Made by a program: the position numbers and the translations under genes
The notes under the pieces: model-generated
Database searches by the model: none
What the model saw: the letters and a program-made list of their open reading frames with translations, nothing else
What the model was told of the DNA's origin: nothing
In this document: positions 1 through 64,000 of the stretch, piece after piece
Numbering within the stretch: the stretch's first letter is position 1
Layout of the letters: each line of letters begins with the position of its first letter
Source of the DNA: an uncultured Cohaesibacter sp.
Lineage (GTDB): Bacteria; Pseudomonadota; Alphaproteobacteria; Rhizobiales; Cohaesibacteraceae
Reading direction: 5' to 3'
DNA: 64,000 bases
Assembly (NCBI RefSeq): GCF_963682185.1
Contig: NZ_OY821667.1
Coordinates: 1,470,109 to 1,534,108, forward strand

Positions 1-357
1 CGAGCCAAATGTCGAACAGAGCTGGAAGAAATTGTTAGCTGTCATGGCCTTTCTTGGCGAAGTTTCGAACGTATCTTGCCGGAAATGAGTGGCCTGACAC
101 CCCACGACCTATCAATTTGCAACCGTTTCATTGCTTTTCTAAATCTCCTTTTGGACCAATCAGAGCCAACGCTGGAAGACGCCTGTATTTCAGCAGGCTT
201 CTCCGATTATCGGTCCATGTCGAGAAACTGCCGCCAGTTTCTAAAGCTGTCTCCCAAGCAGGTACAGAACAAGATAGCCTATTTCATCACAAATCCTCCC
301 AAGACATCGGATTTGGAAATAACGCATCCAGACGTGCAAAAAGCTACGGGCTCCTGA
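1..357 (+). CDS. AraC-family transcriptional regulator, C-terminal fragment (5' end outside window)
   Basis: The frame is open from base 1 to a TGA at 355-357, so only about 118 C-terminal residues are visible. They look like the double helix-turn-helix DNA-binding domain of AraC/XylS regulators: a first helix pair around 'SWRSFERILPEMSGLTP' and a second around 'TLEDACISAGFSDYRSMSR' followed by 'LSPKQVQN', which is where the family usually has its GF-S-x-S-xF signature and final helix. The effector domain lies upstream and cannot be seen. It is transcribed toward rhaB and ends about 295 bases before it, so a role in rhamnose control is possible, but nothing here proves it. The internal ATG at 76 is not a credible start. 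Confidence 0.7.
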   Translation, partial: RAKCRTELEEIVSCHGLSWRSFERILPEMSGLTPHDLSICNRFIAFLNLLLDQSEPTLEDACISAGFSDYRSMSRNCRQFLKLSPKQVQNKIAYFITNPPKTSDLEITHPDVQKATGS

Positions 358-500
358 TCGGGATTTTCAACGATGCGGAGAAAAAGCAAAGGATGGATCA
401 GGCATTGCAGATGCCCCCAATTCTTGAAACATCCCTCATCAAGAACTTTTATAACTCAGAATAAGCTCAACCAAGCCGTTGAATAATAATAATAATTTCC

Positions 501-611
501 AGATTTTGGTCAAATCTCGCCAAGATAGATTAAAAAGCATGCATTTTTGCCCTGTCTGAATTTGGCCTCCAATGTCTAACTGAATGCGCACCGTTTGATC
601 ATCGGATCATC
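501..611. promoter_or_regulatory. rha upstream region with inverted and direct repeats
   Basis: The 294-base gap between the AraC fragment and rhaB holds no convincing gene. It contains an AAT microsatellite near 485-496, an inverted repeat AGATTT-TGGTC-AAATCT at 501-517, and a direct repeat GATCATCG/GATCATC at 597-611, about 40 bases before the rhaB start. These are reasonable places for a rhamnose-responsive regulator to bind, but no known operator was matched. Confidence 0.35.
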
Positions 612-651
612 TTCAAAGCAAAGAAGTGCGTTGCACATTTGGGAGGACATC

Positions 652-2151
652 ATGAGCACCAAGGCCGTTATAGCGGTGGATCTGGGCGCGTCATCGGGAC
701 GCGTACTCAAAGTTACGCTGTCCGACGGCACGCTCTCTTTGCAAGAGATCAATCGCTTTCCCCATGGCCCCAAACCGATTGATGGTCGCCTTTGCTGGGA
801 TCTCGACTATCTCTGGGGTGGCATCCGGCAAGGCATCGGCAAGGCCTTGGCTTCAGATCCGACCATCGCCTCCATCGGCGTTGATAGCTGGGCGGTTGAT
901 TTCGTGCCCGTGGATGGGGACGGAGCGGCCTTGTTGCCCTTTGTCAGCTATCGCGATGCCCGAACCGAAGGCATCATGCCCGATTTCTATCGCAGAAGCG
1001 GGATCAGCGCCCATGAGCTGTTCGAGAAGACCGGCATCCAGTCGCTGGAACTCAACAGCCTCTATCAGCTTTACGCCCTCAAGGATCATCCGCTGGAAAG
1101 CTACAGCCGGCTTGACCGCTTCATGCTGCTGCCCGACTGGATCCATTTCCAGCTGACCGGCATCTGGTCGAGCGAATATACCAATGCCACCACCACCCAG
1201 ATGCTCAGCGTGCATGACAAGAGCTGGGACCCCGATCTCCTCCAACAGGTCGCCATGCCCACCAAGGTGATGCCACGCATTCGCAATGCTGGCGATATCC
1301 TCGGCCCGCTCAAACCGGACTGGTGCTCTGAATGGGGCCTTGGCGATGGCGCCGACCAGGCCCCGAAAGTCGTTCTGTGCGGCACCCATGACACAGCCTC
1401 CGCCGTTGCCGCCCTGCCCTCCCTGACGCCAGAGCCCTATTTCATATCCATGGGTACATGGGCGCTCGTCGGTCGCGAAGCACCGGTACCGGATCTCTCC
1501 GACTATGCCTTCCGCCATGGCCTCTCCAATGAGGGCGGCGTGTTTGACACCTATCGCCAGCTGCGCAATGTGTCCGGCCTTTGGCTGATCCAGCGGGTGC
1601 GCGAAGAACTGGCCCCTGACAGCGATTTTGCCGACTGGGTCGCCGACGCCGAACAAGCCGAACCGGGGCGATCCCTCATCGATCCGATGGCCGATCGCTA
1701 TTTCCGCGCCGCCTCCATGGTCGAGACCATAAAGACAGCCTGCCGGGAGACAGGCCAACCCGTACCGCAAAGCCGGGGCGAGCTGGCCCGCTGCATTTTC
1801 GAAAGCCTGGCGCTCAATTTCGCTGATGTGCTCATGGACTTCTCCAAGGGGCAACCGATCTCCGAGCTGCATATCGTTGGCGGAGGCGCCCGCAATGGCT
1901 TGCTTTGCCAGCTGACCGCCGATTTCCTGGGCAGCCCGGTGATATCCGGGCCGTTTGAGGCATCCGCCCTGGGCAACGCCGTGGTGCAGATGATTGGCCT
2001 TGGCTGGATTGCGGATCTTGATGAAGGACGGCGGATCATTCGCAACAGCGAGACCCTGCCCCAATATCAGCCGCATACCTCCCGGCAGCAGGCATGCATT
2101 CGCCAGCGTTATCACATGCTCTTTCACAAAGAAAAGGAACTGGCCATATGA
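652..2151 (+). CDS. rhaB: L-rhamnulokinase
   Basis: Phosphorylates L-rhamnulose to L-rhamnulose 1-phosphate, the second cytoplasmic step of L-rhamnose breakdown. The 499-residue product is a FGGY-family sugar kinase: the N-terminus 'AVDLGASSGRVL' is the phosphate-binding motif, 'GTHDTASAVAALP' carries the catalytic Asp region typical of rhamnulokinase, and 'ELHIVGGGARNGLLCQL' is the C-terminal adenosine-binding motif. Length is close to the E. coli enzyme (489). The ATG at 652 is preferred over an in-frame ATG at 595 because GGGAGGA lies just upstream and homology begins there. The stop overlaps the rhaA start as ATGA, so the two are translationally coupled. Confidence 0.93.
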   Translation: MSTKAVIAVDLGASSGRVLKVTLSDGTLSLQEINRFPHGPKPIDGRLCWDLDYLWGGIRQGIGKALASDPTIASIGVDSWAVDFVPVDGDGAALLPFVSYRDARTEGIMPDFYRRSGISAHELFEKTGIQSLELNSLYQLYALKDHPLESYSRLDRFMLLPDWIHFQLTGIWSSEYTNATTTQMLSVHDKSWDPDLLQQVAMPTKVMPRIRNAGDILGPLKPDWCSEWGLGDGADQAPKVVLCGTHDTASAVAALPSLTPEPYFISMGTWALVGREAPVPDLSDYAFRHGLSNEGGVFDTYRQLRNVSGLWLIQRVREELAPDSDFADWVADAEQAEPGRSLIDPMADRYFRAASMVETIKTACRETGQPVPQSRGELARCIFESLALNFADVLMDFSKGQPISELHIVGGGARNGLLCQLTADFLGSPVISGPFEASALGNAVVQMIGLGWIADLDEGRRIIRNSETLPQYQPHTSRQQACIRQRYHMLFHKEKELAI

Positions 2152-3395
2152 CCCGCCTTAACTATGATGCCGCCCGCGACGCTTTTGCGGAATGGGGCGT
2201 TGATGCCGATGCTGCCATCAAACAGCTGGCCGATATTCCCATCTCCATGCATTGCTGGCAGGGCGATGATGTTGTCGGCTTTGAACAAAGCGAAGGCGGC
2301 AGCGCCGGTGGCATCCAGATCACCGGCAACTATCCCGGACGCGCCCGTACCGCAGCCGAGCTGCGCGCCGATCTCGAATTTGCCTATGGCAAGATCCCCG
2401 GCAAGCATCGCCTCAATCTGCATGCAAGCTATCTCGATACGGACGAGACGCCGGCCCGGGACGAACTGGACTATCACCATTTTGCCAGCTGGGTCGACTG
2501 GGCAAAGGACAACGGCCTCGGGCTCGACTTCAACCCGACCTTCTTCGGCCACCCCAAGGTGGATGAGAATCTGACCCTTTCGCATCCGGACAAGGATATC
2601 CGCAATTTCTGGATTCGCCATGGCCAATGCTGCCGTGCCATTGCTGCCAAATTCGGCGAGGAACTGGGCAGCCCTTGCGTCAACAATATCTGGGTGCCCG
2701 ATGGCTACAAGGATACGCCGATTGACCGGCTGGCCGCCCGCGACCGGCTGGAAAGCGCCATCGACGAGATGATCGCACAGCCCTATGATGCCGCCCATAT
2801 GCTCGATGCCGTGGAATCCAAACTGTTCGGCATCGGGGTGGAAGCCTGCACCGTGGGCAGCCATGAATTCTATCTGGGCTATGCCATCCGCAAGGGCACC
2901 CTCCTGTGCCTTGATATGGGCCATTTCCACCCGACCGAGAATGTGGCCGACAAGCTGTCCTCCGTCTCCCAGTCGGTCAAGGAAATCCTGCTGCATGTCA
3001 GCCGCCCGATGCGCTGGGATAGCGACCATGTGATCCTGCTCAACGATGACATTCTGGCCATGGCGCAGGAACTGGTCTTCGGCAACCTTCTGCCACGCAC
3101 CCATATCGGGCTGGATTTCTTCGATGCGACCATCGCCCGCACATCCTCCTGGGTCATCGGCACGCGCAACATGCAGAAAGCCCTGCTGCGTGCCCTCCTC
3201 ATGCCACAGGCCGAGCTGAAGTCGATCGAGGAAAAACTCGACTTCACCCAACGCTTCCTGATGACCGAAGAACTCAAGGATCTGCCTTATGGCGTGATCT
3301 GGAATGAGTTCTGCGCGCGCAACAATGTTCCAACTGGCAAGGCGCTCATCGCCGACCTCAACAGCTATCAGGCCAGTGTGGCCCCCCGCGGATAA
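2148..3395 (+). CDS. rhaA: L-rhamnose isomerase
   Basis: Converts L-rhamnose to L-rhamnulose, the first step of the pathway, in the cytoplasm with divalent metal ions. The 415-residue protein matches the E. coli RhaA type rather than the Pseudomonas RhaI type: 'ISMHCWQGDDVVGFE' near the N-terminus, 'GGIQITGNYPGRAR', 'RLNLHASYLD' and 'CLDMGHFHPTE' are all RhaA landmarks, and 'GSHEFYLGYAIRKG' fits the metal-site region. Length compares with 419 in E. coli. The start is the ATG within the ATGA overlap with rhaB; an in-frame ATG at 2094 lies inside rhaB and is rejected. Confidence 0.94.
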   Translation: MTRLNYDAARDAFAEWGVDADAAIKQLADIPISMHCWQGDDVVGFEQSEGGSAGGIQITGNYPGRARTAAELRADLEFAYGKIPGKHRLNLHASYLDTDETPARDELDYHHFASWVDWAKDNGLGLDFNPTFFGHPKVDENLTLSHPDKDIRNFWIRHGQCCRAIAAKFGEELGSPCVNNIWVPDGYKDTPIDRLAARDRLESAIDEMIAQPYDAAHMLDAVESKLFGIGVEACTVGSHEFYLGYAIRKGTLLCLDMGHFHPTENVADKLSSVSQSVKEILLHVSRPMRWDSDHVILLNDDILAMAQELVFGNLLPRTHIGLDFFDATIARTSSWVIGTRNMQKALLRALLMPQAELKSIEEKLDFTQRFLMTEELKDLPYGVIWNEFCARNNVPTGKALIADLNSYQASVAPRG

Positions 3396-3406
3396 GGATT
3401 AAAAGC

Positions 3407-4249
3407 ATGACAGTATTTTCGCACCCGATCCCCTTTGTGCAACAGGTCGCCTCTCTGGCGCGCCTTTGCTGGGAAATGGGATGGAACGAAGCCAACGGTG
3501 GCAATATTTCCTGGCGGCTGCCAACCGATGAAGTGGAAAGCGTGCTCGCCCGCCGCTACCCGAACGTGACACCCGCTGCCCCCGTCAAGCTGCCCCAGCC
3601 GCAGCCGACCCTTGACGGGGACTATTTCATCGTCACAGGCACGGGGCAATATTTCCGCCACGCCATTGAGTTTCCCGATCAGGTCTTCGGCATTGTCCGG
3701 ATCGTCGAGGGCGGCTCTGCCTATCAGACCGTCTGGGGCTTTAGCAATGGCGGACGGCCGACCTCGGAATTTGCCACCCATCTGGCAGGCCATGCGGTGC
3801 GCAAGCGTGTCTCTGAAGGGCGCGAGCGGATCATCATGCATTGCCATGCCCCAGAATTCATTGCCCTCAGCTACATCCTGCCCCTTGATAGCAAGGAACT
3901 GACGATGGCGCTCTGGACCAAGATGCCCGAATGCATCGTGATCTTCCCTGATGGTGTGCGCATCGTTCCCCCCATGCTGCCCGGCACCACGCAGATCGCC
4001 GATGCCTCCATCAAGGAAATGGAAAAGGGGCGCATCATTTCCTGGTCGCACCACGGCATTTTCGCTTCCGAAGCCACGCCGGATTCTGTCTTCGGACTGA
4101 TCGAAACCATCGAGAAGGCCGCAAGCATCCACCGCAAGGTGCTGTCTGCCGGGGGTGAAAAACAAACCATCTCGAAAGAACTGCTCGGCCAACTCACCGA
4201 CTATTTCGAAAAACTGCTCGTCCAGAAACCCGACTTCCTGGACGATTAA
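3407..4249 (+). CDS. rhaD: L-rhamnulose-1-phosphate aldolase
   Basis: Cleaves L-rhamnulose 1-phosphate to dihydroxyacetone phosphate and L-lactaldehyde. The 280-residue product is a class II aldolase of the RhaD/AraD/FucA family. 'GWNEANGGNISWRLP' is the substrate-phosphate loop, 'IIMHCHAPEF' gives two of the zinc-ligand histidines and 'SWSHHGIFA' supplies the third. It starts 11 bases after rhaA and completes the rha operon. A perfect hairpin terminator follows. No mutarotase (rhaM) or transporter is in the window; they may lie upstream. Confidence 0.92.
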   Translation: MTVFSHPIPFVQQVASLARLCWEMGWNEANGGNISWRLPTDEVESVLARRYPNVTPAAPVKLPQPQPTLDGDYFIVTGTGQYFRHAIEFPDQVFGIVRIVEGGSAYQTVWGFSNGGRPTSEFATHLAGHAVRKRVSEGRERIIMHCHAPEFIALSYILPLDSKELTMALWTKMPECIVIFPDGVRIVPPMLPGTTQIADASIKEMEKGRIISWSHHGIFASEATPDSVFGLIETIEKAASIHRKVLSAGGEKQTISKELLGQLTDYFEKLLVQKPDFLDD

Positions 4250-4258
4250 AAGGCAACG

Positions 4259-4296
4259 AAAGAGGCCCTCTCGGGAGGAAAACCAAGGGCCTCTTT
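4259..4296 (+). terminator. Terminator of the rha operon
   Basis: An 11-base perfect inverted repeat, AAAGAGGCCCT (4259-4269) and AGGGCCTCTTT (4286-4296), begins 10 bases after the rhaD stop. The right arm ends in a short T run, as for an intrinsic terminator. The symmetric A/T ends mean it could also stop transcripts from the opposite strand. Confidence 0.8.
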
Positions 4297-4370
4297 CATG
4301 CATTGAGAATGCACTAAGACGCAGGATGAAACCAAGTCATCATCACGTCCAGAGCGGATGAACCATTGCA

Positions 4371-5723
4371 TCAGGGCGCAGTGTTAAAAGACTTGAGCAC
4401 CTTGTGAACGCAAACGAGTGCCTCTTCTAGACTCTTGCGGTTGGACGGCGAGCCTATGCAAAGGCGAATGCCTTCAGGGACTTTCACGCAATCACGGCTG
4501 GCAACAAACTGCCTGAGGGGCGAAGCAACCACATTCCTCTCTTTCAGAGCAGCCAGAAATTCGCCCGTGCGAATGCCTGAGGGCAACTTGAGCATCACAT
4601 GCATGCTGCGAGGGTCCGTTATCAGGTCCAAATCTCCCAGCACACGCCTAACGATTTTCTGCCGCTTGGCAATCTCGCGCCGCTTCAGGCTGACAACAGC
4701 CTCATAGTGACCTGTTGCGACCAGATCGGTCGCAACGGAAACCATCAAGGGTGTGCTCATCCAGACAGTTGCCCTCTGCGCCTTGTCGATCTGCCTTGAA
4801 AAGGCTGTTGGTGCCACCAGATAACAGATGCGCAATCCCGGAGCCCAGCTCTTTGACAATGTCCGGCTATAAAAGACATGATCAGGCGCGAGATCGCAAA
4901 GGGACACCGGCGGCTGCTCCAGCAGGAACCCATAGGCATCATCTTCAAGAGCCAGAATATTGCGTTTTTTCAGGACGTCCGCAATCGCATGACGCCGTTT
5001 GACGGACATCGTAACCGACGTCGGGTTCTGAACATTCGGCATGGTGAACAGCATCCGCACGCCTTCGTCTTCGCAAAGCGCATCCAGCGATGCGGGGCAA
5101 ATGCCTTCTTCGTCACTCTCGACAGTGACCACATCGAGGTGAAGCATTTCGCAGGCAAGCCGAACGACCGGATAGGTATAGTCTTCCACGGCGACCGCCT
5201 GCCCCGCGTGACAGGCACTCATCAGTGCCAGCATCAGCGCATGCTGTCCGCCGGAACAGATGGTCAACTGTGCAAGATCAAACGGCGTCCCCTCCCGATC
5301 ATCATTAAGCCAATTGGCGATCCGGCAGCGATCATATTCCGCTCCAACGCTGTTTCGGTAATCAAGACTATCACAGCCCTTATCGGCCAGCACTCTGGCA
5401 ACAGAGTCAGCGAATATCGCTTCCTGCTCGGGGAGGATGAAGCGGTTAAGACTGAAATCCACGATAGATTGATCCGGATCGGCCAAGGCAAAGTCTACCG
5501 CCCGCCCTTCGCCCTGCATGCGTACGAATGTGCCACGCCCAACTTCCCCCACTGTCAGCCCCATCGCTTCCAATTCGGCAAAGACACGCGTTGCCGTACC
5601 CAGAGACAAGCCAAACCGATAGGCAAGCTCTCGATGGGTGGGCAATCTATCGCCCGGCACCAGTTTGCCTGTCTGTATATCCTGAGCCAATTCGGCTACA
5701 ACTTTTCGAAACTTGGTTCGCAT
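4371..5723 (-). CDS. MocR-type (GntR/aminotransferase fusion) regulator
   Basis: A 450-residue chimeric regulator. Residues about 1-70 are a GntR winged helix ('GDRLPTHRELAYRFGLS' then 'VGEVGRGTFVRMQ'), and the rest is an aminotransferase class I domain. 'SRTLSKSWAPGLRI', near residue 290, contains the lysine expected to bind pyridoxal phosphate, and 'ALEDDAYGFL' has the Asp that contacts the cofactor nitrogen. Such proteins (PdxR, GabR, TauR types) sense PLP or an amine adduct of it. It is divergent from the class V aminotransferase gene at 5945, with a perfect inverted repeat between them, so local control of that gene is likely. The ligand is unknown. Confidence 0.85.
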   Translation of the reverse strand: MRTKFRKVVAELAQDIQTGKLVPGDRLPTHRELAYRFGLSLGTATRVFAELEAMGLTVGEVGRGTFVRMQGEGRAVDFALADPDQSIVDFSLNRFILPEQEAIFADSVARVLADKGCDSLDYRNSVGAEYDRCRIANWLNDDREGTPFDLAQLTICSGGQHALMLALMSACHAGQAVAVEDYTYPVVRLACEMLHLDVVTVESDEEGICPASLDALCEDEGVRMLFTMPNVQNPTSVTMSVKRRHAIADVLKKRNILALEDDAYGFLLEQPPVSLCDLAPDHVFYSRTLSKSWAPGLRICYLVAPTAFSRQIDKAQRATVWMSTPLMVSVATDLVATGHYEAVVSLKRREIAKRQKIVRRVLGDLDLITDPRSMHVMLKLPSGIRTGEFLAALKERNVVASPLRQFVASRDCVKVPEGIRLCIGSPSNRKSLEEALVCVHKVLKSFNTAP

Positions 5724-5757
5724 GGCACCCGTCCGGAAGCATTCTCAGCTGATCACT

Positions 5758-5780
5758 TGATACAATTAGGCATTGTATCA
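5758..5780. promoter_or_regulatory. Probable operator of the MocR-type regulator
   Basis: TGATACAAT-TAGGC-ATTGTATCA is a perfect 9-base inverted repeat with a 5-base centre. It starts 35 bases upstream of the regulator's start and about 165 bases before the divergent aminotransferase. Its position and symmetry suit an autoregulatory site; binding is inferred. Confidence 0.55.
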
Positions 5781-5944
5781 CAACTATTATCCAGACTGAA
5801 AAGTTCAAAAGCACTTCACTGGCAAGTTATTCTAATAATTGTCTTATATACATTCTATCCGTTGCTCGACCATCTCATGACAATTTACAGATTGTAGAAA
5901 GTCAGACTGATCCATGTCTGCCATTTCTGCATGAGGCAACCGCC

Positions 5945-7093
5945 ATGAAACTCCTTCCGACCCAAAGACATCTTTTCGATATTCCGCAAGACATTGCCTA
6001 TTTCAATTGCGCCTACAACGCCCCGCTTCTGCGCGAAGCTGGCGCCGCGCTCACTGAGGGCGCCTTATCAAAATGTCATCCCTGGAACCGCACGCCGTCT
6101 GACTTTTTCGAACCGGCAGAGGAATTCCGGCGGCTGGCTGCGCGCGCCTTTGGTGGAGATGCTGATTGTTACGCCGTGATCCCTTCCGCCAGCTATGGCA
6201 CATCAGCCATCGGGCGGATTTTTGAAACCACTCTGTCCAAAGGCGACGAAATTCTTGTTCTCGACGAAGCATTTCCTTCCAACTATCTGCCATGGTTGCG
6301 CGCAAGCGAGACAACCGGGGCAAACCTGATCATTGCCCCAACGCCACAAGACCTGGACTGGACCCGCGCGGTTCTTGACCGGATCACCACCAAGACAAAG
6401 CTGGTCGCTGTGCCCAACTGCCACTGGACCAATGGTGCCATTCTGGATCTGGAAGCCATCGCCGATGCCACCCGGTCAGTCGGCGCCTCCCTCATTCTCG
6501 AGGTTACTCAGTCTTTGGGTGCCATGCCGTTGGATCTTGACAGGGTCCGACCGGATTTCATGATCGCCGCGGGCTATAAATGGTTGCTCTTTCCCTATGG
6601 CCTCAGCCTGTTTTACGCCGCTCCCCAATGGCACCACGCACGCCCTTTGGAGGAAACATGGCTGGGACGGGATGGGGCCGAGGCATTCGAGAATCTGGTC
6701 AACTACACCGATCAGTACCAACCGGGCGCCCGTCGCTTTGACATGGGACAGAAATCCATTCCGACTCTGCTGCCAGCGGGCCTTATCGGCCTGCGCCAAT
6801 TGGGCGATTGGGGCGTAGAGACGATCGCCATCTCTCTTCGCAGTATCAATGAGCGCATTGCCCAATTGCTGGAACCGGTCGGGTTTCAGCCCGTACCGAA
6901 AGCCTTCCGCAGCCCGCATATTCTGGGCGCATCCTCAGAAAAAGCCCTCTCGCCCAGCATCACGGCAGATTTGGCCGCCAGAAAGATCTATATCAGTCGT
7001 CGAGGCAATGCCTTGCGCTTCGCTCCGCATCTGCATGTCACAGAAAACGATCTTGAGCATCTTGCCGACACAATCAAAACACTGTGCCTATAG
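5945..7093 (+). CDS. Class V aminotransferase / cysteine desulfurase-like PLP enzyme
   Basis: The 382-residue protein is a fold-type I PLP enzyme of the class V group. 'IAAGYKWLLFPYGLSLFY' places the Schiff-base lysine at about residue 212, 'LEVTQSLGAMPLD' at 185-197 is the cofactor-pyridine segment, and 'GSPHILGA'-like C-terminal sequence ('RSPHILGASSE') is typical. The residue that is usually Asp before 'xTQS' is Glu here (about residue 186). There is no IscS-type active-site cysteine loop, so iron-sulfur assembly is unlikely; an amino acid aminotransferase or lyase is more plausible. The divergent MocR regulator and the downstream LysE-type exporter suggest an amine or amino acid substrate. 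Specific reaction unknown. Confidence 0.75.
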   Translation: MKLLPTQRHLFDIPQDIAYFNCAYNAPLLREAGAALTEGALSKCHPWNRTPSDFFEPAEEFRRLAARAFGGDADCYAVIPSASYGTSAIGRIFETTLSKGDEILVLDEAFPSNYLPWLRASETTGANLIIAPTPQDLDWTRAVLDRITTKTKLVAVPNCHWTNGAILDLEAIADATRSVGASLILEVTQSLGAMPLDLDRVRPDFMIAAGYKWLLFPYGLSLFYAAPQWHHARPLEETWLGRDGAEAFENLVNYTDQYQPGARRFDMGQKSIPTLLPAGLIGLRQLGDWGVETIAISLRSINERIAQLLEPVGFQPVPKAFRSPHILGASSEKALSPSITADLAARKIYISRRGNALRFAPHLHVTENDLEHLADTIKTLCL

Positions 7094-7291
7094 AGGATCG
7101 ACCAGGCACCAAAGCCAAGTCTGCTTGCTTCATAAGGTCCACAAGTTTCAACGGGACCGTAAGACCTTAAGCCATCCGGTGCGACACCTTTCATCAATGT
7201 CTTGAAGGGGCCGATCAACTATGCTTTGATTTCTTTCCATCCACAACAGGTTTGCATGTTAGTGGAGCTCTCTCACAAGGACTTTAAGCTC

Positions 7292-7930
7292 ATGATCACC
7301 ATCTTCACCTTGACTTGGCTTGGCGTTCTCGCAGCGCAAATTACCCCGGGGCCCAATCTGGCTGCAGTTGCTTCTGTTGGCATGGCGCAAGGACGCCGCC
7401 CGGCCCTGTTTGTGGTATTGGGGCTGGCTTCAGGTATGTTTGTCTGGTCGATGGCAACCGCTTTGGGACTGGGCGCCTTGATCGAGGCATTCCCGCTGTC
7501 CTTTCTGTTTATGAAACTGGTTGGCAGCGGCTATCTGCTGTTTCTTGGTCTCAAGGCAGCACGTGCGACCATACGGGGAGATGGAACAACATTTTTTCAG
7601 CCTGATGCACGTCATCTCAATGATAGACAGGCCTGGAAGCGTGGTATTCTGGTCTTGTTGACCAATCCCAAAGCGGCATTGATGTGGGCTGCCGTCGCAT
7701 CCTTCCTTTTCGGTCACGGGTTAAGTGCCTGGCAGGTACTGGCATTCGGCCCGGTGGGGACACTTTCCGGATTGGTTGTCTATGGGCTCTACGCGCTCCT
7801 ATTCTCCACTGGCATGGCTCAGCGAAGCTATGCGCGCTTTACGCGCTGGTTTGAGGGCTTTTTTGCTGCTGCATTTGGAGTGATGGGAGCAAGTTTGTTG
7901 TGGGCTGGCTTGCGAGAGGTCCGCAATTAG
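7292..7930 (+). CDS. LysE/RhtB-family amino acid exporter
   Basis: A 212-residue inner-membrane protein, the usual size for the family, with about six hydrophobic segments. The N-terminal 'AAQITPGPNLAAVASVGMAQGRRPAL' is the LysE/RhtB signature (TPGPN). 'LLTNPKAALMWAA' in the middle is also characteristic. The ATG at 7292 is chosen because AAGGA lies about 10 bases upstream and the first membrane helix begins there; in-frame ATGs at 7256 and 7202 would add residues without homology. It follows the aminotransferase by about 200 bases on the same strand and may export an amino acid product of, or overload relieved by, that enzyme. Substrate unknown. Confidence 0.82.
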   Translation: MITIFTLTWLGVLAAQITPGPNLAAVASVGMAQGRRPALFVVLGLASGMFVWSMATALGLGALIEAFPLSFLFMKLVGSGYLLFLGLKAARATIRGDGTTFFQPDARHLNDRQAWKRGILVLLTNPKAALMWAAVASFLFGHGLSAWQVLAFGPVGTLSGLVVYGLYALLFSTGMAQRSYARFTRWFEGFFAAAFGVMGASLLWAGLREVRN

Positions 7931-8063
7931 GACCTCTCAGATCCACACTCTCTCAAACGTGAGCAGACGCTCGTTGACGTGAACAGTCTACAGAGCGAAG
8001 GACAGGTCTCGGTTTTCCAATGGAATGAAAAAGGAATGCACCATCAAGGGATGGCCTGTGTTC

Positions 8064-8735
8064 TTAGGCCTGAAGCTTTTGCTCTGTGATTTGATAGGCG
8101 CAGCGGCGGGCATCACTGAGGATATGTTCAACACGCTCGATAGCCACTCCCGGCCCGAGCAGCGCGCGAAACACCTCCAGCTCCGAACGACAAAAGCTAC
8201 GACATAAACGCGCAGCTGAACAAATGGGGCAGTGGTTTTCAAACAGCAACAAGCTACCGTCAGACTTCTTCTCCATCGTCGACATATAGCCTTCCGCAGT
8301 GCGCAATTCAGCCAATCGCTCAACCCGCTCAGACAGCGAAGAACACCGATCCAGCTCAGAGCGATAGCGCTCTTGGGCGCGCGCTCCACGCAAAGACACG
8401 ATCTTGTCCAATGCTTCTGGCCCCAGTGTTGTCTGTATCGACTCCAAAAGATCAACCGCCAAATCGGAATGAGCATCGGGGAAATGGTCGTGCCCCTTCT
8501 GCGTCAGTGACCAATAGACTGAGGGGCGCCCACGTCCCTCGACGCGGCGTTCTTCAGTTACAAGCCCTTCCTCGAACAATCTGGTCAGATGCTGCCGGGC
8601 TCCTTCACCTGTAGTCTTCAGGCGCTTACCCATCTGGGCCGATGTCATCGCCCCATCCATCTTAAGGGTCATCAACACCCGTTCACCGGCCGATCCTGAA
8701 GAGTTTTTTCCTTTTTCCAAGTTTTTACTTGACAT
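8064..8735 (-). CDS. SufR-like iron-sulfur-sensing transcriptional regulator
   Basis: A 223-residue DNA-binding protein. Residues about 18-75 form a winged helix ('MTSAQMGKRLKTTGEGARQHL', then 'RRVEGRGRPSVYWSLT'). The C-terminus, 'ENHCPICSAARLC' through 'RRCAYQI', has cysteines at about 169, 172, 178, 182 and 212. Their order and the surrounding 'CPI...CRSEL...GP...RVEH...RCAYQI' match the SufR family, where such cysteines hold an iron-sulfur cluster. The start at 8735 is preferred to 8756 because homology begins at 'MSSKNLEKG'. It is divergent from an Fe-superoxide dismutase gene, which it probably controls; no suf operon is visible. A generic repressor without a cluster cannot be excluded. 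Confidence 0.72.
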   Translation of the reverse strand: MSSKNLEKGKNSSGSAGERVLMTLKMDGAMTSAQMGKRLKTTGEGARQHLTRLFEEGLVTEERRVEGRGRPSVYWSLTQKGHDHFPDAHSDLAVDLLESIQTTLGPEALDKIVSLRGARAQERYRSELDRCSSLSERVERLAELRTAEGYMSTMEKKSDGSLLLFENHCPICSAARLCRSFCRSELEVFRALLGPGVAIERVEHILSDARRCAYQITEQKLQA

Positions 8736-8767
8736 ATTCGACCATTTGTTTTTCAAAGTAGTTACTT
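8718..8767. promoter_or_regulatory. Paired AAGT-N4-ACTT inverted repeats between sufR-like gene and sodB
   Basis: Two related palindromes lie around the regulator start: CAAGT-TTTT-ACTTG at 8718-8731 and AAGTA-GT-TACTT at 8756-8767. They share AAGTnnTTACTT and are 37 bases apart. The first covers the first codons of the regulator, the second lies between the two starts. They are good candidate operators for the divergent pair and do not resemble the CAAC-N6-GTTG site known for cyanobacterial SufR. Confidence 0.45.
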
Positions 8768-8826
8768 GTTTTAATATCAGAACGCGCTCGAAAACGCAAG
8801 CTCGGGCAGCCCAAAGGAGAAAACCA

Positions 8827-9429
8827 ATGGCATTTGAACTTCCAGCTCTTCCTTATTCCCATTCCGCACTCGCAGCAGCTGGCATGAGCCAGGAAACCCT
8901 CGAGCTGCATCATGACAAACATCATCAGGCCTATGTAACGGCCCTCAACGGTTTCGTTGACGCCAATGCCGATCTTCAGGGCAAGTCTCTGGAAGAAATC
9001 ATTGCTCTGACCTATGGTAATGACGCCCGTCAGGGCATCTTCAACCAGGCTGGCCAGCACTGGAACCACATCCACTTCTGGAACGCCCTGTCCCCGAATG
9101 GTGGTGGCATTCCGGGCAAACTGGAAGCCAAACTGATCGAAGCATTCGGCTCCGTTGACCAGTTCAAGGCAGACTTCAAGACCGCAGCAACCACCCAGTT
9201 CGGGTCTGGTTGGGCATGGCTGATCCAGAAAGCAGACGGCACGCTCGCTGTCACCAAGACCCCGAACGGCGTCAACCCGCTGGCTACCGGCGAAGGCAAA
9301 GCCCTTCTAAGTCTCGACGTTTGGGAGCACAGCTACTATGTGGACTTCCGCAACCGTCGCCCTGACTATGTAACCAACTTCCTCGACAAACTCGCCAACT
9401 ACGAATTTGCCGAAGCAAACCTTGGCTAA
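8827..9429 (+). CDS. sodB: Superoxide dismutase [Fe]
   Basis: Dismutates superoxide to hydrogen peroxide and oxygen in the cytoplasm. The 200-residue protein is a standard Fe/Mn-type SOD. The metal ligands are visible as His28 ('LHHDKHH'), His81 ('WNHIHFW'), Asp164 and His168 ('DVWEHSYY'). Gln77 in 'NQAGQHWNH' is the glutamine position that marks iron enzymes; manganese enzymes usually have Gly here and Gln later. AAAGGAG lies just upstream of the ATG at 8827, which is therefore preferred over an in-frame ATG at 8746. The divergent SufR-like regulator suggests control by iron or iron-sulfur status. Confidence 0.94.
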   Translation: MAFELPALPYSHSALAAAGMSQETLELHHDKHHQAYVTALNGFVDANADLQGKSLEEIIALTYGNDARQGIFNQAGQHWNHIHFWNALSPNGGGIPGKLEAKLIEAFGSVDQFKADFKTAATTQFGSGWAWLIQKADGTLAVTKTPNGVNPLATGEGKALLSLDVWEHSYYVDFRNRRPDYVTNFLDKLANYEFAEANLG

Positions 9430-9438
9430 GGTGATGAT

Positions 9439-9475
9439 TTGCCTTCACGTCTCGCAACTCGGGACGTGAGGGCAA
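9439..9475 (+). terminator. Hairpin downstream of sodB
   Basis: TTGCCTTCACGTC (9439-9451) pairs with GACGTGAGGGCAA (9463-9475) over 13 positions with a single T-G pair and an 11-base loop. It begins 10 bases after the sodB stop. No T run follows, so it may protect the 3' end of the mRNA rather than terminate on its own. The rest of the 187-base gap to the next gene shows nothing else. Confidence 0.55.
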
Positions 9476-9616
9476 TGGAAACAGCCACTGACCCGCTTTT
9501 CTATATCCAAGACGAGCCACGCCAGAAGCAAGGCGGCGTGGTCTCTTTTTCCTTGCCTGATGCCCAATTTCCTCCCCCTTTCAATCATTTCAACCGAGAC
9601 AGGGTGCAGACAAACA

Positions 9617-10165
9617 ATGACTTCTCTCTCCCGCGAAAACACCGTTCACCATGTAGCGCTGCCCGACACCGAGTATAGCGAAGGCATATCAAGCACGGAA
9701 TTCCGTGGCGCCATGGCTGCGCTGGCTGCATCCGTCTGCGTGGTCACTGCGGGCAAGGATCAAGCCCGCCAAGGGCGCACGGTGACGGCAGCCTTTTCCC
9801 TGTCGATCGATCCACCGACGATCCTCGTGTCCATTGATGCCGACGCCTCTCTTGCCCACATCATGAGAGCCGAAAAGGAATTCTCCTTTGCGCAACTTTC
9901 TGAAAAGCAGCAGGCAACAGCGGATGCCTTTGCGGGTAAGGAAGTGCCAGAAAAACGCTTTGATCACGGCAACTGGTCGCAATGGTCCAGCGGCATGCCC
10001 TGCCTGTTTGATGCGGTTGCCGCATTCGATTGCGAGGTCACCGCAGAAGTCGAGCTGTCGGGCCATCGCCTTTTTGCCGGGCGCATCCGCAGTATGATTC
10101 TGGACAATAGCCAGCCACCCCTGATCTGGCATAAACGGCACTATACATCCGTCTTTCTTGGCTGA
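9617..10165 (+). CDS. Flavin reductase-domain protein
   Basis: The 182-residue protein resembles the HpaC/DIM6-NTAB flavin reductase domain that binds FMN and NAD(P)H and supplies reduced flavin to partner monooxygenases. Family features are 'FRGAMAALAASVCVVTA' near the N-terminus, 'TAAFSLSIDPPTILVSID' (flavin loop), 'FSFAQLSEKQQATADAF' and 'FDCEVTAEVELSGHRLFAGRI'. The ATG at 9617 is taken as start; an ATG at 9560 adds residues without similarity. No monooxygenase gene is adjacent, so its partner is unknown. It stands alone between sodB and a long non-coding stretch. Confidence 0.75.
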   Translation: MTSLSRENTVHHVALPDTEYSEGISSTEFRGAMAALAASVCVVTAGKDQARQGRTVTAAFSLSIDPPTILVSIDADASLAHIMRAEKEFSFAQLSEKQQATADAFAGKEVPEKRFDHGNWSQWSSGMPCLFDAVAAFDCEVTAEVELSGHRLFAGRIRSMILDNSQPPLIWHKRHYTSVFLG

Positions 10166-10529
10166 TCACGGGGTTATGATTCCCGACAACAGATGACCCA
10201 CTGCCCTTTCAGCTGGCACAGGAAGCATTGATCCACCATCTTTTTTCAGATGATAAATCGCAGGCTTTAACCGCAATCAGGAATCTGGACGCTTCAGGAA
10301 GCGCAAAAAACTGCGGTTTCTAAAAGCTTGTAAAAAGCGATTAGCGTCTTATACCTGAAATGGGCATCAGCTATGTGCTAATACTCATTGCAGTTTGCAT
10401 AATTATTATGCATGCTTTGCACAAGCTGTAGGCAATTATCACATTTGGGTATTGACCCTTTTTGAGATTGTAGCCAGCTGTTCCCCTCTGGAAGGTGATT
10501 GCTCTGCGCACTAGCGCAGAAAAAACTTT
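10166..10529. other. Structured gene-free stretch; candidate small RNA region
   Basis: About 365 bases without a credible reading frame. Visible structure: a long-range stem AACCGCA (10269-10275)/TGCGGTT enclosing a small hairpin CGCTT-CAGG-AAGCG; a 17-base palindrome TGCATAAT-T-ATTATGCA at 10396-10412; and a perfect hairpin TCTGCGC-ACTA-GCGCAGA at 10503-10520. A strong terminator follows at once. This layout would suit a small RNA ending near 10560 or a long 3' UTR of the gene before it. No known RNA family was recognised. Confidence 0.35.
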
Positions 10530-10560
10530 ATAGCTGAACTTCGGTTCAGCTATTTTTTTG
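10530..10560 (+). terminator. Intrinsic terminator with UUCG tetraloop
   Basis: ATAGCTGAAC (10530-10539), loop TTCG, GTTCAGCTAT (10544-10553): a perfect 10-base stem closed by the very stable C(UUCG)G tetraloop and followed by seven or more T residues. It is textbook quality, yet the nearest upstream coding gene ended 365 bases earlier, which is what points to a non-coding transcript. Confidence 0.88.
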
Positions 10561-10733
10561 CCCGGATGAAACTGGCAAGATCAGCCAAATCCCACGCTGA
10601 TCCATGGAATAAAATCCCTTTTAAATCATATCGTTATTATTTCATCAGGTCCTCAATCGCGTTTGAGGTCTCGCGAAAAACGTACCCAGCCCATGCTGTC
10701 TTCATCGATTTTCTCAAATCAAAAGGAGACACA

Positions 10734-11750
10734 ATGCGTCTGATTTTTTCCCTTCTAGCGATTCTCTTTTGCAGTCACCCAAGCACTGCAGCATCTGCTG
10801 AATATATGACCGGCTTCCGGCAAATCACACTGGCAGGCAGCGATGTCATGATGTGGTACCCGACCGATCAAACAACCCCTATCACCACGGTTGCTGAAAA
10901 CAAGGTCTTCTTCGGCGTTGATGTCATCAAACAGGCACCGATATCGGATACCAATCATCCGCTGGTGGTCCTGTCTCATGGTTATAGCGGCCTCTGGCGC
11001 AATCAGGCCTGGTTGGCTGGCTATCTGGCAAAGGCGGGATATGTGGTCGCGTCCTTTAATCATTCTGGCACCAGTTTCGCTGATATGAACCCGTCTTGGG
11101 CCAAAGATCTAGCAGAGCGCCCCCATCAGGTTTCGCGCATTCTCTCAGCCCTGCTGCAAGATCCCTTTTTCGGCCCGACAATCGATCAATCCCACATCTC
11201 CGTCATTGGCCACTCGCTGGGTGGCTCAACTGCGCTCTTTCTTGCGGGAGGAACATTTAGCCCCTCACGTCTTCTCGATGCCTGCGGAGATGATACCAGC
11301 AAAATGGTCTGCACCGTTTATCGCAAGGGCGGGCTGACACACAGTATGCCCTCAGTCTCGGCCAGAGATGAGCGTATCTCTTCTGTTGTGTTGCTGGATA
11401 TGGAGGGCATTCACGCTTTCACACCCGAAAGCCTTGCCGCTATCAAGATCCCGCTACTGGCCCTCGCGTCCGGCGTGGAAGATCCGGCACTGCCTATCGA
11501 TTGGGAGAGCCGACAGCAGGCTACCTTACTGCCAACTTCAATCAGCCGTTATACAGAGGTCATCGGAGCAACCCATTTCTCCTTCATGAGCCGCTGCAAA
11601 CCCGGTGCCAGCGCCCTATTGGAACAGGATGCCTATGTCTGCGAAGGAGAAACCGCACCAAGAGAGCAACTGCACCAACAGATTGCCCAAACCATCCTCA
11701 CCTTTCTGAAGTCCGGTAAGCACTTGGTGTCTGCCCTGCAAGCGCCTTGA
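10734..11750 (+). CDS. Secreted alpha/beta-hydrolase (dienelactone/PAF-acetylhydrolase-like)
   Basis: The 338-residue product begins with a Sec signal peptide ('MRLIFSLLAILFCSHPSTAASA') and continues as an alpha/beta hydrolase. 'PLVVLSHGYSGLWRNQAWLA' gives the oxyanion loop (HG), 'ISVIGHSLGGSTAL' is the nucleophile elbow with the catalytic serine (GHSLGG), and 'EVIGATHFSFM' contains the likely catalytic histidine. It should act in the periplasm or outside the cell on an ester or similar bond; substrate unknown. AAAGGAG sits upstream of the ATG at 10734. Its last 53 bases overlap the 3' end of the convergent AraC-type gene. Confidence 0.8.
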   Translation: MRLIFSLLAILFCSHPSTAASAEYMTGFRQITLAGSDVMMWYPTDQTTPITTVAENKVFFGVDVIKQAPISDTNHPLVVLSHGYSGLWRNQAWLAGYLAKAGYVVASFNHSGTSFADMNPSWAKDLAERPHQVSRILSALLQDPFFGPTIDQSHISVIGHSLGGSTALFLAGGTFSPSRLLDACGDDTSKMVCTVYRKGGLTHSMPSVSARDERISSVVLLDMEGIHAFTPESLAAIKIPLLALASGVEDPALPIDWESRQQATLLPTSISRYTEVIGATHFSFMSRCKPGASALLEQDAYVCEGETAPREQLHQQIAQTILTFLKSGKHLVSALQAP

Positions 11751-12711
11751 AAACGCGGTTGAAATTGGACTTGGTCTGGAAGCCGGCCTCCAGCATGATC
11801 TCGGTCACTGGCATGTCGGTTTCCCTCAAGAGACGCATGGCTTCCTCAACGCGATAGCGATTGACCAGATCCGTTATCGTGACACCGTAAATATCATTGA
11901 CAGCCCGGGAGATGGTCCGGGCTGGGACATGCGCCCGTCGCGCCAAACGCGCCAGCGTCAGGTCGTAATCCTTATAGAGCCCTTCATTGAACAGAGCCTC
12001 AACAATAGCAAGCGTTTCAACCACTTGCACATCATCTTGCTCTTTATGCGAAACGACTTCCGCAACGGGGGTGTCTTCGGCAGTGATGGGATCAGGATCT
12101 GGCGGCATCTCCATGCCCGTCCGCCCCAGAAGCGCAACCATGATGACCAGAAGCACCACACTTACCGTCACAGCAACGACAGGTGCTGCAAAAACGGTAT
12201 ATCCCGAGCTTAAAAGCGCAGAGACAATCAGATCCGAAACAGCGCTCATGGCCAATACAAATGCCAGCCCCTTGCGCATGCGCGATATGGTCACCTCGCT
12301 GCCAAACCGGGCATTGGGCGAGATACCGCTTTGCGGCTGGCTTGCAAAGACAAGCCACGCATAAACAAGAAAGATCAGGCTGAGCAAAGGATCGATGGCA
12401 AAAGGCAGCAAGACCACAGCCAGAATGACTGCGACGGGGCCCACAGCATGCTTCCACCAGACAACAGGCCGATTATCAAGATCGGCGATGGCGAAATAGG
12501 CAAAGATCGGCACCAGCGAGGCAGAGATCGGCTGCAAGGTTCGAAGCCAGTCACTTTCCCAGCTCCATCGCAAGCCGACAATCGCAGTTTGAAACGCAGC
12601 AGCGGCAAGAAAAATCAGAAAACCTTGGCTGGATGTTTGCCGCCTGAATAGAACAATCAGCAAGGCCAAAAGCAACGCTGTAGCAAGAAAAGGAACGGGT
12701 ATTGCGGGCAT
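11698..12711 (-). CDS. AraC-family regulator with N-terminal membrane domain
   Basis: A 337-residue protein. Roughly the first 190 residues form about six or seven hydrophobic segments ('ATALLLALLIVLFRRQ', 'VAVILAVVLLPFAI', 'VVLLVIMVALLG'). A linker follows, then a C-terminal AraC domain: 'YDLTLARLARRAHVPARTISRAVND' and 'MPVTEIMLEAGFQTKSNFNRVFKAL', ending 'GQTPSAYR'. Membrane-anchored AraC regulators of this kind probably sense an external or membrane signal. The ATG at 12711 is preferred to 12759 because GAGAG lies about 8 bases upstream and only this start begins at the membrane segment. The gene is convergent with, and overlaps by 53 bases, the secreted hydrolase. Confidence 0.82.
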   Translation of the reverse strand: MPAIPVPFLATALLLALLIVLFRRQTSSQGFLIFLAAAAFQTAIVGLRWSWESDWLRTLQPISASLVPIFAYFAIADLDNRPVVWWKHAVGPVAVILAVVLLPFAIDPLLSLIFLVYAWLVFASQPQSGISPNARFGSEVTISRMRKGLAFVLAMSAVSDLIVSALLSSGYTVFAAPVVAVTVSVVLLVIMVALLGRTGMEMPPDPDPITAEDTPVAEVVSHKEQDDVQVVETLAIVEALFNEGLYKDYDLTLARLARRAHVPARTISRAVNDIYGVTITDLVNRYRVEEAMRLLRETDMPVTEIMLEAGFQTKSNFNRVFKALAGQTPSAYRTSER

Positions 12712-12812
12712 GGCGGATCTCTCACGAGTGCGTTTTGAAAAGAGGCGCAGCCATTTCACATAACCATCATCGAGGCAAGATGCAATGACAAGAGCGCAGA
12801 GACGCCATATGG

Positions 12813-12844
12813 AAAAACCCGCCGGATGATGCCAGCAGGCTTTT
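12813..12844 (-). terminator. Terminator of the sugar ABC operon
   Basis: On the minus strand, AAAAGCCTGCTGG and CCGGCGGGTTTTT form a 13-base stem with three G-T pairs and a 6-base loop, ending in a T run. It lies about 25 bases beyond the stop of the ATPase gene, the last gene of the operon. Confidence 0.78.
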
Positions 12845-12869
12845 CTTTTCGTGCAGAAAGAGATGCTGG

Positions 12870-13940
12870 CTATTCATCCGCATGGAACAGATGCGCCTGA
12901 TCGGCATCAAACGTCAGATCAAGCCGCTCACCTGCCGTCAGGATCAAATCCTCATCAAAGGATGCAATCACCTTGCCGCCGCTTAGCAAGGACACATCAA
13001 CAACGGTTTCCGTACCGAGGCGTTCGGTGAGGGTAACCGCGCCATGCAACATGCCTTCACCTGCCTTTGCCAACTTTAGATATTGTGGCCGGATGCCCAT
13101 CGTGGCCTTGCCGCCCTTGGTGAAGGTGCGCCCGCGCATCTTAACGGTTGTCGGTTCAAGAGCGCCATTGCTGACGACGGCACAGCCTTCACCGAGCTCC
13201 TGAATATCGACCTCCAGAAAGTTCATGGACGGAGCCCCCAGAAAACCGGCAACGAACTTGTTCGCCGGCTCGTGATAAAGCTCCATGGGTTTTCCAACCT
13301 GCATAACCTTGCCATCCTTGAGCACGACGATCTTGTCGGCAAGGGTCATGGCTTCCACCTGATCATGGGTCACATAGATCATGGTCGCAGCCAGTTGTTC
13401 ATGCAGACGACCGATTTCCATGCGCATATCCATACGCAAGGCGGCGTCAAGGTTGGAGAGCGGTTCATCGAACAGGAAGACCGAAGGCTTGCGCGTGATG
13501 GCCCGCCCGATGGCAACCCGCTGGCGCTGTCCGCCGGACAGCTGGCTTGGTTTGCGATCAAGAAGATCTTCCATTTGCAGAATACGCGCCGCCTCCTGCA
13601 CCTTGCTCTCCTTCTCCTCCTTGGACGCCTTGGCGATGGTAAGGCCGAAGGCCATATTTTCACGCACCGTCATGTGGGGGAAAATGGCATAGCTCTGGAA
13701 AACCATCGCGATGCCGCGCTCCTTGGGCTGCACGTCATTGACCACAGCACCACCGATTTCGAGCGTGCCGGAGGTGATGTCCTCAAGCCCGGCAATCATG
13801 CGCAACAGAGTTGACTTGCCGCAGCCAGAAGGGCCGACAAAGACGACAAATTCCCCATCCTCGATGGTAATATCGACGCCTTTGATCACTTCAACCCGCC
13901 CAAAGCTCTTGCGAATATCCTTGAGAATGACGTCAGCCAT
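12870..13940 (-). CDS. Sugar ABC transporter ATP-binding protein (MalK/UgpC type)
   Basis: A 356-residue ATPase that powers sugar import. Walker A 'GPSGCGKST', the Q-loop 'VFQSYAIFPHM', signature 'LSGGQRQRVAIGRA', Walker B 'VFLFDEP' and the H-loop 'THDQ' are all present. They are followed by the C-terminal OB/TOBE region typical of the MalK/UgpC subfamily ('GIRPQYLKLA'). The start is the ATG at 13940 ('MADVILKDIRKSFG') with GGGGGG upstream; it overlaps the end of the glycosidase gene by 8 bases. It is the last gene of the lacI-SBP-permease-permease-glycosidase-ATPase operon. Confidence 0.92.
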   Translation of the reverse strand: MADVILKDIRKSFGRVEVIKGVDITIEDGEFVVFVGPSGCGKSTLLRMIAGLEDITSGTLEIGGAVVNDVQPKERGIAMVFQSYAIFPHMTVRENMAFGLTIAKASKEEKESKVQEAARILQMEDLLDRKPSQLSGGQRQRVAIGRAITRKPSVFLFDEPLSNLDAALRMDMRMEIGRLHEQLAATMIYVTHDQVEAMTLADKIVVLKDGKVMQVGKPMELYHEPANKFVAGFLGAPSMNFLEVDIQELGEGCAVVSNGALEPTTVKMRGRTFTKGGKATMGIRPQYLKLAKAGEGMLHGAVTLTERLGTETVVDVSLLSGGKVIASFDEDLILTAGERLDLTFDADQAHLFHADE

Positions 13941-14931
13941 GGTTCCCCCCTTGTTGGCCCTCTCCGGCCACATGCAGATAGCCCTGTTCATCAACGCTCA
14001 CCGGCTCAGGGTCTCTGACCTTGCCGATGAAAGTCTCTCGTCCATTGTCATCAAAGCCAAGAATGACCAGCCCTTCATCTGTTTTGAGAATCCGCGCGGC
14101 ATAGCGGCGACATGGTAGCCCGCCATCCAGAAAGCCGGGCGCCACAGTCCACGGCCCGCGCGGATTGTCGGCGATGAGATAATGGTTGCCGGTAACGGGT
14201 GGCGTGCCCGCCGTGGCCTTTTGCTCTTCAGACCAATGCTCCGCCGAGGTGCAGAAGAGGCAATACCAGCGCTCCCCTACATTGAAAACTTGCGGCACTT
14301 CCAACTGGCCGAACCCGCCAACGAAAACAGGGGGCTGAAGTGTCCAACTATAAAGATCCGGCGAGGTCGCAAAACCAATGGCTCCCGCCGCATTGGCCTC
14401 GGCGATATCCGGTGCTCGGGCGGTGAAATACATCAACCAGCCATCGCCATCAGGATCTTTCATGACCCACGGATCGCGCATGGCCCGATCATGCCAATGA
14501 CCAACCATATGCTCGGTTTCATACGCGCTGGCGACAGGGCCGACGAGATCTAGACAGGGCTGGTCACCAACCCGCGTCCAGTTATGCATATCTTTTGAAG
14601 TGGCATGCCCAATCCGCTGATAAAGCGCATTTTCCGCCTTGCAGGTTCCGGTATAAAAGAGATGCCATGTGCCGTCCGGCCCTTGCAACACAGAGCCGGT
14701 CCATGTCGTCTTATCATCAAAGGCCGGGCCTTCAGACGGCGCAAAACAGGTGCCCAAATGGGTCCAATTGACCAGATCGGAACTGATCGCATGCCCTTGC
14801 GATACATTCAGGTGTCTGAGATCGGCATCCCCCAGCGCCTTGTCAGCCTTGAGGAAATATCCATGCCAGCGCGTGCCATCGTGAGCATACCAGCTGTCCC
14901 AGATCCATTGCTTTTCAAGTTCTATTACCAT
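13933..14931 (-). CDS. Glycoside hydrolase with five-bladed propeller (GH32/GH43/GH68-like)
   Basis: The 332-residue protein has no signal peptide and should act in the cytoplasm on the sugar brought in by the surrounding ABC transporter. The fold is suggested by repeated 'W-x-LFYTGT', 'IGHATSKDMHNWTR' and 'WLMYFTAR' strands. Candidate catalytic residues are Asp12 ('WIWDSWY'), Asp153 in 'MRDPWV' (the RDP motif of the GH32/GH68 clan) and Glu211 ('GQLEVPQVF', in the place of the EC/EP acid-base). Whether it is a fructosidase (GH32-like) or an arabinosidase/xylosidase-type enzyme (GH43-like) cannot be decided. It lies between permease and ATPase genes. Confidence 0.72.
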   Translation of the reverse strand: MVIELEKQWIWDSWYAHDGTRWHGYFLKADKALGDADLRHLNVSQGHAISSDLVNWTHLGTCFAPSEGPAFDDKTTWTGSVLQGPDGTWHLFYTGTCKAENALYQRIGHATSKDMHNWTRVGDQPCLDLVGPVASAYETEHMVGHWHDRAMRDPWVMKDPDGDGWLMYFTARAPDIAEANAAGAIGFATSPDLYSWTLQPPVFVGGFGQLEVPQVFNVGERWYCLFCTSAEHWSEEQKATAGTPPVTGNHYLIADNPRGPWTVAPGFLDGGLPCRRYAARILKTDEGLVILGFDDNGRETFIGKVRDPEPVSVDEQGYLHVAGEGQQGGNHG

Positions 14932-14938
14932 TGTACTT

Positions 14939-15820
14939 TTAACCTTTGACCCCGGTGGACGCGATGGAGGCGATAAACGCCCGCTGCATGATCAGATAGA
15001 AGAGCAGAACGGGGATGGAGATGAGCGTCAGATAGGCCATCAGTTCACCCCACGCGACATCCAGTTGGAAGAAATAGCCAAGCCCCACCATGATCGGTCT
15101 GTGCGCTTCATCCTGAACAACGATCAGCGGCCAGAGATATTGCTCGTTATACATCTTGAGCGCCTTGAGAATGGCTGCTGTCGCCAGCACTGGCCCGGAC
15201 AGCGGCATCACGACCCGCCGGTAGACTGCCAGCCAACTGGCCCCTTCCGCTCGTGCCGCTTCGATCAACTCGCGCGGCAGATCCTTGAAATATTGCACGA
15301 ACAGGAAGACCGTCAGCGCATCGACAATCCAAGGAATTATCTGTACCCGATAGGTGTTGAGCCACCCCCACTCCATGCCTTCAAGCCCCAGCCATGGCAG
15401 GCGCGAGACCAGCAGCAAAAGAGGCACAGCAATGGTCTCGAACGGAATGATGAGCGTTGCCAGAATGATCGACAACAACACATTGCGTCCCGTCCATTCC
15501 AGATAGACAAAGGAAAAGGCCGCAACAGAGCAGATAATGATCGACAGGATGACGGTCGTTACGGTGATCAGCACCGAGTTGAGCATGAAGCGCCCGATCG
15601 GCGCCCGATCAAACGCCGCGAAATAGTTATCAAGGCTCACGTCCCCCACCGGCAGAAATGCTCTGAGAGAGCTGGTATCAGCCAGCAACTGCGCATCCGG
15701 TTTGAGGGATGACACCATCATGAAGATAAGCGGGAAGAGGAAGATCGCCGCCACCAGCCCCAGCACCAGATAGCGGGACACCAGCAGCAAACCTTCATTC
15801 TTTGGAGATACCTGTGCCAT
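14939..15820 (-). CDS. Sugar ABC transporter permease (MalG type)
   Basis: A 293-residue inner-membrane subunit with about six hydrophobic segments. It carries the EAA loop that docks on the ATPase: 'ELIEAARAEGASWLAVYRRVVMP' (residues near 190-215). The start overlaps the stop of the MalF-type gene as TAATG. It pairs with that subunit to form the channel for an oligosaccharide or disaccharide. Confidence 0.9.
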   Translation of the reverse strand: MAQVSPKNEGLLLVSRYLVLGLVAAIFLFPLIFMMVSSLKPDAQLLADTSSLRAFLPVGDVSLDNYFAAFDRAPIGRFMLNSVLITVTTVILSIIICSVAAFSFVYLEWTGRNVLLSIILATLIIPFETIAVPLLLLVSRLPWLGLEGMEWGWLNTYRVQIIPWIVDALTVFLFVQYFKDLPRELIEAARAEGASWLAVYRRVVMPLSGPVLATAAILKALKMYNEQYLWPLIVVQDEAHRPIMVGLGYFFQLDVAWGELMAYLTLISIPVLLFYLIMQRAFIASIASTGVKG

Positions 15821-16890
15821 TAGCGTTTCTCCCTCGTCAGATAGCGCTGCACCAGCGAAATCAGCAGAACGATGAAAAAGAGGATGACCGAAATGGTCGA
15901 ACCACCAGAAATATCCTGTTTGCCATAGCCGCGCTCAACCGCCTGGAATACCAGCGTCTGGGTTGAATCCAGCGGCCCGCCATTGGTCATGACATCGATC
16001 TGGGCAAACAGCGCAAAGGCCTGCATGGTGATCACAATCAACACCAGAACCGCCGTGTTGCGCAGCCCCGGCCATGTCACATAGCGGAAGGTCTGCCAGC
16101 TTGAGGAACCCTCGATAGCGGCCACTTCATAAAGCGTTGCCGGAATGGTTTGCAGCCCCGAGAGCCAGATCACCATATGAAAGCCCATAGCCTGCCAGGC
16201 CGACATGACGATAATGGACCCCAGCGCCGTATCCGTATTGCCCAGCCAGTCTACCGGCTCGAAGGCCCCGAAGGTGAGCGCCGCCAGAACATTGTTGAGC
16301 AGCCCGTCATCCCCGTCATAGATGAAGCGCCAGAGCAGCGAAATCACGACAATGGAAATGACCACCGGCGTGAAATAGATGGCCCTGAAAGCGTTGATCC
16401 CCCGTAATTTCTGGTTGATCAGCAAAGCAAGTCCCAGCGCTCCGCCCCCTTGCAGAGGCACAATGATCAACACAAACAGCATGGTGTTGGTAAGCGCCTT
16501 CATGAAGACCACATCCTTGGCCACCACAACGCGGGCATTCTCGCCACTTTGCCAGCGGAACCACTCCCGCATGCCCTTATATTGCGGGAAGTCTGGATTG
16601 CGCGTGATCGTGCGAACGCGGGGATAGGAGATTGCCCCATCGTCATCCCGCACGATTTGCCCGGCCTCATCGCGTTCAGGCTCCAGCGTCAGGATCGAGA
16701 CTCCAAGCAGATTCTCGTAGTTCGATAATCCGACAAATTCGGTCGGATTGGGCGAGATCAGCCGCTGGTTGGTCAGGGAAAACCAGAAGGCAAAAAAGAA
16801 GGGCAAAATAATGAAGAGAAACAGCAAGATGAAGCCAGGCAAGGCAAAGGCCCATCCTGCCCCATTCGAGCGTGTAAGCTTCGAAGCCAT
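15820..16890 (-). CDS. Sugar ABC transporter permease (MalF type)
   Basis: The 356-residue subunit begins with a hydrophobic helix ('GWAFALPGFILLFLFIILP') and has the usual six-helix core plus a periplasmic insertion of about 100 residues after the first helix. The EAA loop is 'LYEVAAIEGSSSWQTFRYVTWP'. Two adjacent ATGs occur at 16893 and 16890; the second has GGAG at 6-base spacing and is preferred. An ATG 102 bases further upstream gives a low-complexity leader and is rejected. Confidence 0.88.
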   Translation of the reverse strand: MASKLTRSNGAGWAFALPGFILLFLFIILPFFFAFWFSLTNQRLISPNPTEFVGLSNYENLLGVSILTLEPERDEAGQIVRDDDGAISYPRVRTITRNPDFPQYKGMREWFRWQSGENARVVVAKDVVFMKALTNTMLFVLIIVPLQGGGALGLALLINQKLRGINAFRAIYFTPVVISIVVISLLWRFIYDGDDGLLNNVLAALTFGAFEPVDWLGNTDTALGSIIVMSAWQAMGFHMVIWLSGLQTIPATLYEVAAIEGSSSWQTFRYVTWPGLRNTAVLVLIVITMQAFALFAQIDVMTNGGPLDSTQTLVFQAVERGYGKQDISGGSTISVILFFIVLLISLVQRYLTREKR

Positions 16891-17023
16891 CATAATCTCC
16901 GGTTCATCTGGGTAAGAGCAGGCATCCGCCGGAAGACCTCTTCCGACAGGGCCACCCGGATAGGGGCCCATTCCCATAAGGAAGCGAGCCACACGGTGGT
17001 TCAGTGCTCAACCAAAAGAGCAA

Positions 17024-17046
17024 GGGCCCGCCAGCAAAGCGGGCCC
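17024..17046 (-). terminator. Hairpin between binding-protein and permease genes
   Basis: GGGCCCGC (17024-17031) and GCGGGCCC (17039-17046) form a perfect 8-base GC stem 10 bases beyond the binding-protein stop. The T run is weak. Such hairpins commonly let the binding protein be made in excess over the membrane subunits. Confidence 0.65.
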
Positions 17047-17055
17047 AAAACAGGA

Positions 17056-18315
17056 TCAGTGTCCGTAACCGCTGTTTTTCTCGATGTCGGCATTGATCTC
17101 GTCAACGGCCGCATCAAGAGTGTCGGCAACATCGGCGCCATTGGCCAGATCTGCCATGGCCTTTGTGAAGACCTTGGACTGGACCACATAACCCGGTGTC
17201 ACCGGACGCACCTTCGCTTGAGCGTTGGAAAGATCATAGAAGACAGCCAACGGCCCACCATCTTTGTAGTGTTCCGTCATCTGGGCCGCAGAGGCCGTGG
17301 ACGGAATAAGGCCAATACCATCGGAGAAGGCCGCCAGATATTTATCCTGCAAGGCAAATTCGATGAAGGCAGAAGCGCCATCCGGATGCTCGGAAGTCTT
17401 GGCAACACCAAACTGCCAGGAGCCAGCACCGATCATTGGGCCCTTGCCCATGTCAGGAGCAGGCAGGAACACGACATCATCCACTTCGGCCATCGTGGCC
17501 ACAGCGCGCCAGTTGCCGTTCCACTGGAAAGCGAAGCTGCCATCGATGAAGCCGGTCTGCTGATCAGCCGGGCTTTCAGAGGTTCCCGGTGCGTAGCCTT
17601 CCGTAAACAGGCTCTGCCACCATTCGCCAAAGGCCAGCCCGGCGTCGCCGTTCAAGGCACCTTCTGCGGTCTTGTAGGTGGAGCGGTCCACGATATCGCC
17701 GCCAAAGCTTTGCAGGAATGGAGAATAGGCGTAAGGATACCACTCGCCCTGATCATTCATACCAAGATCCAGCGCATATTTATAATTGCCTGAAGCCTTG
17801 GCCTTCTTGAGGGCATCCATGAACTCGTCTTTTGTCCATGGTTTATCCAACGTTGGCGTACGCAGGCCGAGCTCTTCCAGAGTGGAGGTGCGGGCGTAAA
17901 GCGCAACAGCGGCGTCCCAAAGGCCGATGGAATAGAGTTTGCCATCCCACATGCCCTTTGTACCGGGCAGGAAATTCTCGATCTTGGATTCATCAATCTG
18001 CAGAGGCTGCATATAGCCAGACCATGCCCAGTTCGGCATGATGGGGCCGTCAACATCAATGATGTCCGGCAGGTTGCCAGCCAGCGCAGCCGCAACAACG
18101 GAATCGTTGTAGCTTGTCTGCGGGAAGCTTTCGATGGTGACTTTCCAGTCACTCTGGCTGGCGTTGAAGTCATCAACGATCTGGTTGATGATCTTGCTTT
18201 CAACATCATTGCCCGCACCATGATACCACATGGTCAGATCGGTTTGCGCCAAGGCTGCACCGGACATGAGTGTCGAAGCGCAGAATGAAGCAACAAGTAT
18301 CTTCGTAAGTTTCAT
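17056..18315 (-). CDS. Sugar ABC transporter substrate-binding protein
   Basis: The 419-residue periplasmic protein has a Sec signal peptide ('MKLTKILVASFCASTLMSGAALAQ') followed by a family 1 (MalE-like) solute-binding domain: 'LTMWYHGAGNDVESKIINQIVDDFN', 'DIIDVDGPIMPNWAWSGY' and 'GSWQFGVAKTSEHPDGA'. It captures the sugar for the permease pair downstream. GGGAGGA precedes the ATG, which overlaps the lacI-type stop as ATGA, so regulator and binding protein are translationally coupled. Confidence 0.9.
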   Translation of the reverse strand: MKLTKILVASFCASTLMSGAALAQTDLTMWYHGAGNDVESKIINQIVDDFNASQSDWKVTIESFPQTSYNDSVVAAALAGNLPDIIDVDGPIMPNWAWSGYMQPLQIDESKIENFLPGTKGMWDGKLYSIGLWDAAVALYARTSTLEELGLRTPTLDKPWTKDEFMDALKKAKASGNYKYALDLGMNDQGEWYPYAYSPFLQSFGGDIVDRSTYKTAEGALNGDAGLAFGEWWQSLFTEGYAPGTSESPADQQTGFIDGSFAFQWNGNWRAVATMAEVDDVVFLPAPDMGKGPMIGAGSWQFGVAKTSEHPDGASAFIEFALQDKYLAAFSDGIGLIPSTASAAQMTEHYKDGGPLAVFYDLSNAQAKVRPVTPGYVVQSKVFTKAMADLANGADVADTLDAAVDEINADIEKNSGYGH

Positions 18316-19394
18316 TGGTTATTCCTCCCTTTAGAATTCAAAACACTGACAGTATTGAGCGCTGTCACCGATGACCGCCAGCACACCGGGCTACCCACCA
18401 GCCCCGGAAGCTCCGGCTTTTCCTCCTGCTCTGACATCAAAGCCAGCAAATGCCGGGCGGCAATCTGCCCCATGGTGAAATAGGGCAACTCAACCGTGGT
18501 GAGTGGCGGAAACAGCGTTTCGGCAATCACGCGATAATTGTCATAGCCAGCAACCGAGATATCCTCCGGCACCCGGATGCCGCGCGAGCGCAACAGGCCA
18601 TACAAACGCAGCGCCATTTCATCATTGCCGCAGCAGATGACGGTTGGCGGTTCTTCAAGAGAAAGCAGGCGATCAAGCGCCTGCATCAATATCTGGCTTT
18701 CGCGCTCCTGCCCTTCCTCATAGCCCATGCTCACCAGCTCATCGGCATAAGGAATATCAGCCTCGGCCAACGCCTCGCGATAGCCGCGATAGCGCAATCC
18801 CGTTGCCACGAGTGTACGGTCCAGCGTCAGATAGCCGATCCGTCGATGACCACTCTGGATGAGCTTGGCCACGAGATCCTTCTGGCCCTGCTTGTCATCA
18901 GGCAACACGCTCGGATGCCCTTCAGGATCAAAGCAGTTGGCAAGCACAATCGGAAAATCATCCGGCACCTTGGGCAAAGTCACCTGCTTGTGGTGATCGG
19001 CCACATAGATGATGCCTTCCACCCGATGCTGCAAAAAGGTGCGGATCAGATGCGGCACCTGATCGGAAACACCATCGGTATCGGCGATCATGAGGGTCTT
19101 ACCGCTGGAGCCCATGACATGCTGAATACCCTGCACGATGAAAAGATCAGGCAAGCCTTCCGGCTCGATGGGCTCGATGCCATGCGAAATAGCACCGGTA
19201 ATCAAGCCAACCAGCCCGGACTTGTTCGAGCGCATCATGCGCGCCGCATTGGAGGGCACATAGCCCAACTCCGCCATGGCGGCATCCACCGCATCACGGG
19301 TCTGCTTTTTGACCGGCGCATCTCCGTTCAACACCCGCGAAACGGTCTTGGGCGATACACCTGCCAGCTTGGCTACATCGTAAATGGTTGCCAC
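18312..19394 (-). CDS. LacI-family transcriptional repressor, first gene of the sugar operon
   Basis: The 360-residue repressor starts at a GTG (19394) with GAGAG upstream, giving 'MATIYDVAKLAGVSPKTVSRVLNG', a perfect LacI headpiece. Residues from about 60 form the periplasmic-binding-protein-like sensor ('VGLITGAISHG', 'GYLTLDRTLVATGLRYRGYREAL', 'ISVAGYDNYRVIAETLFPPLTTVE'). An ATG at 19529 would add about 45 unrelated residues. It heads the operon and is preceded by two tandem operators, so it probably represses its own operon until an imported sugar binds. Confidence 0.9.
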   Translation of the reverse strand: MATIYDVAKLAGVSPKTVSRVLNGDAPVKKQTRDAVDAAMAELGYVPSNAARMMRSNKSGLVGLITGAISHGIEPIEPEGLPDLFIVQGIQHVMGSSGKTLMIADTDGVSDQVPHLIRTFLQHRVEGIIYVADHHKQVTLPKVPDDFPIVLANCFDPEGHPSVLPDDKQGQKDLVAKLIQSGHRRIGYLTLDRTLVATGLRYRGYREALAEADIPYADELVSMGYEEGQERESQILMQALDRLLSLEEPPTVICCGNDEMALRLYGLLRSRGIRVPEDISVAGYDNYRVIAETLFPPLTTVELPYFTMGQIAARHLLALMSEQEEKPELPGLVGSPVCWRSSVTALNTVSVLNSKGRNNQ

Positions 19395-19437
19395 TTTGCT
19401 CTCGTCTTTCTCTTGATGACAAACCGAAACCATAAAA

Positions 19438-19464
19438 TGACATCGGTGTCTGACATCGATGTCA
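19438..19464. promoter_or_regulatory. Tandem LacI-type operators
   Basis: TGACATCGATGTCA at 19451-19464 is a perfect 14-base palindrome with the central CG step that LacI-family repressors favour. A second copy with two mismatches, TGACATCGGTGTCT, lies at 19438-19451. They are 13 bases apart and share one base. They sit 44 bases upstream of the GTG start of the repressor gene. Confidence 0.75.
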
Positions 19465-19726
19465 TAAAATAAAAATGAGTGAGTGTCAAGGCGATGCCCA
19501 ACCACCCTTTGTATAGGAAACGAGAGCAAAGCAAGTCACCAAACGCGTAAAAGCTTGAAATTACGCGCATTTGCTCAAAATGAAAAAGCTAAGAAATTTC
19601 TGCTGTGACGATTTGGATCGACAAATCTTCAGAGCGCGTCCAACACACCCTTATACCGCGACAAGAGAAAACGCTCCATGAGCTCTTCAGCACAGCATGA
19701 ACGCATGCCCCAAGGGGTAACTCGCC

Positions 19727-20533
19727 TTAAAGCTTGGCGATTTCCAGATTGATCCCGCGCAGACGCAGCTTTTCAATCGCCTCTTCAGACAATCCTTCGT
19801 CTGTGATGATGGTATCAAATGTCTCGGTCGGCACCGTGCGATAAAGCGCACGATCAAAGAAACGACTGCTATCGAGCATCAGAACCGTGCGTTCTGCCGC
19901 CTCGATCATCGCCCTTTTCATCAGCATTACGTCAAGCAGAGTCTCGGATGCACATTCCAGATCCAGTGCCTGAGCGGACATGAAGAAGCAATCGCAACGG
20001 ATATCAACCAGGAAATCCAGCCCCGGCTGTCCAAGCAATCCGTAGGAACCGAAGCGACAGGAGCCCCCGGGAACGATCAGCTTGATATGTTCCTTGTAGG
20101 CCAAGGTCGTTGCAACATAAAGATCGTTGGTGATAACGGTGAGCGGGATGGACTGGACCGAGAGTTCCTCAGCCAGCATATGCGCAATCACGGCGCCCGA
20201 ATCGATGATGATGCTCTGTTTGGGCTCGATCATCTGCAGCGTGTGACGCACAATCGAGTTTTTCTCCTCAATCGCGGTCCGGCGCGCCAAATCGGTTGAG
20301 GGTTCAAAATTCGTTCTGGAACGAATACGCACCGCACCGCCGTGGGTTCGACGCACAATGCCCTCGGCCGCCAGCGAATCCAGATCCCGCCTCACGGTGG
20401 AGACGGAAATATTGAACATGCGTGCCAATTCCTGATTCGTACCGGACACATTGGTTTGAAACCACTGAATCAATTGTTGTCGTCGCTCAGCAGGCAACAG
20501 CTCTTCTGATAGAGATACAGGTGTTTCGACCAA
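19727..20533 (-). CDS. DeoR-family transcriptional regulator
   Basis: A 268-residue DeoR-type repressor. Residues about 15-70 hold the helix-turn-helix ('ERRQQLIQWFQTNVSGTNQELARMFNISVSTVRRDLDSLA' region, ending 'IVRRTHGGAV'), and the rest is the sugar-phosphate sensor ('IIIDSGAVIAHMLAEEL', 'VITNDLYVATTLA', 'VPGGSCRFGSYGLLG', 'VLMLDSSRFF'). The usual last arm of the sensor, TD-x-GL ('IITDEGLSEEAIEKL'), is present. It follows a TRAP transporter set on the same strand after 143 bases and may control it. Ligand unknown. The 332 bases between the LacI start and this gene hold only the LacI operators. Confidence 0.85.
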   Translation of the reverse strand: MVETPVSLSEELLPAERRQQLIQWFQTNVSGTNQELARMFNISVSTVRRDLDSLAAEGIVRRTHGGAVRIRSRTNFEPSTDLARRTAIEEKNSIVRHTLQMIEPKQSIIIDSGAVIAHMLAEELSVQSIPLTVITNDLYVATTLAYKEHIKLIVPGGSCRFGSYGLLGQPGLDFLVDIRCDCFFMSAQALDLECASETLLDVMLMKRAMIEAAERTVLMLDSSRFFDRALYRTVPTETFDTIITDEGLSEEAIEKLRLRGINLEIAKL

Positions 20534-20676
20534 GATAAACTCCAGTTGTTTCAGGATCGTCAGGGCTGACGAAGTATCTAGCTAGGAAAATCCCTTCATT
20601 CAACCCTGACTTGAACCTATACCGAAAATCGCGATAGGGAAAATGGACGATTTGCAACAATTCATTCCAAATCCAA

Positions 20677-21981
20677 CTATAGTGCAGACGGCAGCCAAAG
20701 CACGATTTGCGGGAAGACAGCCAACAATGCAGTTCCAAGGCACAAAAGAAGGAAGAATGGAGCCGCAGCAAGGATCGTGGCGCCAAGACTTCGCTCTGTC
20801 AGAGCCTGAAGAATGTAGAGATTGAGCCCGATGGGCGGCGTGATGGTGCTCATTTCAATCATGATCACCAGATAGACCCCGAACCAGAGCGGATCATAAC
20901 CAGCCTGCATAATCAAAGGCACGGCAATCGGAACGGTCATCACCGTCATTGAGGTGCCGTCAAGGAACATGCCCAGCACGATATACAGAACAGCAAGAAT
21001 CAACAGCACACCGTATGGCGACAGATTCAGCCCCGCGATCATCTCGGTGATCATGGTCGGCAGATGCATATAGGCAATAGCCGCCGACAGAAAGGCCGAA
21101 GAGGCAATCAGCATGCAGATCATAGAAGAGATGCGCAGCGTGTTCATCAGACTTTCCACGAGCAGCTTGACGCTGAACTGGCCGGTCACGAAGGTAATCA
21201 CAATAGCGCAGAATACGCCGACAGCGGCGGCTTCGGATGGCGTGGCAAGGCCGGAATAGATCGAACCGAGCACAACAAACATCAATGCTGCAATCGGCAC
21301 CAACTCACCAAGCCCCTTGAGTATGGCCCGACCGGAGACATCTCCTTCATATTTCGGCGCCATATGCGGAAAGGCAATCGACATGATGGCAATATAGCCT
21401 GAATAGAGGGCCGCCATCATCATGCCCGGAACGATACCGGCGATGAACAGCTTGGCAATGGAAACCTCGGCCAGCACACCATAAATAATCATGGCAATCG
21501 AGGGCGGAATCAGCAAGCCGAAGCTCCCTGCCCCGGCCAGAGAACCGGCAGCAAGCGACATGCTATAGTCGCGCTTTCTCAATTCTGGCACGGTAATCTT
21601 GCCCACGGTGGCCGTGGTAGCTGTCGAAGAGCCGGAAATCGCGGCAAACAGGGTGCAGCCGAACACGTTGGTGTGGAGCAACCCGCCCGGTATCTTGGCA
21701 ACCAGAGGCGCCAGACCGCGGAACAGGCGCTCGGAAATATCGGTTCGGAAAATGATATCGCCCATCCAGATAAAGATGGGAATGGCCGCCAGTTCCCAAG
21801 AAACAGCGGAAGATGAGATCACCTTGGTGGCAATTGCCCCGATGCGCACCCACGGAAAATCAAGAATAAGCCACATGGCGCCGGCGCCAGAAAGCAGCAG
21901 GCCGGCAAAAATCCAGGTTCCAGCGCCCAGAAACAAGGCAAGAAGCGCCAAAAGAAGAACTGAAGCAAGAGCAACAGACAT
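20677..21981 (-). CDS. TRAP transporter large permease (DctM type)
   Basis: The 434-residue inner-membrane subunit has about twelve hydrophobic segments and the family motifs 'AAISGSSTATTATVGKITVPEL' (around residue 110-135), 'GLLIPPSIAMIIYG' and, near the C-terminus, 'TPPIGLNLYILQ'. It moves substrate with sodium together with DctQ and DctP upstream. Substrate unknown; the divergent genes for amine oxidation and hydantoin hydrolysis are the best hint. Confidence 0.9.
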   Translation of the reverse strand: MSVALASVLLLALLALFLGAGTWIFAGLLLSGAGAMWLILDFPWVRIGAIATKVISSSAVSWELAAIPIFIWMGDIIFRTDISERLFRGLAPLVAKIPGGLLHTNVFGCTLFAAISGSSTATTATVGKITVPELRKRDYSMSLAAGSLAGAGSFGLLIPPSIAMIIYGVLAEVSIAKLFIAGIVPGMMMAALYSGYIAIMSIAFPHMAPKYEGDVSGRAILKGLGELVPIAALMFVVLGSIYSGLATPSEAAAVGVFCAIVITFVTGQFSVKLLVESLMNTLRISSMICMLIASSAFLSAAIAYMHLPTMITEMIAGLNLSPYGVLLILAVLYIVLGMFLDGTSMTVMTVPIAVPLIMQAGYDPLWFGVYLVIMIEMSTITPPIGLNLYILQALTERSLGATILAAAPFFLLLCLGTALLAVFPQIVLWLPSAL

Positions 21982-22000
21982 TATTATACCCTTTCAACAC

Positions 22001-22603
22001 TCAAATGGTGAGCGAACGCTCTGATGTATGCCCAACAGCGAAAAGCCGGAGCACTCTGACAAGAACCTGCAGGCTCAACAGCACGAGCCCGATGAGGAAG
22101 AAACTCTCAGGTATCCAGAGCGGGATCTTGATATAGTGCTGCCCGACCGTGCCGCGCGCCCAGTATTTGTAAACAGAGTGCCACTGGTAGCTGATCAGGA
22201 ACCAGAGAATGGCTTCGACCGAAATCAGACAGAACACCTCTGCAATCCACTTGGCAAAAGTCGGCAAGAGATTGGTCAGCGCGGTCACCCGGATCATGGC
22301 CCCATGTTCCAGAGCCCATGCCGCAGCAAGAAATGTGGTTGCCGCAACGCCATAGCCAACAAGCGTGTCAGCCATGAAGGTGGAAAGGGAGAAGAAGCGC
22401 AGACAGATTTCGAGGATGATCAAAAGCGTCATCAAGGCGATGATGATGGCCGAAATCACAGCGCAAAAGAGATTCAGGCTGCTGGAAATTCGGCTTAGAA
22501 CTGCCAGCCAAACCGGATCATTCGGGTGGGATGGGAATGTAAATGGAGAAACATCAGAAGCCACTTCGTCTTCTGGTGCTTCAAATCCTGGATTCGTGGA
22601 CAT
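22001..22603 (-). CDS. TRAP transporter small permease (DctQ type)
   Basis: A 200-residue membrane protein with four hydrophobic segments ('LFCAVISAIIIALMTLLIILE', 'LVGYGVAATTFLAAAWALE', 'WIAEVFCLISVEAILWFLIS', 'SFFLIGLVLLSLQVLVRVLR'). 'ALEHGAMIRVT' resembles the family's conserved R/H-GxHIxV region after the second helix. The N-terminal 30 residues are polar and cytoplasmic. It is 19 bases upstream of dctM. Confidence 0.85.
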   Translation of the reverse strand: MSTNPGFEAPEDEVASDVSPFTFPSHPNDPVWLAVLSRISSSLNLFCAVISAIIIALMTLLIILEICLRFFSLSTFMADTLVGYGVAATTFLAAAWALEHGAMIRVTALTNLLPTFAKWIAEVFCLISVEAILWFLISYQWHSVYKYWARGTVGQHYIKIPLWIPESFFLIGLVLLSLQVLVRVLRLFAVGHTSERSLTI

Positions 22604-22648
22604 CTAGTCGTGACCTTAAGAAAAGGGAGGCGTGACTTGAAATAGGAA

Positions 22649-22675
22649 CCGGTGCCTGCATGAGGCAGGCACCGG
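22649..22675 (-). terminator. Hairpin between dctP and dctQ
   Basis: CCGGTGCCTGC (22649-22659) and GCAGGCACCGG (22665-22675) make an 11-base perfect stem with a 5-base loop, just after the dctP stop. It has no clear T run and probably limits read-through or protects the dctP message so that the binding protein is made in excess. Confidence 0.65.
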
Positions 22676-22682
22676 CGTAATA

Positions 22683-23696
22683 TTAGCTGGATTTCTGGGC
22701 TTCAAAGGCTTCAAGCACAGTGGCACCTTTTTCGCCTGCTTCAGCAAGCCATTCGTCTCTGACCTTCTTGCCTGCATTCTGCAGCAATTCAAAGACTTCA
22801 TCAGGCACATCTTCGTCATGGGTGATCGTCATGCCATGTTCAGCCATGACCTTGTAGGATTTCTCGATGGAATCGACGACAATCTTCCAGGCGTAGGTAT
22901 CGCATGCATCACAGATTTCCATGATCGCAGTCTGGACATCAGCTGGCAGCGCATCAAAGGCCGGTTTGTTGACGTGGCAGACAAACAGCCCCATGGCATA
23001 GTTGATCTCGGTGAAATCGGAGACATAATCCCAGATGGAAAGCTGCATGCCACCATCAGCCGAGGTCAGAACCGCATCAATGCCACCGGTGGAAAGCTGA
23101 GGGATAAGGTCACCCCAGGCGATCTGCAGCGGAGACGCTCCAGCATTGACCAGCGTCTGGGTGCCGTTCACATCATAGGTGCGGATACGCAGACCTTCGA
23201 TGGCATCAACCGAGGTGATCGGCATCTTGGCATGGATACCAGACGGCGCGTTCGGCATCGCCCACAGCAGCTTCATGTCATGATCTTCAAAGATCTTGGA
23301 ATATTCAGGCTTGGCGGTTTTCCAAAGCAGCATGGCTTCTTCAGGAGACCGCGCCATGAAAGGCAGGGAGGTGAGGTTGAACAGAGGATCGATACCGCCC
23401 AGCTGCGTCATCAGGGTGATGGCAATCTGAACCGCACCATCTTCGACAGCGTCGAAATGGTCAGCAGACTTGTACCCCAGAGCCCCACCGCCCTGATAGG
23501 TGATCTGCAGGGCATCGCCCACTTTTTTCTTGAGTTCATCAATAAAGAATTTGCAGGCCTGACCGGTCAGAGACTGACTACCATATTCGTCAGCCAGATC
23601 CCATTTCACGCCAGCAGAAAAGGCAGGTGTTCCAACCAAGGTGGCTGCGCCCAGAATGGTTGAGTATTTAAGAAGGTCACGTCTTGAAATCGTCAT
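22683..23696 (-). CDS. TRAP transporter substrate-binding protein (DctP type)
   Basis: The 337-residue protein begins 'MTISRRDLLKYSTILGAATL', a twin-arginine (Tat) signal, then the DctP fold. 'GLRIRTYDVNGTQTLVNAGASPLQIAWGD' contains the Arg that in this family holds the carboxylate of the ligand, and 'GIDAVLTSADGGMQLSIWDYV' is the following conserved loop. The substrate is therefore probably an organic acid or amino acid-like carboxylate. It is the first gene of a dctP-dctQ-dctM set and divergent from the SDR gene. Confidence 0.88.
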   Translation of the reverse strand: MTISRRDLLKYSTILGAATLVGTPAFSAGVKWDLADEYGSQSLTGQACKFFIDELKKKVGDALQITYQGGGALGYKSADHFDAVEDGAVQIAITLMTQLGGIDPLFNLTSLPFMARSPEEAMLLWKTAKPEYSKIFEDHDMKLLWAMPNAPSGIHAKMPITSVDAIEGLRIRTYDVNGTQTLVNAGASPLQIAWGDLIPQLSTGGIDAVLTSADGGMQLSIWDYVSDFTEINYAMGLFVCHVNKPAFDALPADVQTAIMEICDACDTYAWKIVVDSIEKSYKVMAEHGMTITHDEDVPDEVFELLQNAGKKVRDEWLAEAGEKGATVLEAFEAQKSS

Positions 23697-23872
23697 TTAA
23701 TCCTCCAGTCGGCATTCGACCCAGTGGTTCCGCTTCCGGCTCTTTGTTAAGAGCGAAATGAAAGGTGTGTTCCCATTTCTTCCATATGCAGCCACAAAAT
23801 TCCAAATATTGTCAAGAGATCTAATAGACACCGGTACCAAAAACCGACTAATTGCTAAAAATAAGCTCAAAT

Positions 23873-23887
23873 GCTCAAAAATTGAGC
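23873..23887. promoter_or_regulatory. Inverted repeat in the dctP/SDR divergent region
   Basis: GCTCAA-AAA-TTGAGC is a perfect 6-base inverted repeat with a partial copy (AAGCTCAAAT) just upstream. It lies between the divergent dctP (starts 23696) and SDR (starts 24008) genes. It may be the site of the DeoR regulator encoded at 19727; this is an inference from location. The rest of the 311-base gap is AT-rich with no gene. Confidence 0.4.
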
Positions 23888-24007
23888 GGTTCATGCTCGT
23901 TTTCTCGGTGGGTTACGAAAGAAAATGATAGAATTTCGGTTTACTGTGCATCGATTATGGATATATCCTCTCATCGATCACCAATTCCATCACGGGACAC
24001 AGACAAG

Positions 24008-24721
24008 ATGAGCAAGACGCAAAATACAAGAATTGCTCTCATTAGTGGGGCAAATCGCGGCATTGGAGCCGAAATAGCACGCCATTTACGCGCAAATGGC
24101 TATGGCGTCTCCCTTGGAGCCCGTGATGTGTCCATGCTAGAAAAAGTGCATGGCAAGCAAGATTCAACGATGCATTTTGGTAGATTTGATGCTTATGACA
24201 AAGGCAGTGCGAAAGAGTGGGTCGACTCTGCAGTGGAATATTTCGGTCGCATTGACGCATTGGTAAACAATGCAGGCAACGGAAATCGCCTCAGTCTGCT
24301 GGACGACGATGAAGATGCGCTAGATGAACTGCTGGAAGTGAATGTCAAAGCGCCGCTGCGCATGACAAGGCTGTGCCTGCCCCACCTGGCAAAGACAGGG
24401 CACGGCCGTATTATCAATATCGTTTCTCTGTCTGGCAAGCGGGTACGCAACGAATTTGTCGGTTACAACATGTCAAAGTTCGCTGCCATGGGGCTTACGC
24501 ACACAACCAGACATGTCACTTGGGAACAGGGTATACGAGCAACTGCAATTTGCCCCGGTTTTGTCCGTTCGGACATGAGCTCCTATACCTCCAAGGTCAC
24601 ACCAGAAGACATGACTCAGCCGGAAACCATCGCCCATCTGGTACGCACAGCAATCGAGCTTCCCAACAATGCGGCCATGGCAGAAATGTTGGTCAATTGC
24701 CGCCTCGAAGACATGCTCTAG
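24008..24721 (+). CDS. Short-chain dehydrogenase/reductase
   Basis: A 237-residue classical SDR. 'ISGANRGIGAEIA' (13-25) is the NAD(P)-binding motif, 'LVNNAGNG' (85-92) the structural motif, and Ser140, Tyr153 and Lys157 ('VGYNMSKFA') the catalytic set. It oxidises or reduces an alcohol or ketone in the cytoplasm. The ATG at 24008 gives the right N-terminus; earlier in-frame ATGs at 23957 and 23852 add non-conserved residues. It leads an operon with an FAD oxidoreductase and hyuA-hyuB. Substrate unknown. Confidence 0.82.
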   Translation: MSKTQNTRIALISGANRGIGAEIARHLRANGYGVSLGARDVSMLEKVHGKQDSTMHFGRFDAYDKGSAKEWVDSAVEYFGRIDALVNNAGNGNRLSLLDDDEDALDELLEVNVKAPLRMTRLCLPHLAKTGHGRIINIVSLSGKRVRNEFVGYNMSKFAAMGLTHTTRHVTWEQGIRATAICPGFVRSDMSSYTSKVTPEDMTQPETIAHLVRTAIELPNNAAMAEMLVNCRLEDML

Positions 24722-24733
24722 AGGACAGAAATC

Positions 24734-26056
24734 ATGCCCGTACCACTTCTTGAACGCATCACACCGCAAACCCAGCAGCCCCAGAGTGCCGACGTGGTCA
24801 TCATCGGCGCAGGCATTGCAGGCACCTCGGCGGCGCTTTTTCTTGCAGAAGCGGGCCTCAAGGTCGTTGTGTGCGAAAAGGGTCTTGTCGGCGCAGAACA
24901 ATCGAGCCGCAACTGGGGCTGGGTCCGCCAGATGGGCCGCGATGCAGCCGAGCTGCCGCTGACCATGCGATCTCTCAGCCTGTGGCGGAAATTGGACGAA
25001 ACATACGGCATTGATACGGGCTTTCGTGAGACCGGTATCACCTATGTCGCCCGCACCCGAGCCGAAGAAAAGGAACTCACCGACTGGAGCAAGATCGGCC
25101 AGGCCGCCAATCTTAACAGTCGGGTGCTTGGCCCCAAGGAGCTGGAAGAGCTCCTGCCCGGCATCGCCCCGCGCTTTCGCATGGGCCTTTACACAGCCGA
25201 CGATGGCCGCGCCGAACCGGGCAAGGCAGCGCCAGCCATTGCCGGAGCCGCCCAGAAGCTGGGCGCAACATTCCTTGAGCATTGCGCAGTGCGCGGCATT
25301 GAAACCGAAGCGGGCAAGCTTTCAGCCATCGTGACAGAGCATGGCCCCATCAAGACCTCGGCAGCCATTGTCGCCGCTGGCGCCTGGAGCCGCTTGTTCC
25401 TGGGCAATCTGGGGCTCAACTTCCCGCAATTGAAGGTTCTGGGCACCGCAGCCCGCGTGGAAGGCGTGTCCGATGTGCCGACCATGGCGGTTGGTGGCGG
25501 AGACTTTGCCTTCAGGGAAACCTTGGATGGTGCGCATTTCGTTGCGCTCAGAAACTACAACATCGCCCCGCTCACCCCCGATCATTTCCGGCTCTTCTTT
25601 GATTACCTGCCGGTCCTCATGAAGAGTTGGCGCGAGTTGAATGTGCGCCTGACCAAAATGTTCTTTTCCGAGCTCCGGGTTCCCCGCACCTGGTCCCTCA
25701 ATGAAGAAACGCCTTTTGAGAAGGTGCGCATTCTTGATCCGGCCCCGCACATGCCTTTCAACATCAGGGCCTTGAAAACCCTGAAGACGGCATTCCCGAA
25801 GTTTGCGTCTGCGCACATCACGCATAATTGGGCAGGCATCATCGACACCACCCCCGACGCGGTGCCAGCAATCGGCCCGATCGAGCAGATCCCCGGCCTG
25901 CATATCGCCTCCGGCTTTTCCGGACATGGATTTGGCATCGGACCGGGCGCGGGCGAACTCATCGCAGAGATCGTAAGGGGCGTAAAACCAGCGGTGGATC
26001 CAAAACCGTTTCGCTTTGACCGGTTTGGCAAAACCCAATCACCGAAGCTGAGTTAG
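24734..26056 (+). CDS. FAD-dependent amine/amino acid oxidoreductase (DadA/PuuB-like)
   Basis: A 440-residue DAO-family flavoprotein. 'DVVIIGAGIAGTSAALFLAEAG' (20-41) is the dinucleotide-binding fold, 'VGAEQSSRNWGWVRQMGRD' the family's substrate-side loop seen in gamma-glutamylputrescine- and sarcosine-type oxidases, and 'HIASGFSGHGFGIGPGAGELIA' the C-terminal FAD motif. It should oxidise a C-N bond of an amine or N-substituted amino acid. It follows the SDR by 12 bases and precedes hyuAB, so an N-substituted amino acid released from a hydantoin is a plausible substrate. That is inference. Confidence 0.8.
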   Translation: MPVPLLERITPQTQQPQSADVVIIGAGIAGTSAALFLAEAGLKVVVCEKGLVGAEQSSRNWGWVRQMGRDAAELPLTMRSLSLWRKLDETYGIDTGFRETGITYVARTRAEEKELTDWSKIGQAANLNSRVLGPKELEELLPGIAPRFRMGLYTADDGRAEPGKAAPAIAGAAQKLGATFLEHCAVRGIETEAGKLSAIVTEHGPIKTSAAIVAAGAWSRLFLGNLGLNFPQLKVLGTAARVEGVSDVPTMAVGGGDFAFRETLDGAHFVALRNYNIAPLTPDHFRLFFDYLPVLMKSWRELNVRLTKMFFSELRVPRTWSLNEETPFEKVRILDPAPHMPFNIRALKTLKTAFPKFASAHITHNWAGIIDTTPDAVPAIGPIEQIPGLHIASGFSGHGFGIGPGAGELIAEIVRGVKPAVDPKPFRFDRFGKTQSPKLS

Positions 26057-26088
26057 TCAGTATAGTTCCATATAAGAGAGAGAATACA

Positions 26089-28143
26089 ATGGTTTGGAGA
26101 ATTGGAGTGGATTCTGGTGGCACCTTCACCGACATCTGCTTGTTTGAAGAGGAAACCGGACGCCTGGAAATCTGGAAACTGTCATCCTCTCCCGACGATC
26201 CGTCCCGTGCCATCGCACAGGGCGTTGTCGAAGGCTTGGAGCAGGTTGATACGACCGCAAGTGAACTGGGCTTTCTGGGCCATGGAACGACGGTTGCCAC
26301 CAACGCTCTTATCGAGCTGCGCGGCGTCAAGACCGGTCTGCTGATTTCCGACGGTTTCCGCGACCTTCTCGAACTGGGCCGCCAGAAACGTCCAAGCCTG
26401 TATGACATGAATGTCGACAAACCCGAGCAGCTGGTCTCCCGCGACCTGCGCCGTCAGGTACCGGAGCGCCTAAAGTCCGATGGCACCGTCGACCTGCCTC
26501 TGGATGAGGACGCTCTCAAGAAAGAAGTGCAACTGCTTGCCGAGCAGGATGTGAAGGCCGTTGCCATCTGCTTCCTCTATGGCTTCCTCAACACCGAGCA
26601 TGAAGCACTGGCCAAGAAGATCGTCGCAGAAATGCTGCCAGACGTCTTCGTCTCCACCAGCCATGAAGTGGCACCTGAATTCCGCGAATTCGAACGACTC
26701 TCCACCACAGTGGTCAACGCCTATCTCGGCCCTGTGATGAAACGCTACATCGAAAGACTGCGTAAGCGTCTTGAAGAAGTCGGCCTCAAGGTTGCCCCTC
26801 AGCTCACCCAGTCCAACGGTGGAGTGATCGGTTTTGACGCAGCAGCAGACCTGCCTGTACGCACCGTGCTCTCCGGTCCGTCTACCGGCGTTGTCGCTGC
26901 GCAGGAAATCGGCAAAATGGCAGGCTTCCCCAACATCATTACCTTTGATGTCGGCGGCACCTCCTCTGACGTTGCCCTCCTGCAGAACGGCACCTGCAAC
27001 CTAACCGGCGAGGCCGATGTGCACGGCTATCCGATCAAGGCGCCGATGCTCGACATCCATACCGTCGGGGCTGGTGGTGGGTCCATCGCCCATGTCGATA
27101 GCGGCGGCCTGTTGAAGGTTGGCCCACGCTCGGCTGGCGCCTATCCGGGCCCGGTCTGCTATGGCAATGGCAACGAAGAGCCAACCGTGACCGACGCCAA
27201 CATTGTTTTGCAGACCCTCAACCCGGTCGAGATCCTTGGTGGCCGCATGAAAGTGCGCCGTGATCTGGCTCTGGAAGCGGTTCAGCGCCTTGCTGACCAG
27301 CTTGGTCTGGGCGTCATGGAAACCGCTGACGGCATCTTGCAGGTTGTCATTGCCAATATGGCAAAAGCCATCCGCGTGATCTCCGTACAGCGCGGCCATG
27401 ACCCGCGTGATTATACCCTGATGGCCTTTGGCGGTGCCGGTCCGCTGCATGCTGCGCGTCTAGCCCAAGAGCTTGATATCTCACGCATGATCATTCCGCT
27501 GACGCCGGGCGCCCTTTGCGCTCTTGGTCTGCTGCTCACCGATCTGCGTGCTGACTTTGCCATCTCTCGCCTCACAGAATTGAACGCCAATTCTCTGGAC
27601 GCAGTCGAGAGCGGCTTCACAGAATTGTCGACGCAGGCTCAAGAATGGTTTGTCAGCGACAACATCCCTGAAGAGCGCCGCAAGGAAGTCCGCACCGTGG
27701 ACATGCGCTATGCCGGCCAGAATTACGAACTCTCCGTTCCTGTCCCCGCAGGTCCGATCACCCTTGATACCTTCAAGCAGCTGGAAGAAGGCTTTGAAGC
27801 CGTCCATAAACAGCGCTTTGGCTTCATAGCCAAAGGCGAAAAAATCCAGCTGGTCACCTTGAGGCTCGAGGCCATCGGCGAAGTCAAGAAAGCCCAGCTC
27901 CAGTCCTATCCGTTCGACGGTCCCTCGGCAGATGCTGCCAAGATCGGCGAGCGCGACGTATGGCTGGCCTCCGCAGGCGACTTCGTAACCAGCCCGGTCT
28001 ATGACCGCAAGCTTCTCAAACATGGCAACCAGATATCCGGACCGGCCATCATCGAGCAGATGGACACAACCAGCGTCATCTTGCCTGAAATGACCGCCAC
28101 CGTGGACGCCAACCTCAATCTTATTGTGGAGATCGCCCAATGA
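26089..28143 (+). CDS. hyuA: Hydantoinase/oxoprolinase family, subunit A
   Basis: The 684-residue protein is the ATP-binding half of an ATP-dependent cyclic-amide hydrolase (N-methylhydantoinase or 5-oxoprolinase type). 'RIGVDSGGTFTDICLF' at residues 4-19 and 'ITFDVGGTSSDVALLQNG' near 285 are the two actin-like phosphate motifs; 'LGHGTTVATNALIE' and 'FGGAGPLHAARLAQEL' are also diagnostic. It is translationally coupled to subunit B by an ATGA overlap. Acetone carboxylase subunits belong to the same superfamily, but the gene pair and lengths fit hydantoinase/oxoprolinase better. Substrate is unproven. Confidence 0.88.
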   Translation: MVWRIGVDSGGTFTDICLFEEETGRLEIWKLSSSPDDPSRAIAQGVVEGLEQVDTTASELGFLGHGTTVATNALIELRGVKTGLLISDGFRDLLELGRQKRPSLYDMNVDKPEQLVSRDLRRQVPERLKSDGTVDLPLDEDALKKEVQLLAEQDVKAVAICFLYGFLNTEHEALAKKIVAEMLPDVFVSTSHEVAPEFREFERLSTTVVNAYLGPVMKRYIERLRKRLEEVGLKVAPQLTQSNGGVIGFDAAADLPVRTVLSGPSTGVVAAQEIGKMAGFPNIITFDVGGTSSDVALLQNGTCNLTGEADVHGYPIKAPMLDIHTVGAGGGSIAHVDSGGLLKVGPRSAGAYPGPVCYGNGNEEPTVTDANIVLQTLNPVEILGGRMKVRRDLALEAVQRLADQLGLGVMETADGILQVVIANMAKAIRVISVQRGHDPRDYTLMAFGGAGPLHAARLAQELDISRMIIPLTPGALCALGLLLTDLRADFAISRLTELNANSLDAVESGFTELSTQAQEWFVSDNIPEERRKEVRTVDMRYAGQNYELSVPVPAGPITLDTFKQLEEGFEAVHKQRFGFIAKGEKIQLVTLRLEAIGEVKKAQLQSYPFDGPSADAAKIGERDVWLASAGDFVTSPVYDRKLLKHGNQISGPAIIEQMDTTSVILPEMTATVDANLNLIVEIAQ

Positions 28144-29762
28144 GCACGATCGATCCAATCACCGTAGAAGTCATCGGCTCCGCCCTGTCTTCCATCGTGG
28201 AAGAAATGGGCGAAGCACTGGTGCGCGCGTCCTATTCCACCAATATCAAGGAACGCCGCGACTGCTCCACCGCCCTGTTCGACAACAAGGGCAACACCCT
28301 GTGTCAGGCAGAGCATATCCCGATGCATCTTGGCAGCTTCATCGGCATTCTGCCTCATATCATGAAGCGCTTCGATATCGCCGACATCAAGCCCGGTGAC
28401 GTCTTCATCGGCAACGATGCCTACGAAGGCGGTGCAACCCACCTGCCTGACATCGTGATGGCAGAACCGATCTATGTCGATGAGATGCTGGTTGGCTGGG
28501 CTGTAAACACCGCCCACCATTCCGACTTCGCTGACCTCGGCCATGAACATATCTTCCAGGAAGGCATCCGCATTCCACCGGTTCGTCTCTATAAAGCTGG
28601 CGAATTGCAGGAAGACATCCAGAATCTGTTCCTGCTGAACTGTCAGGTGCCGCACGAGCGCATCTCCGACTTGCGCGCCCAGATGTCGGCCAACCGCCTC
28701 TGCGTCCAGCGCATGCAGGATCTCTGCGCCAAATATGGCACGGAGAAAGTGCTCGCAGCCGGTGAAGAGTTGCAGGATTATGCCGAACGCAAGATGCGCG
28801 CCGGTATCGCAGCCATTCCCGATGGCACCTATTCCTTCTCTGATATCTTCGACAGCAACCAGTGGAAGGAGCGCATGGAATTCTCGGTTGACATTACAGT
28901 CGCCGGAGATGAAATGACGCTCGCATTTGACGGCCCACCGCAGGTGCGCTCAGGCCTTAACATGATCTATACCTCGCTTCTGGCCTCTTGCTACTATGCG
29001 GTCAAGGCGGTTGTCGATCCGACCATCCTGCCAAATGCAGGTCTGGCCCGTCCCTTGACGGTCACCGCACCGGAAGGCTCAATCCTCAACTGCAAGCATC
29101 CCGCTGCCGTTGAAGGCCGGATCGCGGCTTGCCAGCGCGTTGCCGACATTATCGAAGGCGCTCTGGCCAAGGCCATCCCGAGCAAGGTTCCTGCTGCGGG
29201 CAACGGCTGCTGCACAGGCGCAATTTTCAATGGCACCCGTGAAGACGGGTCCATCTGGGTGTATCTGGAAACCATTGGCGGCGGCGGTGGTGCTCGCCCG
29301 ACCAAGGACGGTCTGTCCGGTATTCAGGTACACCTGACCAACACATCGAACCTGCCCGTTGAAGCACTCGAGCTGGAATATCCGCTCACGCTGCTGCGCT
29401 ACGAGCTGGTGGATGGATCTGCCGGTGGTGGGCAATATCGAGGCGGCATGGGCATTCGACGCGTCTATCGCGTGGAACAGCCCTGCCGTTTCTCGGTCGA
29501 AGCCTCCCGCGTCAGTTCCTGTGCATGGGGACTGGAAGGCGGCAAGCCAGGTGAGATGACCCATCTGGACTTTGGCGACGGACGCACCGAGTTCAAGGGC
29601 ATGGCCGATCTCAAACCCGGCCAGATCGTCGAAATCGTCACCCCCGGCGGCGGTGGCTATGGCGATCCGGCCAAGCGGTCCGAGGAAGCCATCGAGCGCG
29701 ATCTCGCAGAAGACCGCATCTCCAAGGATTATGCAAAACAGGTTTACGGTTACACGCAATAA
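28140..29762 (+). CDS. hyuB: Hydantoinase/oxoprolinase family, subunit B
   Basis: The 540-residue partner of subunit A. Diagnostic stretches are 'ITVEVIGSALSSIVEEMGEALVRASYSTNIKE' split near residues 6-38, 'GDVFIGNDAYEGGATHLPD', 'HHSDFADLGH' (metal- and substrate-site region of HyuB) and the glycine-rich 'TIGGGGGARPTKDG' and 'TPGGGGYGDP'. With HyuA it would hydrolyse a cyclic amide using ATP. It ends the SDR-FAD oxidase-hyuA-hyuB operon and is followed by a terminator. Confidence 0.88.
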   Translation: MSTIDPITVEVIGSALSSIVEEMGEALVRASYSTNIKERRDCSTALFDNKGNTLCQAEHIPMHLGSFIGILPHIMKRFDIADIKPGDVFIGNDAYEGGATHLPDIVMAEPIYVDEMLVGWAVNTAHHSDFADLGHEHIFQEGIRIPPVRLYKAGELQEDIQNLFLLNCQVPHERISDLRAQMSANRLCVQRMQDLCAKYGTEKVLAAGEELQDYAERKMRAGIAAIPDGTYSFSDIFDSNQWKERMEFSVDITVAGDEMTLAFDGPPQVRSGLNMIYTSLLASCYYAVKAVVDPTILPNAGLARPLTVTAPEGSILNCKHPAAVEGRIAACQRVADIIEGALAKAIPSKVPAAGNGCCTGAIFNGTREDGSIWVYLETIGGGGGARPTKDGLSGIQVHLTNTSNLPVEALELEYPLTLLRYELVDGSAGGGQYRGGMGIRRVYRVEQPCRFSVEASRVSSCAWGLEGGKPGEMTHLDFGDGRTEFKGMADLKPGQIVEIVTPGGGGYGDPAKRSEEAIERDLAEDRISKDYAKQVYGYTQ

Positions 29763-29773
29763 GCAGCAACCTC

Positions 29774-29801
29774 GGGATCTCTGGCACCAGCTGGAGATCC
29801 C
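29774..29801 (+). terminator. Terminator after hyuB
   Basis: GGGATCTC (29774-29781) and GAGATCCC (29794-29801) make a perfect 8-base stem with a 12-base loop, 11 bases after the hyuB stop and followed by ATCCTTTTT. The next 200 bases, up to the end of the convergent GntR gene, hold nothing I recognise. Confidence 0.78.
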
Positions 29802-30003
29802 ATCCTTTTTGCCTTTTCAAAAAACAGATGCAGCGGACCGCCAGCCGCCCGCTGCCTACGCACATGGCTCTGGCCGCAAGTCCTTTCAGCCCCTTAGATG
29901 ACAAGAAACGCATGACGCAGCAATTTGGCAAACACGCGACACCTGACCGGATCGAAAAGACCCGGTTCGGCCATGTGATTTCTCTTGGCAAGGAAGGGCA
30001 GTC

Positions 30004-30816
30004 TCAGATTTCGATGACGAGATTCATGCGTGCGCTCGGGGTAAGCAGCATGGAATATTGCAGCGGCGTTTCCCGCTCATCGCCATACACCGTCTTTTCA
30101 ACCTCGAACATGATGTCCCCGCTGTTGCAGTGGAAGATCTCGCATTCTTTCGGCGTTGAAATCCGGCAGTTGATGACTCGTTTGGCATGTTTCACCTCGC
30201 GACCATATTTGGTCTGCATCAGGCTATAGAGCGACGTGTCATCATGAATCTCATCCAGCAATCCGGGAAAAAGATCCAGCGAGAAGTAAGAGCTTTCTAT
30301 CGTGATGGGCGTGCTGTCGGCTGTAATCAGGCGGCTGATATGAAGCAGTTTGCTTCCCGGCGCGATAGCCAGCTTGTCGCCAAGATCCTCGTCGGCGTCC
30401 TGCTCTCCCATCTCGAGAATTTCTTTTTCCACCCGATAGCGGCGCAAGGCAAAGCTTTCAGAGAAACCGCCAAGATTCAGCAGGCTGGTTTCCATCTTGG
30501 GCAGGGTGACAAAGGTGCCCTTGCCATGCCGCTTTTCCAGAACCCCTTCATCCTCAAGCTCCGTAATCGCGCGGCGCACGGTGATGCGAGAGACGTCGTA
30601 GCGCTTGCACAATTCGGTCTCCGTCGGAATCGCATCGCCGGGCCCGAGTGCGCAGGACGAAATCATTTCCTTGAGCGCAAATTTGAGCTGCTCATAGAGT
30701 GGGGCCGCAGCATTCTTGGCAAGTGGATTCGAATTCTCAGACAATCGCTTAACTTTCAGTTTCGGCTTCCGGATGCGGAACGCCCACACCCCATGTCCCC
30801 TATTCGGCCCTCGCAC
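30004..30816 (-). CDS. GntR-family regulator with UTRA domain (FrlR-like position)
   Basis: A regulator of up to 270 residues. The winged helix is 'PTETELCKRYDVSRITVRRAITELEDEGVLEKRHGKGTFV'-type sequence around residues 65-105, and the UTRA effector domain follows ('KLLHISRLITADSTPITIESSYFS' region, 'CEIFHCNSGDIMFEVEKTVYGD'). UTRA domains bind sugar phosphates or related small molecules. The ATG at 30816 lacks a clear ribosome-binding site and the first 30 or so residues are not conserved; the real start may be a TTG near 'LSENSNP'. It is divergent from the FrlB-like deglycase gene, as frlR is near frl genes elsewhere. Confidence 0.83.
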   Translation of the reverse strand: MRGPNRGHGVWAFRIRKPKLKVKRLSENSNPLAKNAAAPLYEQLKFALKEMISSCALGPGDAIPTETELCKRYDVSRITVRRAITELEDEGVLEKRHGKGTFVTLPKMETSLLNLGGFSESFALRRYRVEKEILEMGEQDADEDLGDKLAIAPGSKLLHISRLITADSTPITIESSYFSLDLFPGLLDEIHDDTSLYSLMQTKYGREVKHAKRVINCRISTPKECEIFHCNSGDIMFEVEKTVYGDERETPLQYSMLLTPSARMNLVIEI

Positions 30817-30968
30817 CTTAAAATCGCGCGGCGCATAAAATCAAGTTATGCCTCTTGCGCGCCCAAATCTGCGGCCCGATTCCCCGCCAGACTAACCGAA
30901 TGGAGCGCAAAGACGAATGCGCCTTTGCCATTTTCCAGCTTTTTTAGCCAACAACTGCAAAAGCTGTG

Positions 30969-31021
30969 TTGACTCCGGCTCCAACGAGGGAATAAATAAT
31001 AGGACGTCATATAACGTCATA
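30969..31021 (+). promoter_or_regulatory. Promoter and direct repeats upstream of the deglycase gene
   Basis: TTGACT at 30969-30974 and ATAAAT at 30992-30997, 17 bases apart, form a plausible sigma-70 promoter. Just downstream, ACGTCATA is repeated at 31004 and 31014 (10-base period, one helical turn). The repeats lie between the promoter and the ribosome-binding site AAGGA, where a GntR repressor would block transcription. Confidence 0.5.
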
Positions 31022-31032
31022 AGGATCTCATC

Positions 31033-32016
31033 ATGAATGATCAAGTAAAAAATACCGGCCTTGATGAGGCTATTGCTGCGGTTGCAGCACGCGAGTCAGT
31101 CACGGAATTCTATTTTGTCGCATGTGGGGGATCCAACGCCCTTCTCATGCAGGGCCAGTACATCATGGACCGCGAAGCCAAAGGCGTCGCAGCCTATTCC
31201 TACAGCTCCGCTGAATTCCTTGCTCGTGCGCCTGTCCGTCTCGGCAAGAATTCCGTTGTTGTTACCTGCTCCCATTCGGGCAACACCCCAGAAACCATCG
31301 CTGCAACCCGCTATGCACGCGAAGCTGGTGCCCTGACCATCGCCTTCACCCACAAGCCGGAATCCGAGCTTGATGAAGCCGCTGAAAAGTCCATCTATTA
31401 TGAATTCGATCCGCTGACCGTTGGCGAAAAGCACAACGCTCTGCTTCTGGTGCAGCTGGTTCTGGGCTCCCTGAAAGAGCTGGAAGGCAACACCAAGATC
31501 GATCAGGTCAAGGCCGCACTGCCAACGCTTCATGACAAGGCTGAAAAAGTCAAAGCTGCTCACGCAGACAATGCTAAAGCCTGGGCTGAATCCTACAAGC
31601 GCGAACCAGTCATCTACACGATGAGCTCCGGTTCCTGCTACTCCATCGCTTATTCCTTCGCTATCTGCCTTCTGCAGGAAATGCAGTGGGTTAACTCCGC
31701 AGCGATCCATTCTGGCGAATATTTCCACGGTCCTTTCGAAATCACCGATTTCGACACTCCGTTCATCGTTCTGAAAACCCTTGCCAATTCCCGCAAGATG
31801 GACGAACGCGCTCTGGCATTTGCCGAGAAATATTCCAAACGCCTGCTGGTTCTCGATGCTGAAGAATTCGGCGTTGAAGAAGTTGCCGGTGATGCAGCGG
31901 AATATCTGGTTCCGATCATGTTCACCGCCCTGCTGCGCACCTATGCCGTTGCCCTCAGCGACTCCCGCGGTCATCCGCTGACCGTTCGTCGCTACATGTG
32001 GCGCATGGAATACTAA
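31033..32016 (+). CDS. frlB: Fructosamine-6-phosphate deglycase (FrlB/FraB-like SIS protein)
   Basis: The 327-residue protein consists of two SIS (sugar isomerase) domains. 'FYFVACGGSNALLMQ' (27-41) and 'VVTCSHSGNTPETIAATRYA' (76-95) form the first sugar-phosphate site. 'IHSGEYFHGPFEI' near 235-247 carries the Glu and His positions of the FrlB/FraB active site, and the C-terminal 'RRYMWRMEY' resembles the 'RRYYGGLVEY' end of E. coli FrlB. It would split a 6-phosphorylated Amadori compound (such as fructoselysine 6-phosphate) to glucose 6-phosphate and the free amine. Identity of the amine is unknown. The neighbouring FrlD-like kinase supports the call. A generic aminosugar isomerase is the alternative. 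Confidence 0.78.
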   Translation: MNDQVKNTGLDEAIAAVAARESVTEFYFVACGGSNALLMQGQYIMDREAKGVAAYSYSSAEFLARAPVRLGKNSVVVTCSHSGNTPETIAATRYAREAGALTIAFTHKPESELDEAAEKSIYYEFDPLTVGEKHNALLLVQLVLGSLKELEGNTKIDQVKAALPTLHDKAEKVKAAHADNAKAWAESYKREPVIYTMSSGSCYSIAYSFAICLLQEMQWVNSAAIHSGEYFHGPFEITDFDTPFIVLKTLANSRKMDERALAFAEKYSKRLLVLDAEEFGVEEVAGDAAEYLVPIMFTALLRTYAVALSDSRGHPLTVRRYMWRMEY

Positions 32017-32023
32017 TCTGTTT

Positions 32024-32052
32024 AAGCAGGTGGCGACCTTCGCCACCTGCTT
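32024..32052 (+). terminator. Strong terminator between frlB-like and frlD-like genes
   Basis: AAGCAGGTGGCGA (32024-32036), a 3-base loop, and TCGCCACCTGCTT (32040-32052) make a perfect 13-base stem followed by TTTCAATTT. It sits 8 bases after the deglycase stop and 65 bases before the kinase start. It should strongly lower kinase expression relative to the deglycase unless there is a second promoter. Confidence 0.88.
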
Positions 32053-32116
32053 TTCAATTTAAAGATCATCAAGAATAATCGCGTCGGAACAGCAAGAATA
32101 ATCGAGAGGCTGCGAT

Positions 32117-32962
32117 ATGACCCTTTCCCCAAACCGTGCAACCCTGCTTGGCATCGGAGATAATGTCGTTGACTTCTATCTCGACAGAAACGAATTCTTC
32201 CCCGGCGGGAATGCTCTGAATGTCGCTGTTTTGGCCAAACGTTTCGGTCTTGATGATGCGGGTTATATCGGCATCGTCGGCAATGACGTGGAAGGCGGCC
32301 ATGTTCTGGCTTCGCTCGCGGCAGAAAATGTCTGGTCTGAACGCGTCAGACAGGCCTATGGGGAAAATGGCAAGGCCATCGTGCATCTCGATGAAAAGGG
32401 CGACCGCGTTTTCCTCAGATCCAACAAGGGTGGTATCCAGAAACGGCTCAGTCTGCGCATGGAAGAGGCCGATCTCGAAGCCGTTGAACGCTATGGCCAT
32501 GTGCACAGCTCGCTTTTTAGCAACCTCGAGCATGAGCTGCCAAAGATCCGCGAAAGAGCCCAAAGCGTCTCCTTCGATTTCTCATGGCGCCATGAAATGG
32601 ATTACGTCAAAAGCATCGCACCCCATATCACGACAGCCTTCTTCTCTGGCTCGGCCCTCAATGATGGCGAGATCGACGACCTGATCGATACGGTTCACAA
32701 ATTGGGCGTTTCCACCGTTGGCGTCACACGAGGCTCCGATGGAGCCTTCTGGATGGTCGATGGCAAACGCTACCGTCAGGGCATCAAGCCAACCACAGTG
32801 ATTGATACTCTTGGCGCGGGCGACTCTTTCATCGCAGGGTATATTTCCAGCATCCTTATGGGCAATGCAGTCGAAGAGGCCCTTGATCAGGCAGCCACCT
32901 TTGCCGCCAAAACCTGCACGGTTTTCGGTGCCTTTGGCCATCCCTACAAGGTCGAGGACTAG
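32117..32962 (+). CDS. frlD: Fructoselysine 6-kinase-like PfkB-family kinase
   Basis: The 281-residue protein is a ribokinase/PfkB kinase most like FrlD. The N-terminus 'LLGIGDNVVDFY' and 'FFPGGNALNVAVLAKRFGL' parallel E. coli FrlD ('IGDNCVDIY', 'FSGGNAVNVAVY'), and 'TVIDTLGAGDSFIAGYI' near 230-246 contains the catalytic Asp and anion hole. It would phosphorylate an imported fructosamine at C6, making the substrate of the FrlB-like enzyme. No dedicated fructosamine transporter is adjacent. A different ketose or amino sugar substrate is possible. Confidence 0.8.
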   Translation: MTLSPNRATLLGIGDNVVDFYLDRNEFFPGGNALNVAVLAKRFGLDDAGYIGIVGNDVEGGHVLASLAAENVWSERVRQAYGENGKAIVHLDEKGDRVFLRSNKGGIQKRLSLRMEEADLEAVERYGHVHSSLFSNLEHELPKIRERAQSVSFDFSWRHEMDYVKSIAPHITTAFFSGSALNDGEIDDLIDTVHKLGVSTVGVTRGSDGAFWMVDGKRYRQGIKPTTVIDTLGAGDSFIAGYISSILMGNAVEEALDQAATFAAKTCTVFGAFGHPYKVED

Positions 32963-32981
32963 AAGCCTCCGCTCGCTTTCC

Positions 32982-34262
32982 TTATTCGATGGTCACAGCG
33001 CCAAGACGCGCTTTATCCTCTTCCATTCCCAAGGCTGCATTGGCTCTCTTATAAGCCAGAGCGGCCTGTTCTTTGGCAGCCTGCCGGAAAGCCACGCTCC
33101 CAGTTTGTCCAAGAGCCTGAAGCGCCTTGCGTAAACGCAATTGTATTTCGATGTGGCTAGCCCCATCCCGTGCGATCTGCATGAAGGCATCCTCAAACAG
33201 ATCTGTCTCTTCAATGGGCGGCACATAGATGTCCGGAAATTCCACTTCCGCTACAAGCTCACTCTGCTCAACTGACCAGAGGCCAAGCAAACGCGTCAGG
33301 CGCCCTATGATATCGATGGCGGTGCCGGAATCATTGATACCCGGCGAAAGCGCGCGTGTGGCGATTTCGCCAAGCACACAGAAGCCAAAGCGCGGATCCT
33401 GATCAAAGCTGCGCTCCTGCCCTATGGTGATTGCCTCTTCTAAGGCCTTGCCGACAGCTTCCAAGGCCTGCTCATCCGCTTCCTCACCATCCGGATGCTC
33501 GGATGTCAGCACAATGCGCGCCAACGGGGCGTGATCGAAGACGAAATGGCCGGGAACAACACCAAGATAGGCACGCGCGCCAGCCTCTTTCACGCAATCA
33601 TGCAAATGCTGCATGTCGATATGCTGCACATAGCCAGATTGATTGGAGCAGATAGTCTTAGCCGTTTCCGGCACGCGTTCTTCGCGCCTGAGCGGCTGGC
33701 CTCCTAGAAATGGCTGGGAAAGGCGCAACGATATCGCCTGACTTGTTGCCTGCTCAACCCGATCAGCGGCCTTTTCCACGCGCCCCAACTGGGTGAGATA
33801 ATCAATCCATTTCAGCAAAGAGACAACGATCAGCGCGATAACAAGGATCGTCACACCAAACAGAACTGCACGTCCTTGCGGACCATAGGCCCCCGTCTTG
33901 AGCACAACAATGCCAACGATACTGAACAGGAAAGACCCGATAAAGGTCGACAGGACATTCTGCGACATATGATCCTGAATGAGCAATCGGGTCGCACGCG
34001 GCGTCGCATTGCTCGTGGCGGAGCGGTAGGCCGACGTCATCACACTAAGAGAGAATGTGGTGACCGTCAGCATGCTCGACGCAATGATGGTCAGAATGCT
34101 GTTCACCGCATCCGCACTGATATCAACGCCTGGATTCCACGGCACAAGCGTTTCGGCCAATGTCGCCACTATGGCAGCGCCAATTCCCAGTAGGCCAATA
34201 AGCGCTGCACGCACCCATAGTCGACGTGTCAATTGCAGCAAAAGCCACTGCCATTTTGTCAT
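32982..34262 (-). CDS. DUF2254 membrane protein
   Basis: A 426-residue protein. It has about four hydrophobic segments in the first 150 residues ('LIGLLGIGAAIVATLAETLVP', 'SILTIIASSMLTVTTFSLSVM', 'VLSTFIGSFLFSIVGIVVL', 'VLFGVTILVIALIVVSLL') and a soluble C-terminal half. 'PRATRLLIQDHMSQNVLSTF' and 'SPGINDSGTAIDIIGRL' are typical of the DUF2254 family, whose function is unknown. The ATG at 34262 has AGGAAAGGA just upstream; 34361 lacks a site. It is convergent with the frlD-like gene with only 19 bases between. No functional link to its neighbours is evident. Confidence 0.85.
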   Translation of the reverse strand: MTKWQWLLLQLTRRLWVRAALIGLLGIGAAIVATLAETLVPWNPGVDISADAVNSILTIIASSMLTVTTFSLSVMTSAYRSATSNATPRATRLLIQDHMSQNVLSTFIGSFLFSIVGIVVLKTGAYGPQGRAVLFGVTILVIALIVVSLLKWIDYLTQLGRVEKAADRVEQATSQAISLRLSQPFLGGQPLRREERVPETAKTICSNQSGYVQHIDMQHLHDCVKEAGARAYLGVVPGHFVFDHAPLARIVLTSEHPDGEEADEQALEAVGKALEEAITIGQERSFDQDPRFGFCVLGEIATRALSPGINDSGTAIDIIGRLTRLLGLWSVEQSELVAEVEFPDIYVPPIEETDLFEDAFMQIARDGASHIEIQLRLRKALQALGQTGSVAFRQAAKEQAALAYKRANAALGMEEDKARLGAVTIE

Positions 34263-34363
34263 TCCCGTTCCTTTCCTCAACAAAACAGCATGAGCTGCCA
34301 GAGATCGGTATATGGAATAAACGGGCAAAGCCAGGCTTTGGTTCCCTTCCCCTTCACGCAAAG

Positions 34364-34395
34364 AAAGGGCCGCCTTCTCATGAAGACAGCCCTTT
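34364..34395 (-). terminator. Terminator of the amino-sugar ABC operon
   Basis: On the minus strand AAAGGGCTGTCTTC pairs with GAAGGCGGCCCTTT around a 4-base loop, a 14-base stem with two G-T pairs, followed by CTTTG. It lies about 65 bases after the ATPase stop. The remaining bases to the DUF2254 start show nothing else. Confidence 0.72.
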
Positions 34396-34459
34396 TCTCT
34401 CGAATGTGCCTATTTGGTCTTACCGCACGGCTCAAAATCAGCCAAGCGCAGTGCGACGC

Positions 34460-35437
34460 CTATTCGTCAAAATAATGCAGGGTCGCAGGGTCAAAACCGA
34501 GCGTAAGCTGCTGATTGGGCGCAATGGCATGCTGGCCGAACAGGCGCACCGTCACCATATGCTCGCCAACCATCGCGATTACATTCGTATCCCCGCCAAG
34601 CTGTTCCACATGCTGCACCTTGGCCGAAAGCGGGCCGTTCTCATCAAGATAGATATATTCCGGGCGCAAACCGATGACACGCGCGTCCCCGTCATTCAGC
34701 AGGGAAGCTGGCAGGAAATTCATGGCAGGAGAGCCAAGGAACCCGGCCACGAACTTGTTCGCGGGCTTGTTGTAAAGCTCCATCGGGCTGCCCACCTGCT
34801 CCACGCGTCCATCGCGCAAGACCACAATCTTGTCCGCAAGCGTCATGGCTTCGGTCTGATCATGGGTCACATAGATCATGGTCGCATCAAGCTGCTTGTG
34901 CAGGCTGGCAATTTCCAACCGCGTACTGACCCGCAAGGCGGCATCAAGGTTGGACAGCGGCTCATCGAGCAAAAACAGCTTTGGCTGCCGCACAACGGCC
35001 CGACCGATGGCCACACGCTGACGCTGTCCGCCGGACAGCTCGGAAGGGAAGCGCTTGAGATAGTCATCAAGCTGCAGCATGCGGCTCGCTTCCTGCACGC
35101 GCTCGGCAATCTCGGCCTTACTGACCCCTTCCTGCTTCAAGGCCAACGACATATTGTTGGCCACATTGAGATGCGGATAAAGCGCATAGGATTGGAACAC
35201 CATGGCAATGCCACGCTTGGAGGGGGGCACCGTGTTGACCAGCTTGCCGTCGATATGCACCTCGCCCGCCGTAGCCTCCTCAAGGCCGGCAATCACACGC
35301 AACAAGGTGGATTTACCGCAGCCGGAAGGTCCGACAAAAACCACGAACTCCCCCTGCTCCACCTCGATGCTGATATCCTTGAGCACCTCGGTATCCCCAA
35401 AGGCCTTGTAAACATTTTTCAGAGTTAGCGCGCTCAT
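34460..35437 (-). CDS. Amino-sugar ABC transporter ATP-binding protein (MalK/UgpC type)
   Basis: A 325-residue ATPase, somewhat shorter than the usual 350-370 because the C-terminal regulatory region is reduced. Walker A 'GPSGCGKST', signature 'LSGGQRQRVAIGRAVV', Walker B 'LFLLDEP' and 'THDQTEAM' are intact, with 'GLRPEYIYLDE' marking the TOBE region. Its start overlaps the oxidoreductase stop as ATGA. It is the last gene of the murQ-like operon and probably energises uptake of a GlcNAc- or MurNAc-containing sugar. Confidence 0.9.
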   Translation of the reverse strand: MSALTLKNVYKAFGDTEVLKDISIEVEQGEFVVFVGPSGCGKSTLLRVIAGLEEATAGEVHIDGKLVNTVPPSKRGIAMVFQSYALYPHLNVANNMSLALKQEGVSKAEIAERVQEASRMLQLDDYLKRFPSELSGGQRQRVAIGRAVVRQPKLFLLDEPLSNLDAALRVSTRLEIASLHKQLDATMIYVTHDQTEAMTLADKIVVLRDGRVEQVGSPMELYNKPANKFVAGFLGSPAMNFLPASLLNDGDARVIGLRPEYIYLDENGPLSAKVQHVEQLGGDTNVIAMVGEHMVTVRLFGQHAIAPNQQLTLGFDPATLHYFDE

Positions 35438-36468
35438 TGCGTATTGTCCTCAAGAAGTACAGTCTTACCGGTTCGGATGCTTTCATCAGCAGCAAGGCAA
35501 ACGGCAAGCGACTGAACAGCATCCTCCATATGGCGGGTCAAATCGATGTCTTCGCGTATGGCCTTCAGGATATAAGCCTGCTCGGCAGCACACAGCTCAT
35601 TGTGCCCCGGTTCACCCGTCAGATCGATATGCTGATCCCCTTCGGGCCTATGCACCAGAATGCCACCGACCTTGGTGTGACCATCCACATCGGCACTCGC
35701 CCCCTTGTTGCCATCCACAATGGAGACAGCCCCGTTCGGCGAAACGATGTCTTTGACGAAAAAGGCGGTTTCCGACATCATCGGCCCCCAGCCCGCCTCA
35801 TACCAGCCAACCGAGCCGTCTGAGAAAGTCACCTGGAGCTGACCATAATTATACATGTCCGGCCCAATTTCATCGGAGAGGCGCAGACCGATTCCGTTGA
35901 CCTTGACCGGCTTGGCATCGGTGATCTGACACATCACATCCACATAATGCACCCCGCAATCCACGATCGGGCTGGTGGTCTGCATCAGAGCCTTGTGGGT
36001 TTCCCATTCATGGCCGCTTGATTGCTGATTGAGATTAAGCCGGAAGACATAGGGTCCGCCGAGATTGCGCGCTTCGGCAACAAAACGCACCCATGAGGGG
36101 TGATGGCGCAGGATATAGCCCACCACCAGCTTTTTGCCTGTCCGCTTGGCGGTCTCGACCACCCGTTTGGCCCCTTCCACGGTCATGGACAGTGGCTTTT
36201 CGACAAACACATGGGCCCCGGCTTCCATCGCAGCGCAGGCGAAATCCACATGGGTATCGGTATAGGTTGCGATAACCACCAGATCGGGCTTGCTCGCGGC
36301 CAGAGCCTTGTAGAAGTCATCATATACCTGATAACCGGACAAGGGCCCTTCCGGCGCTTCGCTTGTGCGATTGACCAGCGCGACGATTTCAGAGTCTGGA
36401 TGATTGTGATGGGCAAGCGCATGGGCATATCCCATGTTGCCCAGCCCTGCAATAAGTGTCCGGATCAT
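35434..36468 (-). CDS. Gfo/Idh/MocA-family NAD(P)-dependent oxidoreductase
   Basis: The 344-residue protein has an N-terminal Rossmann domain ('LIAGLGNMGYAHALAHHNHPD') and the family's 'VFVEKPLSMTVEGAKRVVE' motif, where EKP supplies the catalytic lysine (near residue 94). 'IVDCGVHYVDVMCQITD' matches the D-x-G-x-H-x-x-D catalytic motif around 168-180. It should oxidise or reduce a sugar or sugar derivative. It is coupled by 4-base overlaps to both the permease upstream and the ATPase downstream. An oxidoreductase embedded in a MurQ/ABC operon suggests side-chain or C-position editing of an imported sugar. Confidence 0.83.
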   Translation of the reverse strand: MIRTLIAGLGNMGYAHALAHHNHPDSEIVALVNRTSEAPEGPLSGYQVYDDFYKALAASKPDLVVIATYTDTHVDFACAAMEAGAHVFVEKPLSMTVEGAKRVVETAKRTGKKLVVGYILRHHPSWVRFVAEARNLGGPYVFRLNLNQQSSGHEWETHKALMQTTSPIVDCGVHYVDVMCQITDAKPVKVNGIGLRLSDEIGPDMYNYGQLQVTFSDGSVGWYEAGWGPMMSETAFFVKDIVSPNGAVSIVDGNKGASADVDGHTKVGGILVHRPEGDQHIDLTGEPGHNELCAAEQAYILKAIREDIDLTRHMEDAVQSLAVCLAADESIRTGKTVLLEDNTQ

Positions 36469-37304
36469 TTGACTGCCCCTGACGTGATGCCGCGGATCAA
36501 TTGCCGCGAGAAAATAACATAGAGAATGAGAACCGGCAGGATCGCCATGGACAGCGCGGAGAGCACCGCATTCCAGTCCGTGACAAACTGGCCGATAAAG
36601 ACCTGGCTACCCAGCGTCAGTGTTTTGGTTTCTTCCGCAGGCGCAAGGATGAGCGGGAACCACAGATCATTCCAGATCGGGATCATGTTGAACACCGCAA
36701 CAGTTGCCATGGCAGGTCGCACCAACGGCACGACGATACGGGCAAAAATGGTATATTCGCTGAGTCCGTCCACCCGTCCGGCGTCTTTCAGGTCATCGGA
36801 CACCTGCCGCATGAATTCACTCAGGATGAACACGGCCAGCGGCAACCCTTGAGCCGTATAGACCAGAATCAACGACCAGAGCGTATTGACCAGCCCCGTG
36901 GCAACCATCATTTCCAGAATGGCCACTGTGCCAATGCGGATTGGAATCATGATGCCAAGAGCCAGATAAAGCCCCATGATCATGTTGCCCTTGAAGCGAT
37001 ATTCGCTAAGCGCAAAGGCGGCCATGGAGCCAAACAGCAGAATGAGAAACAGAGAGCCAACCGTGACGATCATCGAGTTCTGGAAATAGAGAAAGAAGTC
37101 CCCCTGCTTCATCACCGTTTCATAGCCGATCAGCGAAAAGCTGTCGCTGCTTGGTAGGGACAAAGGTTCGCGAAAGATCGCCCGACGGGACTTGAAACTG
37201 TTGATCAAGATGACGAACACAGGAAACAGCGCAATCAGCGTGTAAATGATGAGCGCACCATGCATGGCGGCGGCGCTGACAGGATTGGATCGTGCCTTGT
37301 TCAT
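36465..37304 (-). CDS. Sugar ABC transporter permease (MalG type)
   Basis: A 279-residue membrane subunit with six hydrophobic segments ('ALIIYTLIALFPVFVILINSF', 'MIVTVGSLFLILLFGSMAAFAL', 'ILPVLILYVIFSRQLIRGI'). Its EAA-type loop is 'DLKDAGRVDGLSEYTIFARIVVPLV'-like near 185-205. It partners the MalF-type gene upstream (9-base gap) and overlaps the oxidoreductase start by 4 bases. Confidence 0.9.
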   Translation of the reverse strand: MNKARSNPVSAAAMHGALIIYTLIALFPVFVILINSFKSRRAIFREPLSLPSSDSFSLIGYETVMKQGDFFLYFQNSMIVTVGSLFLILLFGSMAAFALSEYRFKGNMIMGLYLALGIMIPIRIGTVAILEMMVATGLVNTLWSLILVYTAQGLPLAVFILSEFMRQVSDDLKDAGRVDGLSEYTIFARIVVPLVRPAMATVAVFNMIPIWNDLWFPLILAPAEETKTLTLGSQVFIGQFVTDWNAVLSALSMAILPVLILYVIFSRQLIRGITSGAVK

Positions 37305-37313
37305 GATGCCCTC

Positions 37314-38228
37314 CTAAAGCTGGTAGCGCCGCAGGCGCGTCTGGATGCCAAACAGATAGATGCACACCCCGACCAGAATGATCGCAAACATGGTCCCTGC
37401 CACGGCCGACCCCATATAGGGATCCCCCAGTTGAAGCTGGAACCCGAAGAAGGTGCGATAAAGGAAGGTGCCCAGAATGTCAGTCGAGAAATCTGGCCCG
37501 GCCAACGCCCCTTGGGCGGCGTAGATCAGGTCGAAGGCATTGAAGTTGCCCACGAAGGTGAGGATCGAGATGATGCCGATGGAAGGCAGGATCAGTGGCA
37601 ACTTGATTTTCCAGAAAGCGTTGATGCCCGTAATGCCATCAATCTCCCCTGCTTCCAGAATTTCTTCAGGGATCGAGAGCAGCGCCGCATAGATCAGCAT
37701 CATCGGAATACCGACAAACTGCCAGACCGAAATCAGCGATAGCGTTATCAATGCATAGGCTTCCTTGCCAAGCCATGGAGCGAACAGGGATTTAAGCCCC
37801 ACCGCATCCAGCATGGAAGGTGCAATGCCCCAGATCGGCGACAGGATCAGCTTCCAGGCAAACCCCACAATCACGAAGCTGAGGATCGTGGGAATAAAAA
37901 TGGCCGAGCGATAAAGCGCAGCAAAGCGCAAGCGCGGATGGCTGAGCAGCGCCGCCAGCGCGACCCCGATCGGGTTCTGCACCAGCATATGGATGAAGAA
38001 GAATTTGAAGTTGTTGCCCAGTGCATTCCAGAATTGCTCAGACCAGCGCGGATCACCGAACAGCATGTTGAAATTGTCCAGTCCGACAAAGGTGCGCGCC
38101 TGATCGACATCGGTATAAAGGGCCAGACGCAGGGTATTAAACAGCGGAAAAATCATAACCGCCGTATAGACAATAACCGCCGGTGCCAGAAAAATGACAA
38201 TATGCCATCGGAAGCGGGAAGCTTGCAT
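37314..38228 (-). CDS. Sugar ABC transporter permease (MalF type)
   Basis: The 304-residue subunit has six hydrophobic segments, beginning 'HIVIFLAPAVIVYTAVMIFPLF'. The EAA-type loop is 'EILEAGEIDGITGINAFWKIKLP' (near residue 205-225). The start at 38228 has GGAG at 6-base spacing; an in-frame ATG 102 bases earlier adds a non-membrane leader and is rejected. It lies 190 bases downstream of the binding-protein gene, with two hairpins between. Confidence 0.88.
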   Translation of the reverse strand: MQASRFRWHIVIFLAPAVIVYTAVMIFPLFNTLRLALYTDVDQARTFVGLDNFNMLFGDPRWSEQFWNALGNNFKFFFIHMLVQNPIGVALAALLSHPRLRFAALYRSAIFIPTILSFVIVGFAWKLILSPIWGIAPSMLDAVGLKSLFAPWLGKEAYALITLSLISVWQFVGIPMMLIYAALLSIPEEILEAGEIDGITGINAFWKIKLPLILPSIGIISILTFVGNFNAFDLIYAAQGALAGPDFSTDILGTFLYRTFFGFQLQLGDPYMGSAVAGTMFAIILVGVCIYLFGIQTRLRRYQL

Positions 38229-38320
38229 CACGATCTCCAGTAGCGTAAACCCGGTTTCCAGAACGCCGATACGGCAGCAGGCCATTGGCGCGAGGGCTCT
38301 GAAGGGTGTCGATGAGGGCA

Positions 38321-38398
38321 CTCTCCCCAAAGAGGGAGAGAAGGCTCAGAGGCCGGCTCATCGTCGAAGTCGGCCAGACAGGAAACCCTGCCTGACCG
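38321..38398 (-). terminator. Two hairpins between binding-protein and permease genes
   Basis: On the minus strand a 12-base stem with two G-T pairs (38371-38382 with 38387-38398, loop GTTT) starts 22 bases after the binding-protein stop, followed by a 7-base stem CTCTCCC/GGGAGAG (38321-38327 with 38334-38340). Neither has a long T run. They probably set the excess of binding protein over membrane subunits. Confidence 0.62.
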
Positions 38399-38419
38399 CA
38401 TTTTCACAGTCGGGATGGA

Positions 38420-39667
38420 TTACTTCTGGGGCTTATACCAGCTATCCAGACCATCCTGCAGTTTCTTGCCAAGCTCTTCTGGCGTAGCCGTTCCCTTGAT
38501 GGCGGCAGCAGAAGCACCCCATGTTTCGTTCTCAAGGTTTGGCGTGCCACGCGACAGGATCTGATAGGTGGAGCGAATGGTGGTTTCGCAATCACCGCGC
38601 CAGCTGACAAATTCTTCTGCAAGCGGATCGCTGATTTCAACCGGCGCACTGGAGAGCGGGAAGAAACCGGGAAGAGCGTTGCCGAAGATTTCCGCGAATT
38701 CCGGAGAAGCAACCCATGCAAGGAAAGTCTTTGCCGCTTCCGGATTTTCAGTCTTGGCGTTCATGCCAATGCCGATATCAACATGATCGGAGATATAACA
38801 GGTGTCGCCCTTGGCTTTGACAGGAGGCTTGAAGGCACCCATCTTGAAATCAGCCTGTTCGTTGAACATGGCAATTTCCCAAGAACCGGCAGGATAGATG
38901 GCTGCACGACCAAGGGTAAACAGGTTCTGGCTATCCGGATAGGTCTGGGCTTCAAAACCGTCGCCCAGATAAGGCGCCCATTTGTGGAGCACTTCATAAG
39001 GCTCGACCCACTGCGGGTCAGTCAGCTTCTGTTCGCCCTTGATCAGAGCCAGACGGCCTTCTTCACCCTTCCAGTAGGTTGGGCCGATATTCTGATAGCC
39101 CATGGTGGCAGCTTCCCACTGGTCGTTGGTGCCCATGGCCATTGGAATATAGCTGCCGTCTTCCTTGATCTTGTCCAGAACAGCAAAGAATTCATCTTCG
39201 GTTTCGGGAGCGGTAAGACCAAGCTCGTCAAAGGCATCCTTGTTGTAGATGAAGCCATGAATAACAGATGCCATCGGCACACAGAAAGTATGCGCGGCGT
39301 CATCGGTCTGCCAGGCAGCCTTGGCAACATCGGAGAAGTTGCTCATGGCATCCATTGAGGTCAGATCCTCCAGATAGCCTGCCTTGTAAAGCGCAAGAGA
39401 GGCATCAAACGGACGGCAGCTGATCAGATCGCCTGCCGTACCCGCACCGAGCTTGGAGTTGATGGCCGAGTTATATTCGGTCGGAGCCATTGGGGTGAAT
39501 TTCAACTTGATGCCAGGATTGCTGGCTTCAAACGCAGGAATGATCTTGTCCTGCCAGAGTTTCAGATCGTCGTTCCGCCAGCTTTCGATGGTCAGGGTAA
39601 CGTCTTCCGCATAAGCGGCGCTGCTGAGCAATGTTGCAGCCAGTATAGCAATTGGAGTGAACTTCAT
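38420..39667 (-). CDS. Sugar ABC transporter substrate-binding protein
   Basis: The 415-residue periplasmic protein has a Sec signal ('MKFTPIAILAATLLSSAAYAE') and a family 1 solute-binding fold: 'LTIESWRNDDLKLWQDKIIPAFEASNPGIKLKF', split at residues about 25-57, and 'AAIYPAGSWEIAMFNEQADF'. It likely captures an amino sugar or muropeptide-derived saccharide, judging from the murQ-like gene 55 bases upstream and the nag genes across the divergent promoter. Confidence 0.88.
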   Translation of the reverse strand: MKFTPIAILAATLLSSAAYAEDVTLTIESWRNDDLKLWQDKIIPAFEASNPGIKLKFTPMAPTEYNSAINSKLGAGTAGDLISCRPFDASLALYKAGYLEDLTSMDAMSNFSDVAKAAWQTDDAAHTFCVPMASVIHGFIYNKDAFDELGLTAPETEDEFFAVLDKIKEDGSYIPMAMGTNDQWEAATMGYQNIGPTYWKGEEGRLALIKGEQKLTDPQWVEPYEVLHKWAPYLGDGFEAQTYPDSQNLFTLGRAAIYPAGSWEIAMFNEQADFKMGAFKPPVKAKGDTCYISDHVDIGIGMNAKTENPEAAKTFLAWVASPEFAEIFGNALPGFFPLSSAPVEISDPLAEEFVSWRGDCETTIRSTYQILSRGTPNLENETWGASAAAIKGTATPEELGKKLQDGLDSWYKPQK

Positions 39668-39722
39668 AACTAGGTTGAACCTCTCTGTTTAGGGTTGCCC
39701 GATCCTCGGTTGTTCCGAATTG

Positions 39723-40628
39723 TTATTCTTGAATCTGGTCTGGTTTTGCGAGCCGCCCCAGAGCGCCTCGCAAGTTGCCTTTTGCCTTATCAAGCAGGGC
39801 TTGCGCCTCCTCGACGCAAAGATTGCCAGCCGCAATGAGACTGGCAAGTTTCACATTGCCGCAGGCAATCGACAACGCTGTTTCTGCCTGTTCGACGGGC
39901 ACATCGGCAATGATTTGCACGATTTGGCTCGCCCGTTTCTTAAGCTTGAGATTATCCGCCTTGAGATTGACCATCATGCCATCATGCACATGACCCAACT
40001 GGATCGCCATCAAGGTGGATAGGGTATTCATGGCTATTTTCTGTGCCGTCGCAGCCCCCATGCGGGTCGATCCCGAGATAACCTCCGGGGCAGTCTGCAA
40101 GAGGATAGAGCAATCCCCTAGCGCGAGCAGCGGCGTATTCGGGTTATGGGCTATCGCAATAATGCGCGCCCCTTTTTGCTTCGCAATCCGAGCCGCTTCC
40201 AGCGTATAGGGCGTGGAACCACTGGCAGACACGGCCACAAGCGTGTCACTAGACCCAACACCGGCAAGAGCAATGGACAGACTATCCGTCTCATCTTCGG
40301 TATCGCCAGGCATCTGGAAATTGGTCGGGATACCACCCGCCATAAGAACCCGCACCGCACCGGCTTCAATTCCGAATGTACCGCCCAGCTCGAGAGCATC
40401 GGCCAGCATCATCAGGGCAGATGAGCCCGCAGCGGCATAAATCAGGGATCCACCGCTGGCGAGCGAAGCGGCCATATGATCCGCCCCGACGCAGAGATCA
40501 GCAAGCACATCAGCAACGACTGTCGCAGCCTCAACCTGGCTTTCAACGAGCAGAGCCGCAACCTCCAGCGGCGCCCGCGCATCCAGACCAACAGCATCGG
40601 CATGCAGCTTTTCAGTCATACTGACCAC
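39723..40628 (-). CDS. murQ: MurQ-like N-acetylmuramic acid 6-phosphate etherase
   Basis: The protein of about 301 residues is a SIS-fold etherase. MurQ removes D-lactate from MurNAc 6-phosphate, giving GlcNAc 6-phosphate for NagA. 'EVISGSTRMGAATAQKIAMN' and 'HDGMMVNLKADNLKLKKRA' are nearly canonical, and the Glu in 'ALELGGTFG' and in 'GDTEDETDS' occupy the acid/base positions of E. coli MurQ (Glu83, Glu114). However, the usual GTSGR phosphate loop reads 'GSSAL' and the usual ECPPT reads 'ELGGT', so substrate use may differ. GTG at 40628 is preferred because GGGAG lies 6 bases upstream; an ATG at 40634 abuts that site. It heads the ABC operon. Confidence 0.8.
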   Translation of the reverse strand: MVSMTEKLHADAVGLDARAPLEVAALLVESQVEAATVVADVLADLCVGADHMAASLASGGSLIYAAAGSSALMMLADALELGGTFGIEAGAVRVLMAGGIPTNFQMPGDTEDETDSLSIALAGVGSSDTLVAVSASGSTPYTLEAARIAKQKGARIIAIAHNPNTPLLALGDCSILLQTAPEVISGSTRMGAATAQKIAMNTLSTLMAIQLGHVHDGMMVNLKADNLKLKKRASQIVQIIADVPVEQAETALSIACGNVKLASLIAAGNLCVEEAQALLDKAKGNLRGALGRLAKPDQIQE

Positions 40629-40906
40629 GGCCATCTCCCTGTTTTTTACATCTCAATATAATACCTATTAGGTACCAAATGTCTATCGCAAAATATGGCG
40701 CAATTTCATGCATTGTGGGCAAAAATTTTATGCAGATGCAATTTTGGTATTGTTTTGGTCTTTCTTTAATTGCATCATTGAGGTATGAAATAAACAGATC
40801 AATGCAACATATAGAGAGACCACTCACCCAAAGCTTCCAACCACCTTGAAAGCACTTGGAAAGACAGATCTGGCGAGGCATTCATAGCGACATGGGGACA
40901 CCCCGA
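40629..40906. promoter_or_regulatory. Divergent control region of the amino-sugar locus
   Basis: This 278-base AT-rich gap separates the murQ-like operon from the gntR-nag operon. It holds a perfect 13-base palindrome TACCTA-T-TAGGTA at 40662-40674, immediately followed by CCAAAT. Near 40744-40760 the lower strand reads ACCAAA-ACAAT-ACCAAA. These are candidate binding sites for the GntR regulator encoded at 40907. They do not match the TGGTCTAGACCA site of DasR/NagR-type regulators. Confidence 0.4.
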
Positions 40907-41662
40907 ATGACTGTAGAAGACTTCCTTCGGCCCGGAGAGTGGCTCAGCAAAAAGACAGGACCGCTCTATGCTGTTCTGAGCCGTCGCATCGAAAAGGGCA
41001 TCAAACAGGGACTTCTGCTGCCGGGCCATTCGCTGCCTGCCGAGCGGGAAATCGCCGAGTTGGCCGAGCTTTCCCGCGTCACAGTGCGCAAGGCCATTCA
41101 GGAGCTGGTTAAAAAGGGCGTCGTCGAGCAACGGCAGGGCTCCGGCTCTTTTGTGCGCGAACCAGCCAGCAAGGTGGAGCAGTCGCTTTCCCATCTCACA
41201 TCCTTCACAGAGGACATGCTGGCGCGCGGCCTCAAAACGTCCTCCAACTGGCTGGAGCGTGAAATTCGTCACCCTTCGCCGGATGAAATCCTGACCCTAG
41301 GCCTTTCCGCAAGCGGCCATGTTGCCTGCCTGCATCGCCTGCGTGAGGCCAATGGCCAGCCCATGGCGCTGGAACGGGCCGTGTTGCCCGTCGATATTCT
41401 GCCCGATCCGGAAGAAGTCAAAAGCTCGCTCTATGACATTCTGGAGCGCAATGGCAATCGCCCTGTGCGCGCGGTTCAGAAGATCTCTGCAGTCAATCTG
41501 GAAGCCCCTCAAGCAGAGCTGCTCGGAGTCGCCCCTGGCATCGCCGGGCTCAGCATCCAGCGCATTTCCTACCTGCAGAGTGGCAGGGCCATCGAATACA
41601 CCAAATCTTTATACCGCGGTGACACCTATGACTTCGTCGCGGAAATGAGTTTTCCCAGATAA
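40907..41662 (+). CDS. GntR-family regulator of amino-sugar genes (NagR/DasR-like)
   Basis: A 251-residue HutC-type GntR protein. The winged helix 'SLPAEREIAELAELSRVTVRKAIQELVKKGVVEQRQGSGSFV' covers residues about 42-85, in pieces visible as 'PAEREIAEL' and 'SRVTVRKAIQELV', followed by a UTRA sensor ('LHRLREANGQPMALERAVLP', 'YTKSLYRGDTYDF'). NagR/DasR relatives respond to GlcN 6-phosphate or GlcNAc 6-phosphate. The ATG at 40907 has GGGGA 8 bases upstream; earlier starts (ATG 40892, TTG 40856) are less well placed. It is the first gene of the nag arm. Confidence 0.83.
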   Translation: MTVEDFLRPGEWLSKKTGPLYAVLSRRIEKGIKQGLLLPGHSLPAEREIAELAELSRVTVRKAIQELVKKGVVEQRQGSGSFVREPASKVEQSLSHLTSFTEDMLARGLKTSSNWLEREIRHPSPDEILTLGLSASGHVACLHRLREANGQPMALERAVLPVDILPDPEEVKSSLYDILERNGNRPVRAVQKISAVNLEAPQAELLGVAPGIAGLSIQRISYLQSGRAIEYTKSLYRGDTYDFVAEMSFPR

Positions 41663-41701
41663 GCCCCAATCGGGTTTGCGATAAAAAGAAAGCTGTTTGT
41701 C

Positions 41702-42721
41702 ATGACCAAAATGCGACAAGAAACCGAAGAGATTCCGGTAGCCGTCGCCCGGTTGCTCGAAACCGCACCTGAAACCATCGCCCCCATCGCCAAGGCCTTC
41801 AAAGCCTTTGACCCTCGGGTCGTCGTCACCATCGCCCGTGGGTCTTCAGACCATGCAGCCTATTTCCTCAAATATGCCATCGAACTGGTGCTCGGCCTGC
41901 CCGTCGCCTCGCAAGGTCCTTCCATCGCCTCCATCTATGGCGCTCCGATGAAAATGGGAGGAGCGGCGACGATTGCCATTTCCCAGTCCGGCGCCAGCTC
42001 CGATATTGTCGCCATGGCCGAAACAGCGCGCAAGGGTGGAGCCCTCACCGCCGCCTTGGTCAACACCCTGCCCTCGCCGCTCTCGCAGGCCTGTGAACAT
42101 GCATTGGACATCAGGGCTGGCACGGAATATGCCGTTGCCGCGACCAAATCCTACGTCAATTCGATTGTCGCTGGCCTCGCGCTCATCGCTTATTGGGCTG
42201 AAGACGACGCCTTGAAAACGGCGCTTGAGCGCCTGCCCGAACAACTTGAAAAGGCCGAAAGCCTCGACTGGTCCCATATGTTGGAACCTGTCGCCAAGGC
42301 CCAGTCGCTGTATATGCTCGGGCGCGGCCCAACCATGGCTATTGCGGCCGAAGCCGCCCTCAAATGCAAGGAAACCAGCGAACTGCATGCCGAAGCCTAT
42401 TCCTCAGCTGAAATGCTGCACGGACCAGTGTCGCTGGTGGATAGGGACTTCCCAGTCATCGCCTTTGCCGCGCGTGACGCCGCCGAAAGCTCCATCGTCG
42501 ACATCACCAAGGGCGTTGTTGCCAAAAACCCGCATTGCTATATTTCATCCGACCAGTCAGCCGATGCCATCCAGCTGCCCTTCGTCGCCACAGGCCATCC
42601 GCTGACCGATGCGCTGGCCCTGATCGTCCCCTTCTATCGCTTCGTGGAGCAGCTCTCTCTCAAGCGCGGGCTGGACCCGGACAATCCGGCTGCACTCAAG
42701 AAAGTGACGGTGACGCGATGA
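41702..42721 (+). CDS. Glucosamine-6-phosphate deaminase, NagB-II/AgaS type (two SIS domains)
   Basis: The 339-residue protein looks like the isomerase half of GlmS without the glutaminase domain. 'VTIARGSSDHAAYFLKYAIE' and 'AISQSGASSDIVAMAETARKGG' build the first SIS site; 'RAGTEYAVAATKSYVNSIVAGLALI' is the GlmS-like helix. 'ELHAEAYSSAEMLHGPVSLV' carries the catalytic Glu/His region. NagB-II enzymes, known from Shewanella and many alphaproteobacteria, turn GlcN 6-phosphate into fructose 6-phosphate and ammonia and replace classical NagB, which is absent here. It is coupled to nagA by an ATGA overlap. Confidence 0.85.
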   Translation: MTKMRQETEEIPVAVARLLETAPETIAPIAKAFKAFDPRVVVTIARGSSDHAAYFLKYAIELVLGLPVASQGPSIASIYGAPMKMGGAATIAISQSGASSDIVAMAETARKGGALTAALVNTLPSPLSQACEHALDIRAGTEYAVAATKSYVNSIVAGLALIAYWAEDDALKTALERLPEQLEKAESLDWSHMLEPVAKAQSLYMLGRGPTMAIAAEAALKCKETSELHAEAYSSAEMLHGPVSLVDRDFPVIAFAARDAAESSIVDITKGVVAKNPHCYISSDQSADAIQLPFVATGHPLTDALALIVPFYRFVEQLSLKRGLDPDNPAALKKVTVTR

Positions 42722-43887
42722 CCAAGCCAACAGCCTTTTGCGCAGACCGCATTTTTGACGGCAATCACTTCGCGGAAAAAGCGGCATTGCTTGTCGATGG
42801 AGACACGGTTACGGGCATCGTGAAGCAGGATTCAATACCCTCCCATTATGCGCAGCACGCTAACAAGGCACCAATGATCGTGCCGGGTTTTGTCGATTTG
42901 CAGGTCAATGGCGGTGGTGGCGCCCTGCTCAACGAGACACCCACGCAAGAGGGCATCGCAACCATCTGTGAGGCACACGCCCGCTTTGGCACCACAGCCT
43001 TGATGCCAACTCTCATCACCGACGGGCCAGACGTGCGCGACCGGGCGCTGGAGGCAGGCAAACAGGCTGCAAAAGCAAAGACCGCCGGTTTCCTCGGCCT
43101 GCATCTGGAAGGCCCACATCTATCCGTGCCACGCAAAGGCGTGCATGTAGCCGATTTCATCCGCCCGATGGAAGAGCAGGATCTCTCCGTTCTCCTTGCC
43201 GCGCAAGACACTTTCGGCAAGAGCATGATCACCATCGCACCGGAAAATGTCACCATTGATCAGGTCAAGGCCCTGGTCGAGGCGGGTTGGCATGTCAGCC
43301 TCGGACACACCGATTGCGACGCCGAAACCGCCTTTGCCTATTTTGAGGCAGGGGCCAGCATGGCAACCCATCTCTTCAACGCCATGAGCCAGATGCGCAA
43401 CCGCGAGCCCGGTCTGGTGGGAGCCGTGCTGACCACCGACAAGGCCTATTGCGGCATGATCGCCGATGGCTACCATATCGCCAACGCCAACATGCGCGTT
43501 GCCCTTCATGCCAAACAGGGGCCGGGGCGCATTTTCTTTGTTACCGACGCCATGTCACCGACGGGCACAGACGTAACGGAATTCATCCTCGGCGGCCGCC
43601 AGACCTTCCGCCGCGACGGGCGTCTCGCCCTTGCTGATGGCACGCTGGCTGGCGCCGATATCGACATGATCTCCATGGTCCGCAAAGCGCTCGCAACGCT
43701 GCCACTATCACTGGAAGAAGCCCTGAAGATGGCCTCGCGCTATCCGAGCGAAGCCATTGGAGCGCAGAGCAAGGGCTGGCTCAAACCCGGCTTCGATGCT
43801 GATTTCCTCCTGCTGGATGAAACGCTTTGCTTGCAATCCACATGGATCGGCGGCACCTGCGCACACAGCAGCAATAATAGCAACTAG
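42718..43887 (+). CDS. nagA: N-acetylglucosamine-6-phosphate deacetylase
   Basis: Removes acetate from GlcNAc 6-phosphate, feeding the deaminase encoded just upstream. The 389-residue amidohydrolase shows 'MIVPGFVDLQVNGGGGALLNE', 'GLHLEGPHLSVPRKGVH' (metal-ligand Glu), 'VSLGHTDCDAE' and 'ATHLFNAMSQMRNREPG' (His ligands) and 'FFVTDAMSPTGT' (catalytic Asp). Length agrees with E. coli NagA (382). The ATG at 42718 overlaps the deaminase stop as ATGA; an ATG at 42535 lies inside that gene and is rejected. Confidence 0.93.
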   Translation: MTKPTAFCADRIFDGNHFAEKAALLVDGDTVTGIVKQDSIPSHYAQHANKAPMIVPGFVDLQVNGGGGALLNETPTQEGIATICEAHARFGTTALMPTLITDGPDVRDRALEAGKQAAKAKTAGFLGLHLEGPHLSVPRKGVHVADFIRPMEEQDLSVLLAAQDTFGKSMITIAPENVTIDQVKALVEAGWHVSLGHTDCDAETAFAYFEAGASMATHLFNAMSQMRNREPGLVGAVLTTDKAYCGMIADGYHIANANMRVALHAKQGPGRIFFVTDAMSPTGTDVTEFILGGRQTFRRDGRLALADGTLAGADIDMISMVRKALATLPLSLEEALKMASRYPSEAIGAQSKGWLKPGFDADFLLLDETLCLQSTWIGGTCAHSSNNSN

Positions 43888-43898
43888 GGGCCTGCTGA

Positions 43899-44807
43899 AT
43901 GATCGTATGCTTTGATATTGGCGGCTCCACAATCAAGGGCGCTCTGGTGGACGATCCTCAAAAGATCAGCCCCGAGCCGCGCATTCCAACGCCGGGCACC
44001 GATTTCGAGGCCTTTGTCTCGGCGTTGCAAAGCGTCATCGCGAAGGCAAAGACACCACCGCAGCGGGTTTCCATTTCCATTGCCGGTTTCCAGCACCCGA
44101 AAACCGGCCTTGGCATAGTTGCCAACATCTCATGCCTGCATGGTCGACCGATTGCAGCTGATCTGGAAAAGGCCCTTGGCCTTCCTGTGACTATAGCCAA
44201 TGACGCCGACTGCTTTGCCATTGCAGAAGCCGAATTCGGTGCAGGCGCTGGCCATCGCGTGGTCTTCGGCGTCATTCTTGGCACCGGTGTTGGCGGTGGC
44301 CTCGTCATTGACGGGCAATTGATCAACAAAAACGGCGGTTATGCTGGCGAATGGGGGCACGGACCTGTTGCCGCCACCATGGCAGGCACTCCGCCAGCAA
44401 CCTTGCCCCGCTTCGCCTGTGGTTGCGGGCTGGAAGGCTGCATCGACGCCACATGCGGCGCCCGTGGCCTTGAGAAGATCCATCGTCATATCCATGGCAT
44501 TGATGCCACCTCGGAAGAAATCCTGAAAAGCTGGCACGATCGCGCACCTGCGGCCTGCCGGACCATCGATATCTATCTCGATATTCTCTCCGCTCCGCTG
44601 GCCTTGATCATCAATACCGTCGGAGCATCGGTCGTCCCTGTGGGCGGCGGCCTTTCCAACGAGCCCAAACTGCTCGCAGCCATCGACCGGGCGGTCAGAA
44701 GCCGGATGCTGGTTGACCCGGAAACTCCGTTGGTCGTTCCGGCCCAAAACAAGGTGGAACCGGGTCTTATTGGCGCGGCCATTCTGGGCATGAGGCAAAG
44801 CACATAA
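43899..44807 (+). CDS. nagK: ROK-family sugar kinase, probable N-acetylglucosamine kinase
   Basis: A 302-residue ROK kinase. 'IVCFDIGGSTIKGALVDD' is the N-terminal ATP site, 'VTIANDADCFAIAEAEFGAG' has the catalytic Asp, 'GTGVGGGLVIDG' the ATP loop, and 'FACGCGLEGCIDATCGARGLE' the ROK zinc motif (CxCGxxGC). It would phosphorylate an imported free amino sugar at C6. As the ABC system delivers unphosphorylated sugars, this kinase is needed before MurQ, NagA and NagB-II can act. Whether it uses GlcNAc, ManNAc or MurNAc cannot be decided from sequence. Confidence 0.82.
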   Translation: MIVCFDIGGSTIKGALVDDPQKISPEPRIPTPGTDFEAFVSALQSVIAKAKTPPQRVSISIAGFQHPKTGLGIVANISCLHGRPIAADLEKALGLPVTIANDADCFAIAEAEFGAGAGHRVVFGVILGTGVGGGLVIDGQLINKNGGYAGEWGHGPVAATMAGTPPATLPRFACGCGLEGCIDATCGARGLEKIHRHIHGIDATSEEILKSWHDRAPAACRTIDIYLDILSAPLALIINTVGASVVPVGGGLSNEPKLLAAIDRAVRSRMLVDPETPLVVPAQNKVEPGLIGAAILGMRQST

Positions 44808-44843
44808 CCCCATTTTGCAACAGATGAACGGAGGCACTCCGCC

Positions 44844-45590
44844 ATGACTTCCAGCAAGCACGACGGCAAAGGCTCAACACTGCTGGAAATCTGCGTGGAC
44901 AATAGTGACGGCCTTCAAACCGCGATCAGCTCAGGCGCCGACCGCATCGAGCTTTGCTCTTCCCTTGCCACCGGCGGGCTCACGCCATCCATCGGCTTCA
45001 TGGCCCTCGCGGCAGAAACAAGCCCGCTTCCAGTTCATGCTCTCATTCGCCCGCGGAGCGGTGACTTCTGTTTCAATGCGCAGGATATCACCATCATGGC
45101 GCAGGATATCACGGCGGCAAGGAGCGCAGGCCTTGCTGGTGTCGTTATCGGGGCCTCAAAAGAGGATGGGCGACTGGACCTCGGTTCGCTTGAAACCCTG
45201 ATCAAGGCAGCAGGGCCATTGGACATCACCTTGCACCGCGCTTTTGACATGGTGCCGGATTTTACCGAAGCACTGGATCAGGTGGCCAGCCTTGGCATCA
45301 AGCGCATTCTCACCTCGGGCGGAGCCGCTTCGGCCCCTGAGGCAATCGATCACTTGCAAGAGTTGATCCGGCAAGGTGGCGATACAATAACCATCATGCC
45401 CGGCGGCGGTATCAGCGCTGACACAGTCCAGCCATTCATCAAGATGGGCGCCAGAGAAATCCACGCCTCCTGCTCAAACCCGCAAGGCTTGAAAGGCAAG
45501 GTCGCCGACCTTGGTTTCTCTCTGCCCTCCGAGCGACAAACCGATCCCGACAAGATCAGAGCGCTCAAAACCGCTCTCCTTGCTGGTTAA
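44844..45590 (+). CDS. cutC: CutC family protein
   Basis: The 248-residue protein is a TIM-barrel of the CutC family: 'LLEICVDNSDGLQTAISSGADRIELCSSL', seen in parts at residues 13-41, then 'GLTPSIGFM', 'PVHALIRPRSGDFCF', 'GVVIGASKEDGRLD' and 'LTSGGAASAPEAIDHLQELI', with the final 'MPGGGISADTV'. CutC was named for copper tolerance, but its biochemical role is disputed. Here it is the last gene of an amino-sugar operon, 36 bases after the ROK kinase and before a terminator, which hints at a sugar-related role. That is inference from context. Confidence 0.87.
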   Translation: MTSSKHDGKGSTLLEICVDNSDGLQTAISSGADRIELCSSLATGGLTPSIGFMALAAETSPLPVHALIRPRSGDFCFNAQDITIMAQDITAARSAGLAGVVIGASKEDGRLDLGSLETLIKAAGPLDITLHRAFDMVPDFTEALDQVASLGIKRILTSGGAASAPEAIDHLQELIRQGGDTITIMPGGGISADTVQPFIKMGAREIHASCSNPQGLKGKVADLGFSLPSERQTDPDKIRALKTALLAG

Positions 45591-45591
45591 A

Positions 45592-45623
45592 AAAGCGCGA
45601 GACAGGAAACTGCCTCGCGCTTT
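45592..45623. terminator. Bidirectional terminator between cutC and the PLP-enzyme gene
   Basis: AAAGCGCGAG (45592-45601) and CTCGCGCTTT (45614-45623) form a perfect 10-base stem. Both convergent genes end within 31 bases of it. Read on the minus strand it is followed by TTTTTTAA; on the plus strand by GATTTTC. It probably serves both operons. Confidence 0.82.
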
Positions 45624-45653
45624 GATTTTCAGATCAAGACTGGCCTGACGCTA

Positions 45654-47123
45654 TCAGCCCATGAAGGAGGTGATGAGCTTGTCCCACTGGGGCAGATCAT
45701 CCACCAACTGATCCCAGAAAGCCTGATCCCGACGGCTGTCAAAATCCTTCAGCTCAACGCCCTGCTGCTCGACCCAAGTGTAATAACCCAGATTGAAGAT
45801 GCGCTCGCGATCAATGCGGGTAAGCTCTGACACATGATCCACCGAAGCGCCGATGATCTGTGCGCCGAAGGCCTGCGCTGCAACGGTCTTGTCGAAGCGA
45901 TTGCCGAAATATTTCTGCAAGGCTTTCGGCTGCTCGGTGCTATACATATCAGCCCCGTCGGTCGCGATTGTCATGATGACATCATCGGCCCCCAGCTTCT
46001 GATATTTGGCCAGCTTGATGGCGCCAAGCACGTTGGCAATGGAAGACAGCCCCAACGCGGACAGTTGCTCGATCAGCTCCGGCTCAACGCCACGATAATC
46101 TTTCAGATAATCCTGCCCGTCCGGACGGTTGAACACCAGATTGAGCATGTCTGACCCGGCTTCGGAAAGACCGATGACATAGTCGGAGTTCATCACGTTA
46201 TGGATGAGCGGCACATGCTTGTCGCCGATGCCCTGAATATTATGGTCACCATAGCCATTATAAAGCAGGGTTGGGCATTCAAGCGCTTCAACCACGGCGA
46301 TGTCGGCACCATAATGCTGCTTGAGGTGATCACCGGCAGCCAGCGTCCCCGAAGAGCCGGAGGCTGAGACGAAACCGGCCATAGTGAGTGTGCCGTCCCC
46401 GTTGAGGGCATCGAAAATACGACCCAGAGCCGCGCCGGTTACCGCGCGATGCGCTGCATAGTTGGCAAATTCGGCAAACTGGTTGAGGATCACATTGTCC
46501 GGATCCTGACTGAGCTGGTTGCACGCGTCATAGATTTCCTTGACGTTGCTCTCGCAGCCCGGCGTGCGGATGATGTCGTCATTGCTGAGCGTCCAGCTTT
46601 CCAGCCAGTTGAAGCGCTCCTGACTCATCCCCTCCGGAAGAACAGCCACCCCGTGGCATTCCAGAATGCGCGAAATGGCAACCCCACCGCGGCAATAGTT
46701 GCCCGTGGAAGGCCAGACCGCACGCTGGGAATAGGGGTCGAAATTGCCCGACACCAACCGCTGCACGAGGCAGGCATAGGCTGGCAACACCTTATGTGCC
46801 TTGATCATGGGGAAGCGGTTGCCAAGGGCGATGACGATCTTGGCATCAACGCCTGTCAGTTCCTTGGGCAGCACAATGTGATCAGGCACATCGACCAGCC
46901 CCTTGCGCTCGGCGTCATTGTGCCAATGAACGCGGAACAGGTTGCGTGAATCCGCGGCATCGGGATCAACGCTCTTCAGATCCGCCGCCATATCTCCCAG
47001 ATGCGCAACCGGGTCTATCAGCTCGGCAAACAGTGGCAGGCGAATATCGTATCGGCGAAAAGACTCAGCAACCTTCTTGAGGGCTTTCTCGTCGGCGATT
47101 TCAGGTTTGAACACAAATGTCAT
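45654..47123 (-). CDS. PLP-dependent fold-type II enzyme (PALP family), unknown reaction
   Basis: A 489-residue member of the tryptophan-synthase-beta/cysteine-synthase superfamily. 'RFPMIKAHKVLPAYACLVQRL' near residue 105-120 holds the likely Schiff-base lysine, 'WPSTGNYCRGGVAIS' the phosphate/asparagine loop, and 'ASGSSGTLAAGDHLKQHYG' a second glycine-rich loop. It is longer than ordinary cysteine synthases and has a C-terminal extension of about 100 residues. Its start overlaps the D-carbamoylase stop (ATGA), so it is the last gene of the TRAP-DAP lyase-carbamoylase operon. It may act on an amino acid released there, by elimination or beta-replacement. No specific function is recognised. 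Confidence 0.72.
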   Translation of the reverse strand: MTFVFKPEIADEKALKKVAESFRRYDIRLPLFAELIDPVAHLGDMAADLKSVDPDAADSRNLFRVHWHNDAERKGLVDVPDHIVLPKELTGVDAKIVIALGNRFPMIKAHKVLPAYACLVQRLVSGNFDPYSQRAVWPSTGNYCRGGVAISRILECHGVAVLPEGMSQERFNWLESWTLSNDDIIRTPGCESNVKEIYDACNQLSQDPDNVILNQFAEFANYAAHRAVTGAALGRIFDALNGDGTLTMAGFVSASGSSGTLAAGDHLKQHYGADIAVVEALECPTLLYNGYGDHNIQGIGDKHVPLIHNVMNSDYVIGLSEAGSDMLNLVFNRPDGQDYLKDYRGVEPELIEQLSALGLSSIANVLGAIKLAKYQKLGADDVIMTIATDGADMYSTEQPKALQKYFGNRFDKTVAAQAFGAQIIGASVDHVSELTRIDRERIFNLGYYTWVEQQGVELKDFDSRRDQAFWDQLVDDLPQWDKLITSFMG

Positions 47124-48043
47124 GATTTTTTCGGTTCGGTAATCGGGGTGTAGTTTTCGGGTTCACGGTAACGCTGGAAATTGAACACGTTCTTGCGGAT
47201 CTCATCGCAGCGATCCAGATCAGCTTCAAAGAAGACGAGCTCGTCTTCCAGCGTCTTGGCCTGCGCCACGATCTGGCCGGTCGGATCGATGATGCAGGAG
47301 CCACCGATCAGGTCGCAGTCTTCTTCCTTACCTGCTTTGGCCACGCCGACGATCCACATGCCGTTCTGATAGGCACCCGCCTGCATGACGAGTTCATTAT
47401 GGAAGTCCTGCAGATGATCATGTTCAGGCGCTTGCGGATAATGCACCGGCGTGTTGTAGCCGATCATCACCAACTCCGCATCGCGCAGGCCCAGCACGCG
47501 ATAGGTTTCTGGCCAGCGACGGTCATTGCAGATGCACATGCCCATCTTGCCGCCAAAGGCATCAAAGGTCTGGAAGCCCAGATCGCCGCTTTCAAAATAA
47601 CGCCGTTCCAGATGCTGGAAAGGACGCCAATCTTCATATTCACTATGACCGGGCAGATGGACCTTGCGATATTTCCCGACAATCTCGCCGGTCTTGTCGA
47701 CGATGATGGTGGTGTTGAAATGGCGCGTGGTATCGCCTTCCTTGACCAGTTCTGCATAGCCGAGATAGAAGCCCATCTGGTATTTCTTTGCAGCATCAAA
47801 TAGCGGCTGGGTTTCAGCGCTTGGCATCTCCGTTTCGAAGAAGGCATCGATATCGGCCTGATCTTCAAAATACCAGCGCGGAAAGAAGGTGGTCAGCGCC
47901 AGCTCCGGGAAAGCGATCAGCTCAACACCCAGCGCATGTGCCTCTTCCATCAGCTTGAGACAGCGGGCAACAACTTCCGTACGCGTTTCTTTACGCGCGA
48001 TAGGCCCAAGCTGGGCCGCAGCAATTTTCAATGGACGGGACAT
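47120..48043 (-). CDS. N-carbamoyl-D-amino acid hydrolase (nitrilase superfamily)
   Basis: Hydrolyses N-carbamoyl-D-amino acids to D-amino acid, carbon dioxide and ammonia. The 307-residue protein aligns closely by eye with the Agrobacterium D-carbamoylase: Glu47 ('FPELALTTFFPRW'), Lys127 ('GKYRKVHLPGHSEYE') and Cys172 ('CICNDRRWPET') fall at exactly the same numbers as the known catalytic triad. 'EHDHLQDFHNELVMQAGAYQNG' and the C-terminal 'VFNFQRYREPENY' also match. It sits between an L-carbamoylase gene and a PLP-enzyme gene with a 10-base gap and a 4-base overlap. Confidence 0.9.
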   Translation of the reverse strand: MSRPLKIAAAQLGPIARKETRTEVVARCLKLMEEAHALGVELIAFPELALTTFFPRWYFEDQADIDAFFETEMPSAETQPLFDAAKKYQMGFYLGYAELVKEGDTTRHFNTTIIVDKTGEIVGKYRKVHLPGHSEYEDWRPFQHLERRYFESGDLGFQTFDAFGGKMGMCICNDRRWPETYRVLGLRDAELVMIGYNTPVHYPQAPEHDHLQDFHNELVMQAGAYQNGMWIVGVAKAGKEEDCDLIGGSCIIDPTGQIVAQAKTLEDELVFFEADLDRCDEIRKNVFNFQRYREPENYTPITEPKKS

Positions 48044-48053
48044 AGCCTTATCC

Positions 48054-49301
48054 TTATTTTTCTTCAGCTTTAGTCAATGCAGCTTGCAGCAGCACGTTGG
48101 CGCCTGCCTGCAGCTCTTCAGGGGCGGTGTATTCTTCAATATTGTGGCTGATGCCACCTTGGGAGGGCACGAAGACCATTGCGGTTGGACAGTTGGGGGC
48201 AAACATCTGAGCATCATGACCGGCGCCAGAAGGCATCCGGCGCACGGCATAGCCCTGCTCTTTGGCCGTACCAGCAATAAGATCGACCATGGAGCCATCA
48301 AACATCACCGGTTCGAAGCGAGCGAGTTTGCGCGCAGTATAGCTCACGCCTTCAGCCTTGCAGATGGCTTCGATTTCAGCAGCCAGCATGCTTTCGGCTT
48401 GCTGCAGCTTGTCTTCATCGATATTGCGCAGATCCACTGTCATGCGGGCCTTGCGTGCGATCACATTGACCAGATTGGGGTCAAGCTCATTGACACCAAC
48501 AGTCGCGACCTGGCTATCGCCAATTGCACCAGCCACCTTGCGGGCGGCAACGGCAACTGCCGCAGCAGCAAACCCGGCGTCGTGGCGCAAACGCATCGGC
48601 GTTGTGCCGGCATGGTTGGATTCACCCTCGATGACATATTCAGTCCATGAAATGCCCTGAACACCGGTGACAGCCCCGATGAGATCGCCTTCCTCTTCCA
48701 GAACGGGCCCCTGCTCCACATGGATTTCGAAGAAGCAATAAGGATCGATATGGCCCGGATCAGTCTCGCCGGCATAGCCAATGCGCGCCAGTTCCTCGCC
48801 AACAACAAAGCCCTCCGCATCCTTGATAGCCAAGGCTTCATCGAGCGGCAAAGAGCCGCGATCCACCGCGCTGCCCATCATATCAGGCGCAAAGCGCGAG
48901 CCTTCCTCGTTGGTGAAGGCAGCAACCACAATCGGGCGCAGCGGCACATAGCCACTATCCTTGAGCACGGAAACCACTTCCAATCCGGCCAGCACACCAA
49001 GGTTGCCGTCATAAAGACCACCGGTGGCCACCGTATCGATATGGGAACCGATCATGACCGGTGGCAGATCTTCACGACCGGGCAAAACACCCTTGAGGTT
49101 CCCGACCTTGTCGACGGTAACCGTAAGCCCCAGCTCTTTCATCCAGCCGACAACCCGGTCGCGGCCGAGTTTGTCTGTGTCGCTGAGCGCCAACCGACAC
49201 ACGCCGCCGCCCTCAAGCGCGCCATCTTGCCCCAAAGCCATAAGGCGCCCGAGCAAGCGGTCGATATCGATCCGCAGATTGCTGAAAGTCGGGTGTGTCA
49301 T
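48054..49301 (-). CDS. N-carbamoyl-L-amino acid hydrolase / beta-ureidopropionase (M20 family)
   Basis: A 415-residue metal-dependent amidohydrolase. 'MIGSHIDTVATGGLYDGNLGVLAGLE' gives His87 and Asp98 and 'AFTNEEGSRFAPDMMGS' Glu132/Glu133, the dinuclear-metal ligands and catalytic base. 'FFEIHVEQGPVLE' adds a ligand histidine and 'NHAGTTPMRLRHDA' the dimerisation-domain substrate site. Allantoate amidohydrolase and ureidoglycolate-type enzymes share this fold, so N-carbamoyl-L-amino acid, beta-ureidopropionate and allantoate are all candidate substrates. The start overlaps the DAP ammonia-lyase stop as ATGA, tying it to that enzyme. Confidence 0.85.
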   Translation of the reverse strand: MTHPTFSNLRIDIDRLLGRLMALGQDGALEGGGVCRLALSDTDKLGRDRVVGWMKELGLTVTVDKVGNLKGVLPGREDLPPVMIGSHIDTVATGGLYDGNLGVLAGLEVVSVLKDSGYVPLRPIVVAAFTNEEGSRFAPDMMGSAVDRGSLPLDEALAIKDAEGFVVGEELARIGYAGETDPGHIDPYCFFEIHVEQGPVLEEEGDLIGAVTGVQGISWTEYVIEGESNHAGTTPMRLRHDAGFAAAAVAVAARKVAGAIGDSQVATVGVNELDPNLVNVIARKARMTVDLRNIDEDKLQQAESMLAAEIEAICKAEGVSYTARKLARFEPVMFDGSMVDLIAGTAKEQGYAVRRMPSGAGHDAQMFAPNCPTAMVFVPSQGGISHNIEEYTAPEELQAGANVLLQAALTKAEEK

Positions 49302-50494
49302 TGTTCAAGTACCTCACTTGCTGATTTGCCAACAATTGTCTTGTAGGCTCCCGGATCCGTGTCCCCTTCGCTGTTGACTACGAAGATGCGGCTATCAGGT
49401 CCGAGCCCCATTTGTTTGCGTAACGCATCGTCCTGCGCGGCGGCAACAAGGCCAGCCAGACCGGAGATGCCCGTTTCACCAGCCACCACGGGGCGATCAT
49501 CACCACCGCGTTCGGCCAGATAACGCATCATCACCGGCACGGCGCCATCATTGAGCGTCACCATGAAATCGGCGCCGGTCTTGAGCACTGGCCAGGCAAT
49601 GAGCGATACCTCACCGCAAGAAAGTCCGGCCATGGCCGAGTCGATATCGCCGGTCACGGGCACCGGCTTGCCTGCAACAAGACTTTCATACCAACAGGCG
49701 CATTGTTCCGGCTCCACCAGCGTGGTCACCGGACGCTTGTCGCCATAAGCCTGCCAGAAACGGGCCGCGCTGGCCGATGCCATGCCGCCAACGCCAGCTT
49801 GCAGAAAAATATGCGTGACGGGCGGCTCATCCTTGAGCTGTTCCAGCGCCTCATCGACCATCATCATGTAGCCTTGGGTTACATCACGCGGCGCCGTCAC
49901 CGTCTCGCCATCCGATGTATCGGGAATAACGAACCAGCCCTGTTCCTTGGCCGTCACGCCAGCCAGACGCACGGCATCATCAAACGACCCATCCACTTCG
50001 CGGATTTCTGCCCCATAGGCGGCAATGGCATCCTTGCGCTGTTGGGTGACCGATGAGCAGACAAAAATCACACAACGACACCCAAACATCTGCGCGCCCC
50101 AAGCCACCGAGCGGCCGTGATTGCCATCTGTCGCGGCGGTAACCGTCAACCCAGAAACCCGCGCCTTCATGTCTGGAGAAGCAAGATCGGGAGCCACCTC
50201 GCCCGTTTCCTCGGCCAGATGGCGGCTCAAGGCACGACTGACAGCAAAGGCACCTCCCAAAGGCTTGAAGCTGCCCAACCCGAAGCGGACGGATTCATCC
50301 TTGAAACAGATTTTGCCAACATTGAGCTCGGAGGCCAGATCGGACAGTTCGCGGATTGGCGACGGGGAATAGCCCGGCCAGCCGCCAATCGTGCGGCGCG
50401 CGATATCCATGCCATCCTTTTCGAAAGGAAGAGAAGGAAGCGTCCGGGACGCAAGGGGATTCCGCGCCGCTCGTTCAAGAGAAATCTTCATCAT
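49298..50494 (-). CDS. 2,3-Diaminopropionate ammonia-lyase (YgeX-like)
   Basis: Converts D- or L-2,3-diaminopropionate to pyruvate and two ammonia. The 398-residue fold-type II PLP enzyme matches E. coli YgeX: 'KDESVRFGLGSFKPLGGAF' with the cofactor lysine at residue 77, 'TAATDGNHGRSVAWGAQMFG' (Asp123, the equivalent of a proposed catalytic Asp), 'THIFLQAGVGGMASA', 'MAGLSCGEVSLIAW' and 'GETGISGLAGL'. YgeX itself is about 400 residues. It lies between a TRAP transporter and two carbamoylases in one operon, so diaminopropionate is probably produced inside the cell from a carbamoylated precursor. Confidence 0.9.
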   Translation of the reverse strand: MMKISLERAARNPLASRTLPSLPFEKDGMDIARRTIGGWPGYSPSPIRELSDLASELNVGKICFKDESVRFGLGSFKPLGGAFAVSRALSRHLAEETGEVAPDLASPDMKARVSGLTVTAATDGNHGRSVAWGAQMFGCRCVIFVCSSVTQQRKDAIAAYGAEIREVDGSFDDAVRLAGVTAKEQGWFVIPDTSDGETVTAPRDVTQGYMMMVDEALEQLKDEPPVTHIFLQAGVGGMASASAARFWQAYGDKRPVTTLVEPEQCACWYESLVAGKPVPVTGDIDSAMAGLSCGEVSLIAWPVLKTGADFMVTLNDGAVPVMMRYLAERGGDDRPVVAGETGISGLAGLVAAAQDDALRKQMGLGPDSRIFVVNSEGDTDPGAYKTIVGKSASEVLEQ

Positions 50495-50599
50495 TATCTT
50501 TTCTTATTCTGGTTTGATCGGCTCTTTTGATCCTCGCCGTGCCATTGATGCGCATCATCCAAGGCAAGAAACAGAAAAACCGCTCACAAGGACGGAAAG

Positions 50600-50625
50600 G
50601 GCGGCGAACATGAATGCCCGCCGCC
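50600..50625 (-). terminator. Hairpin between dctP and the DAP ammonia-lyase gene
   Basis: GGCGGC (50600-50605) pairs with GCCGCC (50620-50625), with further GGGC/GCCC alternatives inside. It lies 18 bases beyond the dctP stop. It probably dampens read-through from the transporter genes into the enzyme genes. Confidence 0.5.
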
Positions 50626-50642
50626 AAGGTGTAATCGTGCCA

Positions 50643-51683
50643 TTATTTATATTTGTCGATATCAGCCATCAGGGCATTGAGCATGTCCGTGCCCTCGGCG
50701 CCGAATTTCTCTTCGATCAACTTGCGAACAGCTGGCTGCGCAATGGCGGCGAATTTCTCGGCTTCTGCCGGGCTAACCGCATTGATTTCCATTTTCTGGG
50801 CCAATTTCGGCAGCCCCTTGTCAGATGCTTCGATGATACGGGAGATACCGCGACCGGCATTGGTGGCCACTTCAGACGCCCAATCAACAATAGCTTTATG
50901 CTCAGGCTTGAGGCCCTCATAGAACTCGCCATTCATGAACCAGACATATGGGGTGATGACATGGTTGGTGATGGAGAGATATTTTTGCACTTCGTCAAAT
51001 TTGGCAAAGGCAATGACGGGAATCGGGTTCATTTCGCCGTCGGCAACACCGGTCTGAAGCGCAGTGTAAACCTCGGCCCAAGGCAGAGGCGTTGCCTGTG
51101 CGCCAAGCGAATTGACCATGGCTTGATGGGTCGGCAGGGTCATGGTGCGGATGCGAAGACCATCCATGTCTTCCACGGTCTTGATCGGACGCTTGGAGTT
51201 GGTGAAAGCAAAGAAGCCACCACTATCCAGCATGGCAAGCGTGTGCAGACCGGTTTTTGCATCCATGTCGGCTGCGAATTTCTTGCCGAAATCACTTTCC
51301 AGCGACATCACTTTGTCGGAAACATAGATATTGGGGAAGGCGAACGGAATATCGAACACACCAACCAGAGGATAATGCTGGGCAACACCACCAGCAGAGG
51401 AAATGCAGGATTCTACGATGCCATCACGCACCTGCTGGATCACTTCATTATCCTTGCCAAGCTGGCCATTGGGGAAGAGTTTTACTTCGATTTCGCCGTT
51501 TGACGCAGTTTCAACCAACGACTTGAAGACAGCCGTCATCGCACCAGAATGGCTTTCTGTCGGGTCTGCCGGGTTCAGATGACCGATGCGAATGGTTACA
51601 TCAGCGGCCAAGGCCGTTCCGGCCAAAACAGTTGCTGCGATGGTTCCCAACACCACAGACTTAACGGAATTCATGAGTTTCAT
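50643..51683 (-). CDS. TRAP transporter substrate-binding protein (DctP type)
   Basis: The 346-residue periplasmic protein has a Sec signal ('VVLGTIAATVLAGTALAADV') and the DctP fold. 'DGLRIRTMTLPTHQAMVNSLGAQATPLPWAEVYTAL' spans residues about 165-200 in parts and includes the ligand-carboxylate Arg; 'GVADGEMNPIPVI' and 'HVITPYVWFMNGEFY' follow. It should bind a carboxylate such as a ureido acid or amino acid derivative that feeds the carboxy-amide hydrolases downstream. It is the third gene of a dctQ-dctM-dctP set. Confidence 0.88.
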   Translation of the reverse strand: MKLMNSVKSVVLGTIAATVLAGTALAADVTIRIGHLNPADPTESHSGAMTAVFKSLVETASNGEIEVKLFPNGQLGKDNEVIQQVRDGIVESCISSAGGVAQHYPLVGVFDIPFAFPNIYVSDKVMSLESDFGKKFAADMDAKTGLHTLAMLDSGGFFAFTNSKRPIKTVEDMDGLRIRTMTLPTHQAMVNSLGAQATPLPWAEVYTALQTGVADGEMNPIPVIAFAKFDEVQKYLSITNHVITPYVWFMNGEFYEGLKPEHKAIVDWASEVATNAGRGISRIIEASDKGLPKLAQKMEINAVSPAEAEKFAAIAQPAVRKLIEEKFGAEGTDMLNALMADIDKYK

Positions 51684-51719
51684 GTGATTGCTCCATTTGA
51701 ATTGTATCAGTGCTCTGGA

Positions 51720-53000
51720 TTACAGCCCCAATAGCCTTGGCACGAACAGGGTCATGTCCTCCCAAAATGCGACCAACATCAGGATCGCAATCTCTGCCAG
51801 GAGAAAAGGCCAAAGGGATTTGGTGATATTTTCTATTTTTTCTTTGGTAACCGATGCGAGCACAAACAGGCACGCACCGACTGGAGGCGTCATGAGTGAG
51901 ATATTCAGAGCCAAAATGATCATGATCCCTGCATGAACCGGGTTCATCCCGATGCTCTGAGTAAGAGGCACCAAAACCGGCGCCAGGATAATGAGTGTTG
52001 CATTGATGTCCATGAACAGGCCGATGAACAGCAGCAACAGAAGGATCATGCCGACAATCACCTGCGGATTATCGCTGACCGAAAGGAAGAAAGTGGCGAT
52101 TGCCTGCGGAATCTGGTTGAAGGTGAGCCACCACCCCAGAATGGAGGCTGACGCGATGATCAGAAAGATGATCCCTGTGATGCGGGTCGTTCTGACGATC
52201 ATCTCATAAAGATCTTTGAAGGTAAGAGCCCGATAGATCACCCCGCCCACGAACAAGGCATAGGCAACCGCAATGGAAGCTGCTTCGGTCGGCGTTGCAA
52301 TGCCCCCCAGAATGGAGCCAAGAATGAAGACCGGCAGCACCAGAGCCAGAATGCTCTCCCGGAAGGCACTGAAGATCGCCAGAAGGCTGGGGCGCTTCTT
52401 CGACTTTGGCAGATTAAGATTCTCGCCCATGGCCGCGATCACCGCCATGCAGATAAGGCAAATAAGCAGCCCTGGCAGAATGCCTGCCGCAAACAGCCCG
52501 GCGATGGAAACTCCCATGATCGAGCCATAGATCACCGCGAGCGTCGAAGGAGGAATAGTCGGGCCAATGATGGACCCCGCCGCCGTAACTGCACAGGCAA
52601 AGGGTTTGGAATAGCCCTGCTTGACCATGGCAGGCACCAGCGTATTGCCAAAGGCGGCAGCGTCAGCCGTGGCAGCACCTGTCAAACCGGCAAACATAAC
52701 CGAGGCCACCATGTTGGAATGAGCCATACCACCACGCATCCAGCCCACCAACGCATCAGCAAACTTCACCAGATTGTTGGTAATGCCGGAGCGGTTCATG
52801 ATCTCACCGGCCAGAATAAAGAAAGGCATGGCCAGAAACGGAAACAGATCCAGCCCGGCAAACATCCGGTCCGGCGCCATGGAGAGGAACTTGCCACCCC
52901 CCATATCCATGATGCCAACCATTCCGGCAACGCCCAGCACAAAGCCGACCGGCATGCCAATCGCCAACAGCCCAAAGAAGGTGACAGCAACCCAAATCAT
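51720..53000 (-). CDS. TRAP transporter large permease (DctM type)
   Basis: A 426-residue, twelve-segment membrane protein. 'MFAGLTGAATADAAAFGNTLVPAM', 'AAGSIIGPTIPPSTLAVIYG' and 'SLMTPPVGACLFVLASVT' are family motifs. It starts 2 bases after the dctQ stop and is separated from dctP by 36 bases. The gene order Q-M-P differs from the P-Q-M order of the other TRAP system at 20677-23696. Confidence 0.9.
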   Translation of the reverse strand: MIWVAVTFFGLLAIGMPVGFVLGVAGMVGIMDMGGGKFLSMAPDRMFAGLDLFPFLAMPFFILAGEIMNRSGITNNLVKFADALVGWMRGGMAHSNMVASVMFAGLTGAATADAAAFGNTLVPAMVKQGYSKPFACAVTAAGSIIGPTIPPSTLAVIYGSIMGVSIAGLFAAGILPGLLICLICMAVIAAMGENLNLPKSKKRPSLLAIFSAFRESILALVLPVFILGSILGGIATPTEAASIAVAYALFVGGVIYRALTFKDLYEMIVRTTRITGIIFLIIASASILGWWLTFNQIPQAIATFFLSVSDNPQVIVGMILLLLLFIGLFMDINATLIILAPVLVPLTQSIGMNPVHAGIMIILALNISLMTPPVGACLFVLASVTKEKIENITKSLWPFLLAEIAILMLVAFWEDMTLFVPRLLGL

Positions 53001-53002
53001 GC

Positions 53003-53521
53003 TTAAATCTCCACTCGGTCGGCAGCGGCGACACCGTCACCGGCAAAAAAGTCATGGACAGCCACCAGAGCCAACTGGCAACAGGCAAAAACAGCAGCAA
53101 TCGGCACGCCCATGAAGGGCCAGCCCTTCGGGATCTGCGCAATCATCGTGTATCGACCGAAACCACGCTCGACAAAGCCGATGCCATAAAAGAAAATCAG
53201 CGCGAAGAAAGCGAAGGCAATGACATCAAACAGCACCGCAAGCCATTTCCGCATGGAAGGCGGGAAGCGCTCGAAAAAGACCAGCACCCCGATATGCTCA
53301 CGGTGCGCCACACCGCAGGAAACCGCCAGAAGCGCCATCCAGATCATCAGATAGCGCGCCAGTTCCTCGGTGAAGGTCCAATCCAGCGGCAGCACATAGC
53401 GGACCAGCACACCCAGCCACACATCGAGCACCAGTAAAACCATCAAGGCAACACAAAGGCGCTCAACAAACCAGTTAATACGCCTACTCATCAGAGATGC
53501 TCGTTTAGCGAGAAGGTCCAT
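53003..53521 (-). CDS. TRAP transporter small permease (DctQ type)
   Basis: A 172-residue protein with four hydrophobic segments ('LCVALMVLLVLDVWLGVLVRYV', 'LARYLMIWMALLAVSCGVA', 'LFDVIAFAFFALIFFYGIGFV', 'MGVPIAAVFACCQLALVAV'). 'VRYVLPLDWTFTEELARYLMIW' and 'AHREHIGVLVFFERFP' are typical DctQ motifs. GGAG lies 7 bases upstream of the ATG at 53521. First gene of the minus-strand operon, divergent from the first RpiR gene. Confidence 0.87.
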   Translation of the reverse strand: MDLLAKRASLMSRRINWFVERLCVALMVLLVLDVWLGVLVRYVLPLDWTFTEELARYLMIWMALLAVSCGVAHREHIGVLVFFERFPPSMRKWLAVLFDVIAFAFFALIFFYGIGFVERGFGRYTMIAQIPKGWPFMGVPIAAVFACCQLALVAVHDFFAGDGVAAADRVEI

Positions 53522-53641
53522 GCATCCACTCCAGATAGCCTGCCAACAGACCGAGACTGAAACAGATGTAACAGAAAGTCAATATTGATTGATACTCAAG
53601 TTTCAAATATTGTAGGCAGAAGCAAAAAAGCCGAGGCAAAA

Positions 53642-54490
53642 ATGAACGACAGCAGAGCCAAATCGATCGAAGTCCGCATTCATGCGGAATATGATCAACT
53701 CCCCGAATCCGAGCGCAAACTCGCAGACGTCATCCTCGACTCTCCGGGCGACCTCAGCTCCTATACGGCAACAGAGTTGACCTCCCTTGCTGGCGTCTCG
53801 AAAGCCGCAGGAACCCGCCTGTTTCGGCGTCTCGGCTTTGCCAATTTCGAAGAAGCCAAACTGCTCGCCCGCGACCGCACCCATTGGGGGTCGCCGCTCT
53901 ATCTGGAACGCAAGAGCCGGAAGAATGTCATTCCGCTTTCCGACTACCTGAAGGAGGAGGTCAGCGTTCTTGAGAAAAGCCTCATGCGCCTCAACCCGGA
54001 AGACATTGATGCGGTCTGTGAAAAAATCCTCGCGGCGCGGCGCATTTATCTGCTCGGCTACAGAAACAGCAACATGCTCGCCAACTATCTGCGCTGGCAG
54101 CTGTTGCAATTCCGTGGCGACGTTCAACTGATGCCCACGGGCGGAGAAACGGTTGGCGAATATATCGGTGATTTCCTGCCCGATGATCTGCTCATCGTAT
54201 TTGCCCTGCGACGCCGACCGGTCCGCCTTGAAGCCATCATGAAGGCCAGCAAGGAAAAGCGGATCCCCATTCTGCTGTTCATCGACCCCACCGCACGCGG
54301 CCAACCCGGATTGGCCGACTGGACATTCACAACCCATGTGGAAACCAGCACCACATTCGACAGCCTGTCAGCGGCGCTCTCGGTTGCCCGTTACATTGCA
54401 ATATCTTCGCTCAACCGGGCAGGAACGCGCGGGCGGGCTCATCTGGAGCGCATCGAACGCGAGCATGAAGCATTGGGAGAATTCGAATAG
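53642..54490 (+). CDS. RpiR/MurR-family regulator, first of a tandem pair
   Basis: A 282-residue regulator. The N-terminal HTH_6 domain ('LPESERKLADVILDSPGDLSSYTA', 'ELTSLAGVSKAAGTRLFRRLGF') covers residues 15-75, and a C-terminal SIS domain follows ('RRIYLLGYRNSNMLANYLRWQL', 'DLLIVFALRRRPVRLEAIMKAS'). SIS domains in this family bind sugar phosphates or other phosphorylated ligands, but here a non-sugar ligand is possible. The ATG at 53642 has GAGG at 5-base spacing; 53585 has none. It is divergent from the TRAP-DAP lyase operon. It and the next gene share 'HWGSPLYL'/'DWGSPLYE' after the DNA-binding domain, so they are duplicates. Confidence 0.87.
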   Translation: MNDSRAKSIEVRIHAEYDQLPESERKLADVILDSPGDLSSYTATELTSLAGVSKAAGTRLFRRLGFANFEEAKLLARDRTHWGSPLYLERKSRKNVIPLSDYLKEEVSVLEKSLMRLNPEDIDAVCEKILAARRIYLLGYRNSNMLANYLRWQLLQFRGDVQLMPTGGETVGEYIGDFLPDDLLIVFALRRRPVRLEAIMKASKEKRIPILLFIDPTARGQPGLADWTFTTHVETSTTFDSLSAALSVARYIAISSLNRAGTRGRAHLERIEREHEALGEFE

Positions 54491-54611
54491 CCAAACCATA
54501 ACCAGCGCTTCCTCGCCGGTCTGCCCTTTTCAGTCCCTCCGATATTCCCGAAATTGGCGCTTTCATTACCAACCCAAAAAGTGGTAGAAATGAAGCGTTA
54601 ATATGAAATTT

Positions 54612-54627
54612 TGAAAATTAATTTTCA
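54612..54627. promoter_or_regulatory. Candidate RpiR operator, site 1
   Basis: TGAAAATTAATTTTCA is a perfect 16-base palindrome 20 bases upstream of the second rpiR start. It has the TGAAA-N6-TTTCA shape. Upstream of it, near 54558-54597, lies an imperfect long inverted repeat (CGCTTTCATTACCA with TGGTAGAAATGAAGCG), probably the end of the first rpiR transcript. Confidence 0.6.
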
Positions 54628-54647
54628 TTCTCGGGTGATGATGCCAT

Positions 54648-55538
54648 ATGAGCGAGCAAGATAAGCCAAAAGCAATTGACGTCAGAATTTCGGAAATCTA
54701 CGACCAGCTAACCAGCTCGGAGCGTCGATTGGCTGACGTTGTAATCGAGTCGCAAAGCAATCTGGCAAGCTTCACCGCCGGTGAACTGGCAGACAGGGCA
54801 CGCATATCCAAGGCCACCGCAGCGCGATTCTTCAAACGCCTTGGCTACGCCAATTACAACGAAGCCCGTGTCATGAATCGCCAAGCGGAGGACTGGGGCT
54901 CTCCCCTATATGAACTCACGGGCATCGGCACCAAACGCCTCTCTCAGGGTGACTTCGGCCTGCATATTGCGCAGGATTTGCAAAACCTTACCCGAACTGC
55001 CGAGATGCTCGACACAGACGCTCTGGCACAAGCCATCAGCATGCTGACCAACGCCAAACGCATCTGGTCTCTTGGCTTCCGCAACTCCATGGCTTTGGCC
55101 ACTTATGCCCGGGCTTTGCTTATCAACATCAAACCCGATGTGCGCCTCATTCCCAGTGCGGGCATGTCCTTTGGTGAAGAACTGGCTGGCATGAACAAGG
55201 CGGAGGACACCTTCCTCATTTTCGGTTTTCGCCGCCGTCCGGCGCAACTGCGCGACGTGATGGAAGCGATTCATGATGCCGGAGCACCCAGCATTCTGAT
55301 CACCGACATGACCGCCGGTCGCACCTCGCAACTGGCCACCCTCACCTTGCGCTGTCACTGCCGCGGGCACACCATGTTTGACAGCTACGCCACCCCCATG
55401 AGCCTGATCAATTATATCTGCTCGGGTGTCAGCCAATCCCTTGGTGAAGAGTCTGTTAAGCGCCTCACTGAAATTGAAGCCCTGCATGGCAAATTGGATC
55501 AGCTCGGCGCGCCGCTGATCGGAAAAGACAGTGCATAA
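54648..55538 (+). CDS. RpiR/MurR-family regulator, second of a tandem pair
   Basis: A 296-residue regulator with the same layout as its neighbour: HTH_6 domain ('TSSERRLADVVIESQSNLASFTA', 'ELADRARISKATAARFFKRLGYANYNEA') and SIS domain ('AKRIWSLGFRNSMALATYARALL', 'DTFLIFGFRRRPAQLRDVMEAI'). 'FRRRPAQLRDVM' mirrors 'LRRRPVRLEAIM' of the first copy. It directly precedes the polyamine-type ABC/dihydropyrimidinase operon, with two more palindromic sites in between. Having two paralogs suggests one controls each arm, or that they form heteromers. Confidence 0.87.
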   Translation: MSEQDKPKAIDVRISEIYDQLTSSERRLADVVIESQSNLASFTAGELADRARISKATAARFFKRLGYANYNEARVMNRQAEDWGSPLYELTGIGTKRLSQGDFGLHIAQDLQNLTRTAEMLDTDALAQAISMLTNAKRIWSLGFRNSMALATYARALLINIKPDVRLIPSAGMSFGEELAGMNKAEDTFLIFGFRRRPAQLRDVMEAIHDAGAPSILITDMTAGRTSQLATLTLRCHCRGHTMFDSYATPMSLINYICSGVSQSLGEESVKRLTEIEALHGKLDQLGAPLIGKDSA

Positions 55539-55560
55539 AAGTTAGTCAATTGCTCAAAAA

Positions 55561-55606
55561 TGAAACAATATTTTCATATTGATCTTTTTATGAAAAAGTA
55601 TTTTAA
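55561..55606. promoter_or_regulatory. Candidate RpiR operators, sites 2 and 3
   Basis: TGAAACAATATTTTCA (55561-55576) and TGAAAAAGTATTTTAA (55591-55606) are imperfect copies of the palindrome at 54612. They are 30 bases apart, close to three helical turns, and lie about 85-130 bases before the ABC binding-protein start. They are likely to control the ABC/dihydropyrimidinase operon. Confidence 0.58.
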
Positions 55607-55689
55607 TCAGAGCGATCGCAAACAACGACGATCGACCTCACCAGAGCAAGCAACGCTCCCTTATGGAGCGACTTGAAAGGGAACATTTT

Positions 55690-56772
55690 ATGGCTTTTCA
55701 CATCAATCGCCGCGATCTGTTGAAGACCGTGGCAGCGGGCGCTGCATTGGGTGCGCTGTCTCCAATCAATCGCGCCATGGCTGCGACCGAAGTTTCATGG
55801 ATGACCTGGGAAAACCTGGCCAAGCCGGAGTATCTCAAGGCCTTCCTCGACGCCAACGCAGGCATCGACATTGCAAAAACCTTCATTGGCACCGACGATG
55901 AACAATTCGCCAAGCTGCGCGCTGGCGGTGCAGATTCCGTTGATCTGATCACTCCGGGCCTCGACAAGGTCGAATATTACGTTGAATCCGGCCTGCTGCA
56001 GCCGATCGATTTCGACAAGGTCACCAACGGCAAGCTCCTTTATGACGCTTTCAAATCTTCTCCGCTGGGCAAGAAAGATGGCAAAACCTACGGCATTCCA
56101 TTCTACTGGGGCATCAACCCGGTGGTTTACCGCGCCGACCTGATGGATGAAGAACCCGATTGGTCCGTCTTCTTTGAAGGCGACAAATACAAGGGCAAGC
56201 TGGCCATGCGCGACTATGCGCTGGAAGGCATCATGATTGCCGCCATGTATCTGGGCATTCCGCGCGAAGAAATGTTCGTCATGGACGACAAGCAGCTGGC
56301 TGAAATCAAGAAAGCCCTGATGGCGCAGAAGAAACTGCTTCGCACCTACTGGAATTCCATTTCCGATCTGACCAACCTGTTTGCTTCCGGCGAAGTCGTC
56401 TGCGCCTTCTCCTGGGTACCGCCTTACTATGACCTGAAGGCCCGCGGCCTCGACATGGGCATGGCAAAACCGAAACAGGGTGTCATTGGCTGGTGCGATA
56501 CGCTGGCAGTTCCTGCTGGTGTTGAGGGCGAAAAACTCGACGCTGTCTTCAAGCTGGTCAACTATCTGCTCGGCCCGGATTATGGTAAGGAATTGGCCGT
56601 TGGCGGTCCTTACGCTCAGAGCACATCCTCTGCCCGTGACCTGATCTCTGATGAGCAGAAAGACAAGATCTTCATCAGCGATCTCAGCATCATGGACTCT
56701 TTCGTCTGGAAGCAGAATCCACCTCGTTACAATGAGTGGGTTGCCCTCTGGAACGAAGTCAAAGCCAGCTAA
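55690..56772 (+). CDS. ABC transporter substrate-binding protein (PotD/PotF-like)
   Basis: The 360-residue periplasmic protein starts with a twin-arginine-type signal ('MAFHINRRDLLKTVAAGAALGALSP') and has the PotD-like type II fold: 'VSWMTWENLAKPEYLKAF', 'VDLITPGLDKVEYYVESGLLQPID', 'YGIPFYWGINPVVYRADL' and 'VVCAFSWVPPYYDLKARGL'. Polyamine-type systems bind cationic or amide-rich small molecules. With a dihydropyrimidinase gene in the same operon, a basic cyclic ureide or amino-bearing amide is plausible. AAAGGGA precedes the ATG at 55690. Confidence 0.87.
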   Translation: MAFHINRRDLLKTVAAGAALGALSPINRAMAATEVSWMTWENLAKPEYLKAFLDANAGIDIAKTFIGTDDEQFAKLRAGGADSVDLITPGLDKVEYYVESGLLQPIDFDKVTNGKLLYDAFKSSPLGKKDGKTYGIPFYWGINPVVYRADLMDEEPDWSVFFEGDKYKGKLAMRDYALEGIMIAAMYLGIPREEMFVMDDKQLAEIKKALMAQKKLLRTYWNSISDLTNLFASGEVVCAFSWVPPYYDLKARGLDMGMAKPKQGVIGWCDTLAVPAGVEGEKLDAVFKLVNYLLGPDYGKELAVGGPYAQSTSSARDLISDEQKDKIFISDLSIMDSFVWKQNPPRYNEWVALWNEVKAS

Positions 56773-56807
56773 AACTCTCTCTTTCCGCATCCTGCAAGGC
56801 ATCTGAA

Positions 56808-57884
56808 ATGAATAAGAAAACCCCTCCTCTTTTAACGGGGATCGCGGTTCACAAGGAATATGGTTCCGTACACGCTGTTCGCGGCGTAGATTTCACTATT
56901 GAATCAAACACCTACGTGACACTTCTAGGGCCTTCGGGATGCGGAAAGACATCCCTTCTGCGCATGATCGGAGGATTTGAAGACATCTCCTCCGGCGTCA
57001 TCGAACTGGATGGGCACTCGCTGGCCGGGACCCCGGCCAACCAACGACCCATCAACACCGTTTTTCAAAGCTACGCCCTCTTCCCGCATCTTTCAGTCAA
57101 GGAAAATGTTGCCTTCGGCCTTGCCTATCGAGCCATGTCAAAGAGCGAGATGAATGAGAAAGCTGAAGCGGCGCTCGCCATGGTTCAGATGCAGGAAATG
57201 GCAGACCGTCGCCCACGCCAGCTCTCCGGCGGACAACAGCAGCGCGTGGCACTGGCGCGCGCGATCGCCAATGAACCGCGCATCCTGTTGTTGGACGAGC
57301 CTCTCTCGGCCCTTGACCGACGCATGCGCAAAGACATGCAGATCGAATTGAAGGACCTGCAGCGGCGACTGGGCACCACCTTCCTGCATGTAACACACGA
57401 TCAGGAAGAAGCCTTCGCGCTCTCCGATCATATCATCGTCATGAATGATGGCGCCATTGAGCAGCAGGGCACGCCAACGGAAATCTATCGTCATCCTGCA
57501 AGCGCCTATGTGGCTGACTTCATCGGCGGCGCCAATCTGATCGAAGGCAAGATCACCGCCATTGAACCGGGCCAGACAGCTACCATAGAAACCGCCGTTG
57601 GCTCCTTCACCGCTCCGGCCGCTCCGCATTTGAAGGCGGGCGACAAGGCCGCCCTCGTGTTACGCCCCGAGCTCATGACGCTTTCCTCTGGCGGCGGCAT
57701 TCCGGCAAAGGTGACCCACACTGTGTTCCGTGGAGCTGAATGGCTGGTGGAAACCCGCCTTGCCGATGGCACAGCGTTGGACATGATGCTTCAGGATATC
57801 ACTCCGCCGGAAACCGGCAGTGATGTTGCCCTCGCCTTTGATCTCGACCGCGCATGGATCACCGCTTCAAAAGGAACGGAATAG
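56808..57884 (+). CDS. ABC transporter ATP-binding protein (PotA-like)
   Basis: A 358-residue ATPase. Walker A 'GPSGCGKTS', Q-loop 'FQSYALFPHLSVKEN', signature 'LSGGQQQRVALARAIA', Walker B 'ILLLDEP' and 'THDQEEAFAL' are intact, and the C-terminus holds a TOBE domain ('ALVLRPELMTLSSGG'). PotA-type features include 'RQLSGGQQQRVALARAI'. The ATG at 56808 is chosen because homology starts there; it is 35 bases after the binding-protein stop. Confidence 0.92.
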   Translation: MNKKTPPLLTGIAVHKEYGSVHAVRGVDFTIESNTYVTLLGPSGCGKTSLLRMIGGFEDISSGVIELDGHSLAGTPANQRPINTVFQSYALFPHLSVKENVAFGLAYRAMSKSEMNEKAEAALAMVQMQEMADRRPRQLSGGQQQRVALARAIANEPRILLLDEPLSALDRRMRKDMQIELKDLQRRLGTTFLHVTHDQEEAFALSDHIIVMNDGAIEQQGTPTEIYRHPASAYVADFIGGANLIEGKITAIEPGQTATIETAVGSFTAPAAPHLKAGDKAALVLRPELMTLSSGGGIPAKVTHTVFRGAEWLVETRLADGTALDMMLQDITPPETGSDVALAFDLDRAWITASKGTE

Positions 57885-57886
57885 CC

Positions 57887-58756
57887 ATGAAACGCATCAC
57901 TATCGGCAACGCGCTCTCGGTTCCGGTATTTGCCGCAGTTGCAGCCCTATGCATCGCACCGTTGGCGATCCTCTTTGCCTATTCCTTCTTTTCTGTCAGC
58001 TTCGTAGCCATCATCAAGGATCCGACCTTCAAGAATTACGCCCGCATCGCAGGCAGCAGCACCTATCGCTGGCTGATCTTCAAGGCGTTCCTCTCCGGAG
58101 CCGGCATTGCCGCCCTAACCGCCATCATCGGATATCCGGTGGCATGGTTCATTGCCAAGCGCGTTACCATTTACAAGTCCGCCCTGCTGACGCTGCTGCT
58201 GGTTCCGCTTTATACCGGCGACTTGGTGCGCATCTTTGCCTGGCGCGTTCTGCTCGGCGCGGAAGGCGTGCTCAACAGCCTCCTGATGTGGATCGGGCTG
58301 GTCGACAAACCGATTGACGCCCTGCTCTTCTCGCCGCTCGCCACCCATATAGTACTGGCTTACAATTATCTGCCCTTCATGGTCATCGGCCTCTGGCTTG
58401 CCTTCGAGGCGCTGGATGACCGCCTGCTGGAAGCAGCTCAGGATCTGGGCGCCGGATCGCGCAGCACCTTTGTGCGGGTCACCTTGCCGCTCACCATGCC
58501 CGGCCTCATCGCTGGCGCGCTTATGGTATTTGTCATGGTGGTGGGCGATTATCTGACGCCGCAGCTGGTTGGCGGCGCCTCCGGCATTACCATCATCAGC
58601 GCCATCAACGATCTGTTCGGCACCGCCTTCGACTGGCCGCTCGGCTCGGCCATCGCATGGACCATGCTGGCGATTCTGGCCCTCTTCTTTGCGCTCGCCG
58701 CCATCGTGATCAGCCGTTCCACCCTGGGCAAGGCATTGGCAGGAGGGGAAGCATGA
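57887..58756 (+). CDS. ABC transporter permease (PotB-like)
   Basis: The 289-residue subunit has about six hydrophobic segments starting 'FAAVAALCIAPLAILFAYSFF'. The EAA loop is 'LLEAAQDLGAGSRSTFVRVTLP' near residues 190-211. It begins 2 bases after the ATPase stop with AAGGA upstream, and its stop overlaps the PotC-like start (ATGA). Confidence 0.9.
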   Translation: MKRITIGNALSVPVFAAVAALCIAPLAILFAYSFFSVSFVAIIKDPTFKNYARIAGSSTYRWLIFKAFLSGAGIAALTAIIGYPVAWFIAKRVTIYKSALLTLLLVPLYTGDLVRIFAWRVLLGAEGVLNSLLMWIGLVDKPIDALLFSPLATHIVLAYNYLPFMVIGLWLAFEALDDRLLEAAQDLGAGSRSTFVRVTLPLTMPGLIAGALMVFVMVVGDYLTPQLVGGASGITIISAINDLFGTAFDWPLGSAIAWTMLAILALFFALAAIVISRSTLGKALAGGEA

Positions 58757-59535
58757 TCTCTCGACAACAAAATATCCTCGCCTATAGCTGGATCTGGATT
58801 GTCTATATCCTGATGTATCTGCCCATCGCCGTGATTGCGATTTTCTCTTTCAACTCATCGGAGATCATCGCCTTTCCGCTGCAAGGCTTCACCACCGATT
58901 GGTATGCACAGGCCCTGACAGACGGGCGCCTGCTCGGCGGGTTGAAACTGACATTCCTCGTAGCTATCCCTACAGCCCTCTTTTCCACCATCCTTGGTGC
59001 CATGGCAGCCCTTGCGCTGACCCGCTACCCGATGCGCTATCGCTTCTTGCTGCTCGTCTTCGTGTTGATGCCCTTTCTCATCCCGAAGGTCATTCTTGCG
59101 GTCGCGCAATTGATCCTGCTGGCAGACCTTGGCATCGGGCGCAGCCTCTGGACGATCATCGCAGGCCAGACCATCGTCATTCTGCCCTTTACCACGCTGG
59201 TCAATGCGTCGGTTCTGATGCGCATCGACAACCGACTGGAAGAAGCCGCTTTTGACCTTGGTGCGAGCCATTTCTCGGCCTTCAAGCGGGTCACTCTGCC
59301 GCTGATGAAAAACGGCCTGATGGCCTCATGGTTCATCGCCTTTGTGCTGTCCTCGGCGGAGTATGTGCTCACCTCCTTCCTCAGTGGACGCGAGCAGCCG
59401 CTGTCCATTCTGGTGGCATCGGATTTTCGCTTCAATGTCTCTCCAGCGCTGGATTCCATCGCGCTGATGCTGGTGCTTGCCAACATCGCACTCATCGGGT
59501 TTGGCGAGTTCATACGCCGGAGATCTCAGAAATAA
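58753..59535 (+). CDS. ABC transporter permease (PotC-like)
   Basis: The 260-residue subunit has six hydrophobic segments ('IWIVYILMYLPIAVIAIFSF', 'LTFLVAIPTALFSTILGAMAAL', 'SIALMLVLANIALIGFGEFI'). The EAA loop is 'LEEAAFDLGASHFSAFKRVTLPL'-like near 165-186. It completes the potD-A-B-C-like transporter. The next gene, a dihydropyrimidinase, starts 18 bases on. Confidence 0.9.
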   Translation: MISRQQNILAYSWIWIVYILMYLPIAVIAIFSFNSSEIIAFPLQGFTTDWYAQALTDGRLLGGLKLTFLVAIPTALFSTILGAMAALALTRYPMRYRFLLLVFVLMPFLIPKVILAVAQLILLADLGIGRSLWTIIAGQTIVILPFTTLVNASVLMRIDNRLEEAAFDLGASHFSAFKRVTLPLMKNGLMASWFIAFVLSSAEYVLTSFLSGREQPLSILVASDFRFNVSPALDSIALMLVLANIALIGFGEFIRRRSQK

Positions 59536-59553
59536 CCTGGAAAGGACAAGCTC

Positions 59554-60969
59554 ATGGCTGATTTTGACCTGCTGATCCGTGGCGGCACATGCGTTACGGC
59601 GGCAGACACCTTTTCTGCCGATATCGCCATCAAGGATGGTGTGATCGTTGCAACCGGCAAGGATCTTGGCTCCGCCGACAAGGAAATCGACGCATCCGGT
59701 CTGTTGGTCATGCCCGGCGGTATCGACAGCCACGTCCATCTGGCCCAGCCCTCTGCGCCCGGCACCCCGCAAATGGTGGATGGTTTTGAAACCGGCACCC
59801 GCTCTGCCATCGCTGGCGGCACCACCACCGTCATTCCCTTTGCCCAACAGCCACGCGGCGCTGGCCTGAGAGAAACCGTGGAGGACTATCATTCCCGCGC
59901 CCGAGGGCAGGCCTATTGCGATTATGGCTTTCACCTGATCATCACCGATCCGACCGCGCAAGTTCTGGGTCAGGAACTGCCTGCCCTCGTAGCCGACGGG
60001 TACACTTCCTTCAAGGTCTTCATGACCTATGATGACATGGTGCTCAATGACCGCGAGTTGCTGGAAGTCTTCGACTGCGCCAAGGATTGCAAGGCGCTGG
60101 TCATGGTCCATGCCGAAGGCTACGACGCCATCCGCTACATGACCGAAAAGCTGGAACGCGAAGGCAAGACAGCGCCCTACTATCACGGTGTCTCGCGCCC
60201 GCAGATCGTTGAGCGGGAAGCGGCCCATCGCGCCATCAGTCACGCCCAGCTTCTCGATGTCCCCATCATGATCGTGCATGTCTCCGGTCGCGAAGCCATG
60301 GAACAAATCAGATGGGCGCAGCAAAAGGGCATCAAGATCTATGGTGAAACCTGCACCCAATATATCGCCCTCACGCAGGACGATATGAAGGGCTTCAACA
60401 TGGATGATAGCGGCAGCAAATATGTCTGCTCGCCACCACCACGCGATCACGACAGCTGGGACGCCATCTGGGAAGGCATCCGCAGCGGCGTCTTCCAAAC
60501 CTTCTCATCCGACCACTGCCCCTTCTTCTACGAGGGACCACAAGGCAAGATGACCGGCAAGGCCAAGACGTCCTTCCGCTGGGTACCAAACGGCTTGCCG
60601 GGCGTAGAAAACCGCATGCAGATCTTCTATTCCGAAGGCGTTGGCAAGGGCCGTATCACGCTTAATGAGTTCGTCGCCCTCACCTCGACCAACCACGCCA
60701 AGATGTATGGCCTCTACCCCAAAAAGGGCTCCATTGCTCCGGGCTTTGATGCTGACATCGTTTTGTGGGACCCGAACCGCGAGGAAACCATTACGCAAGC
60801 TGGCATGCACCACGCCGCCGACTATACCCCCTACGAGGGCCACAAGGTCAAAGGCTGGCCGGTCATGACACTGGTGCGCGGCAAAGTCGCTTGTGAAGAG
60901 GGCAAGATCACCGGCTCGGTCGGTGATGGCCAATTCCTCAAGCGCGACTACTCCGCCTTTGTTGACTGA
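59554..60969 (+). CDS. Dihydropyrimidinase / D-hydantoinase
   Basis: Opens the ring of dihydropyrimidines or 5-substituted hydantoins to N-carbamoyl amino acids. The 471-residue amidohydrolase has all expected ligands: His60 and His62 ('GGIDSHVHLAQP'), the carboxylated Lys154 ('YTSFKVFMTYDD'), His186 ('MVHAEG'), His242 ('MIVHVSGREA') and Asp320 ('FSSDHCPFFYEG'). 'GIDSHVHL' instead of the common 'GIDPHTHM' and 'LAQPS' after it suggest altered substrate choice. It is the last gene of the ABC operon; its product would suit the two carbamoylases of the opposite arm. Related allantoinases are less similar. Confidence 0.9.
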   Translation: MADFDLLIRGGTCVTAADTFSADIAIKDGVIVATGKDLGSADKEIDASGLLVMPGGIDSHVHLAQPSAPGTPQMVDGFETGTRSAIAGGTTTVIPFAQQPRGAGLRETVEDYHSRARGQAYCDYGFHLIITDPTAQVLGQELPALVADGYTSFKVFMTYDDMVLNDRELLEVFDCAKDCKALVMVHAEGYDAIRYMTEKLEREGKTAPYYHGVSRPQIVEREAAHRAISHAQLLDVPIMIVHVSGREAMEQIRWAQQKGIKIYGETCTQYIALTQDDMKGFNMDDSGSKYVCSPPPRDHDSWDAIWEGIRSGVFQTFSSDHCPFFYEGPQGKMTGKAKTSFRWVPNGLPGVENRMQIFYSEGVGKGRITLNEFVALTSTNHAKMYGLYPKKGSIAPGFDADIVLWDPNREETITQAGMHHAADYTPYEGHKVKGWPVMTLVRGKVACEEGKITGSVGDGQFLKRDYSAFVD

Positions 60970-60982
60970 CACACCTTGCGAG

Positions 60983-61004
60983 GCGACGTCCAGTCCGACG
61001 TCGC
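60983..61004 (+). terminator. Terminator after the dihydropyrimidinase gene
   Basis: GCGACGTC (60983-60990), loop CAGTCC, GACGTCGC (60997-61004), then TTCTTCTC. A perfect 8-base stem 13 bases after the stop. It separates the ABC operon from the cyclase region. Confidence 0.75.
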
Positions 61005-61009
61005 TTCTT

Positions 61010-61430
61010 CTCAGTTGCATTCATCGATAGACATCGCCGTTGAGCCCAAAGGCTCCGGCACACCTTTACCAATCCAGTCGATGCCGCCTGCGGCACTCTC
61101 CAAACACCGCTTACGAGCGCTCGCTTCCCCCCATAAGCCTTGCGGTACAGCAAAACCTCTTGCGTCTTGCACAAACACGCAAGAACAGGCTTCTTGCACT
61201 GTCGCCCTCTCCCCCTTGGCGGCTTTTTCAACACCCCCCCAATCCTCATTTTCTACGACCATTTCCCGCGGCGAGCCTTGGAAAACGGCCATTCACGCCT
61301 CATGCAGGCCCATCGCAACAAGAAGGTGCAATCAGGCAGACTCAAGAAAATTCGACCAAACGCAAGAAGTGTATCGCCATGCGAGTAGGGTAAGGGGTTT
61401 CACTATTGCAAGTTAAACCACGATACGATA
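61010..61430. other. Gene-free stretch
   Basis: About 420 bases with pyrimidine-rich, low-complexity character (runs such as TTCCCCCC and ACACCCCCCCAA). Short open frames occur on both strands but show no protein-like composition, no ribosome-binding site and no recognisable family. I see no RNA gene, repeat element or pseudogene here. Confidence 0.5.
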
Positions 61431-61433
61431 CGA

Positions 61434-61478
61434 CTATCTCACAAAGTGGGATAGGTTCGGTTTTGTCAGCCAACCGAA
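61434..61478 (+). promoter_or_regulatory. Two adjacent stem-loops in the cyclase leader
   Basis: CTATCTCAC-AAA-GTGGGATAG (61434-61454, 9-base stem with one T-G pair) is followed after one base by TTCGGTT, a 9-base loop and AACCGAA (61456-61478). A strong GGAGG ribosome-binding site comes three bases later. The compact arrangement resembles an RNA leader element. No known riboswitch class was matched. Confidence 0.45.
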
Positions 61479-61493
61479 GTGGAGGAACCCAAG

Positions 61494-61592
61494 GTGACTG
61501 AAGTCGTTCGCGACGCGATTTTCCAATCAGATTCAGCTTCTATCCGGACGATCACTGTCACCTGTCACCAACGTATTCCTGTGTCTTCATAG
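61494..61592 (+). CDS. Candidate 32-residue leader peptide or small protein
   Basis: A GTG at 61494 has GGAGG exactly 8 bases upstream, one of the best ribosome-binding sites in the window. The frame reads 'MTEVVRDAIFQSDSASIR' and continues to a TAG at 61590-61592. It has no similarity I recognise. Its placement between two stem-loops and the later hairpins of the cyclase leader suits an attenuator peptide, but it could be a chance frame. Confidence 0.35.
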   Translation: MTEVVRDAIFQSDSASIRTITVTCHQRIPVSS

Positions 61593-61669
61593 CGACACAT
61601 GGTGCGGACTGTTGATGAGGCATCTTGCAGTGTCTCTTTGGCTTTTGCTCACGTCCCCAAAACTTGTGC

Positions 61670-61740
61670 CCGCGCTCTTCGAGCAATCAGAGGAAAATCC
61701 GAGAGCGCGGTAACGTCAAGAATGCTCTGAGGTAAAGAGC
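61670..61740 (+). promoter_or_regulatory. Hairpins just upstream of the cyclase gene
   Basis: CCGCGCTCT (61670-61678) pairs with AGAGCGCGG (61702-61710) across a 23-base loop, and GCTCT (61724-61728) pairs with AGAGC (61736-61740). Because both share GCTCT/AGAGC arms they could form alternative pairings. They end 10 bases before the GGAG that serves the cyclase start. Confidence 0.4.
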
Positions 61741-61759
61741 GATAATGATGGAGTTTAAA

Positions 61760-62692
61760 ATGGGAAAAAAAGTCTTCGTAGATCTGAGCCATCCGTTTTT
61801 TGGTGACATGCCCCTGTGGCCATATTTCTCCAAACCGGAAATTGCTCCCATGCACAGCATGGCAAAGGCTGGCGTTCTGACCCAGTCAATCAAATGCACC
61901 ATGCACACCGGCACCCACTGCGATGCACCGCGCCATGTCATGGAACGCATGTTTGACGGAAGCCGTGCCCTTTACACCCATGAGCTGCCGGTTGACGCCT
62001 ATTGCGGCGATGCTGTCTGCCTTGACGTGCGCGTTGATCGCTGGAAACTGATCATGCCGGAAGATCTCGAAGCCGCCGTAGAACGCGCAGGCATGAAGCC
62101 GGAAGATCTCGAAGGCATGGTCGTTTGCCTCAACACCGGTATGCATCGCAAATTCGACGACTCCAAAGATTATTATCACTATTCTCTGGGCACCGGCATC
62201 GACGCAGGCAAATGGTTCGTCAAGCACAAGGTCAAAGTGGTCGCTCTTGACCAGCAGGCCCTCGATCATCCACTGCACACCTCCATGGGCAACAACGGCA
62301 CCTGCATGAACCTGCCGGGCTATTCCGGCCGCACCATCGTGGAAGAGTTCATCGACGAGTTTGGCGAAGAAGCCTACGCAGAGTTCGACCGTGAAACCTA
62401 CATCAAGTTGCATGGCAAGGAAAAATACGACGAGAAATTCGGTGAGCTGGAAGCAACCGGCAACTGCGGCACTTGGGAACCTTGCCACAAATATCTGCTG
62501 GGCAACGGCATTGTAGGCGTTGAAAACCTCGGCGGCGACCTCGACAAGGTCAAAAACAAGAAATTCCGCTTCTTCGCCCTGCCAATCCGCTGGCATATGG
62601 GTGACGGCTCCATGGTACGCTGCGTTGCAGAGATCGATGAAGATGAAGTCCTAGAAGCAGAACCACGCGTCTACAAATACGGCGCCATGTAA
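61760..62692 (+). CDS. Cyclase/kynurenine formamidase-family metal hydrolase
   Basis: The 310-residue protein has the family's metal motif HxGTHxDxPxH as 'HTGTHCDAPRHV' near residues 53-64, and an N-terminal 'VDLSHPFFGDMPLWP'. 'GKWFVKHKVKVVALDQQALDHP' is a second conserved stretch. Relatives are kynurenine formamidase, isatin hydrolase and other amide- or ring-opening enzymes using Mn or Zn. At 310 residues it is longer than KynB (about 210), with an insert near 190-230. The ATG at 61760 has GGAG at 6-base spacing, better than ATGs at 61745 and 61748. It probably hydrolyses another amide in the same catabolic scheme; substrate unknown. Confidence 0.82.
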   Translation: MGKKVFVDLSHPFFGDMPLWPYFSKPEIAPMHSMAKAGVLTQSIKCTMHTGTHCDAPRHVMERMFDGSRALYTHELPVDAYCGDAVCLDVRVDRWKLIMPEDLEAAVERAGMKPEDLEGMVVCLNTGMHRKFDDSKDYYHYSLGTGIDAGKWFVKHKVKVVALDQQALDHPLHTSMGNNGTCMNLPGYSGRTIVEEFIDEFGEEAYAEFDRETYIKLHGKEKYDEKFGELEATGNCGTWEPCHKYLLGNGIVGVENLGGDLDKVKNKKFRFFALPIRWHMGDGSMVRCVAEIDEDEVLEAEPRVYKYGAM

Positions 62693-62738
62693 TCCATAGA
62701 CAGAATACGAGCACGCTCTTGCATTCAGCAAAGCATTC

Positions 62739-62762
62739 TGATGACCACGAACGTGGTCATCA
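62739..62762 (+). terminator. Hairpin after the cyclase gene
   Basis: TGATGACCAC (62739-62748), loop GAAC, GTGGTCATCA (62753-62762): a perfect 10-base stem about 46 bases after the stop. Only a weak T-containing tail (GTCTCTTG) follows. Confidence 0.65.
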
Positions 62763-62778
62763 GTCTCTTGATCAGGCC

Positions 62779-62937
62779 TTAAGCCGCCCAACGGGCTCCC
62801 CTGATCATGAAAGACCAATGGGGCAGGTTCACTCTTCCCTTTTCATGACCATCCCCAAAGGCACTGCCATCCTCAATGTCCAGATCGTTGAAGGGTGATA
62901 CATCACCCAATTCATGGTGATCACTATTTCGGTCCAA
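62779..62937 (-). CDS. Candidate small ORF or gene remnant, about 52 residues
   Basis: The minus strand is open for 57 codons from 62952 to a TAA at 62779-62781. The text 'NSDHHELGDVSPFNDL' and 'HEKGRVNLPHWSFMIRGARW' looks protein-like. There is no ATG at its head, only TTG at 62937. In a different frame an ATG at about 62959 with GGGAGG upstream reads 'MKVVYYIGPK' and stops, so a one-base shift would join a good start to this frame. It may be a small gene with a frameshift or sequencing error, or chance. A perfect palindrome GGGTGAT-AC-ATCACCC lies inside it at 62893-62908. Confidence 0.25.
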   Translation of the reverse strand: MDRNSDHHELGDVSPFNDLDIEDGSAFGDGHEKGRVNLPHWSFMIRGARWAA

Positions 62938-63040
62938 TATAATAAACGACTTTCATGCAGCAATTCGCCTCCCTGCGATTGCTGCATTTCTTTTTAGCGC
63001 TCCAATCAATCAAGACAGTCGAGCCTGTTGGGGCATATGC

Positions 63041-64000
63041 TCAACTATTCTGGGGCATTTGAAGGCCGAGCATCTCGGCCCATTCGGCAAGCCCGGCAAG
63101 AATGGCTTCCGAGAGCGGAATCCCCTGCAAGAGGCGATCTGCCCTTAAGGCCTGCGCACGCTCGCCGGCAACCCTTGGCGCGGGGCCATTGGCCGTAGCC
63201 GCCTTGCTGTGCCGAATAGCATCCCCCAAAAATCCGGCTTCCATGGCAAAGCTGTCGCCCCCGCCAAAGGCAGCCGGATCGATCACCTGAATGAAGACAT
63301 TATTTTGCCAGCCTTGCGGATTGCGGTGGCGCCCGTTGCCCGATAGGCCGTGCGTTAACGCTTCCACCGTCATACCAAGCCCCGTACCCTTGTGCCCAGC
63401 ATCAAAGCCGCCAAGCGGCATGATGGCACCGGGTGTTCTGGCGTAGCGAATGGCCGGATCACGGCTCGGATTTCCCTCCGCATCGATCAGCCAATCATGC
63501 GCAAACTGGGCTTTTTCATTGTAAAGACGTTTGACCATGCCATTGGTTGTCACAGAAGTGCTCATATCCAGCATCACCGCACCCCCGCAGGCCGGATAGC
63601 CAATGGCAAACGGGTTGGTGGAAAGCACCGGCTGACATCCTCCAAAAGGCGCGACACATTGCTCTGTGGGGTCAGATGCCATCACAAGCCCAACCAGCCC
63701 CCGATCTGTCACTGGCTTGAGGTAGGAGACCAGACCTGCGGTATGATGGCTATTCCTGATGGACAAGGTGAAGGTGCCGTAATATTCGGCTTTCTCCATG
63801 GCAACTCGCAGACCCTCGGTGATCAACCAAGGTCCAGGCAGCTTGCGTCCATCCCACAGCGCAGCAGCTGGCCGTTCATTCAGCATATCCGGCGCGCCAT
63901 CAAGCGTCATCTCTCCGTCACGCGCCGATGCCAGATAGCCCGGCAAAAGCGCCAGACCGTGGGTATCATGCCCCAGCAGATCTCCCTCGACCAGAACAGA
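63041..64000 (-). CDS. Ldh2-family malate/L-lactate/ureidoglycolate-type dehydrogenase (5' end outside window)
   Basis: The frame runs from the window edge to a stop at 63041, about 320 residues; the first tens of residues are missing. 'GHDTHGLALLPGY' is the N-terminal family signature (GHxSHG), 'SIRNSHHTAGLVSYL' has the catalytic histidine, and 'LDMSTSVTTNGMV' and 'GFDAGHKGTGLGMTVEALTHG' are typical. The fold is the NAD(P)-dependent Ldh2 group, which includes malate, lactate, ureidoglycolate and delta1-piperidine-2-carboxylate reductases. A TTG at 63946 is not the start. It is convergent with the cyclase gene, and a role in the same ureide or imino acid catabolism is possible. Confidence 0.85.
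   Translation of the reverse strand, partial: SVLVEGDLLGHDTHGLALLPGYLASARDGEMTLDGAPDMLNERPAAALWDGRKLPGPWLITEGLRVAMEKAEYYGTFTLSIRNSHHTAGLVSYLKPVTDRGLVGLVMASDPTEQCVAPFGGCQPVLSTNPFAIGYPACGGAVMLDMSTSVTTNGMVKRLYNEKAQFAHDWLIDAEGNPSRDPAIRYARTPGAIMPLGGFDAGHKGTGLGMTVEALTHGLSGNGRHRNPQGWQNNVFIQVIDPAAFGGGDSFAMEAGFLGDAIRHSKAATANGPAPRVAGERAQALRADRLLQGIPLSEAILAGLAEWAEMLGLQMPQNS

Follow-up and report, generated by a model that had tools for sequence, protein, structure and literature searches.

On balance we favor a reading in which this locus takes up ureido compounds and degrades them by hydrolysis, with pyruvate and ammonia as the products, a function that corresponds to what the reductive uric acid pathway does in its lower half. 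This half of the recently described pathway is apparently built here from different enzymes. The reading is based on gene content, kinship, catalytic residues, conserved gene order and, in other lineages, a shared location with genes of the upper half.

Coordinates (Table 1) are positions in the window, the whole 64,000-nt stretch that was analyzed, and the minus and plus arms are named for the strands as read there. The minus arm encodes a TRAP transporter, a 2,3-diaminopropionate ammonia-lyase (DAL), an M20-family carbamoylase, a D-carbamoylase and a CysK-like PLP enzyme (PALP2). The plus arm encodes a second RpiR regulator (RpiR2), a Pot-type ABC transporter, whose PotDABC-like genes together span 55663–59535 on the plus strand, and a dihydropyrimidinase. 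An earlier sequence-only reading had named a dihydropyrimidinase, carbamoylases of both types, a DAL, tandem RpiR regulators and one transporter per arm; profile searches and phmmer recovered all of these gene classes where it had placed them.

Table 1. Genes and operator-like elements of the locus, in window coordinates.
Feature	Position	Strand	Evidence or remark
PALP2, CysK/CBS-fold PLP enzyme extended at both the N and the C terminus	45654..47123	-	PF00291 32.7 bits (cut-off 35)
N-carbamoyl-D-amino acid amidohydrolase (D-carbamoylase)	47120..48043	-	phmmer to 1fo6, E 1.7e-126
M20 hydantoinase/carbamoylase-family amidohydrolase	48054..49301	-	TIGR01879 406.3 bits (cut-off 204)
2,3-diaminopropionate ammonia-lyase, DAL (YgeX-like)	49298..50494	-	NF006058 429.5 bits (cut-off 276)
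DctP, TRAP solute-binding protein	50643..51683	-	PF03480 253.7 bits
DctM, TRAP large permease	51720..53000	-	PF06808 376.5 bits
DctQ, TRAP small permease	53003..53521	-	PF04290 95.8 bits
Operator-like element GTCAATATTGATTGA	53578..53592	+	between divergent DctQ and RpiR1 genes
RpiR1, putative regulator of TRAP arm	53585..54490	+	PF01418 43.2 bits, PF01380 32.9 bits; accompanies minus arm in relatives
Inverted repeat TTGAAAATTAATTTTCA, candidate operator of plus arm	54611..54627	+	before RpiR2
RpiR2, putative regulator of ABC/dihydropyrimidinase arm	54648..55538	+	PF01418 40.3 bits, PF01380 35.1 bits
PotD-like solute-binding protein	55663..56772	+	PF13416 97.1 bits; 1pot, E 1e-24
PotA-like ABC ATPase	56736..57884	+	
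PotB-like permease	57854..58756	+	
PotC-like permease	58657..59535	+	
Dihydropyrimidinase / D-hydantoinase	59554..60969	+	TIGR02033 544.4 bits (cut-off 393)

The D-carbamoylase gene is, judged by its Glu-Lys-Cys triad and high likeness to solved members, a true member of its class. Glu47, Lys127 and Cys172 are invariant in all 83 aligned sequences, and a passage of PMC11503299 names the Glu-Lys-Cys residues of D-carbamoylase. A second D-carbamoylase (53%) is encoded elsewhere in the window genome. The M20 hydrolase belongs to the hydantoinase/carbamoylase family, and L-carbamoylases and N-carbamoyl-beta-alanine amidohydrolase are among its closest relatives of solved structure. It exceeds the cut-offs of two NCBIfam subfamily models that carry the name allantoate amidohydrolase; identification as the allantoate deiminase AllC was rejected (277.1 bits, equivalog cut-off 597.75). 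DAL is of the YgeX type, with 37.6% identity to E. coli YgeX and a match to the E. coli DAL structure 4d9g (E 1.1e-68). It retains the positions of E. coli K77, D120 and D189, which we take to be role-bearing, and scores above the cut-off of TIGR01747 (280.7 vs 274 bits) and below that of TIGR03528 (313.2 vs 532). The dihydropyrimidinase is a HyuA-type cyclic amidohydrolase, 38.7% identical to E. coli HyuA, that scores 703.2 bits with PRK13404 (cut-off 647) and matches the D-hydantoinase 1nfg (E 9.8e-132).

PALP2 was missing from the sequence-only account. Its gene overlaps that of the D-carbamoylase by 4 bases and is present in 10 of 80 D-carbamoylase loci. An AlphaFold2 model (mean pLDDT 88) retrieved CysK/CBS folds in Foldseek, with TM by target of about 0.8, and H110-K111 and S139-T140-G141-N142 are invariant in 11 aligned relatives. 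Identification as a cysteine synthase was rejected, given 72.9 bits (cut-off 351) and 28.9 bits (cut-off 394) with the cysK and cysM equivalogs. PALP2 has no step in the scheme proposed below; possibly it removes a beta-substituent from an intermediate by elimination.

Candidate operators precede both regulator genes. In eight relatives the corresponding stretches retain GTCAATATTGATTGA with no more than two changes, and the 5.39 Mb genome has a single match to it at up to one mismatch; at up to three mismatches there is one match in the window, where 1.59 are expected. Because this conserved element overlaps the RpiR1 reading frame, the ORF list probably places the start (TTG 53585) too early, with the true start further in. 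TTGAAAATTAATTTTCA, partly conserved in congeners, has no second site in the window when up to three mismatches are allowed and both strands are read.

Minus-arm enzymes are encoded in 8 of 18 genomes of the genus, the window genome included. Relatives within the genus and in other families of the order share the arrangement RpiR1-DctQMP-DAL-M20-D-carbamoylase(-PALP2). Also carrying this module are Halomonas, Vibrio and Salipiger, organisms of marine or halophilic habit. An ortholog of the plus-arm dihydropyrimidinase occurs in six of the 18 genomes, beside the minus arm in all six, and no genome of the genus was found to have it in the absence of minus-arm enzymes. The ortholog is absent genome-wide from two of the eight congeners with minus-arm enzymes, and in other families the minus arm stands without the plus arm in the fetched stretches. 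A reading of the two arms as one unit is not supported by these genomes. The minus arm is a module that recurs in Proteobacteria and the plus arm a detachable addition. In Martelella (L084) and Seohaeicola (L135), PotDABC-dihydropyrimidinase stays with RpiR2, divergent from DAL-M20-D-carbamoylase, and occupies the place upstream of these genes where the TRAP genes would be expected. In a Phyllobacteriaceae MAG (L099), DAL, M20, D-carbamoylase and dihydropyrimidinase genes are consecutive. MAGs among the compared loci are L077, L083, L099 and the SAR324 contigs.

In two Pleomorphomonas species, DAL-M20-D-carbamoylase runs on into genes like those of the upper half of the reductive uric acid pathway; the best-fitting substrate is therefore a ureido-substituted compound from the uric acid route. 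In one of them (L127), a single strand encodes DAL, M20, D-carbamoylase, a YgfK-like protein (398.6 bits, profile positions 4–398), a xanthine dehydrogenase (XDH; TIGR03311 885.5 bits, cut-off 830) and an SsnA-like protein (253.0 bits); the YgfK-like and SsnA-like proteins score below the curated cut-offs of their families. BLAST showed the same order in the other (L120), and the fetched stretches of both showed no HyuA homologue. In a Rhodoferax MAG (L083), a D-carbamoylase gene is embedded in a uricolytic cluster resembling that of E. coli, with a purine permease on one side and homologues of yqeA, hyuA and ygeW (76, 69 and 83% identity) on the other; ygfK (71%) is also present, and only a shortened ygeX reading frame was seen. 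A SAR324 MAG encodes M20-D-carbamoylase beside YgeW (743 bits), YgeY (490 bits), DAL and PALP2, with ssnA, ygfK and xdh homologues together on another contig. The earlier proposal of an open or cyclic ureido substrate degraded via diaminopropionate gains support from these links and from the recurrence of DAL-M20-D-carbamoylase as a module.

Its statement that the locus is not simply that of E. coli is borne out as well. No YgeW, YgeY or YqeA homologue was found among the 20 window proteins compared, and neither YgeW (TIGR03316, best 37 bits, cut-off 500) nor YgeY (TIGR03526, best 106 bits, cut-off 321.5) reached its cut-off in any of the 18 genomes of the genus, with 1 of 14 controls positive for each. 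SsnA, the published marker (TIGR03314), was over cut-off in none of 41 genomes including the window genome (controls 1/14), and YgfK (TIGR03315) in none of the 18 (controls 1/14). The YgfK catalytic domain was not found in the window genome among the matches listed, which start at profile position 422 at the earliest, outside the N-terminal part. As to UacX, the alternative reductase, two PF01180 matches exceed the cut-off there, one of which was read as a member of the dihydroorotate dehydrogenase family.

In PMC12507026, E. coli HyuA is described as cleaving ureidomethylhydantoin and 5-ureidodihydrouracil, after which C. difficile UacY (D-aminoacylase-like) or YgeW yields albizziin, and YgeY and YgeX yield pyruvate. 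An R configuration has been proposed for the pathway, whose stereochemistry and sequence of ureido cleavages are stated to be open questions (PMC12990295). From these precedents and the genomic context we infer the substrate, the assignment of enzymes to ureido groups, the stereochemistry, the cargo of each transporter and the ligand of each regulator. In module A, the minus arm, the TRAP transporter would import an open ureido acid; 2,3-diureidopropionate is the probable substrate, with 2-amino-3-ureidopropionate (albizziine) as an alternative. The D-carbamoylase would act on the D (R) form and take off its 2-ureido group, the M20 hydrolase would take off the 3-ureido group, and DAL would convert the resulting 2,3-diaminopropionate to pyruvate and two ammonia. 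Two plain hydrolases would thus stand in for YgeW/YqeA (or UacY) and YgeY. In module B, the plus arm, which fewer strains have, the Pot-type transporter would import a cyclic precursor, 5-ureidomethylhydantoin or 5-ureidodihydrouracil, for the dihydropyrimidinase to open to diureidopropionate. The dihydropyrimidinase is missing from some genomes with module A; therefore, the route should be complete for an open ureido acid without it. A lower half that stands alone in the window genome, with no purine-reducing upper half, probably serves scavenging of what other microbes or plants release.

A broader role would have D- and L-carbamoylases act in parallel on the enantiomers of assorted N-carbamoyl amino acids, with DAL deaminating just one of the products. 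Paired D-hydantoinases and D-carbamoylases of this sort are broad enzymes used industrially, and in Roseibium (L074) a hydantoin-racemase-family gene follows that of the D-carbamoylase. We collected 80 loci with the D-carbamoylase alignment alone and inspected up to 10 kb of fetched flank. Neither DAL nor M20 was seen in 30 of them, including all 13 from Bradyrhizobium; therefore, D-carbamoylase has other contexts too. However, DAL is a partner in 42 of the 80, a share that overstates the one among all D-carbamoylases since the loci were ranked by likeness to D-carbamoylases themselves found via DAL. M20 is present in 39 and both genes in 31, leaving 11 DAL loci in which M20 was not seen. Among relatives, DAL accompanies one part of the D-carbamoylase family only: 21 of 30 matches with at least 57% identity (a line drawn after the match list had been seen) and none of the remaining 29. 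General scavenging also has no need of a dedicated diaminopropionate lyase, and we regard it as unlikely. We are equally doubtful of a route without purines, in which albizziine, present in plant seeds (PMC12990295), or a related plant N-acyl diaminopropionate would be taken up by the TRAP transporter and processed by one carbamoylase and DAL. The two congeners with module A and no dihydropyrimidinase ortholog are consistent with it, as are the lack of SsnA over cut-off in the window genome and of the YgfK catalytic domain among the matches listed. Against it, two carbamoylase types would be superfluous for a single L-ureido amino acid, and the module adjoins YgfK/XDH/SsnA homologues and extends to Halomonas, Vibrio and Salipiger.

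Degradation of allantoin or allantoate, with the dihydropyrimidinase as allantoinase, the M20 enzyme as allantoate amidohydrolase and the PLP enzymes acting on ureidoglycine-like products, seems very unlikely. The two M20 models named for allantoate amidohydrolase favor it, and an allantoicase-family gene beside PALP2 in L063 also fits an allantoate-type substrate. Yet the M20 protein falls far below the AllC equivalog (277 vs 598), the dihydropyrimidinase scores 703 with its own subfamily vs 263, 259 and 216 with three allantoinase models (cut-offs 631, 358 and 688), and DAL would have no place. That the arms are unrelated neighbors joined by chance is already disfavored and has hardly any probability left. 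Each arm comes with a transporter, a regulator and operator-like repeats of its own, and the minus arm often occurs without the plus arm, as chance would allow; against this, the dihydropyrimidinase ortholog lies beside module A in every genome of the genus that has it, and the association recurs in other arrangements in Martelella, Seohaeicola and L099. As an arrangement, the locus is more than chance, since its gene order is seen again in other genera, in other families and in other classes.

The lower-half reading can be taken further, with slightly less than even confidence: the D-carbamoylases of this clade may have been shaped by evolution to remove the 2-ureido group from (R)-2,3-diureidopropionate, and the locus may be a free-standing lower half, in many Proteobacteria, that is fed by intermediates leaked from uric acid reducers and in Pleomorphomonas has been joined to an alphaproteobacterial uric acid operon. 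We know of no settled physiological role for D-carbamoylase, an industrial enzyme; if correct, the proposal would supply a natural role and substrate for it and would speak for the D (R) configuration, the 2-ureido group being cut by a D-specific enzyme. A variant with a D-selective enzyme class would make cleavage order and stereochemistry testable in a simple hydrolytic system, one that needs no molybdenum or carbamoyl phosphate chemistry. It would also suggest that microbes beyond the anaerobic gut cross-feed on intermediates of the uric acid pathway. No paper joining D-carbamoylase with the reductive uric acid pathway was found in the limited literature collection searched.

The E. coli cluster for reductive uric acid (yanthine) degradation, xdhD-ygfM-ygfK-ssnA-hyuA-ygeW-yqeA-ygeY-ygeX, shares with this locus the expected chemistry of HyuA-type ring opening, two ureido cleavages and a YgeX-type lyase. 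Unlike that cluster, the locus has a D-carbamoylase and a carbamoylase-family M20 hydrolase rather than YgeW, YgeY and YqeA, and TRAP and Pot-type transporters with RpiR regulators. The C. difficile variant uses the D-aminoacylase-like UacY where a D-carbamoylase of the carbon-nitrogen-hydrolase family is found here. Reaction types are equal to those of reductive pyrimidine degradation (dihydropyrimidinase and beta-ureidopropionase), but the window genome has a separate dihydropyrimidinase gene (TIGR02033 595 bits), elsewhere and near a gene for an MMSDH-family dehydrogenase. The Agrobacterium-type D-hydantoinase/D-carbamoylase system is an industrial route, which this locus resembles in its D-carbamoylase close to the solved 1fo6 and in the D-hydantoinase-like dihydropyrimidinase (1nfg) nearby. 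What sets this locus apart is that its D-carbamoylase is linked to a diaminopropionate lyase and to another carbamoylase; this linkage suggests a specific substrate.

All gene classes that the sequence-only reading had named in the two arms were found as open reading frames in the window. From the divergent centre, the minus arm (arm A, or module A) encodes the TRAP transporter proteins DctQ, DctM and DctP, a YgeX-like 2,3-diaminopropionate ammonia-lyase (DAL), an M20 carbamoylase, a CN-hydrolase and PALP2, a CysK-like PLP enzyme absent from the earlier discussion. The plus arm encodes RpiR1, which is linked to arm A, and the members of arm B: RpiR2, a PotDABC-like ABC transporter and a dihydropyrimidinase. 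A cyclase-family gene (PF04199) that follows the dihydropyrimidinase may belong to the plus arm; it is kept in four of five congeners examined and was not found in the fifth. On the opposite side, NagB-II-like, NagA-like, ROK kinase and CutC genes form a series that points towards the module. These neighbours flank the module in four congeners; the stretches fetched from three others did not show them.

The CN-hydrolase, previously proposed to be a D-type carbamoylase, is indeed a D-carbamoylase: its best solved relatives are all D-carbamoylases (11/11, E 1.7e-126 to 1.5e-115), and Glu47, Lys127 and Cys172 are invariant in 83/83 aligned sequences. A literature search for the natural role of D-carbamoylase gave no result. 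The window genome encodes a second D-carbamoylase (53% identical), which belongs to a group not found near DAL. DAL scores over the cut-offs of NF006058 and TIGR01747 and under that of the stricter TIGR03528. It can be aligned with the structure of the E. coli enzyme and retains the residues of E. coli positions 77, 120 and 189, which we take to have catalytic roles; a literature search on DAL residues gave no relevant paper among the 8 hits listed of 246. The dihydropyrimidinase exceeds the cut-offs of TIGR02033 and PRK13404, and the M20 enzyme that of the hydantoinase/carbamoylase family.

Coordinates of features in the window, elsewhere in the window genome (G000) and in fetched loci (L numbers)
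Feature	Record	Positions	Strand
NagB-II-like, NagA-like, ROK kinase and CutC genes	window	41702-45590	
PALP2	window	45654-47123	-
Listed RpiR1 start (TTG)	window	53585-53625	
PF04199 cyclase-family gene	window	61745-62692	
Second D-carbamoylase	G000:C1	3673757-3674671	
Locus of the other dihydropyrimidinase (L158)	G000:C1	4948000-4967900	
D-carbamoylase, PALP2 and allantoicase-family gene in a row	L063	211-3695	
Amidase-signature gene (PRK08310), Roseibium	L074	7553-8758	
Hydantoinase_A (HyuA/oxoprolinase) family gene	L075	13538-15703	
M20, D-carbamoylase and PALP2 stretch	L110	10001-14948	

DAL was searched in 150 genomes including the window genome, and the stretches around 20 of the 53 matches listed were fetched. 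The order RpiR1-DctQMP-DAL-M20-D-carbamoylase is kept in 12 of these 20, from the genus and from other families of the order; among the 12, PALP2 is missing from three stretches, all outside the genus, and the TRAP genes from that of one congener. Two further stretches, cut by contig ends, show part of module A. The order was not seen in the remaining six (L052, L054 and L055 to L058). D-carbamoylase adjoins DAL in L052 and L054, with no M20 or TRAP relative, and DAL lies in other surroundings in L055 to L058, accompanied in L056 by distant TRAP relatives.

Within the genus, module A enzymes occur in 8 of 18 genomes, and a genome-wide search identified a dihydropyrimidinase ortholog (at least 92% identity) in six of the 18, including the window genome, in every case beside module A (6/6). 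Of the seven fetched congeners with module A, five carry the ABC-dihydropyrimidinase arm next to it. Thus, arm B was never seen without arm A in the genus, and arm A occurs without arm B, which rules out the two arms as one inseparable unit. Free separation of the arms had been set down as evidence against the proposed pathway; they do separate, but in one direction only. Such one-way separation is expected if the product of the arm B enzyme flows into arm A. The proposal of a route from a cyclic ureide to pyruvate via 2,3-diaminopropionate largely stands, with strong support from gene context, except that the arms are not inseparable.

In Martelella and Seohaeicola (dihydropyrimidinase 82% and 72% identical, respectively), PotDABC-dihydropyrimidinase genes with RpiR2 are divergent from DAL-M20-D-carbamoylase, at the place expected for the TRAP genes. 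In a Phyllobacteriaceae MAG, DAL-M20-D-carbamoylase-dihydropyrimidinase (55%) share a strand, and an RpiR2 relative (67%) is encoded upstream of them on the opposite strand. As arm B takes the place of the TRAP genes in other lineages, the transporters look like two alternative entries into a single pathway, TRAP for the acid and ABC for the cyclic ureide. We infer the substrate carried by each; the nearest solved relatives of both binding proteins, mostly TRAP and polyamine-type, gave no substrate hint.

Sequence elements suggest separate control of the two arms, each by a different RpiR. The gap between DctQ and RpiR1 contains a conserved GTCAATATTGATTGA element (53578-53592) with one genome match at up to one mismatch, and the stretches before RpiR2 (repeat at 54611-54627) and PotD carry other repeats, of the type TGAAAAT..ATTTTCA. 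We did not identify an operator shared by both arms: the repeats look different, and a common ATATTGAT stretch is only vague. The listed RpiR1 start overlaps the conserved intergenic element, and the RpiR1 frames of some relatives (L042, L045) start about 13 codons later.

Genome contigs were scanned with the D-carbamoylase alignment alone, and the best 80 of at least 577 confirmed stretches were considered, records close to the window possibly being left out. The fetched flanks contained DAL in 42/80 (at >100 bits; 41/80 at >120 bits), M20 in 39/80 and both in 31/80, shares that are biased upward because the query alignment was built from DAL-linked D-carbamoylases. TRAP DctM was present in 25/80, PALP2 in 10/80 and dihydropyrimidinase in 5/80. 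Among the hosts of DAL- or M20-linked D-carbamoylases are Alpha-, Beta- and Gammaproteobacteria as well as one SAR324 MAG. Neither DAL nor M20 was found in the fetched flank of 30 of these best 80, including all 13 Bradyrhizobium; some of the others are cut by contig ends. Open reading frames of fetched loci came from a custom script that placed some starts too early and missed some neighbours (for example D-carbamoylase in L120, a Pleomorphomonas locus, and M20 in L099, the Phyllobacteriaceae MAG), and genes of seven loci were placed again by tblastn. In the same 150 genomes, D-carbamoylases of at least 57% identity have a DAL match within 10 kb in 21/30 cases and those below this value in 0/29. 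The line was set after the list was seen, the window genome and its congeners supply 8 of the 21, and a pair split between contigs of a draft genome is scored as distant. On a quick tree of 83 D-carbamoylases, the label "DAL- or M20-linked" (51 rows) needs 10 changes, compared with a mean of 25.6 in 500 shuffles, a contrast inflated by near-copies. No M20 was seen in a DAL-D-carbamoylase locus that has a Hydantoinase_A family gene nearby (L075), nor in the Roseibium locus, where an amidase-signature gene directly precedes DAL. Roseibium also has a hydantoin-racemase-family gene after D-carbamoylase.

PALP2 belongs to the fold-II PLP proteins and is extended at both termini (predicted structure, pLDDT 88). 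Its structural matches are CysK, CBS and, lower down, SbnA; family profile scores rule out a cysteine synthase. It was identified in 2/398 genomes drawn from the phylum, including the window genome (E up to 1e-60), and this distribution pointed to no role; the second match lies where a contig ends, and nothing else in its 10 kb stretch matched the 32 query proteins. Six of the 10 PALP2 loci among the best 80 show no DAL. Two of these are cut close by (L063, L069), and four are not (L080, L100, L103, L110) and encode M20, D-carbamoylase and PALP2. A threonine-synthase-like PLP gene, under family cut-offs, adjoins PALP2 in L080 and L110, and an L-serine ammonia-lyase gene is also beside it in L110. 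As a guess, PALP2 may replace or assist DAL by beta-elimination. L063 includes an allantoicase-family gene (TIGR02961, 435.9 bits).

We rejected the reading of the window dihydropyrimidinase as simply the pyrimidine enzyme of the cell, as another dihydropyrimidinase gene (595 bits) lies elsewhere in the genome, near an MMSDH-family gene and the coenzyme F420 synthesis genes cofG, cofH and cofD. F420-linked reductases are proposed for yanthine reduction in Chloroflexota in a 2025 paper (PMC12507026) that reconstituted the reductive uric acid pathway. As outlined there (step names also in PMC12990295), uric acid is converted to yanthine, followed by reductive dearomatization by YgfK and formation of ureidomethylhydantoin by SsnA; HyuA then opens the ring, YgeW or UacY forms albizziin, and YgeY and YgeX yield pyruvate. 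A commentary names the cleavage order and configuration as open (PMC12990295). A paper on a ureidoglycine carbamoyltransferase (PMC4016543) concerns another route. The whole pathway is ruled out for the window genome: SsnA over cut-off was found in 0/41 genomes including this one, YgeW and YgeY over cut-off each in 0/18 genus genomes, and the YgfK matches listed in the window genome all lie outside the N-terminal part. Thus, the route in the window corresponds to the lower half only. Its most likely substrates are 2,3-diureidopropionate and the cyclic precursor of this acid.

In two Pleomorphomonas genomes (L127 and L120, the latter compared by BLAST only), RpiR2 is divergent from DAL-M20-D-carbamoylase-YgfK-like-XDH-SsnA-like genes, so that the module runs on into the upper half of the pathway. 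The L127 XDH is over the TIGR03311 cut-off (885.5 vs 830); the YgfK-like protein, which spans the N-terminal part of the family profile (398.6 bits), is under the family cut-off, as is the SsnA-like one (253.0). In a Rhodoferax MAG, D-carbamoylase lies inside an E. coli-like set (ygfK 71%, yqeA 76%, hyuA 69% and ygeW 83% identity to E. coli), which also has a gene of the xanthine-permease family and a ygeX frame that is shortened. The SAR324 MAG encodes M20-D-carbamoylase beside a YqeA-related kinase, YgeW, YgeY, DAL and PALP2, and its ssnA-, ygfK- and xdh-like genes are grouped on another contig. Separate lineages thus have D-carbamoylase physically linked to uric acid pathway genes; in Pleomorphomonas and SAR324, M20 and DAL accompany it.
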